Below are positions 1-64,000 of a DNA stretch of 64,000 nucleotides, piece after piece. The DNA is from Nereocystis luetkeana (Eukaryota; Sar; Phaeophyceae; Laminariales; Laminariaceae). Position 1 is the first letter of the stretch. Each line of letters starts with the position of its first letter. The notes below the pieces were generated by a model. The model saw only the letters and a program-made list of their open reading frames with translations. It was not told the DNA's origin and did no database searches. The stretch lies in NCBI GenBank assembly GCA_031213475.1, contig JARUPZ010000031.1, positions 436,501 to 500,500 on the forward strand. Direction: 5' to 3'. The position numbers and the translations under genes were made by a program.

Positions 1-560
1 GGTTTGATGTGAACGACACACACACGCCCGTCCACAAAGATGGCGCCCGGGATTCCCCGTCGATCTTTCCCGAAACCCAAACCATCGCGAAAATAACAGA
101 GGATGCCGCTCTCCTAATCGACACCATATTGAATCATCAACACTATCATCAATAATTAACACTGCAAGCAGAGGATACCACTCTCCTAATCAACACCACC
201 ATGAATAAGCAACACTGCAAGCAGAGGATGCTAGATCCTAATCAACACCATAAAAAATAGTCAACACTTCATCCTCCCCACGCCCGAGGGCAGCCATCGC
301 GGAAATAACAGAGGATGCCACTCTCTTAGTCAACACCATCACTCTCCTAATCAACACCATCATAAATAATCAACACGTGGCGCCCGGAATTTCGCCCGTC
401 CGCGAGGGTGGCGCCTGTATTTTCACCTCGAAACTTCCCGAAAACCAAACCATACAACCAAGCCACCACGAAAATAATAACCACCATAAAAAACAACCAA
501 CACTGCAATCCTCATGAGAAATAACTGCAGATCATGGAAAATATCCCCTTTGTCATGCTA
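1..560. repeat. Degenerate tandem repeat
   Basis: Recurring GCAGAGGATGCCACTCTCCT and AATCAACACCAYCATAAATA pieces over 100-400, with GGCGCC-rich stretches at 40-60 and 375-415. No gene is seen. Confidence 0.65.
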
Positions 561-1059
561 ATCAACAAATGAAAATTGAGCCAAGAAACTCAATGCTAGG
601 ATCAAAAAGCACAGGGAGGCATACCATAACACCCCCAACCATACCTGGTACAAAATACACATACGAACCACGCGAGGAAAACATCTCAAACGCACGAGAA
701 GGACGGACATCTAAGAACCAGTACCTATGTACGAGAGGGCCCCCTCCCCAGCGTCTGCCGTCCCCACGTCATCAACAACATCACAAGAACACCCAATACA
801 AACGTCCTAAAAACTACGCAGGGGGCGTACCACATCGAACCCCCCAAACGTATGTCCTCATGCCGGGAAACGCATCCCACTTTCACTCAAAAATACGAAA
901 AACAAACAGGAAATGCAAACCAGCATGATCTACCAAGCGATACCCCTTGTAAATAACACCAAGCAAAAACATCCACAAACCACTCCGGAAAAAAACATCA
1001 CAGGTTCCTCCCTCGGCGTCTGTCCTCCCCAAATCCGAAAAATCCTCCAACCACCCTCT

Positions 1060-1315
1060 CGCCAAAATAACTCGTGGCCCGAGAGCTTGAACAAACCGTC
1101 GGCCAGGGGGTGAGGGAGCCCTCGCCAAAATAACGCATGGCCCCGAAAGTTCGAGCAAACTGTTGGCTAGGAGGTTTGGTGCATCCCGTGAGGGAACCCC
1201 CTCCGCTAATCCTCCGAGCACCCCTCGCCGAAATAACGCAGAGCCCCGAAATTTCGAGCAAACTGTTGGCTAGGGGGTTTGATGCCTCCCGTGAGGGAGC
1301 CCCCCCTCTCCCCCT
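1060..1315 (+). repeat. ~105-bp tandem repeat
   Basis: Units carry CGCCGAAATAACGCAGAGCC, CGAGCAAACTGTTGGCTAGG and CCCGTGAGGGAGCCCC; two full copies and a partial one. Confidence 0.8.
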
Positions 1316-1681
1316 TTGCTCCGACGACAACCAAGGCCAGTGTGCAGGTGGTACGTGCTGCCGTATTGATTCCGAATTCTGCGCCGTAGAGAGAGGAAGG
1401 GGGAGATAACGAGAGAGAGAGATGGAGACCGTGGGCCTCGCGGTTGTGTCACGTAGCAATGAAGCGCGCGCGCCGGTACTCAACGAACACCGATACTCGA
1501 CGATCGAGTTGATACATCTGTAGCGGGTCAGTGCTGCGCCTAAAACGATGTTGTATTGCAATCATAAGCTGGACGTCTCAGATGAAAGGTTTGTTTCGTG
1601 TGCTACCCTCAGCTCCATAGCCGCGACTTCCAGATCCACACTCCCTGTATCGTAGGGTGCAAAAATGTGTGGTATGGGTGT

Positions 1682-1883
1682 TATTACGGGGGACCATAGT
1701 TAACCATTTTAGAACCGCAGTTCCGTTTTGGGGGCAAACCACTCAAATTTCAAGTAGTTTGTCCCCAAAACGGGACTGCGGTTCTATAGGGGTTAATAGG
1801 ACCAAATACTGTTAGTAAAAAGGGTTAAATATATAGGTTTTTATGTATTCGAAAGGTCCTATTAACTATGGCCCCCCGTAATA
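1682..1883. mobile_element. M1 MITE (TA target) interrupted by an M2 MITE
   Basis: The ends TATTACGGGGGACCATAG and CTATGGCCCCCCGTAATA form the M1 inverted repeat. M1's internal TTAA has been split by an M2 element (1700-1796) flanked by TTAA on both sides. Confidence 0.9.
1700..1796. mobile_element. M2 MITE (piggyBac-like, TTAA target), nested in M1
   Basis: TTAA + CCATTTTAGAACCGCAG .. CTGCGGTTCTATAGGGG + TTAA, a near-palindrome of about 90 bp. The interrupted M1 supplies the empty site (ATAGTTAATAGG), so TTAA duplication is shown directly. Confidence 0.92.
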
Positions 1884-2330
1884 GTATACCTGCACTAAAC
1901 CACGCTGAAATGGACATGATGTGCAGTATTTTTCACACTAAAGTGCCGTACCAAATCTGGCGTTGTACCCCGATCACTGTTGCTTCCTCCCGACACTAAA
2001 TAAATCAGGAATGATGCACCACAATGCTGGTCCTCGCGGCTATGCCAGTTACGCAATCTTTTGATGGTGCTGCAAGCGACCATACTGTCTGCCGACGCGC
2101 AAAGCACTGCCGGCGTCGCTCGGTAGCAAGAGCGGGGTGGATTGATACCGGTAGCGCCCCCGTAAGTAGCTGGTCGACCTACTGTCGCGAACGAGGGCAA
2201 CCTTATAGTGCTACCAGACTCAGGCGGTGACGCGGCCGCCTGTGCTTGGCACCAACTTGAGGGTCACCGACTTATCAGGGGTGACCTTCCCTTTCATTTC
2301 TCTATATGATTCCTGGTATGCTATGACTAC

Positions 2331-2439
2331 TATTACGGGGGGGCATAGTTAACAGGACTTGGGGTATACATAAAAACCTATATATTTAACCATTTTTACT
2401 AGCAATATTTGGTCCTGGTAACTATGGTCCCCCGTAATA
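2331..2439. mobile_element. M1 MITE
   Basis: TATTACGGGGGGGCATAG .. CTATGGTCCCCCGTAATA with the usual centre (TATATATTTAACCATTTTTA). Confidence 0.9.
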
Positions 2440-2441
2440 GT

Positions 2442-2834
2442 GTGTCTCGTGCTTTTATTGTTTTTGTGTGTTTGTGTTTGTGTTCTTGTTTCTGGCATTT
2501 TCACATCAACGACAGAACTTGTCGAGCGGGCTTTAGACCACCACCTTCTGCGTCACCCCCGTGGGCTTGCAACCCACCCGTGTGCCGAGAGGGGAGGGAG
2601 GTTCCCGAGTTTTCACGAAAGGGTCGATAGCACAGTGGCCACAGAGAGGGTGGTCGTCGTGGTGACAACGACCAGCCCTACGACCGTAGGCAAGTCTGTG
2701 CTGTGCGAGATGTAGTACGAGCGATCGAGGACCGAGCCCGCCCCCAGGAGCGGTTGAGCGGTAGGTGAGCTCGCCCGCTATACGCTCGCTAACGAGGAAG
2801 AAGAATGGAACGGAACAGACGGTCCAAACAGTTA
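2442..2834. other. No feature recognised
   Basis: GC-moderate unique sequence between an M1 MITE and R1 with overlapping open frames on both strands; none resembles a known protein. Confidence 0.5.
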
Positions 2835-3727
2835 GGTGCAAACAGACGACTTGCAAACGCCAAGAGCTCCATGCTCCATCCAGGAAAACCCGAACGCCGC
2901 ATACCGTATGATACGTACGTACATACGTACCGTACTTATTTTATCCTGTGGATATGTACGAAGGAAGAAAAAGCACAGCACAGCACGGCACAGCAGCAGC
3001 TCCCTTGAAAACAACGAACTTTTCTAAATGAAAACGAAAATAACAGGGAAAAAAAGTCATCCCCGTCCCCTGTCATGTACCAGGTAACTATGTTCTGCCA
3101 GATTGGAACAGCTTGCACCGGTCAAGAAAATAAATAATCGAACAACAGAGATTCTCTCTCAGCCTCGCACGCCGCCCGCCCCTCTCGCGACCACCTCGCC
3201 ACCGGTTCGGTCCGGGTAAAAAATTCCTCCCTCTCTGCCACAGTGAGCCCCGTCGCCCGCCTCGCGTGAAGCCCGGTGGTCACCGCGGCCCTCGTTTGCC
3301 AGCTCGACAATTTTGGTGCTCAGACTGCGGAGCTCTCTCTGTGAAATTCAGCTTGGTCGCAAGAATAACCACCGCTTGAATATTATTTTGCAGACCAAAA
3401 CGACCCTTATAGACTCGCACATAATATAACCGACCCTACACCAGGAGGCCAGACAGAGCCCATTCATGCTTCCCTCGTGTCTCGAAGCACACGCGACGCT
3501 TGGGCACGAAAACGGCGACCGCTCTCCGTCCAACCTCCCCTCTACCAGGCAACACCCGCTGACACCCGCGACGGCGCCGGGCTCGCCCACGGTGCCGTGC
3601 ACGCACACAAAACAAAGAAAAAGAAGAAGAAAGGGAAAAAGGCTCTCGCGCGCAAGTAGTAGGAGGCGGTATCCAAGTGGGAGCTCTGAGATGCCAGGGA
3701 TGTACCAACCGAGCACGCTCAGAGAGT
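2835..3727 (-). repeat. Repeat R1, inverted copy
   Basis: The reverse complement starts TGAGCGTGCTCGGTTGGTAC at 3727 and follows the copies at 10.5 and 11.6 kb to about 2835 (GTTTGCAAGTCGTCTGTTTG). No recognised protein is encoded; open frames differ between copies. Confidence 0.8.
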
Positions 3728-4199
3728 GAGATATCTGCAAGTGAGGCTATCGCGCTGGTCACTGGTACGCCACTCTGCAGTGTTTTCATGTTGGCATCGT
3801 ACGATGTTACGATATGAAATTCACTCTTCACATCCCGGTGCTGCTTTCTCTCCCCAGGGCTGCGCGGGCGCGGCGTTGTCCTGTCCGAGCACCGCAGTTC
3901 GCACGTCACTGCACTACTGTAGAATATGAGCTTGCATGCGCTCACAGATCGAGCCTTCTCTGTCAATCCGTCCCTGTTGAAGGCAGAGCAAGCCTTCCCG
4001 TTACTGCTGTACCAGGCATGCCGTACCAGTATGCCGCAATGATAATGATGATGTTCATATATCAGCTCGCTTCCCTGAAATTCTGCCTGTGGTAACGAAA
4101 CAGGCCGTAACAAAAATGCATCTCGGTGGGAGAGAACAAACCCAGTACGAAATAGTGCGCACGGTAGTATCATACCAGTCTGTAAGGGAAACGGTACTA

Positions 4200-4299
4200 T
4201 TAACCCCTTTAGAACCGCAGTCCCGTTTTGGGGACAAACTACTTGAAATTTGACTGGTTTGTCCCCAAAACGGGACTGCGGTTCTAATAAAGGGGTTAA
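4200..4299. mobile_element. M2 MITE with TTAA duplication
   Basis: TTAACCCCTTTAGAACCGCA .. TGCGGTTCTAATAAAGGGGTTAA in shortened form; centre GACAAACTACTTGAAATTTG. Confidence 0.92.
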
Positions 4300-4647
4300 T
4301 ATTATTAACGAGCTGTGGTGTACCATCCCGTATCATGATTTGCAAGCGAATAACACCAGAAACATTTCCATGGTATTCTATGTACACTCGGAAAAAAAAA
4401 AAAGAGGAAAACAAAAAAAGGAAAAACACGGACGAGGGAACATAAAAAAGAAGATAAGGAAAAAGAAAGGAAAAAATGAGAGTATGCCCCGTCGGTTCGA
4501 GCCGACACCAATGAGCGGCCCCGACGTGAAAATCGGCGAAGCATCGCGTCACGATTTTCAACGCGCAACAGAACAGCAACGCCCTACAGCAGCACCAGGT
4601 ATTAATACACGTAGTTTTTACTTTGTCTTTCTTCCCTGGCGGGCTCC

Positions 4648-4735
4648 GTTGCCACCCTCCGGCCTCTCAGAGCTCCCATTCGAACGACGTCTTCTTCTAT
4701 TTCTCGCCGGCGAGCCCTTTCCCCTCTTCTTTTGG
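4648..4735 (+). repeat. Repeat R1 start fragment
   Basis: CTCAGAGCTCCCATTCGAAC and GCCGGCGAGCCCTTTCCCCT resemble the first 90 bp of R1. Confidence 0.5.
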
Positions 4736-5034
4736 AAGAGCCTTCTTACGCATTTTCCTTCTTCTCCATTCCTTTCGTCTACCTGGGAGTTAATTTATTT
4801 TTCGTTTTTGTCCGAATTCCTTCTCCATTACCGTCCCCCCCCCCCCCCCCCCCCCCCCCCGTATTTTCTCGAGTATCTCTCTATCTACCTACTGCGGCTG
4901 AGATAAACACGTTGGTCTTCCGCGACGGAGGCGAAGTGATGCTTTCCGGTGGCTTGTGTTTCGTTCTTGCGATCCATCACTGCTTGTGCGTAAGGAGCAC
5001 AGCAAGTAGCCGAGTCAGCGCTCGCAAAAGCGTG

Positions 5035-5395
5035 CGCATAGATCAGATAGATCATCCACGGATCATCTATAGATCATTCACACTCAACGATCTAGATCTT
5101 TCGGGGCAGGTATCTTCCTGATCTGTATGATCTAGCTCGTGTTGCCGGGTGGGGAGCCGTTTAAATCTGCATGATCGAGGACTTGTTCCCTGGGTTGGAT
5201 CTGTACTATACAGATCCTGCACAGCATCTCATAACGGCGGGTTAGGAGCTGTAGATGATCTATCTGATCTACCTGTAGAGGGTATACATGTAGATGATCT
5301 ATCTGTAAATGATGCATCTATCGATTATCTATCTGTAGATGATCTATCCGTAGATGATCTATCTGTAAATCATATACCTGGTATCTGCACATGAT
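5035..5395 (+). repeat. Repeat R4 with GATC/GATA tail, copy 1
   Basis: The unique part holds a hairpin GGATCTG..CAGATCC (5198-5217) and CTGCACAGCATCTCATAACG. A tail of TAGATGATCTATCTG units follows, about 9 units. Confidence 0.8.
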
Positions 5396-5744
5396 ACATC
5401 TGTACATGATCTGTCCGACGTGTGGAAGCTTGCACTAGACGCGCACCTCGAGGGACAGCAAAGCGCAACTATCGAGTTCCATCCAAGCCATTGTCAATGG
5501 GGGAAATATCGCAGATCGAGCAGTAGGAACCAGCAAGGAGGCCTGAGCCAGCAGAAAAAACACACGGTTGCACCTTGGTTCTGCAGACCCTAGCAGGCGT
5601 TGAGAGTACCGATTACTATTACGTATTTACAAGGTACAATTTCGTTCCGGGGGTTACATATCGCCTCCAACCCGACAGGTAGGTACTCCGTTTTCCGTCC
5701 CTGTTCCGGTATCTGCAAGGGAGTGAGTTCATTATTTGCCCCCT

Positions 5745-5890
5745 GCGGCCATGCATGATATCGAGCACAACCCTCCGCCCGTCCCCTCTCCCCCGCCTCC
5801 CTGGGTCAAACGCCTGGAATAAACCTCTGCCCACTCCCCCCCTTCTACTAAGGCAAGCAACAAATGAGTACGCCCCCCCCCCCCCGCCCT
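5745..5890 (+). repeat. LINE L2 tail pieces before ProRS exon a
   Basis: GCGGCCATGCATGATATCGA (5750 region) and CTAAGGCAAGCAACAAATGA (5848 region) followed by a C-run match the two modules of the L2 3' end. The 5946 acceptor lies about 57 bp downstream. Confidence 0.65.
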
Positions 5891-5945
5891 TCATCGTACC
5901 CCTCCCGTTCTTGAAACGCCTGGTTGTCCTTGCCACGCACCACAG

Positions 5946-30333
<24,388 letters not shown>

Positions 30334-30759
30334 GACGCAAATGGTTCAAGAGCAATAGCAACGGCTATGCCAAGGAGCACCGCAACAACGACCTCAACAG
30401 CAACCGCAATAGCGAAAAAAAGCAACGCCAGCAAACAGCAGCAGCATCGGCAGCAATAGCAATGGCAGCAACAACGGGGCCAGCCAATTTAACCTCTGCT
30501 ACTACTGTCGGTACCTCGAAGACGGAGACCACAGCGCGGCAGCACTGCTGGCTTGCGGCCACGGACCAGACTTTTGGCGATAGATGTGTATATGTAAGAG
30601 CGCAACAACAAGAGCAACAGCATCAATACTGTTTCGGGTGGCCAGAGTAACACCTAATAATCAGGACCCACCATGGACCTAAAAACCAGGTATCCCCATA
30701 TGGTTACCTACCATAGTTGGCTCTAAATATATATATATATATATTTCTTACCCATGTAG

Positions 30760-30945
30760 CTTCGCCCTTCTTTTCTTTCTTCCTCCTACTCGTAGCTCAG
30801 ATCCGGGGCCACAAAGCAGGCTCCCCTCCCCCCTCCCCGCTGCGGTTCTTGCCTTGGAAGGCATTTTTATCGCGAGAAGACATGAGCCATTTCTTCCCTC
30901 GTCGACTCCCGTTGAATTGCGCCTACCCACGCTACGTTGTTCCCC
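30760..30945 (-). mobile_element. SINE1 remnant
   Basis: CGTAGCTCAGATCCGGGGCC .. CATTTTTATCGCGAGAAGA .. GTCGACTCCCGTTGAATTGC matches the SINE1 body on (-). The tRNA head is missing and the tail is eroded. Confidence 0.7.
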
Positions 30946-31149
30946 CGAAATAGCTGTTGTTGTACTACCGATTATATTTTGGGCGGGTTCGCGGGTCTCG
31001 CTGTTGCCCCCCGTATGTACGTCAGGTATCACACATGGCGTAGGGTAGGGGACGAATGCGTGGCGCCTGACATCCCGAGCGATATACGTCGATCGCGAGG
31101 CGGTACCGTAGTGGGGGGGCGGGGACACGATATTTGAAGCAGCAGTGGT

Positions 31150-31735
31150 AAACGGTTGACGTGAATACGCTTACCGTATAGCACGTGCGATACGATAACG
31201 CATACCTGGTACTGTAGAACACGTGTGATGAGATAACACACAATATAACACGTGTGATACTATTAGTAAAAGATAACACGCCCCGCTCCCTCGGACGATT
31301 TTCAAGGCCGATTTTTCTCGGCTGTGGGAGAAGGTGCAAACGCCGAGCAATGCATGCGTCTTCTAGCCCTACCTTTTTCGATGTGTTGTGTGCCCCCCCC
31401 TGGGTTTATAGAGAAGCTCGGCTTGTAAATTCGTCCGAGGGGGTGTGTCGACTCATGACACGTTTGTGATTTTATCACCCGTGTGTTATTTTATCACCCG
31501 TGTGTTATCTCATCACCCGTATGCTATCTTATCACCCGTGTGTTATCTTACCACCCGTGTGTTATCTCATCACCGGTGTGTTATCTTATCATCCGTGTGT
31601 TATCTCATCACCCGTGTGTTATCTTGTCACCCTTGTGTTATATTATCACCCGTGTGCTATCTTATCACCCGTGTGTTAATATCCTATCACCCGTGTGTTA
31701 ATATCATCACCCGTGTGATACGGTAGTTTCTTCAG
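31150..31735. repeat. Foldback repeat with 19-bp GTGTTATC minisatellite
   Basis: Left part has GTGTGATGAGATAACAC and CCCTCGGACGATTTTCAAGG; right part has the inverted CTTGTAAATTCGTCCGAGGG followed by about 13 units of ACCCGTGTGTTATCTCATC (31470-31725). A related inverted piece lies at 26550-26640. Confidence 0.72.
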
Positions 31736-31799
31736 TAGTGTTTTACGAACCACTTGGCCCAGCGTGCACAAAATGGTTCCCACACCTCGGACAGGTTAT

Positions 31800-31985
31800 C
31801 GATTCCCGCTTGATGATCCAGACCTTTCAGGGCAGATAGGTTCCTCATCAGTATGACCTACTGTAAGAGCATGTTTCCCGGGTTGAATCTGTACCCTCAC
31901 AGCTCCTGCACAACATCTGAGAACGGCAGGTTACGATCTACAGCAGACGATCTCGATCTCGTGATCTGGCCCACGTGTCAGTTGG
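31800..31985 (+). repeat. Repeat R4, copy 4, short tail
   Basis: CGGGTTGAATCTGTACCCTC, CTCCTGCACAACATCTGAGA and ACGGCAGGTTACGATCTACA match the R4 core; the tail is nearly absent. Confidence 0.7.
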
Positions 31986-32169
31986 TTTGATGTCCGCACA
32001 GAAATATTCACTATGAATTCGTAGATGCTTTCAGCCCAAGAAACTTCCCGTCGTCGGTCGGGGATAACGTTAGGGTTGGGGGTAGGGTTTTAAACTACGA
32101 AGTAAAGTCGCACTTCGTATGATGATGTATGTGTTCAGAATATTTTGTGATGGCTGGGCCAAGGTTTAC

Positions 32170-32288
32170 TATTGCGGGGGACCATAGCAACAGACAGTGA
32201 TCAGGACCCATCGTATACACAAGGAAGTATTTTCCATTTCACCACAGCACTCTCGGTCCCGATTACTTTACTATGGTTCCTCCGGAAT
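32170..32288. mobile_element. M1 MITE, degenerate
   Basis: TATTGCGGGGGACCATAGCA .. TTTACTATGGTTCCTCCGG; the most diverged copy in the window. Confidence 0.7.
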
Positions 32289-32655
32289 GTCTCGACAGAC
32301 CGTTTTTTTCTGCCAATAAGTTTTTGACACACGGCAAGCAGCAGTGGCGGCAAAGCAGGACGTCGAAGTTTGGGAATTGGAGGCGCGGGCGTCCTGCATA
32401 CCGAGTGTGGTACCGTCATGTCTACCCGGGTAATCCGTACCGGCATCTGTTGCGGTGTGTGTTTTTTTCGGTTTGTTGCTGTTTTGTGGAGGCTTGTAAA
32501 TGTTGGGAGGCTGCTTTCGTTCAGCCATATTATGTTGTAATATTGCGTGTATACCCAAGAGGCGGAGGGAGATTTGTACCATACCGTAGCACCAATACGA
32601 GCGATGGGCACGCACGACGGTGGTGGGTGATATTTTCTGAGGTAGGTTTCTGTAA

Positions 32656-32770
32656 CCCTTTTAGGGCACAACTGTAGCCCCGTTTTGGGGACAAACCACT
32701 CTTTTTTTCTCAAGTAGTTCGTCCCAAAACGTAGTTTGTCCCAAAACGGGACTGGTAGGTGCAGTTCCAC
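32656..32770. mobile_element. M2 MITE, rearranged
   Basis: ACCCTTTTAGGGCACAACTG .. GTCCCAAAACGTAGTTTGTC, with an internal repeat of TAGTTYGTCCCAAAACG. Confidence 0.75.
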
Positions 32771-32899
32771 AAGTGGTGCACTTGTGGTCTCTAGAACGGA
32801 TTCAGAGAAAGTGTCTGAGGGTCACTCTATGGTCACCTACGGACATTTTTTTTTCGAAACGGTTACGCCCATGCCGTACGCTTCAGGTCGAAGCCCTCG

Positions 32900-33610
32900 C
32901 GGAGGCGATCGTCATGGCCCAAACCACACCTCATCGGGCGCCCTGTGTGGAGTTATCAGAGTTGGCTTCCAGCATCCCAAACGGGGTGACGGGACGAGCA
33001 GCAGCAATCGCTCGCCCGAGGCCAGCTGAAAAATTGTTTGCCAACTCTATTTTCGAGTGGAATAGGTTGGATGAATTTCATTTTTGTACTGTGCTACAAG
33101 CGATTAGCGGCACATCAGTGGCAAAGGCTTTCCTCTATCCTTCTCTCCTTCCCGCTTCCCTCCGTCCGTCCCTCTCTCTCTCCCTCCCTCCCTCCCTCCC
33201 GGCGATCGTCGCGGTCCAAGCCACACTTCATCGGGTGCCCTGTGTGTGGAGTTACCAGAGTTGATGAAACATTTTTTGTACTGTGCCACGAGCGGTCAGC
33301 GGCACAGGAGCGGCAAAGGCTTTTCTATATCCTTCTCTCCGTCCCGCTTCTCTCCGTCCCCCTTCCTTCTCTCCCTTCCTCCCTCCCTCCCTCCCGGCGA
33401 TCGTCATGGTCCAAACCACACCTCATCGGGTGCCCTGTGTGTGGAGTTATCAGAGTTGACTTCCAGCATCCCAAAACGGGGTGACGGATCGAACTGCAGC
33501 AATCGCTCGCCCGAGGCAAGCGGCAATTTGTTTCTCAGCTCTGTTTTCAAGTGGAATAGGTTGGATGAAGTTCATTTTTGTGCTGTGCTACCAGCGATAG
33601 CAGTAATTTT
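32900..33610 (+). repeat. Three-unit tandem repeat (200-300 bp units)
   Basis: Units begin near 32903, 33200 and 33397 with GGCGATCGTCATGGTCCAAA and CATCGGGTGCCCTGTGTGTG; CT-rich tracts separate them. Two units keep a frame reading CVELSEL.SSIP and WNRLDE, so a coding origin is possible, but no family was recognised. Confidence 0.7.
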
Positions 33611-34463
33611 TACTCGCCGCCCAGTTTTTACCTCTATATAAAAGTAAAGAGTGCGTTCGGACCGCAACTCGCCCTTCTCCATTTTTCTATATACATATTA
33701 TGCCGTTTTTTTTAAGCTTCATGATACCCACGAGAACTCGCAGAGTTGGGTTTCGTTAAATAGCACTCTAAAAACAAAAGCCGTTACTCGTACCAGGTAA
33801 GATATTTTACGGTTGGTTGTTGGTTCTGTTTTTCAAACCATGGCCCAGTCATCTTACTACCTGGTACTGTGCATCACACGTTGCGGCACCTACGGTATAT
33901 AGCTTGACCAATTGTGATCGACTTTTCACCGTACCGGCACGAGAAGGTTCCGTTTGTGTGTGCGTGCACAGAGCCCGCCGGTACTGGAATTGGTGCCATG
34001 TGCGTTGAGCGCGGCCGACCAACGGCGGAAAAAAGCGTTGAATCACACACGCAAACAGAGAAACTCAGAATGCGGCAACCTACCCTCGTATACGACTCGT
34101 TATGACGAGGCTTTTTTTCCTTGGAAAACCAAGAAAAAAAAGGCTCGCGCGCCTCACTATAAGACAGGATAAAAACTATTCGACGCCGACAATTCGAAAT
34201 CGAAACCTGAAACCCAAAAAGGGAAAAGAGAGGAAAAAACGAAAAAACAAGCTAGCATCAGGGGGAAAAACACCCAGTGGGATTGCGCAGAATTTCGCAG
34301 ATTTTCAGCGCGAGCGGGTGTTGAACAGAGACCGACAGATATGCGGTGTCTCAACTCCTCATACAAACCCGACCAACTACAACAAATGGTTACGAGTACA
34401 CGCATTTATTATTATTATGCTTGCCATCCGACAATGTGTAGTAGTGTTGTTCTAATAAACGAC

Positions 34464-34581
34464 TATTACGGGGGACCATAGTTAATAGGACCTATGGTAT
34501 ACATAAAAAACTACCAGGTATATATTTAACCATTTTTACCAACAATATTTGGTCCTATTAACTATATGGTCCCCCGTAATA
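34464..34581. mobile_element. M1 MITE carrying a TA-CCAGG-TA micro-insertion
   Basis: Standard M1 ends. Where other copies read ACCTATATATTT this one reads ACTACCAGGTATATATTT, a gain of seven bases with TA on each side. An extra TA also sits in CTATATGG near the right end. Confidence 0.92.
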
Positions 34582-35156
34582 ACAGAAAGTGAAGAACTCT
34601 CCAGAACAAAAGCGCGGCAGTATCCAACGACAAATCAAAACTGTTTTGTGGAACAAACACGCCATCCCCGTTCCTTGGCCGTGCAATGACAATTCTAAAA
34701 GGGTTGATGCGCTCTCTACCTCGCTCAAAAACTGGCGAAACACAAGTTATCGGGATGATCTATCCCATGTGGCCTATTGCTGTAGATGTGAGCAATGCCC
34801 CTGTAGGGGTGGTGCCTTATTTTCTGGGCTTTCCTCACACCAGGAACCCAATATGTCACCCGAACACATGACTTCGAAGAAGTTCTGTTCTCGCAGCCCG
34901 ATCAAGATTCCTATGCGCTGGTCCTACAACAACTGGTTCTACAACCATCAATACTATATGTCGGAAGGCAAGAAGGCAAGCATACTAATATAAAGTAGCG
35001 CAAAAACATCATACTAGCCATACTAACCGCTATACTAGCAGTCGCTCCTTTAAGGAGAGCTCAACCGGCCAGAAAATATTGCCTCAGAAGGCAAAAAGCG
35101 CAACACCTACTACAGTATACTGTCGTTTATACACAACGAATAATACTGTATACTAT
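34582..35156 (+). other. Unassigned interval with ORF 34589-34993
   Basis: A 134-codon frame has Cys clusters (CCRCEQCPCRGG) but the overlapping frames are about equally open. No family was recognised. Confidence 0.3.
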
Positions 35157-35535
35157 CAAGTATCGTAGTTTTTCGGTTTTAGGAGCCCCCGTCCCCGTCG
35201 GTAATGACAAATGGTCTGGCCAATGAGAGTCGCGTATTCTGTCTGTGGCCAATGCATTCTGGCCAATGAAGAGGCGCGTATTCTGGCCTATATGAGATCC
35301 AACGAGAGTCGGGCTTCCTGGCCAATGAGAGTCATCGGGTATATGATCAAGTATCGTAGTTTTTCGGTTTTAGGAGCCCCCGTCCCCGTCGGTAATGACA
35401 AATGGTCTGGCCAATGAGAGTCGCGTATTCTGTCTGTGACCAATGCATTCTGGCCAATGAAGAGTAGCGTATTCTGGCCTATGAGATCCAACGAGAGTCG
35501 GGCTTCCTGGCCAATGAGCGTCATCGGGCATTTTG
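35157..35535 (+). repeat. 190-bp tandem duplication rich in GGCCAAT
   Basis: Copy 1 35157-35346, copy 2 from 35347, over 95% alike. Each has four GGCCAATG sites within sub-repeats TGGCCAATGAGAGTCGCG. No adjacent gene was identified. Confidence 0.85.
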
Positions 35536-35774
35536 TCATCGAGAGTGTTCGCGTATTTTTGGCCGAAATTCCTACTGTACGAGTATACCTGGTAGCACTT
35601 ACCACGCGTCGGTGGTAATAATGCTGAATGAACCCAGACGGACATGAAACCACATGCCGGGGGGGGCAGCAATGGATTACACCTACCTGTGACCACGGCG
35701 AGTTCGACACAATAAACACGCGTGATCAATATGATTTCGAAATTCGATATCTGCATAATACCCCCGGGTGGGGG

Positions 35775-35930
35775 GGGGGGTACTCGATAGGAGATATGTA
35801 CTCGATCTTATGCATGGCCGTAGTCGTACGACCATATACCCTCGCATCCCTACAGTGCCGGGAAGGAGCATGTCGGGTTTTCACCGACCAGGCAGACATT
35901 GCTTGCACCAAGCGCGAAGCGCCGTGAGGT
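35775..35930 (-). repeat. LINE L2 3' module, inverted solo copy
   Basis: On the (-) strand it reads GTCTGCCTGGTCGGTGAAAA .. GGGATGCGAGGGTATATGGT .. CATGCATAAGATCGAGTA, matching 21880-21985. Confidence 0.65.
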
Positions 35931-35984
35931 GTCCGGCTAGTCGCACGAAGGGCGAGCTGCTTCCTACTAAGAACCACTTGTGAG

Positions 35985-36910
35985 GCGGGCTTGTATATGG
36001 ATGACATCTTCAATGTGTTAATTCAATTTCCGGTGTAGCCACTTCCAGAGACGGCAATGGGAGTACGGTGTATCTGCCTCTTTGGGTGTGCCTTACCATG
36101 AACACTGCGTGATACGATCAATTCCCTTGTGCGGAGTAAAGGTTCTTTACCTCGCACAAATGATCTAACTCGACGACCAGCTGTGGGCGACCTCCCCCAA
36201 AAAACAAAACGATACCCTGGTTATCTAGCTCACGTAGTGAGCGGCATGTTTTACAGAGTCGTCGCCAACCTACGCCAACCCAACCTATATGTTATACTGC
36301 TTTGAATGAGGCTGAAAGGCCGGTAATTACATGGGGTCTGGTATTGGGATCGTACTTGTAGTGCTTGGGAGGCGCATCTTGAATGGAAAACCAGGGGTTT
36401 TGCCAGCACGGCACAGGTCTTTCTCTCAGTCTCTCATAGTGCACGAAAGGACTACAGCTGCTCTTCTTCTATCTCTTGAGCGTTCAACACACGTGAGCCC
36501 CACCTGCTCAATTGGGAAACCTAACAAGGGATACAAAAGTGTCCCGGCCTTGCTGAACTTAGCAAGTAAGTGGCATCGTCGGCAGCACGACCCTGCGCGT
36601 GAAATCACAATGAGTTTCGAATCCATTGGCCCCGACCTTGAACCTACCAGGGGGGCGGAGTGGAGGGCCAAAACGCGTTCGATACTTCGTAGGTACCTGG
36701 TATCGAAAATCGTTTTCGATATTTCGAAGCTCGATGGGATGCCTCCAACGCTATAATACGTATCGAGTATCGGTGATTTGTGGACTTTCTATTTCAGGGT
36801 GTACCCCGCACCGAAAAGTAGGCCTCAAGCACTCACGCAGTAAACAATTACGTTGCTTTGTCTACTGTCTACTGGTATATAAGAAGGAGTGACAACGGCG
36901 CTCCTTACTT
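35985..36910. other. Unassigned interval
   Basis: A 141-codon + strand open frame at 36331-36756 has no recognised domain and no coding-like support. Nothing else is seen. Confidence 0.4.
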
Positions 36911-36914
36911 CTAT

Positions 36915-37023
36915 TATTACGGGGGACCGTAGTTAGTAGGACCAAATATTGTTAGTAAAAATGGTCAAATATATAGGTTTTTATGTAAACCATACGTCGT
37001 ATTAACTATGGTCCCCCGCAATA
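36915..37023. mobile_element. M1 MITE
   Basis: TATTACGGGGGACCGTAGTT .. CTATGGTCCCCCGCAATA with a standard centre. Confidence 0.9.
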
Positions 37024-37063
37024 GCACATCACTCCCCACTTCTACCACTACCACAATGCGGCT

Positions 37064-37152
37064 TAACCCTTTGAAGACTGCAGTCCATCTTGGGGACAAG
37101 CTACTTATACTTCGACTGGTTAGTCCCCAAAACGAGACCGCGGTTCTAAAAG
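37064..37152. mobile_element. M2 MITE, diverged
   Basis: TTAACCCTTTGAAGACTGCA .. GACCGCGGTTCTAAAAGACA, followed directly by two TACCWGGTA motifs. Confidence 0.82.
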
Positions 37153-37154
37153 AC

Positions 37155-40100
37155 ATACCTGGTACATATATAATACCAGGTATGAATAAGGACGAACTTG
37201 ACGAAAATATTAGCCCTCACTTCTTGGGGGGCGCTAAGAAAGTTTGGGAGGGGGCGGGGGGGGGGGGGGGGATCTTGCTCAATTATGAGGAATACCCTTG
37301 ACTGATGGGTAACCGATCGATTTTTTTTATCTTCACATTTGACGTTGTCGACGACACGGGTTTGAATCTCACTTCGAACATTTATTGTCTAGAAACCCTT
37401 GCGCGTGCGTTCCCTAAAAGCATATCTCACTGGTTCTCCAGGAGGTATTGAAACGAAGCGGGTAGGTCAACGTTCGGTCGTACACGGTGCCGACGTGCCA
37501 AATATTCCGACGCTCAGAGGAGGGGGCGGGTGTTGTAAGGATTACCCTGGGCTGGGTGATCGATGGATCTGTCAACCCCATGGGTCAGTATAGGTAACAC
37601 CTTCACACGGCGGCGAACACTACTACTACAGTCAATATTACTGGTGAACCGAGCGTGAGGTGTTGAATTATTGTAACATCCCCCGCCCTCGGAATGGCGG
37701 GATCTTTTAGAGACGCGGCAATACCCGAACTTTTCTTTTCGTGTTGTACGTACTGTCATCACCACAGGTTGGTGCCTCGTGAATAATATAGTTGTGTCCC
37801 CCAACATTTTTAATTTTATTATTGTGTCCCAACAATCCGGCCGTTCCTAGTCCCTACGGGGAGGGGAAGGGGGAAAGTAAGTCGTTGGTTACCCTGTTTT
37901 TAGGTAAATACGAGTGCAGCTAATATTCTGATCATCTTCACGGACGTGGTACAACCGAAGAACATGCCTCGTGCACCTGCTACTTCTGCGACGTACGTAG
38001 CAGTACGTACACACAGTATCAATAGTAGGATTTAAGAATAGAACGTAATCAGAAGGAAGGAGCAAGGACAGAGAATGGAGTAGACAAGCCGAAAGATGGC
38101 ACAGCAGGGAGGTAGACTTGGTGCATGGGTTTCCTTTTGTTTGTCCTGAGGCTTTCTTCTTTCGGGAAAGTTACGAGTGATCAATGTTGAAGATCATGCC
38201 GCACATTGTCGGATGGCGAAGGAAATAATAATAATATTAATAGTAAATACATTTAATAATAGTGGTAGTGTACTAGTATGTAGTAGAGGTAGCAGGAGTA
38301 GTAGAAGTAGTGGTAGCAGGAGCAGTCTTACTTCACTGCAATTGCAGTGGTAACGGTGGTAATTCATTACGTATATTTGTACTACCAGGTATAAGTTGAA
38401 TCATCATCAAAACCACCACTATTTTCTCGCGGAGTTGCGGGTGCGAGGAGTCTCGAAGGCAGGAGTCAAAACAAAGCCGTCTTGATGCCAGGTACGAGTG
38501 CAGGGTACATCTGCCGGGAACCTCGTGGACGAATTAGATGGAAGTCTACGTGAAAATCGGTGAAAGGGCTGCAATTCATTTCGCAAGAGCGCAATACTTG
38601 GTGTATCGTCATCGTCGTCATCAACACCAGCATCGCCTCCATGTGACCATGACCACCATCTCCATCCATCACCACCACGATTATGATCGATCACATGATA
38701 ATAATATTTGTAGCTTAGTCGGTGTTTAAAGCACACCTCGGCATCAGCTTTATTAGTTTCATGTGCTCCCTCTATATCAACGCACCACCACCACCACCAC
38801 CACCAACCACCCCCTCCCCGTTCACCGCGTCTATCAAGAATAAAACCGAATCAAATCCCAAAAAATAAAATTCAGCCCATTCCCAAGAAGGAATGAAACA
38901 ACTGAACCCTTTATCTAGTAATGTCTAACTTGGTTCCGCTTTCTAATGCTACATCATCCCCTAATATGAGCTACTGTACGTATCATGCTTCAGCCAACAC
39001 GTTCACAAAATATGACACAAGCCAAAAGACACCCCTCGCCCCGTCGAGTCAAGCCATCACACGTCTCGAGGTGTCCTGCACACAAACACTGCACAAAACT
39101 CATATATGGTCCGCCACGTAGTGTGTGCCTTGACTGGCCGCGACCCTTCCCTCCCCCCCGGGAAATGCCACTTTCCTCCTCGGATACCACCAATCGTTGA
39201 TCCGTCAGGAGGTTCCACACTGCGAGGGAGACGGATGCCAAGGAGGGAATAGGAGAGGGGGTGAGGTGTAGCGAGAGATGTACACAGCCGTACACAACGA
39301 CCGCTTCTCCCTACGCCCTCCCTCCCTCCCCTCCCTCCCTCCCTCCCTGTACGTATATTATCTATCGCTCGCTGCTGTATCCATCCGACTCCATGGTTGA
39401 TTCACGCCGACACGCATCAACCTCAGGACCGGAGCAAAAAAACAAACAACAACAACAACAACAACAACACCGCAGCACAAAACTCACGCTGAAGTAGGCT
39501 GCGGACCTCTTCCTTCCTTGCTGCTCGCGTCGCTCTATTCGCGCTGGGCCTTTCGAAACCCACGTCTCTTCTTTTTATTTTTTTTACTGCCGCTGCTCCG
39601 CTGCTACTGTAGTTAATGCCATATATGACAACTCGAAACGGGAAAGCAAGGAACCACGGACCGGCGCGCCATGCACCTCCATGCACCCTTCGCATTTCCG
39701 CGAAATAAATATGCCCTCTCTCTCCAGCCCCCCAAAAAACAACTAGAAATAAAGCGAAACCCGGACTCACGTCAACTTGAGACATATCGGGCCGAATCCG
39801 TCCATTCTGGACTACACGCCGGCAGGCTGAGGCTGGCTGGCGCGCTGCTTCCGATAGTCCAAACCGCGTGCCCGAAACATACAATTTTTCCCACACCAAG
39901 CCTTAAAGAGTCGTCTACGGCCATTTTCTCCGCCCTTGTAAGGGAGTGCAGGCGAACGCATGTACCTATCGATACTGTAGACTTGAGGGTTATAAAATAA
40001 ACAACATCTACCGTTCACCGGTCGTTCCCCCCCACGCGCTTGCCCCCAGCCAACCCTGCTTCGTACCTGCTCTACGTACGGATGTGATCACCCCAGATTT

Positions 40101-41405
40101 TTTTTGTCGACTATTATATTCGATAAACGAAAAACCAAAAAAAAAAAAAAAAAATGTATTCTAGTTTTTGGAAGAAAAGAAGAGAAAGAAAAGTTATTTT
40201 TCGTGTTTTGTTGCGCTGTGTCGAGAGCTGAATTTGGCTCGCTCGCGCCCGTCCGCCCAACCCGCCAGAGGCCATGGTAAATCCGCTCCGCACTACCGGT
40301 GAAGTAGCTGTATCGGGCGAGGAGCGCCCAAAAGCTCCCACACGCGCGTTTGCTTCCTTGCCCGGCCTGTCTGCCTGATTGCTCTTCCACGGACCCCGCC
40401 CTCCGCCCGCCCGCATCCTGCCCCATGAACTACAACCCCTTCAAGAACCGCGCCCAAGTTTTAGAGGACGATACCACTTGGGGTTGGTGTGGGATAATAG
40501 GGAGACTCCCTGAAAAGAGCCAACCCGTACATAAAAAGGAAGCTCAACCTGTATGGAACGAACGAGTAAACAACGCCCGCTCCGCTGTCCGCGCCTCTCT
40601 CGGCAGCAACGCTATCCCTACAAGAGGGAGGGAACGGGAAGCAGTGACATGAAAAACACGCCCTCGCCCTGCTCCGCTCCCCTCCGCCTCAACCCTCATC
40701 GGCCCTGCCGCCGTCTTCCGATTTTTTTTTCTTCGTACTTTCCACTACCCCCGTTGGAACGGCACCCACTTTTCGGCGACAACACCACTTGAAAATAGAC
40801 TGCCGTCATTTGTTGCAGTGAAAAAAAGGGGTTTCCATGAATCCTCCCCTGGATTTGACTCATGCGCCACATCTGCCGCTGCTTTTCGTTCCAACTATAT
40901 GCTTGCTTTGCGTGCGTGCGCAGCTCCAAGAACAAAATATCACCGCCGTGTACGTACCAAACCGCACCGCACCGCGCGACATGCAGCGCAACGAACCGTA
41001 CGAGCGTACAAAAAAGAGACGTTGGCACGCGCAAAACACACACATAAAAAACGCGAAAAGAAGAAAAGGAAAGGAGAATATATACTCGTAGGGCGAAATA
41101 GTATAGAAGACCAAAAACTTTTAAAAACAAAGCGGCAGACACGAAGAAAATCAAGGAAGAGGAAATATGGGGTCTCATGCGCAACAAAAAAGTAGACATG
41201 AAAAATAAAAAACCAAGACAATTCAAATCAAAGCAAGCCCAAAATGTGCGTGGCAACTCAACCCAAAGTCAAGCCACGGACGGTACTGGTACAGCAGTAC
41301 AGTACAGAAGTGCGGTGGCGACACGCACACGCGCATGATGAGCGCACGCCCCCAGCCTCCAACGAGGTGAAAAATGTCACACCGCCTTCCGGCGGAACCA
41401 GCCCC
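37155..41405. other. Gene-poor interval
   Basis: Contains a G-run at 37255-37272, AGTAGT-type repeats at 38270-38325, CACCAC at 38790-38805, CCTCCCTCC at 39318-39348, CAACAA at 39447-39470 and poly-A at 40137-40154. Open frames (e.g. 39423-39899 on -, 40818-41195 on +) lack recognisable domains. The 3' UTR of the ankyrin gene probably lies next to 41410. Confidence 0.45.
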
Positions 41406-41410
41406 GCCCC

Positions 41411-41902
41411 CTACCGGCCCCCCGCAGCCCCCCCCCCCCCCGCGCCCTCCTCCTCCTCCTCCTCCTCTCCCCCCCCACTCCCCGCGTCCCCTTCTCTCTC
41501 GCCCGCCGGCAGATACGGCCAAAGCTGGTCCTTAACGCGATCGAGAAACGCGCACCAGCCTCCCCAGTGGCCCCTCTTCGCGTACCGCAGGGGCGTCGCC
41601 CCTCGCACGTCCGCGGCCCTCAGCAGCTTCCAGTCGAGGCCCAGCATCATCGAGACGAGGTCGAACCGCGGCTCCGCCGTCCAGAAGGCGTCGTGCAGGG
41701 GAGTCTTGCCGTAGTCGTCACAGATTCTGAGCGAGCCTCCGTGGGAGAGGAGGAACTTGAGGACGGGCGCGCTGCCTCGCCGTGTCGCCAGGTGCACCAC
41801 CGACTCCCCGAAGCGGTTGGATGCCCCCATGTCGACTCCGCTGGCCGCCAGCGACTCCAGCGTTCGCAGGTCCCACTGGCGAACGGCTTCTACCAGGGGA
41901 AC
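41411..41902 (-). CDS. Ankyrin-repeat protein, 3'-terminal exon
   Basis: On the (-) strand an AG acceptor (TGACAG) is followed by VPLVEAVRQWDLRTLESLAA then SGVD..NRFGESVVHLATRRG, ..VLKFLLSHGGSLRICDDYGK, TPLHDAFWT..FDLVSMMLG and DVRGATPLRYAKRGHWGGW. These are ankyrin repeats with the TPLH core and the FGES..H and DDYGxTPLHDAxW style common in stramenopile ankyrin proteins (family knowledge). About 160 residues are encoded here, ending in a Glu-run and Gly/Ala-rich tail before the stop at 41411. Upstream exons were not identified; the preceding intron is G-rich on the + strand (41903 to about 42260). The function is unknown beyond a likely protein-binding role. Confidence 0.85.
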   Translation of the reverse strand, partial: VPLVEAVRQWDLRTLESLAASGVDMGASNRFGESVVHLATRRGSAPVLKFLLSHGGSLRICDDYGKTPLHDAFWTAEPRFDLVSMMLGLDWKLLRAADVRGATPLRYAKRGHWGGWCAFLDRVKDQLWPYLPAGEREGDAGSGGGEEEEEEEGAGGGGAAGGR

Positions 41903-41904
41903 CT

Positions 41905-42260
41905 GTCATTGGGTTGGGTTAGGTTAGGTTGGGTTGGGGTCGGGGTTGGGTTGGGGTTGGGTTGGGGTTGGGTTGGGGTTGGGTTGGGGTTGGGTTAGGG
42001 TCGAGTAGTGGCAAGGTTAGGTTGGGCTGGGGTTGGGTTGGGGTTGGGTCGGGGTCGAGTAGTGGTAAGGTGGGGTGGGGTTGGGTTGGGTTGGGGTCGG
42101 GGTTGGGGTCGAGTAGTGGTAAGGTAGGGTGGGGGTTGGGTTAGGTTGGGGTTGGGGCTAGGTTGGGGTCGGGGTTGGGGTCGAGTAGTGGTAAGGTAGG
42201 GTGGGGGTTGGGTTAGGTTGGGGTTGGGGCTAGGTTGGGGTCGAGTAGTGGTTAGTTGGG
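41905..42260. repeat. G-rich minisatellite in the ankyrin-gene intron
   Basis: Runs of GGGTTGGGGTTGGG broken by a spacer TCGAGTAGTGGTAAGGT that recurs about five times, giving a higher-order unit of roughly 60-75 bp. The + strand could form G-quadruplexes. Confidence 0.85.
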
Positions 42261-42264
42261 GTTG

Positions 42265-43805
42265 GGCTCATCTGTGCAGTAAAACCAGGTACCTGGTATG
42301 ATATTCGACAGCGGTATACCTGGTACGTACCTGGGACCAGGGGTACGAAGCAACGTATCAAGAAAAATAATCAATGATTAAAATACTTTTTGCCGGCACC
42401 GGCAGGTATGACCGGCGGAACGACTTTTTGTCAGCGGAAAAAAAAACACCCGTGGTAGGGTGTATGTATATCTTATCCTCCGTCACCCATCCCCCTGGAC
42501 TGACCCTGAATTGCTCTACATCTGTTCACATCATACCGAGCAAGTACTATAAAGTATTGTAGAATACATGATATGGTTGGGTTGCACACGACGGATGAAA
42601 TAGAAGACAGAAAAACGCACTGATTCCTGCTTCCCGGGCGGGTATGGAGTGTGTGGGCCAGGCTTAGCCGGTAAAGGGGAGGCTGGGCGGGGGGGGGGGC
42701 GTGGCGCATTCAAGGAATGGATACGGAAGGACGGAGCGCCGCACAACCATTCGATCGAAGTACGCGCGGTCTGCACCGTCCCGTGATGTACCATATACCA
42801 TCATGCCATGCTGCTGCTGCTGACTGCTGCGCTGCTCGCTGCGGTGCTCGATGCCACCAAAAAGAGCAAGAACGCCTGAAAAAATAGAAACCTGGTTGTG
42901 TCAGGCGTTGTTTGTACTTACACCCACGAATTATGATACCGGGTATTACACACCAGGCATAAATAAATACCATATACCTGGTGACGGAACATAACTAAGA
43001 TTTAATAGGGATGGCAGTCAGACGTGTTGTGAGTATCTTCCGAGAAAATAGGTACTCTGTAGGAGCAAGAGAGAGCCCACACCCACATCGGTACAACACA
43101 CACGGTTCTGCGGCTGACGCCGCCCGCCATTGAAGCGAGCCCGAGACCTTGACAGCGGCGGTAGCGGCCTTTTAGCTGATGTACGAGTAGCGCTGTACGG
43201 GAAGAGTTACACCAACTTTAGAAGCTTGCGTTCAGACGGCAATTCACTCGTTAGACTGAACACTCTCAAAAGACTCGCGTAACATCGCAACGAAACTTGA
43301 CATGGGAATAACCCAATGACCCTTCGCGGAGACAGTGCACAAAAAAAACAATAGTTACCAGGTATCATTTTAGGACAATTTATCCACGATATACCACGTT
43401 GTGTGTCCGACACGCTAACTAATCACCCGAATATAGTTTCACACGACAAGTCAGAACACATTGCTATTAATGCGTAGTGTCCTGCAATGAGCCCCACGAC
43501 GTCAACGCACGTCAAACACTCTCATCTCGTTTGTATTCCACGATAAATGCGTCCAGGTAGGGAGGGACCTAGCCTTCAAGGCATTCCTGAAAAAATGCCT
43601 GAAGTACTTTTTTTGAAACATGCGTGCCTGAACTACTTTTTTCGTACAAACCTTGTCTTTCGCCAGGCACGCGTTAGGCACGCCTAAAGGAGAACTGATG
43701 ATCGCGTCTACGTGAGCGAAATTTAAATCACTACTACGGGGACGTTTACGAGCCATCCCCGGATTTCACCCCTTGCGTTTCGGGTTGGAGACAGGGTTAG
43801 GGTAA
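42265..43805. other. Interval upstream of the ankyrin exon; no exon found
   Basis: AT-moderate sequence with several TACCWGGTA motifs (42285-42330) and a short repeat with TGCCTGAAGTACTTTTTT at 43575-43690, recurring at 44745-44830. Further 5' ankyrin exons are expected on (-) but were not identified. Confidence 0.45.
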
Positions 43806-43809
43806 GTGT

Positions 43810-43943
43810 TATTACGGGGGACCATAGTTAAATAGAACCACATATTGTTAGTAAAAATGGTTAAATATATACTGGTAGGTTTTTATGTATACCATAGGTC
43901 CTACCAGGGGTATTAACTACCTGGTATGGTCCACCGTAATAGT
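43810..43943. mobile_element. M1 MITE carrying three TA-bounded micro-insertions
   Basis: Compared with other copies: ATATATAGG is ATATATACTGGTAGG, GTCCTATTAAC is GTCCTACCAGGGGTATTAAC, and AACTATGG is AACTACCTGGTATGG. Each gain lies at a TA and leaves TA on both sides. Confidence 0.92.
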
Positions 43944-44234
43944 TGCCAGTCATTATTTCATAGGCCTGTGAGGGATGCAGCGACGGGACCTTACGTGATA
44001 TCTACCTTGCCTTTTTAGGGTTCATTCTGAGAAAAAGACGCTTCTGCAGAGCTCAGCTGTTGTTGCACGCTGGTCTGTGGGAGTAGGTCTGTGGGGCGGC
44101 GAGGACGGCTGCAATGGGGAAATGCGAAACACAAGGACTAAAAACCCGGGGATGGCTCGGCCCGTCAACGTCCCTGTAGTCGTGATTATCAGGTTTCCAC
44201 CTAAAGGCACTTGCAGGCGCTAAAAAAACGATGC

Positions 44235-44692
44235 TATTACGGGGGACCGATGCCGGTCGCCCCGGTGGTTCGAGTGGTTAACCTCGAATTCTACTTGTGT
44301 TTGAGTCCGGGTTTCGAGCCCTAGGTGGGTCGGACATTTGACTTTATTTGCACAAATAAAAATCAAAAGGGTTCAATTGTTGAGAGCGCCTCGCAGGGTG
44401 GGTAGGCGTAAGTCGATGCGAGTCGACGAGGGAAAAAGGCTGAAATCTTCTCGCGATAAAAATGAAGGCACGTACCGTAGCGGGAAGGGGGTAGAAGAGC
44501 CTGCTATGTGACCCCGGATCTGAGTTACGAGTTGGAAGGAGACAGAGAAGAAGATGTGCGAAGATAATAAATGGGATAAGCAAAAAAAAAAAAAAAAAAA
44601 GTTAATAGGACCAAATATTGTTAGTAAAAATGGTTAAATGTATAGGTTTTTATGTACAACACACGTCCTATTAACTATGGCCCCCCGTAATA
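44235..44692. mobile_element. M1 MITE split by SINE1
   Basis: The left 16 bp (TATTACGGGGGACC) and right 92 bp (GTTAATAGGACCAAATATTG .. CCCCCCGTAATA) belong to one M1 copy. Confidence 0.9.
44251..44600 (+). mobile_element. SINE1 (tRNA-derived), full-length, inserted in an M1 MITE
   Basis: The head GCCGGTCGCCCCGGTGGTTC has a pol III A box (TGGTTCGAGTGGTTAACC, about 44266-44283) and a B box (GGGTTTCGAGCCC, 44309-44321). The body follows, ending GATAATAAATGGGATAAGC plus a 19-A tail. The M1 MITE sequence resumes exactly on either side (44235-44250 and 44601-44692), so this copy jumped after that MITE did. Confidence 0.88.
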
Positions 44693-45291
44693 GCCTGGAT
44701 CTCCCAAAATTAGCGGGAAGGGGATGTAAAAAATGAGGTCTGTGCATATCTGAAAAAATTGCCTGAACTACTGCTGTCTGTACCTGTTTGAAACAGGCGT
44801 GCCTGAAATACTGTTTTCGCGCCCATCTTGTCCATGCAAGTGTAGGGTTTTATCTTGTATTTTTTTCAGGAATTCCATCCCTTTCCAAAACAATTTGAAC
44901 TCAACATAGAAAAAGGTTTCAGGCATGCCCCAGACACTCTTTTACGCGAATGTCTTCAATAGATACCTGGTAGGCACGTTCGAGGCAGCATCCAGGCATT
45001 TCGGGGACATTTGTCCGTCTAAAAACATATCGCCTGCCGCGTGCTCATCTCCTTATCTCCACGTCTCTAAAGGCGCCTGCGGCGCTTCTTCGACACCCAG
45101 ACCTTCGTGTGGGACACAGGACTGCTGTACAGGGGCAATGATCTCCTATCTCACGTACAGCAGCAACAAAGAAATGCATGGGGCCTACGATGTATCTATA
45201 TCCATTTTCCCTTTGTTATTTTTTTTTCCTTGGTTCTTTGTCTTGACTCTATTTACAAGAAGTGGTGTTTTTTATTTCTTTTTTCTTTTTT

Positions 45292-45812
45292 CCAGCTCGT
45301 TCTTTTCAAGTGCTGGCCACCTCGCCTGCGGGGGGGGGGCACGACAGATTGTTTCTCCAAATTTTCGCTTTCATTTTTTTCTTTTTTCTCTTTCGATTTG
45401 TCTACCTTGTTTTGTTTCCTCTTTGATTGTTTCTTTTCGTTTCTCTATTTCATAGATTGTGTATGTCGTGCCTGTCGTATCTATTATAGTTTTTTTTTTT
45501 TTTTTTTTTTTCCTCATCCCATTCATTATCTTCGCACATCTTCTTCTCTCTCTCCTTCCAACTCGTAACTCAGATCCGGGGTCACATAGCAGGCTCTTCT
45601 CCCCACTTCCCGCTAGTATGATGACATGGCATTGCATTGCCCACTGCAGTGCATACTGCATAATACGGGGCGACGTAGTATCGATGTGGCGTAGCTTTGT
45701 GACCACAAAACTTGTATCTCTTCTAGGATTGAAGAATCGGCACGGACACTGGTTGTGCTGGATGTCGACGGGTAGAAAGAACGGTTTAATGTGAAGAACA
45801 CACACACATATC
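45292..45812 (-). repeat. Repeat R2, inverted copy holding a SINE1
   Basis: The reverse complement runs from CACATTAAACCGTTCTTTCT (45812 side) through ACCAGTGTCCGTGCCGATTC to CAGGCGAGGTGGCC (45292 side), matching 48830-49195. Confidence 0.8.
45490..45616 (-). mobile_element. SINE1, 3' part, inserted in repeat R2
   Basis: A 22-T tract then CATCCCATTCATTATCTTCG .. CAGATCCGGGGTCACATAGC is the SINE1 3' end on the (-) strand. The R2 copy at 48.8-49.2 kb is continuous at this point (TCATACTAGATACGACAGG), so the insertion site is clear. Flanks CTATTATAG and CTAGTATG suggest a short diverged target duplication. Confidence 0.85.
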
Positions 45813-46498
45813 CTACAGGTAAGAAATGATCTTACCGTAAAAAACGAAACGTCACCCATCATGAAAATCTCCAACGTACTATTCATTTAAATAACAGCAG
45901 TATTACTGCTGTAGTATGGCTGGAGCAACGGAAACGTGAACAGACTGCTGCGTACCAGGGTACTGCTGTTTTTGTTCTCACGTTCACTCCCAAATCAGGA
46001 GTGGGTGCAACAAAAACTACTACTGGTATAATACTGCCTGTGCCTGTACGTACAGAGCCCGTTCCGTGCGGTCTGCGGGGCTGTCCTCAGACGGTCGTAC
46101 GAGCTTCTGGTACGGGCACGTGCGGATTGGAAGGAAAACAAAATTCATCATGAAGATATATTCGTACCCAGTCGAACTGCACACGTGTACACCATACCAG
46201 GTACAGCAGTATCAACATCGTCGGATCAATATATCAGATACCAGTATACTCCGGAGTGCACCACAAGATCACAAGATCACAACCACACACGCACACCAAA
46301 TATACACGAAAACGATACGACCCTGCGGCTAAATTCGACGTACATGTACTGCTGCATTTGTTGCTGCTGTACTCGTATATATATACCGTCCGTTACATAG
46401 TAATAAAAAATACGTCAGACTTTCTATTTTTTCCTGTAAAAACGTCCAACTGATTATTGAAGAATTGCAAATCCCAGCGAAACGATTTTATGCGACAC

Positions 46499-46607
46499 TA
46501 TTACGGGGGACCATAGTTAATAGGACCAAATATTGTTAGTAGAAATGGTTAAATGTATAGGCTTTTGTGTAGACCACAGGTCCCATTAACTATGGTCCCC
46601 CGTAATA
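46499..46607. mobile_element. M1 MITE
   Basis: TATTACGGGGGACCATAGTT .. CTATGGTCCCCCGTAATA flanked by TA-type target. Confidence 0.92.
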
Positions 46608-46681
46608 CTCGAAACAAAAAAAGTGGTGTGATTGTGTCTTCATCTTCACGGACTAACTTGCATGACGCCATATATAACTCG

Positions 46682-46790
46682 TATTACGGGGCACCATAGT
46701 TAATAGGACCCGTGTTTTACATAAAAACCTATATATTTAACCATTTTTACTAACAATATTTGGTCCTATTAACTATGGTCCCCCGTAATA
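46682..46790. mobile_element. M1 MITE
   Basis: TATTACGGGGCACCATAGTT .. CTATGGTCCCCCGTAATA, 75 bp after the previous copy and in the opposite orientation of its centre. Confidence 0.92.
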
Positions 46791-47052
46791 GGACGCGCGA
46801 TCCAAGTATCACAGCTTGCAAAGATGAGTTTCGACTAAATCCTCAGCTGTGGTAGTTCAAAATATAAATAAATAACAGCTGTGAGATCGAGGACTTTGTC
46901 GAAACTTGTCTTTTGTTGCCAGCTCCGTGTGATGCTTCGATCGCGGAGTGCGTGTGATGCGTCGATCGCGAAGTGCGTGTGATGCTTCGATCGCGGAGTA
47001 CTACGGGTTTTAAACAAGCCACATCCCACACCTTAATTTTTACCACCCTTTT

Positions 47053-47149
47053 TTAACCCTTTTAGAACCGCAGTCCCGTTCCGGGGACAAACCACTCAAA
47101 CATCAAGTAGTTTGTCCCCTAAACGGGACTGCGGTTCTAAAGGGGTTAA
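47053..47149. mobile_element. M2 MITE with TTAA duplication
   Basis: TTAACCCTTTTAGAACCGCA .. CTGCGGTTCTAAAGGGGTTA A; nearly perfect arms. Confidence 0.93.
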
Positions 47150-47293
47150 TACTGGCTGCAGTGTTACTATGTACTACTACTGTTGCTGCTATGCTTGGCG
47201 CCTAACTCCGACCCACTGAACCGAAACTTGACCCGAACTCTAACCCTGTGCCACTGATCAGTGCTTGGATGCTGTGCTTGGAGAGACTCTAGC

Positions 47294-47391
47294 TTAACCC
47301 CTTTAGCACCGCGCTCCCACATGTGGGGACAATTCGCTCTAATTATAAGTAGTTTGTCCCCAAAACGGGACTGGGGTCCTAAGAGGGTTAA
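47294..47391. mobile_element. M2 MITE with TTAA duplication
   Basis: TTAACCCCTTTAGCACCGCG .. GGGGTCCTAAGAGGGTTAA. Confidence 0.9.
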
Positions 47392-47867
47392 TTGGTCCTG
47401 TGCTTATTTAATACCTGGTAGGAAAGACTCGAGGTTGATTCCGCCCGTACGTAACAATACTACGATATTTGATACCGGCATTGATGCTAATATACAAATT
47501 GAAGGGTGGGACGTGGCTTACTCCCACTATTAATATTAATAGATTAATAGTGGCGAATTCTTATTAATACTTGTATTCACTAGTATAATGCCTAGGACTG
47601 TGTTTTAGGAAAAAACACCCAGAATTTGAGTAGTTTGTCCCAAAGACGAAGCTCGAGTCCTAAAAAATAAGCCCAAAAACAAAAATACGGAGGCGATACA
47701 TATTATTACCGGATAGCAGCAGCTGCCTTCCTTTTGTTGTCGATTGTGATGCATTTTTCGAACGACGGGGCGGAAGGGTTCCCAGTTCAGGGATTGAATC
47801 GTTTGAGCTCCCAATTCCCATACGAAAATAATTTTGGGAACAGTTTTTTTTTTTTTTCTCGTGTAGT

Positions 47868-48105
47868 AAGACGCGAGTCGACGGGGGAAGAAAGGGCTAT
47901 CAAGAGGTGGAAACTTCTCGCCATAAGCATGCAAGGCACGAACCGTGGGTGTATGTGTGTTCTTCACATTAAAACGTCCTCTACCTGTTGTGGGGTGGGG
48001 GCATAAGAGCCTGAGATGTATGTGACCCCGAATCTGAGTTCAGACTATTGATACACGTATACTGGTAGTAGAGAGGGAGAAAAGAGGCGAAGATAATAAA
48101 ACTTA
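47868..48105 (+). mobile_element. SINE1 remnant interrupted by an R2 piece
   Basis: Body segments (GCGAGTCGACGGGGGAAG.., CTTCTCGCCATAAGCATGCA, GTGACCCCGAATCTGAGTTC, GAAGATAATAAA) match SINE1. A piece of R2 (GTGTGTTCTTCACATTAAAA) interrupts them at 47949-47990. Confidence 0.65.
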
Positions 48106-48208
48106 AGAACAAAAGGGATGAGGAACACAAAAACAAAAAACGTGCCCATCGTACAAGCATGTTTTTTCCGAGCACCGGGTACTCATCTTTTCTTTTTTGC
48201 CAACGACG

Positions 48209-48289
48209 AGAAGACAACACACACCATGTTGTTTATATTGTACCTGGTACCAGGTACAATATAAACAACATGGTGTATGTTGTCTTCTC
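48209..48289. repeat. 80-bp near-perfect palindrome centred on GGTACC
   Basis: 40-bp arms from GAGAAGACAACAC to GTTGTCTTCTC with one mismatch and no loop. The central 16 bp are TACCTGGTACCAGGTA, two TA-bounded CCWGG units. Confidence 0.93.
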
Positions 48290-48376
48290 ATCGAATTGTC
48301 CTTTCTACCCAGCTTCATCACTGGTGTCCGTCCTGGTTCCTCACATAAGAGAGATACCCCAGGGTACTGCCGTACT

Positions 48377-48740
48377 GTGTGTGTGTGTGTGTTCTTCACA
48401 TTAAACCGTTCTTTCTACCCGTCGACATCCAGCACAACCAGTGTCCGTGCCGATTCTTCAATCCTAGAAGAGATACAAGTTCTGTGGTCACAAAGCTACG
48501 CCACAGAGATACTACGTTGCCACGTGTGCAGTGTGAACTGCAGTGGGCAATGCAAAACTGTGAAGCAATCATGTGGCACAGAGAGTCTACTCTGCTTACA
48601 GCAGTACTGCATAACAATGTACTGATACGAAGCAGTATCTCTCCTCTGCGGCGTAGTTTTGTGACCACAGAATCGGCACGGACACTGGTTGTGCTGGATG
48701 TCGACGAGTAGAAAGAACAATGAAGAGATGGAACACACAA
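48377..48740. repeat. Repeat R2, foldback copy
   Basis: 48379-48553 reads R2 forward; 48640-48740 reads part of it backward (GTTGTGCTGGATGTCGACGA), so the segment can fold into a stem of about 100 bp. Confidence 0.75.
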
Positions 48741-48829
48741 AACGCACTGCGGCAGAGAAAGCCCAGAAAAATAAGCAAAAACAGAGAAGAACAGCAGTAT
48801 GATGAATATATCAGGGTGTGTGTATGTGT

Positions 48830-49195
48830 GTGTGTGTTCTTCACATTAAACCGTTCTTTCTACCCGTCGACATCCAGCACAACCAGTGTCCGTGCCGATT
48901 CTTCCATCCTAGAAGAGATACAAGTTCTGTGGTCACAAAGCTACGCCACAGAGATACTACGTTGCCACGTGTGCAGTGTGAACTGCAGTGGGCAATGCAA
49001 AGCCATGTCATCATACTAGATACGACAGGCACGACATACGCAATCTATGAAATAGTGAAACGAAAAGAAACAATCAAAGAGAAAACAAAACAAGGTAGAC
49101 AAGTCGAAAAAGAAAAAGAAGAAAAATGAAAGCAAAATCTAAGAGAAACAATCTGTCGTGCCCCCCCCCCCGCAGGCGAGGTGGCCTACACTTGA
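48830..49195 (+). repeat. Repeat R2, forward copy
   Basis: Nearly identical to 48379-48553 over its first 175 bp, then continues through AATCTGTCGTGCCCC and a C-run to GCAGGCGAGGTGGCC. It shows the intact site of the SINE1 insertion at 45.5 kb. Confidence 0.8.
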
Positions 49196-49199
49196 AAAA

Positions 49200-50965
49200 G
49201 AACGAGGTGTGCATGTCTACGACACAGAGAATTCGTGCTACGATAAGAACGTACCTGGTACGAATTTCACAATTCATGTTCCCAATTACAATTATTCACA
49301 ATTCATACCAGGTACCTGGTACATCACGAAAGTTAGAGGTAAGCGCATCCTTCCCAAGCACAAAAACGCACGTCACGCGCCAGGACGCCACAAATTACTT
49401 CACAGGTCAGCCAGGGCCAAGAGGTGAAGAATCTGGCAGTGACTGAGAGCTGTTTCGCCTTGCCGAGTACCAGGTATTTTTCAGTTATTTATGGGTCTAT
49501 ATTTATTACCAGGTATACCATAAGTATTCATTCATGTACGAAGCATTCATATTTACTTCTTTTTAATAATTCTCCTGCCTGTATGACTACTATTAATAAT
49601 CATATTGGGCAGTACCTGGTATCAGGGACAGGTGTACTGGGTACGAGTAGTTACGTTACACAGCTGTTTGTGCTATTTAATAAATATCAATACGATGGAA
49701 CCATGCGAGACAGAACAAACTGAGCAGGGAGAAGGGGCAGCAACGGCAAGCAGACTATCCTATTAATAGTATGCACACGCATAGACTACTTATGTATACA
49801 TGAATACTAAGCATGCACATGCCTGTACTCTGTAGCCGAGCCGAGACCAAGCATGCCAGGCATCTATTCTGTCCTTTGCTCTGTGCATCTGTCAGCCATC
49901 GTTCCGTCTTGTGTTCTGCAGACATATCGTGCTAGGATATGAAATCTACTGACAATAAATTTTATACGAAAGCGAGTTGAAGACGTATACTTTATAAACA
50001 TTATACCTGGGTAGGTTATAAATATAACCAGGTACTCCGTATATGCAATTTTAAAGTTGTCTTGGAATTAGTTGGATAGGAGATACCGAAGAGTCGCATC
50101 GCGGACGTGCGGACGCCGGAAACGAAAAAGGAAGCACCCTTCATCTGGTCATGTTCCCTGAAGCAAGTTTCCGCGAAAACATGCAAAATATGAAAATATC
50201 GCATACCAGGTACCAGGTCGTACGAGCGAACAAAAGTTGCGGACTCTTGTCATGTCTTTTTTTCTTCTTGTTTTCGGCACGTACGTTCCACGAGCTCTTC
50301 CTGCCTTGTGGAATCAGGAATTCATCCAACCCTCCGAACCCCCGAAATCTTAAATCGGTTCACGTTATTTGTTGATAGTTACCGCGGTAGTAGGTACCCG
50401 GTACCTGGTATATTATATCAATACAGCTATGACGTGTCCTCGTTCCCAGCTCCTTGCTTGTGTGTTTGTGTATGTTCTTAACACATTGAACTTTACACAG
50501 TTGTTGTTTGTATTATCATACTCGTATTGATATTAATAGTACACCACAACCCTGACCACAATCAAACCATTAACCATGTATGTGCGGGAATATACCGGAA
50601 ATAAATGTAAACCATACCTGGTAGTCGTCCATTTGTTTTTGGGTGGGGGCACACCGGCAGCCCTCGCTGGCAGAGCTCCTTGGACTAGAGTCATACCCCT
50701 GTGAATGCCGTGGTGGGGGGGCGTCGGTTCGGCACGGGCGTCGCGGTGGTTGTTAGAATCCATCATCTGGAGTGCGTCCTTGGGTAACCGTACTACCAGG
50801 TATGTTGTACCTGTAGCCTGTGGTAAATTACGCATTTAAGTGCTACCGTAGGCCACCGGAACAATAGTAATACAAAGCGAATTATATAATTACAGAATTA
50901 CGGTTCAAGGGAGACCTGTTCGAGGCAGGAGGAAAACGGGTTTATACTACTTTCGGCTTTCGGCA
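49200..50965. other. AT-rich interval dense in TA-bounded motifs
   Basis: No gene recognised. At least eleven TACCTGGTA/TACCAGGTA motifs lie here, the densest stretch in the window. Confidence 0.55.
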
Positions 50966-51036
50966 CTCAAGTTTTTTTTTTTTTATCACTATTTACTTCT
51001 TTTTTTTGTTTGATCATCACTTTTTACTTTCAAGTT

Positions 51037-51319
51037 CTTACCCTCAGCGGTCTTTATCTGAACAACCCGTGGTCACAGGTGTCGTCCCTTTCCCCCCCCC
51101 GGTACGTGCCTTCATTTTTTGTCGCGCATAGGGTTCAGCATTCCCACTGCTCGTCGATTTCCATCGAATGTAGCTAACTCACGCTTTCGCGCTTATCAAG
51201 GATGATTTGCAAGAAAAAGTCCTTATTACGAGTACGAGCACGCACTCGGCGAGACTTGAACCCACGAAATTGATCTTAGCAGGCATGCGGACCACCTACC
51301 TACTAAGCAACCGGGGACG
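51037..51319 (-). mobile_element. SINE2 (tRNA-derived), copy 2
   Basis: The (-) strand head reads GTCCCCGGTTGCTTAGTAGG with B box GGGTTCAAGTCTCGC (51250-51265 region). The body is colinear with the copy at 10147-10420. T-runs at 50971-50985 suggest the A-tail. Confidence 0.78.
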
Positions 51320-51617
51320 ACAGAAGGGTAACGTCAGCGGCCGAAGGAAGGCGGGCACACCATTTTTCAGGTATTTTTTCCGGTAGACTTCCATCTCCGC
51401 AACAACAATCGTACGAAACGTTGCGCTCGTTTCATATATTAAAAAAACGCATTAATAAACCCGGAGCAGGAAACGTACGTACTCGTCGACCGAGACTGGA
51501 GACGACAACCCTTCACCAAGACTGCTGCGATGAGAGACAAAAGACGAGCACACAAGGGACTGGAACAGTGATAAGGAGCAATACAATTCGATATATATAT
51601 GTACGTGCATGAACCTG

Positions 51618-51738
51618 TTCACCCGTTCAGGACCCCAGTCCAGTTTCTGGGGAAAACTACTTACCAGGTACAAGTATAATTTGATAATTTGATAATTTTA
51701 GTGCTTTGTCCCCAAATATGGGACTGCGGTGCTAAAAG
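51618..51738. mobile_element. M2 MITE carrying a TA-CCAGG-TA micro-insertion
   Basis: CACCCGTTCAGGACCCCAGT .. GGGACTGCGGTGCTAAAAG. The centre reads ACTACTTACCAGGTACAAGT where related copies read ACTACTTATA or ACTTGAAA. Confidence 0.82.
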
Positions 51739-51739
51739 A

Positions 51740-53810
51740 CAGCAGTATCAGATACGGTACAAGGCACCATTAGGTATGAGATCATGAGCAAAAACGACGT
51801 CAGCTGTGCGGGTACACGAATAGAACATGAAGAAGGTAAGGGCGCGAAATACGAGCATTTAGGACGAACAGAACGCACTTGACCACGAGTAGTCCACTCG
51901 TACTACGGGAGTCATGAGGCTAGTCAACGTGTTCGTGTCCGGCGTATTGGGCGCATACACGCGGTGTATCGGCGTATGTATACCTGGTACAAAATACCAG
52001 TGCAAAATACCACCAGACATCAAGTTCGTACAAATATTCATCTTGCAGAATTATCTTGCAACAACCGGCTGCTATTGAATAAAATATGCACGAGTAGCAG
52101 TCGTACTCGTCGTACCGCGAATAATATGCTTCCGGTTGGAGGCCAGCGAAGAACGGCAGGCGTTTTCGGAGAGAGAAAGAAAGAGGGAGGTCGAAGGGCA
52201 ATGCACCAAGGACGAATGCGGACATAGTTGGGAGGGTCGACTGGTCAAGACTCCCACCCAGAAATATCTCGACCACTCCGCCGCACCGGTGCTGCTTTCG
52301 CACTGCTCCTTCGCTGTTGCCTCGCGATCAAGTGTGGTACGTTTTGACTTCCAGTTTCTACACAGGTTCAACACCTGCAGCCCAGGCGGGCGGCGGCCAC
52401 CACCACCATCAACGTGGCCGGCGTTTGAGCCGACACGGGATGGGCCGGGAGGTGCGCCTAGACTACCACTGGACGAAAGGTAGAGGCGGAAAGATCTTCT
52501 GCGCAGCGAGGTTTTACAGACTATACGACGTATATACCTCGCGAGGAAAGAAAGGACGGCAGGCAGATGGTCGGGCTCGGGGCGCTTTGCGAGCCACACG
52601 CCAGACGAAAAGAAAAAAACTGAGGGCAAAAAAAAAAACACAAAACGAAAACAATGCACGCCGGGATCGACGCCGGCGTCTCGCGGTGTTGTGATGCCAT
52701 GCCACAGGTATCGATCATGCGATATGCGAGGAATCGGCGTGACACCACCGCCTTGAGAGCGCCTACCCACTTGTGGGCACCGGGCCTGATCTCTCTCGAC
52801 AACTATACAGTCACGCTGATCACCGTCGCACAATCTGCCGGCGGCATTTGTTTTATCCGTACCTTGGGGTAATAATAACGATTTAATTAACCTGATTTAA
52901 CCCACTCACCCTTTCTCTCAATATAGATTCCAAGTACGCCTGAGGACAGGTCACCCCGACGTTGGCTGGCGGTGTCGCGCAGGGTCGAACAACTTCTACT
53001 TGTCGGTGCCGCGCCATGGCCCCTCGCCCTCCTGACTCTGTACATGCTTGGTACCCGGCAGGCTCGAAAGACGGGGCTGGTCCCGACGCCTGATTATGTT
53101 GATCTCGCCAATCTGAAGCGTCCATCGGAGCTAGAACTTCGCCGGAAGAAAGGCCCAGAATTTCGGAGCCCGCCCGGGAAAATAAACGGGCGGTCACGGG
53201 CGAGACGTATCGCACCGCACCGTCCACCTGTACCCTTCCCATCGGACCTCGAGAGGGCTTCGGTGAGCTCACGATTGAGCTTGTATCGAGGCGTTGATAG
53301 CGTCGTAATCTCGATCTCTCCTGTAGTGTCTGCTTGTGCTCCTTTCGTCAAAGAGACGGCCTTTGCTTTGCCATCAAATCGTAAAACAAAACTGGCTAAC
53401 CAGTCACCACGCCACCACTGCACACCGTGACGTTGTTCCGGTTTGTCCCAGGCGTCGACTTCTTCGAAGGGAGAGGTGGTCTTGGGTCTCGGGCGACACT
53501 GGTGTGTTGCTCGTGCAACGCTTCTCGTGGTCAACTAGGAGTAGCTTTTACGCGTTTTCGAAACGAAAACAAAAAAACTGAAAATATGTACTGGTACGTA
53601 CGAATGAGGTTGTGACAAAAATCGTACTGGGTGACGTGTACACGATCTCGATCCAAACAGCCTGGTGGCAAAACGTGGCGGCGATTCTTCAACCTCATAA
53701 AAGATGGAAGGCGTTGACAAGTTGGGACATTGGCCATAAATCGTAACTCGAATCTGTCGGTCGTGACACCAGGACGTCACGACCACCATCAGTGGCCCGC
53801 GACCACAGCA
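51740..53810. other. GC-rich interval with unassigned ORFs upstream of the MidA exon
   Basis: Long overlapping open frames on both strands (52072-52833 and 53094-53534 on -, 52972-53430 on +). The + frame has a hydrophobic stretch (LLLVGAAPWPLALLTLYML). No domain was recognised, so coding strand and status are undecided. The promoter of the methyltransferase gene should lie at the right edge. Confidence 0.4.
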
Positions 53811-53813
53811 GGC

Positions 53814-54180
53814 ATGCGGGCAGTAGATGCCCTCCGATCGTGCCGGGGTTTAGTGTTGCGTAGGCAGCTGCTACTCGGCTTGCGTCGTCCGCTTCATCGA
53901 AGCCCATCATTCGGTAGTTCTGCACTTCACGAGCAGCAAAGTCAACGTGTCAACAGAATCCCACACGAGGCAACGGCCGTGCAAAGCAGCAAGGCCTCGG
54001 AACAGGAGACGCGCGCTTTGGCGAGCGCGCTGCTGACCCGGGACTTCATCGCAAAGTCACTGTACAACCAGGATACAGGTTACTTTTCTACGAAAGACGT
54101 GATCAACGACCTTCCAGGACCTTTGGAGTTTGGGAGCATGCTGGGCGAACTGCACTACAGACTAGACGTCAAGAAGGCGA
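53814..54180 (+). CDS. MidA/NDUFAF7-type (DUF185) mitochondrial methyltransferase, first exon
   Basis: ATG at 53814 opens an Arg/Leu/Ser-rich, acid-poor stretch (MRAVDALRSCRGLVLRRQLL) typical of a mitochondrial presequence. Then TRDFIAKSLYNQDTGYFSTK and INDLPGPLEFGSMLGELHYR match the N-terminus of DUF185/MidA-family proteins (xFIxxSLYNxxxGYFS). The family includes NDUFAF7, which methylates a complex I subunit. The exon ends at a GTTGGG donor in phase 1. An in-frame upstream ATG at 53730 is less likely because the presequence fits the later start. The SAM-binding part is not seen; two SINEs and transposons follow, so the rest is far away or lost. Confidence 0.75.
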
Positions 54181-54504
54181 GTTGGGTTAGGTGCCTGGTT
54201 CTTGTTGAGAGAAGCCAGGGGTGGGGGCGTGAACTGGAACTGAGAGAATCATGCCCGCGATTTACTGCTTCTTCACCGCCGTTTAGACTGTGGATGTCCA
54301 CGTCATTCGAACGACCGCACGACCACACCCACGAACAGACAGGAGGACATGATGGCGGTGTGATGTCGGCTGTCACCCCTACAGCAGTATACCTGGTACC
54401 AGGTACCAGTATATCACTGTGTTCGAAATCTAAGTACACTTTTACTATTATTATTCAATAAAATGGTCCTTATATTTAGGGACAGAGGCAAATGCTGGTT
54501 GGTA

Positions 54505-54848
54505 TTTTTTTTTTTTTTTTTTTTTCCATCCCATTCATTATCTTCGCACATTTTCTTCTCTCTCTCCTTCCAACTCGTAGCTCAGATCCGGGGTCACATA
54601 GCAGGCTCTTCTCCCCCTTTCCCGCTACGGTACGTGCCTTCATTTTTATCGCGAGAAGATTTCAGCCTTTTCTTCCCTCGTCGACTCGCATCGAATTGTG
54701 CCTACCCACGCTGCAAGGCGCTCTCAACAATTGAATCCCTTTTTTTATTTTTGCAAATAAAGTCAAAGTCCGACCCTCCTAGGGCTCGAACCCAGGACTC
54801 AAACAAGTAGAATTCGAGGTTAACCACTTGAACCACCGGGGCGACCGA
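54505..54848 (-). mobile_element. SINE1, full-length
   Basis: Poly-T 54505-54525, body, and tRNA-like head on (-) with B box GGGTTCGAGCCC (near 54785-54796) and A box near 54819-54836. It is nearly identical to the next copy and about 325 bp downstream of the MidA exon. Confidence 0.88.
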
Positions 54849-54861
54849 CTATATATATATA

Positions 54862-55208
54862 TTTTTTTTTTTTTTTTTTTTTTTCCATCCCATTCATTAT
54901 CTTCTCACATCTTCTTCTCTCTCTCCTTCCAGCTCGTAACTCAGATCCGGGGTCACATAGCAGGCTCTTCTACCCCCTTCCCGCTGCGGTACGTGCCTTC
55001 ATTTTTATCGCGAGAAGATTTCAGCCTTTTCTTCCCTCGTCGACTCGCATCGAATTGTGCCTACCCACGCTGCAAGGCGCTCTCAACAATTGAATCCCTT
55101 TTTTTTATTTTTGCAAATAAAGTCAAAGTCCGACCCTCCTGGGGCTCGAACCCAGGACTCAAACAAGTAGAATTCGAGGTTAACCACTTGAACCACCGGG
55201 GCGACCGG
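54862..55208 (-). mobile_element. SINE1, full-length, second tandem-like copy
   Basis: Separated from the previous copy only by an (AT) tract at 54849-54861. It has the same orientation and nearly the same sequence, with an intact B box near 55146-55157. Confidence 0.88.
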
Positions 55209-56261
55209 CTTAGGTACAGATGATAACTGAAGCACATCTACTCGTACAAAAAATAAAAATAAAAAGTGAGGTCCGCGCACGCACGTACCAGGTATGAGAT
55301 ATGCATCCGGAACAAGTCGCCACAGAAACCGAGAAGACCACATACTACCCAGAAAAAATAGACAGGATGAAAATAAAAACTCGACGTCGAAAAATCAAAA
55401 TCAAAATCGAAAAAATCACGAATTAATAAATCCAAAACGGAAGAGAGAAAAAAGTTCAATTAAGGCAAGGAAGCAATAGAAAGTAAGAAATCAAGAAAGG
55501 AAACACACAAGAGAATGCGCATATTTTCGCAGATTGTAGGCTCGCACGCTACGCGAGGGGTGTAGAACAGAGATAATAACAAAAAAAACACACATACGTA
55601 CTCCGCCACTAAGAACACCAGGGAAGCAAAAAAGAGACTACGGGTCGATCTTAACGAGGAGTGTTTTTTAGTTTTTTCAGGTATTTTCCCGATTTTGTTT
55701 CGGGAAAAACCAAAAAACTTCACACCCCCAAAAAGTCTTCTCGAAGTTTTTAGGTATTCCGTCTTGTGTTTTTGGGGTTTTTCGCCGTGCTAGCCGTGCT
55801 ACCCCCCACGAGCAGACAAGGCTGGTCAGGGTCGTCCCTAAGGCTCTCCACAGACCATGGTCGACCGCAGCAAGCTCAACGTATCCATGGGGCTCTCTTC
55901 TGCGCGTCGACGAAGGCGCACCGACGAAGAACACGGAGGCCGCCTGATGAGAGTAATCACCGCTCTACTCGTAGTGGAACTTTGCTGCGTTGGGCGTTGT
56001 AGCGTGACGAGTTGGTGATGGATCTCACTCCCCAAGGCACGGACACCTGCTGCCTACGAGTCAGGCCAATTGGGGCCACCGCACGGATGGTTTCCGCCAG
56101 CGCTGCTGCTGTAGTGACGGTTCTGTGCCGGGTGGGCGATATTTCGCGAGCCAACCGAGGCACATACTCGATAAGGTTCAACCCTCGCTGAATTTGGTGA
56201 TTTGCCGAAATTTCAGGGAAAAAAACGAAATACAGTACTTGTCGTTAAGATCGCGACCCTA

Positions 56262-57180
56262 AGACCTATGCCAATGGGAAAGCGAAGTATCAATAAAAAG
56301 TTCGAATTTCAAAGATACCTCCCAAAAAAAACTATTAAGACCTATCTATGCCAATGGTACCGCGTTGCAATAAAAAGTTTGAATTTCAAAGATACCCGCC
56401 AAAAAAAATCAGAACACGCTTCCTATGGGCCACGTAAAAAAAAAAAAAGTTCCTAACTTTTGGAAAAGCCCAAAAAAAGCAAATCTGGGGCCGATGTTGG
56501 GCCAACATCGGATGTTGGGCCAACATCGGCTTGAGAAAAACTCAGGCCGATCTTTGGTTCGAAGCGGCGAGATTCCGAGTCCTCGACAGACATCGATCAA
56601 CAAAACCAAAGATTGCGTCATGAATTCTGAACGGAGTGCGCTCGTTAGGGGCTCCGACCCCACCCTAGGGTCACCGTCTTCACACCATGGCCGGCGTCAT
56701 ATGGCGGGAGCGCGTGATAAAAAAACATTTGGCCGCTGGTTTGCACAAAACAGAAGACAAAACTTCTCCATCCGTCTCGAATGGCAAAAAATAGACTTTT
56801 TTTCAGGTTTGGGAGGATACCGTAGGACGCCGCCGGCAAGCTCTCGCCCCCTAGACCATGGATCCACCTGATATCTTCGAGGCCGTCATCTATATTCGTT
56901 GGGCTTGCCATATACCGAGTGGGTTGGCCGTGGGCTGAGTCTATGTCGAGATCGAGAGTCGATCGTCGCACGAGCTGGTTTCGGTCACCGTGTTGACAAT
57001 TTGCGACCAGAAAAACACAAATTGCGCCGCCTGCAGCCGTTGGGGGAAAAAAAAGAAAAAATCAAACATTTTTCTCTTTTTTTCCCATAGCGGCGGTACG
57101 AGAAAAAATTCGGCTGTTTTTTTAAAGCGATATAATTGAAAAAAAACTTTTGAACTTCGCGTTTCCATTGGTATAGGTCT
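56262..57180. mobile_element. TIR element E, copy B, with duplicated head
   Basis: It starts AGACCTATGCCAATGG at 56262, and again at 56338 (AGACCTATCTATGCCAATGG), suggesting a copy inserted beside another's left end. The interior follows copy A closely and it ends CCATTGGTATAGGTCT. Confidence 0.8.
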
Positions 57181-59454
57181 AATAGAACACGATTCCTATG
57201 GGCACGTTGAGAAAAGAGAAGTCCAAACTTTAGGAAAAGCCCGAAAAAACAAATTTGGGGCGCAGATGTTGGGCCAACATCGGCTTGAGAAAAACTCAAG
57301 GCGGTCTTTGGTTCGAATCGGCGAGATTCCTAGTCCTTGACAGCTTGGCATCGATTGACAAAACCAACGACTGCGTCATGAATTCTGAACAGAGTGCGCT
57401 CGTTAGGGGCTCCGACCCACCCTAGGGTCACAGTCTTCACACCATGGCCGGTGTCATGTGGCGGGAGCTGACCAGGCGTATGATGAAAAAACCAGGGCTT
57501 TTCGCGGGTCATGACCCGACCCGCGGGTCGGGTCAGGGGGGTTTTAAAATGTCGCGGGTCGGGTCGGGTCGAGTCATTTTTTTTCAAAATCTCGCGGTTC
57601 GGGTCGGGTCGGGTCAAAATTTAAAAAAATCTCACGGATCGGGTCGGGTCGGGTCAAAGGGTTTGGAAATCTCACGGGTCGGGTCGGGTCGGGTCAAGAG
57701 GTTTTGAAATCTCGCGGGTCGGGTCGGGTCAGATCAGGAGGTGTTCAAAATGTCACGGGTCGGGTAGGGCCATGACCCGTGAGATACGGGTCATTCGCGG
57801 GTCAGGTCATCATGACCCGCGATTTTTTTCCGGCTGACCCGCACGTCCGACCCGCGGGTCTGGCCCACGGATCAGTATTTTCGCTAACGTGTGCAGCTAC
57901 CTGCCGGAAGGCCGCCATTGTGACCCGCGGGTCTGGCCCGCGGGTCCGACATTGTACAACAAAAAATAGTCGCCGTTTCCCGCCCAAAGGCTTCTCTCGA
58001 ACCGATACGTAGACCCCCGAGAGCATAGAGCGTGTAGAATAATCACACGCGAATCCCGGGTCGGATAAAGTCGCGTACAGCAGTAGTTTATCGTTGTGTT
58101 CATGTTCACCTCCATCCATTTCCACAAACATAAACGGCCACACACTCTCATGCAGGGTGCAACAATGAAGACAAGACATGACAGCAGTGTAGGAAGCCCG
58201 TGCTCGTCGCGGCAGCAGCAGCAGTAGTAGCAGCACAGCAGCAGCAGCAGGCCCCGGATCCTCGCGGATCGTGGCCCCCGCTGTCAGAACCTCCGCTTCA
58301 GTGCTTGCTGCTGGAGCCTGCACAGCTAGGTCGCTCGCCGGGGCGCCAGCAGAAGCCGTCGGGTCAGAGCTTTAGGGTCGACCCAGGGGCCGGGAGGTAT
58401 CCGCTCGGCAGAGTGCGGGTGTGTGCCTTTCTCCATGTCATCCTATTTCTGATTATCATGGTCTTTTTTGAAGCGCACACCACACAATGCATAAAAAAAA
58501 TACAAAAAATGAAAAAACCGAACACAAACGTACGACATTTTCGGAAAAGTCAAGGGGCCAAGGACAATCCAACCGACCAACGTACTAACGTTTATGTCTT
58601 TGGACCCGTGAGCTTTCGTCGTTGACCCGTGAGATATGTCATGGGTCCAGTTGACCCGACCCGCATGAAACCCGTGTCTCACGGGTCAATCGGAAGGTGG
58701 CGGGTCGGGTCGGGTCAGGAAGTGTTGAAAACCTCGCGGGTCGGGTCGGGTCGGGTCTAAGGATTTTGAAAATCTCACGGGTCGGGTCGGTTCGGGTCAA
58801 GAGGCTTTTAAATCTCGCGGGTCGGGTCGGGTCGGGTCAAGAGGCTTTCAAAATCTCGCGGGTCGGGTCGGATCAGGTCAGCACACCTCAATTTTTTCGC
58901 GGATCGGGTTGGGTCGGGTCAGCTGACCCGACCCGACCCGACCCGACCCGTGAGGTTTGACCTGACCCGCGAAAAGCCCTGCAAAAAACGAAAAAACAAT
59001 TGGCCGCTTGGCCGCTGGTGTGCACAAAACAGAAGACAAAACTCCACCCGTCTCGAATGGCAAAAAATAAAAAAACAGGTTTGGGAGGATACCGTAGGAC
59101 GCCCCCGGCAAGCTCTCGCCCCCTAGACCATGGGTCCACCTGATATCTTCGAGGCCGTCATCTAGATTCGTTTCGCCTTGCCGGATACCGAGCGGGTTGT
59201 CCGCGGGCTCAGTCTATGTCGAGATCGAGCGTCGATCGTCGCACGAACTGGTTTCTATCAGCGTGTTGACAATTTGCAACCAGAAAAAACAAGTTGCGCT
59301 GCCTGCAGCCGTTGGGAAAAAAAGAACATGAAAAATCAAACATTTCTTCTCTTTTTTCCCACAGCGGCGGTACGAGGAAATTTTCGGCTGTTCTTTGATT
59401 GCAATATGTTTTAAAGAAAACTGTTGGACAACGCGTTTCCATTGGCATAGGTCT
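57181..59454. mobile_element. TIR element E, copy C, interrupted by a hAT-like element
   Basis: It lacks the left terminus (starts at the internal GAACACGATTCCTATGGGC), follows copies A and B, and ends CCATTGGCATAGGTCT at 59454. A 1.49 kb insert occupies 57493-58981. Confidence 0.8.
57493..58981. mobile_element. hAT-like non-autonomous element with GGGTC arrays
   Basis: The termini CAGGGCTTTTCGCGGGTCA and TGACCCGCGAAAAGCCCTG are 19-bp perfect inverted repeats. The flanks GAAAAAAC (57485-57492) and CAAAAAAC (58982-58989) match at 7 of 8 bp, the hAT target-duplication length. Element E supplies the empty site. Arrays of a ~44-bp unit (CGCGGGTCGGGTCGGGTC + AAGAGGTTTTGAAAATCT) lie near both ends in the same orientation, around a unique 0.8 kb centre. 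No transposase is recognised. Confidence 0.82.
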
Positions 59455-59839
59455 AACAGATAAAAAAAAAAAAGGAAGACGAACCAAAGCTAAAAGCCAA
59501 AGCAGGTAGCAAAAAAGCAAAACGGAAGATACTAACAGCGACACAAAGAGGGACAAACGGGAAAGTAGGAAAGTAAAAAAAAGGGACAAATAGAACAAAA
59601 ACGGGCGGGGGGGAAAGATAATACGAAAGGCAGGAACTGGTGTCTCCAGACACGCAAATCCAGACACGCAAAGTTGCCCGGATGGCACCATGCTAGTTAC
59701 GTGGGTCCCAAAGAAGGGAGCGCATCATGATGATGGTCATACCCAGGCTTCAGTCTGTTGGGCAGACCGCCTCCCCCCCCCCCCCTCCCCCCTCCCCCCC
59801 CCCCATTCCCCCTCGTCCCCCTTTCGCCCCCCCCCTCTT

Positions 59840-61345
59840 CCCTGCCATTCTGCGCACGTGCGTTGGCGTCAACGGTTGTAGTCGTGGTTGCAGGCATCTT
59901 GTGCCGTTCGACGATGCCTCGTTCTCATCCTTATGCCATTTCCGCATGAAAACCTCCCCCCCTTGCTCGACTCGTCGGAACCATCTGCCGGCTTTCTATC
60001 CTGGCTCGCGCCACCCATCGAGCTTGAGGCCAAACTCCTTGAGACCCTCCTCAAGTTACCTCATCCAGTCCCACTTCTGTCCTCCGGAGTAACTCTTACC
60101 CCTGACCATCTCCCCAAACATCACCCTCTTCGGCAGACGCTCCTCTCCCATGCGTGTCACAAAGCCCGCAAACAAAAGCCTACGTCTGCGTACCGTCGTC
60201 TCAACGCTCTCAAGAGTTTGTCCTGAGAAGCGCGCTAGCATGCGATAGAATGTGGTTTTCGCGCTTTCGTTTTCGCCAGTCGAGGCATCGGAGGAGCATC
60301 TTGTGGTGGATCTCCCGTAACCTGCCGTACTCAGTCTTGCTCGGGCTCCAAGTAAACCAACCGTAGAGCAACGTTTCGATCACCTCGGCTCTCAGCATCC
60401 GCACCTTCAGGCGTAGGCGCACACCCGGGCGGTCATAGATTTCCATCTTATACCGCCCGAAGCACGCCCATGCCCTCTGGAGTGGACGTGTTACCTCGAC
60501 ATTTCTGCCCGTCCAATCTGCACCGATAGCCCCGCCCAAATACACAAACTCGAGAGTTTGTTTGTACACTTGGCCGGCTGCGGTGACGGTGAACGGCACG
60601 TTCCCCCCATCTTTCGTTTGCAGACACATTTCTACGTCTTGGCCTCCGACACCGTCAGGCCGAACGCGGCACATGCAGTCACGATCACCGTCATCATCCT
60701 CTCCAGGCCGTTTGGTGATCGCGATACAACGCCCGCATCGTCAGCATACAGCATAGCCCACAATGTCTGGGCCTCTTCATCCTTCCCCTGTCGATCGACT
60801 TGTCCGGCCCGTGCCTCCCCCCTCTTCTTTTTCCCCTTCTCCCTCTTTCGTTGGAGTTGCACCATGCTGCCCGTGATGGCTTTATCAGCGGCGAAGCGTT
60901 TCTCCGCCACACGCAGCTGTGAAACATGTTGAACAGCAATGGCGCGAGCACACACCCTTACCGAAGACCCTGCTCCACTTCGAACATATGTGAGCACTCG
61001 CCATCATCCAGCCGCACGCATGCTCGCGTGCCGTCGTGGAATTGGCGGATAACGGAGAGCATTCTAGGTGGCACGCCAAAGCGAGTCAAGACAGCCCACA
61101 GGAGGGCTCGGTCGACGGAGTCGTAGGCTTTGGTGAGGTCGACAAAACACATGAACAGCGGAGTGTCCTTCTTCCTTTCCAATTATTGCAAGCGTCGCAC
61201 CACAAACATCATGTCGACCGTCGACCGTTCGGGCCGAAAGCCACACTGCTCCTCTGGCAGGATGCCTTCCCGTTCGCAGTAGTCGCTGAGGCGGCGCGCG
61301 ATGAGTTTGAGGAGTACTTTGCCGGCATGCGCGAGTACGAGTACA
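59840..61345 (-). mobile_element. LINE fragment L1x: reverse transcriptase domain and C-terminus, 5'-truncated
   Basis: Reading (-) strand from 61345: [78 protein letters not shown] and LWAMLYADDAGVVSRSPNGL are RT motifs including the YADD catalytic box. Then come FVYLGGAIGADWTGRNVEVT, AEVIETLLYGWFTW, RRRRLLFAGFVTRMGEERLP and VFMRKWHKDENEA, the usual post-RT region of non-LTR elements. An in-frame stop (RRLQ*LERKK) and several frame shifts show it is dead. The N-terminal endonuclease part is missing. A C-rich/low-complexity tract at 59772-59835 marks the 3' end. Confidence 0.88.
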
Positions 61346-61428
61346 AGTAGTTCTTGATGGGCGCGCGCTCTCTGCGATCGAAGCTAGTTTTATGCAGGGT
61401 AATTATTAACTATTACGTACAGAAGCTG

Positions 61429-63613
61429 TTTCCTGTGCGGTTCGATTTTTGAGCTTCAGATTTTGACCCGATCTCTTTTTCAGATGTGAACTTGACACAT
61501 CGAAACAGTCTTCCTATGCGGAAAAATCATATTTATTGCGCGTGCAGAGATTACAGCAAACGCCGAGACCAACGGCTGTTGTTGTGGCCTGGCGCCGCGA
61601 AGAGACGCGCTGGGTGCGCTGCCCTGCGCGTAGGACCCAAGCGTCCGAGCCGAGGCTGACTGCCTCTGGTCTGGCGGCGAAGAGACGTGGCGAGTGCGCT
61701 AGAGCCAATCTGTCTTGGTATTTTGTGTTTCACAGTGTGGCTGACTGCTGCCGCTACTGCTGCTGTACAGCAGTGTAGTCTACGAGTACGTATCCACGGA
61801 GAGGTGCGCGCGCCTAGTGCGGTGCTCTTGGTCTCTAGGCCCGAGTCCGCGCCAGCCGACTGTAGTCTGGCCACGGAGAGACGCGCTGACCGCGCGTCGG
61901 GCCCGAAGCGACGCCGCTATACAGCTGTGTCACCATCCAACTCATCGATCGTTCTGCTGCTGTTTGCTGTAGTGGATAACATCTTGAATTTAGAGAGCAT
62001 GCTATTTTTCGATTCGAAAATCTGATGGCCCAAGTCTCTGATTTTTGCTCAAAATCCGACCACTTAGGTCATCGGATTCTCAAATCGAATAACTTCCGGC
62101 CGGATTTTGCAAATTTGAACTGCATAAGCAGGGTCGTTCGTTTTTGAGATCGAAAATATAAATCTGAAGCTCGAAATCGAACCGCATAGGAAACATCCTT
62201 TTGAGTTGAGTTTTTTCGATTTGAGAATCCGATGACCCAGGTCGTCGCATTTTGGTCAGATTTTCAAATCGAAAAATGGTATGCTCTCTAAATTCAAGAG
62301 GTTATCCACGGCAGCGAACAGCAGCAGAACGATCGATGAGTTGGATAATGACACGGCTGTATAGCGACGTTGCTTCGCGCCCGACGCGCAGGCGGCGCGT
62401 CCCTCCGTGGCCAGACTACAGTCGGCTGGCGCGGGCTCGGGTCTAGAGATCAAGAGAAGCGCACTCGGCACGCACCTCTCCGTGGGTACTTACTTGAGTC
62501 TGTACTGCTGTACAGCAGCAGCAGCAGTCAGTCACAAAATGAAACACAAAATACCAAAAAGTTGGCTCTAGCGCACTCGCCATGTCTCTTCGTCGCAGCC
62601 AACCTTGGCTCGGACGCTTGGGTCCTACGCGCAGGGCAGCGAACCCAGCGCATCTCTTCCGCGACGCCAAACCACACTAACAGCAGTTGGTCTCGGCGTT
62701 TTACTCGAATCTCTACACGCACAATAAATCTGTTTTTTTTTCATAGGAAGACTGTATTTGGCGGGTGGCGTGTGTACCAGCTCGTAGCTGATGTGTACGC
62801 CTAGACTCGATTGCCGATGGCCGGTCAATACACAGTCAACTGTTCGAGGCAAACGTATAGTCACTGTCAGGTGACTTGTACGAGAAGCTTCAATAAAAGA
62901 GAAGAAGATGGAGTGGTGACCCCAAGCCACCACAGTGTTGATTGAGTTGCTCAGCTGGAAGCCGACGATGGTGAGAAAAAGTAGAGTGAGCTCACAGGGG
63001 AGCGGTGCGCGTGTGCGCTCGCGGCTCGAAACAAAGGGCGACCCCAACATTTCGTTCCGGAAACAAAATAGGGGAATACCCTTGACGTCAGTTCAATAAA
63101 AAACAACACGCAGACCTCGTTTTTACTGCAACGATCGATAAATCTTAGGGTACGCACTCGTAACCTATGTTGTTACTTCAATCATGACAAAATACTCTGC
63201 TACAGTACTGGTCCCGGAGGGATGCTGAAGATATCTTCTCTCTGATTTACCTGTGCCGCCGTAGATTCTGTACGTACGTACTACAGTAGATTCACGATAC
63301 TACTTGTTCGTGATACCTGGTACTTATTCTGTGTACGAGTGCACAGCAGCAGTAGATAGTGTAAAAAGACAGCTGCTGCTGCTGTATACTGCTGTATTTA
63401 AACACACTATATCCCACAGACTGGAAAACTGTCTGTTGTACCTAGAAGTACGTAAATGTATACCAGATGACGCAAGTGGTATCGAGTAACGACTATAATG
63501 GCTACTGACAAGTATCATCTCTGATAGACTGTTTCGATTTGCCAAGTTCATATCTGAAATGCGATCGGGTTAAAATCTGAAGCTCAAAATCGAACCGCAT
63601 AGGAAACGGCCTA
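61429..63613. mobile_element. Foldback element with terminal and large internal inverted repeats
   Basis: The outer ends GTTTCCTGTGCGGTTCGATT (61433) and AATCGAACCGCATAGGAAAC (63593) are inverted; the same motif occurs a third time near 62165-62195. Inside, arms 61504-62090 and 62215-62752 are inverted copies of about 550 bp, 85-90% alike by eye, around a 120-bp loop. Open frames on the arms are not recognised. Class unknown; foldback-type DNA transposon is likely. Confidence 0.75.
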
Positions 63614-63727
63614 AGGCCACTTCTTATGCAGTCGGATTTGCAGTCAGTTGGAAATGGTGCTGTCAGCAGGTTCGCACGAGCTTTTGCCCCGAAAATGTGC
63701 GAAACTGCTGTTTCTCGCCTCAGAACG

Positions 63728-64000
63728 ACTTGGGCTATTCTCCAAGACCTATCTAGAGCTGTTTCCCGCTTCTCCAGGTGACCAGTTGCACAAAATCACC
63801 TTCGGTACTTTTCCGATCCAACTGGGTCAAATCCGATGACGATCAGGGATCGGATCGGAAAAAACGTTTTTTCCTATCCAATCGGGGTTTTTAATCGTAT
63901 TTGACCCAGTTGGATCGGAAAAGTACCGGAGGTGATTTCGTGCAACTGGGCACCTCGAGAAGCGGGAAACAGCTCTAGATATATCTTGGAGAAAAGCCCA
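63728..64000. repeat. Large palindrome running off the window end
   Basis: TTGGGCTATTCTCCAAGACC .. TCCGATCCAACTGGGTCAAA reads back inverted from 63898 to 64000 (TTTGACCCAGTTGGATCGGA .. GAGAAAAGCCCA). The centre is near 63865. Confidence 0.85.

Follow-up and report, generated by a model that had tools for sequence, protein, structure and literature searches.

DUF7769 is an N-terminal domain associated with plant mariners, and the scar of Sleeping Beauty arises from self-complementary overhangs that anneal with a central A:A mismatch. Paramecium IESs have TA boundaries, and are described as occupying tens of thousands of sites. The PlantMar elements Osmar5 and Ppmar2 are described as cutting with a stagger of 1–4 nt, which leaves end-derived bases between two TAs (PMC9632168), and the PlantMar hosts given in the cited account are plants and a few oomycetes (PMC7325037). 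Stowaway footprints also comprise end-derived bases between TAs, those quoted coming from CTCC.. ends (PMC1925063), and footprints of 0–3 and 0–4 bp are given for ZB and Passer, respectively (PMC7913693, PMC9976928). The passages cited examine such scars one site at a time or by means of excision assays (PMC7913693, PMC9976928, PMC1925063, PMC9632168). A short palindrome hugely over-represented genome-wide is described for cyanobacteria as HIP1 (PMC4390886).

The window, i.e. the whole 64,000-nucleotide stretch analysed here, was found by exact matching to contain 42 copies of TACCWGGTA (24 of TACCTGGTA and 18 of TACCAGGTA; Table 1), with flanks that are unrelated save for a few within repeats. 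The initial annotation had counted about 40 by eye, which the exact count bears out; each of the 17 positions it listed matches a real copy, 13 of them exactly and four shifted by 1–7 bases (38390 for 38383, 50613 for 50615, 55287 for 55286 and 63313 for 63314). Its claim of strong over-representation holds genome-wide: the 465-Mb assembly contains 91,155 + 91,240 = 182,395 exact copies, about 105-fold above a control consisting of the motif read backwards (883 + 861 = 1,744). In a 285-kb sample, a second-order Markov model predicted 2.3 copies, whereas 115 were observed, two of which were counted doubly owing to the overlap of loci L004 and L006; seven 9-mers ranked above the motif by observed/expected ratio in a filtered list, five of them simple AAT/CAG repeats. 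The version with C or G at the centre occurred 10 times in the same sample (2.6 expected), and TACCWGG lacking the following TA was near chance (110 versus 79.6, the excess being mainly CA/TG). A crude count placed 19 of 101 motif sites inside long ORFs against 22.8 expected, which gives no clear depletion, the count being based on 90 long ORFs in 264 kb, many of which are probably not genes. Among the matches listed, no report of the motif or of its scale was found in the open-access literature, and the matches to the 9-mer itself were unrelated by title and probably represent primers.

Table 1. Putative footprints and related features in the window.
Feature	Position	Strand	Remarks
Footprint TACCTGGTA	642..650	+	exact match
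Footprint	3078..3086	-	exact match; paralogues with empty TA
Footprint	5375..5383	+	exact match; empty paralogues in short tandem repeat, weaker case
Footprint	7897..7905	+	exact match
Footprint	11279..11287	+	exact match; paralogue with empty TA at sample position 133720 (C31, 510.2 kb)
Footprint	15190..15198	+	exact match
Footprint	17513..17521	-	exact match
Footprint	23973..23981	-	exact match
Footprint	31203..31211	+	exact match
Footprint	33791..33799	-	exact match
Footprint	33858..33866	+	exact match
Footprint within M1 MITE	34512..34520	-	exact match; empty TA in 21 spanning matches
Footprint	35586..35594	+	exact match
Footprint	36694..36702	+	exact match
Footprint	37156..37164	+	exact match
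Footprint	37174..37182	-	exact match
Footprint	38383..38391	-	exact match
Footprint	42290..42298	+	exact match
Footprint	42317..42325	+	exact match
Footprint	43356..43364	-	exact match
M1 MITE copy	43810..43941	+	three TA insertions against M1 consensus: CTGG 43870, CCAGGGG 43902, CCTGG 43918
Footprint within M1 MITE	43918..43926	+	exact match; MITE comparison
Footprint	44964..44972	+	exact match
TACCAGGGTA, predicted 6-nt minor joint	45953..45962	+	
Footprint	46195..46203	-	exact match
Footprint	47412..47420	+	exact match
Doublet TACCTGGTACCAGGTA, sites 48241 + 48248	48241..48256	.	centre of longer palindrome
Footprint	49252..49260	+	exact match
Doublet TACCAGGTACCTGGTA, sites 49306 + 49313	49306..49321	.	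exact match
Footprint	49468..49476	-	exact match
Footprint	49507..49515	-	exact match
Footprint	49613..49621	+	exact match
Footprint	50204..50212	-	exact match
Footprint	50402..50410	+	exact match
Footprint	50615..50623	+	exact match
Footprint	50794..50802	-	exact match
Footprint	51662..51670	-	exact match
Footprint	51981..51989	+	exact match
Doublet TACCTGGTACCAGGTA, sites 54390 + 54397	54390..54405	.	exact match
Footprint	55286..55294	-	exact match
Footprint	63314..63322	+	exact match

Repeats with and without the motif were aligned, and paralogues show its gain at a single TA. Clean ungapped paralogues lacking the motif and carrying one TA were found for five of 121 testable sites, with 81–96% identity around the junction; an intact match was found at five other sites, which we infer to be the overlap of L004 and L006. 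Of 1,011 control sites of the form TAN5TA, 16 had empty and 187 had intact matches, and most of the 15 empties listed were TA/TAA repeats. The flanks of the motif are symmetric about one TA (W-7 A-6 W-3 R-1; 115 sites, and 244 flanks of 122 sites), and this symmetry, judged from sequence, is a palindromic preference of the integration type, like that of a TA-target transposase. One M1 MITE copy carries three separate TA insertions (Table 1), and no scar was found among the MITE copies at one chosen TA of M1, the flanks of which were judged unfavourable. The earlier proposal that CCWGG was inserted at a TA with duplication of the TA thus agrees with both the single-TA paralogues and the symmetric flanks.

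Several repeat families were considered as the source. The pogo-type elements (DDE_1, 28 genome matches; TIR CAGTACCGGCCCGCTAGTAAG in L039, L042 and L043) were rejected, their predicted scar being TACAGTA, as were the M1 MITE (TTACGGGGGACC ends), the flanks of which show no target preference, and the M2 MITE, which is piggyBac-like (TTAA-CCCTTTTAG). The candidate family is mariner-like and PlantMar-like, resembling Osmar5, Ppmar1/2 and the Stowaway MITEs in DD39D spacing, DUF7769 domain, short TIRs, TA duplication and a length of about 2 kb. A complete 2,016-bp element (L046) has TA on both sides, a TIR of 5'-CCAGTCCGACATT matching at 29 of 30 positions and an open frame of 492 aa. The initial annotation had suggested searching for an intact TA-target transposon with CC../..GG ends, and such an element exists, TA-flanked with ends CCAGTC...GACTGG (TIR 5'-CCAGTCYGAC); the end is CCAG rather than CCWGG, however, and the W would derive from an overhang mismatch. 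The quoted Stowaway footprints, in contrast, come from CTCC.. ends.

The second and third D are separated by 39 residues in both L046 (D358–D398) and L045 (D416–D456), in a motif assigned by eye for which the nearer D in NSPD would give 34. DUF7769 scored 30.2 bits in L046 and 41.4 bits in L045 (cut-off 27), with 19 matches in the genome, and a Tc3-type HTH match fell below its cut-off. No close solved structure was found for the transposase, one chain matching at E 0.31. Pfam DDE_3 (PF13358) had no genome match at E 0.001 with 30 candidates scored, while 3 of 14 control genomes were matched; Transposase_1 (PF01359) matched neither the genome nor any control genome. In 10 further DUF7769 copies, short stretches at both ends were compared: an AATATA[AG]G-like motif is shared by five, at one end or at both, only two carry TACCAGTC, at one end each, and five have no recognisable ends. 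The 5' end of L045 reads TACCTGGAGTCTGAC, not TACCAGTC.

Exact element ends (TACCAGTCYGAC) number 224 genome-wide (63 for the control), and the first 100 rows include 11 facing pairs; the excess suggests only about 80 elements. For each exact end there are several hundred scars, and for each estimated element more than a thousand; the number of scars is far above any that we found reported. The mean target-preference score was 1.55 for 14 element-end flanks (five of them below zero), 1.21 for scars and -0.79 for all TAs, and the element at C10:10662628 is inserted in the TA of an existing CCAGG scar.

We consider it likely, with a probability of roughly 84%, that TACCWGGTA is the repaired empty site of a DD39D, DUF7769, PlantMar-like element that inserted at TA and was then excised. 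Insertion would duplicate the TA, and excision would leave both flanks with the 4-nt 3' overhang CCAG. The two overhangs could anneal through CAG:GAC, with C:G and G:C pairs around a central A:A mismatch, after which filling of the one-base gaps and repair of the mismatch to A or T would yield TACC(A/T)GGTA. An annealed-overhang scar with an A:A mismatch is thus proposed here as for Sleeping Beauty, ZB and other Tc1-type elements, which have the TA target in common, although compared to ZB and Passer the CAG core lies one base further in, giving a 5-bp joint. Other annealing registers would produce rarer joints, of six bases (TACCAGGGTA) or four (TACCAGTA and TACCGGTA). The CCAG-overhang model predicts an asymmetric by-product, and TACCAGGGTA was indeed found well above TACCTGGGTA genome-wide (11,422, control 409, versus 1,578, control 362); in the sample, minor joints were in excess for both four (51 versus 14.8) and six nucleotides (8 versus 1.5). 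This asymmetry and the common target preference tie the element to the scars, and together with the element ends they support, at the sequence level, the earlier reading as Tc1/mariner-type excision footprints. Counting against this reading are the few exact ends, the absence of scars at the chosen TA of M1, the small number of sites with clean empty paralogues, the equal centre bases of doublets (below), the element-end flanks that score below zero, the 5' end of L045 and the rarity of TACCAGTC in the further DUF7769 copies. Overhang length, annealing and mismatch repair are inferred, as is the assignment of most scars to the CCAGTC family rather than to a close relative sharing its first four bases. 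The well-paired joint of a 5-nt CCAGT overhang, CCASTGG, was absent from the sample, and this overhang was therefore dropped. Fully overlapped, a CCAGT overhang could still give CCWGG, with three of five bases mismatched.

The motif had been described as scattered, not tandem. Most copies are indeed scattered, over 80% lying outside doublets, but 8.7% begin a head-to-tail doublet (TACCWGGTACCWGGTA; 15,917 genome-wide versus 2 for the control), and three doublets lie in the window (Table 1). The centre bases were equal in 40 of 59 listed plus-strand rows (hand count), where independence predicts half, which seems to point to a preference of doublets for like centres. A scar would recreate a favoured half-target, and some scars may have been struck again to form doublets. 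Spread of the motif by slippage during replication, or by tandem duplication of a 7-mer, is hardly credible: there are doublets, possibly with a preference for identical units, but the proportion outside doublets and the mostly unrelated flanks of the window copies argue against it, and slippage can neither create a site de novo nor explain the excess of TACCAGGGTA over TACCTGGGTA. It may, however, add to some doublets.

CCWGG is also the Dcm/EcoRII site, and a functional word under selection (a binding, methylation or restriction site, like HIP1) would account for a palindromic, extremely over-represented motif that contains it. We regard this as highly improbable, since copies of the motif within MITEs arose through insertion of 7 bp at a TA, and integration-type flanks, doublets and the joint-specific asymmetry are not predicted by selection. 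HIP1 is linked to methyltransferases, whereas TACCWGGTA is gained as a TA insertion; selection on point-mutated sites is not what the testable cases show, these having been gained by insertion. Somewhat less improbable, but still very unlikely, is a micro-insertion process whereby a transposase cuts TA and joins only the end-derived overhang, most sites never having held a full-length copy; the initial annotation had mentioned a micro-insertion process as yet unnamed. It would fit the ratio of scars to exact ends and a target preference that is that of the integration step; yet scars can come to outnumber copies by far in a mobile family whose copy number stays constant, an element was found in the TA of a scar, and the cited passages describe Tc1/mariner footprints from full excision (PMC7913693, PMC9976928, PMC9632168). 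It is unlikely that another TA-target family, with CCAGG ends and a 5-nt stagger, made most scars, even though a fully annealed CCAGG overhang would also lead to CCWGG with a central A:A mismatch, a shifted join could give CCAGGG, the L045 5' end starts CCTGGAGTC and exact ends of the CCAGTC family are few. No convincing TA-flanked inverted-repeat element starting with CCAGG/CCTGG on both sides was found in 285 kb, where the best such pairs (18 and 17 matches over 24 bases) start with scars, nor was a convincing one found among the repeat copies of a 327-kb sample. The near-chance count of TACCWGG without a following TA also speaks against such a source, and a CCTGG end would predict TACCTGGGTA, the rarer joint. 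The 285 kb also contain 17 TACC-ended inverted-repeat pairs, none convincing as a CCWGG-ended element.

Returning to excision scars of the DD39D element, we tentatively propose a low-copy "nomadic" cut-and-paste transposon, with scars rather than copies as its genome-wide mutational signature: about one TA in 130 would be scarred, new insertions would favour the scars, and a considerable fraction of the lineage's small insertions could stem from a single enzyme, possibly without stable copies. With 7 bp gained per site, the exact 9-mers alone amount to some 1.3 Mb of extra sequence. Such scars would form a natural record of transposase landing sites and host break rejoining, in which joint spectrum, target preference, repeat strikes and decay are measurable at very large numbers. 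Mutational output would be separable from copy number, and few copies would not necessarily imply a small impact. Should the host lie outside plants and oomycetes, the reported range of DD39D elements would be widened. Compared to Paramecium IESs, TA boundaries and site numbers are alike, but here the scars remain rather than the eliminated DNA. In counts uncorrected for chance, from which no age is claimed for the scars, transitions were more numerous in the TA halves of the motif (34,188 + 34,300) than in CC/GG (19,414 + 19,692).

The over-representation of the palindrome TACCWGGTA claimed by the initial annotation was confirmed: the window contains 42 exact copies (24 TACCTGGTA and 18 TACCAGGTA), and the two strands of the whole assembly carry 91,155 and 91,240 copies, as opposed to 883 and 861 copies of the reversed pattern. 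A 285-kb sample, comprising the window, 200 kb of surrounding sequence and seven small loci, some overlapping, held 115 copies where 2.3 were expected. Variants one base off the motif occurred there 0–11 times each (~1–3 expected), and C or G took the place of the central W in 10 cases (2.6 expected).

Both flanks of each motif copy, a putative excision scar, were fused with one TA and used as query against the sample, and an ungapped empty paralogue was found for 5 of 121 testable sites; five other sites gave an intact match, taken to be the overlap of the sample loci L004 and L006. For comparison, 1,011 further TAN5TA sites yielded 16 empty and 187 intact matches; 15 of the 16 empties were listed, and most of those are TA or TAA repeats. 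Together with the clear cases tabulated below, the empty paralogues bear out the earlier proposal that the motif was gained at a single TA. A search at one chosen TA of the M1 MITE, which counted scarred copies only, gave 0. With the duplicated TA collapsed to one, the scar flanks, computed on 115 sites and again on 244 flanks of 122 sites, proved palindromically biased: W at -7, A at -6, W at -3 and R at -1 to the left, with the complementary bases to the right. A symmetry centre at a single TA is what would be expected had CCWGG been inserted there. The combined pattern was missing from the majority of the other TA-bounded words examined, several of which do have the purine at -1; the 4-base variant (32 sites) retained W-7 and R-1 beside its CCAG.

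Putative scars and repeats (window coordinates; L006 and L008 are sample loci)
Feature	Position	Size	Remarks
Scar	34512		Clear empty-site case, within M1 MITE
Scar	43918		Clear empty-site case, within M1 MITE
Scar	11279		Clear empty-site case
Double insertion			Clear case, L008 vs bare TA in L006
M1 copy	43810-43941		Three TAs, three inserts: CTGG, CCAGGGG, CCTGG
M1 MITE	34464, 36915, 43810, 46499 and others	~105–110 bp	TA-TTACGGGGGACC ends
M2 MITE	4200, 6410, 47053 and others	~95 bp	TTAA-CCCTTTTAGAACC ends, piggyBac-like target
Long inverted repeat	61801-62480	225-nt arms	88%
Long inverted repeat	63731-64000	135-nt arms	87%, no spacer

Genome searches for a source transposase gave no matches with DDE_3, none with Transposase_1 (which matched nothing in the control genomes either), and 28 pogo-type matches with DDE_1; the latter elements were rejected as source, as their CAGTACCGG ends at three loci are unsuited to CCWGG. 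DUF7769, which we take to be a plant-mariner domain, gave 19 matches. One of these, L046, is a complete element of 2,016 bp with TA on both sides and a CCAGTCCGACATTTTATATAGG TIR (29 of 30 TIR bases alike), whose open frame of 492 aa scores 30.2 bits for DUF7769 (cut-off 27); by our assignment, 39 residues separate the second catalytic D of this frame from the third. A second transposase, L045, shares 65% identity with it over 469 residues; this locus looks rearranged: its 3' end region seems to be direct rather than inverted, and a portion of the gene is duplicated close by in inverted orientation. When short end stretches of 10 further copies were probed, five had an AATATA[AG]G-like motif in common, at one end or at both, two of them with TACCAGTC at one end, and no end was recognised in the other five. 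Exact element ends, TACCAGTCYGAC, number 224 genome-wide (control 63), with at least 11 facing pairs 0.56 to 4.9 kb apart among the 100 matches listed; three of these pairs, all on C16, differ between their two ends and resemble a single duplicated segment. Both ends of five of these pairs and of L046 were read. On a target score derived from the scars, fourteen element-end flanks averaged 1.55, five of them falling below zero, compared to 1.21 for scar flanks and -0.79 for all TAs; a mean of 1.55 was not attained in any of 20,000 random draws of 14. Elements and scars thus have targets in common. At window position 4173, TACCAGTCTG is followed by other sequence, possibly a remnant of an element end.

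Upon excision, each flank would keep a 3' CCAG overhang; CAG of one flank would pair with CAG of the other save for a central A:A mismatch, and a one-base fill on each side would then produce CC(A/T)GG. When joints were enumerated for overhangs of 2 to 6 nt, 4 nt allowed CCWGG, the dominant joint, with one mismatch, beside joints of 6 bases, for instance CCAGGG (or CCCTGG), and of 4 bases, namely CCAG, CTGG, CCGG and CTAG; the sample counts were 122 (2.6 expected), 8 (1.5) and 51 (14.8), respectively. A 3-nt CCA overhang also includes CCWGG among its joints and does not include CCAGGG, and for a 5-nt CCAGT overhang the well-paired joint occurred 0 times in the sample, with 0.1 expected by chance. 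Were the extra G of the 6-base joints due to slippage, CCAGGG and CCTGGG, which differ only in the third base, should be equally frequent; instead, TACCAGGGTA occurs 11,422 times genome-wide (control 409) and TACCTGGGTA 1,578 times (control 362). The far commoner CCAGGG joint points to A as third base of the source element end, as in CCAGTC. Seven TACCAGGGTA copies at regular 528-bp spacing form a tandem array at C1:1305185-1308362, slightly inflating the 11,422.

The hosts described for DD39D elements (PlantMar) are plants and a few oomycetes (PMC7325037); some protein fragments of the genome studied here are tentatively reminiscent of brown-algal sequences. The putative excision mechanism is of a known kind: staggered cuts of 1–4 nt are reported for Osmar5 and Ppmar2 (PMC9632168), putative Stowaway footprints are reported to comprise 2–4 bp of one end and 1–2 bp of the other (PMC1925063), and footprints of ZB and Passer to span 0–3 and 0–4 bp (PMC7913693, PMC9976928). 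Unusual here are the number of scars and a 5-bp joint whose sequence hardly varies. The excess of exact ends over the control corresponds to about 80 elements, so that scars outnumber elements over a thousand-fold; a mostly cut-and-paste family at stable copy number could possibly leave such an excess. With low probability, a related family with CCAGG ends made the scars instead.

Doublets number 15,917 genome-wide (control 2), from which a second scar is estimated in about 4.4% of TAs inside scars, compared to a scar in about 0.8% of all TAs. This excess may arise because the scar's own half, TACCWGG, matches the scar target preference. An element at C10:10662628 occupies the TA directly adjoining CCAGGTA, i.e. 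within an older scar, and its excision would yield a doublet. By hand count among the matches listed, 40 of 59 doublets had equal centre bases, a lean not predicted by independent scars; CCAGG-TA-CCTGG (14) seemed favoured over CCTGG-TA-CCAGG (5). A near-perfect palindrome at window 48204-48293 has its midpoint exactly on a doublet scar.

The pogo-type elements at L039, L042 and L043 carry TA duplications and CAGTACCGGCC(C/A)GCTAGTAAG-like TIRs, and TACAGTA, the scar expected of them, is 3-fold over-represented in the 285-kb sample (100, 33.5 expected). TA-bounded TACGAGTA (48, 8.8 expected) and TACAGCAGTA (25, 0.6 expected) are possibly scars of further families in the same sample, which also holds 33 M1 MITE copies. 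Fragments at window 60213-61003 (MLYADDAGVV) are reminiscent of a LINE reverse transcriptase.
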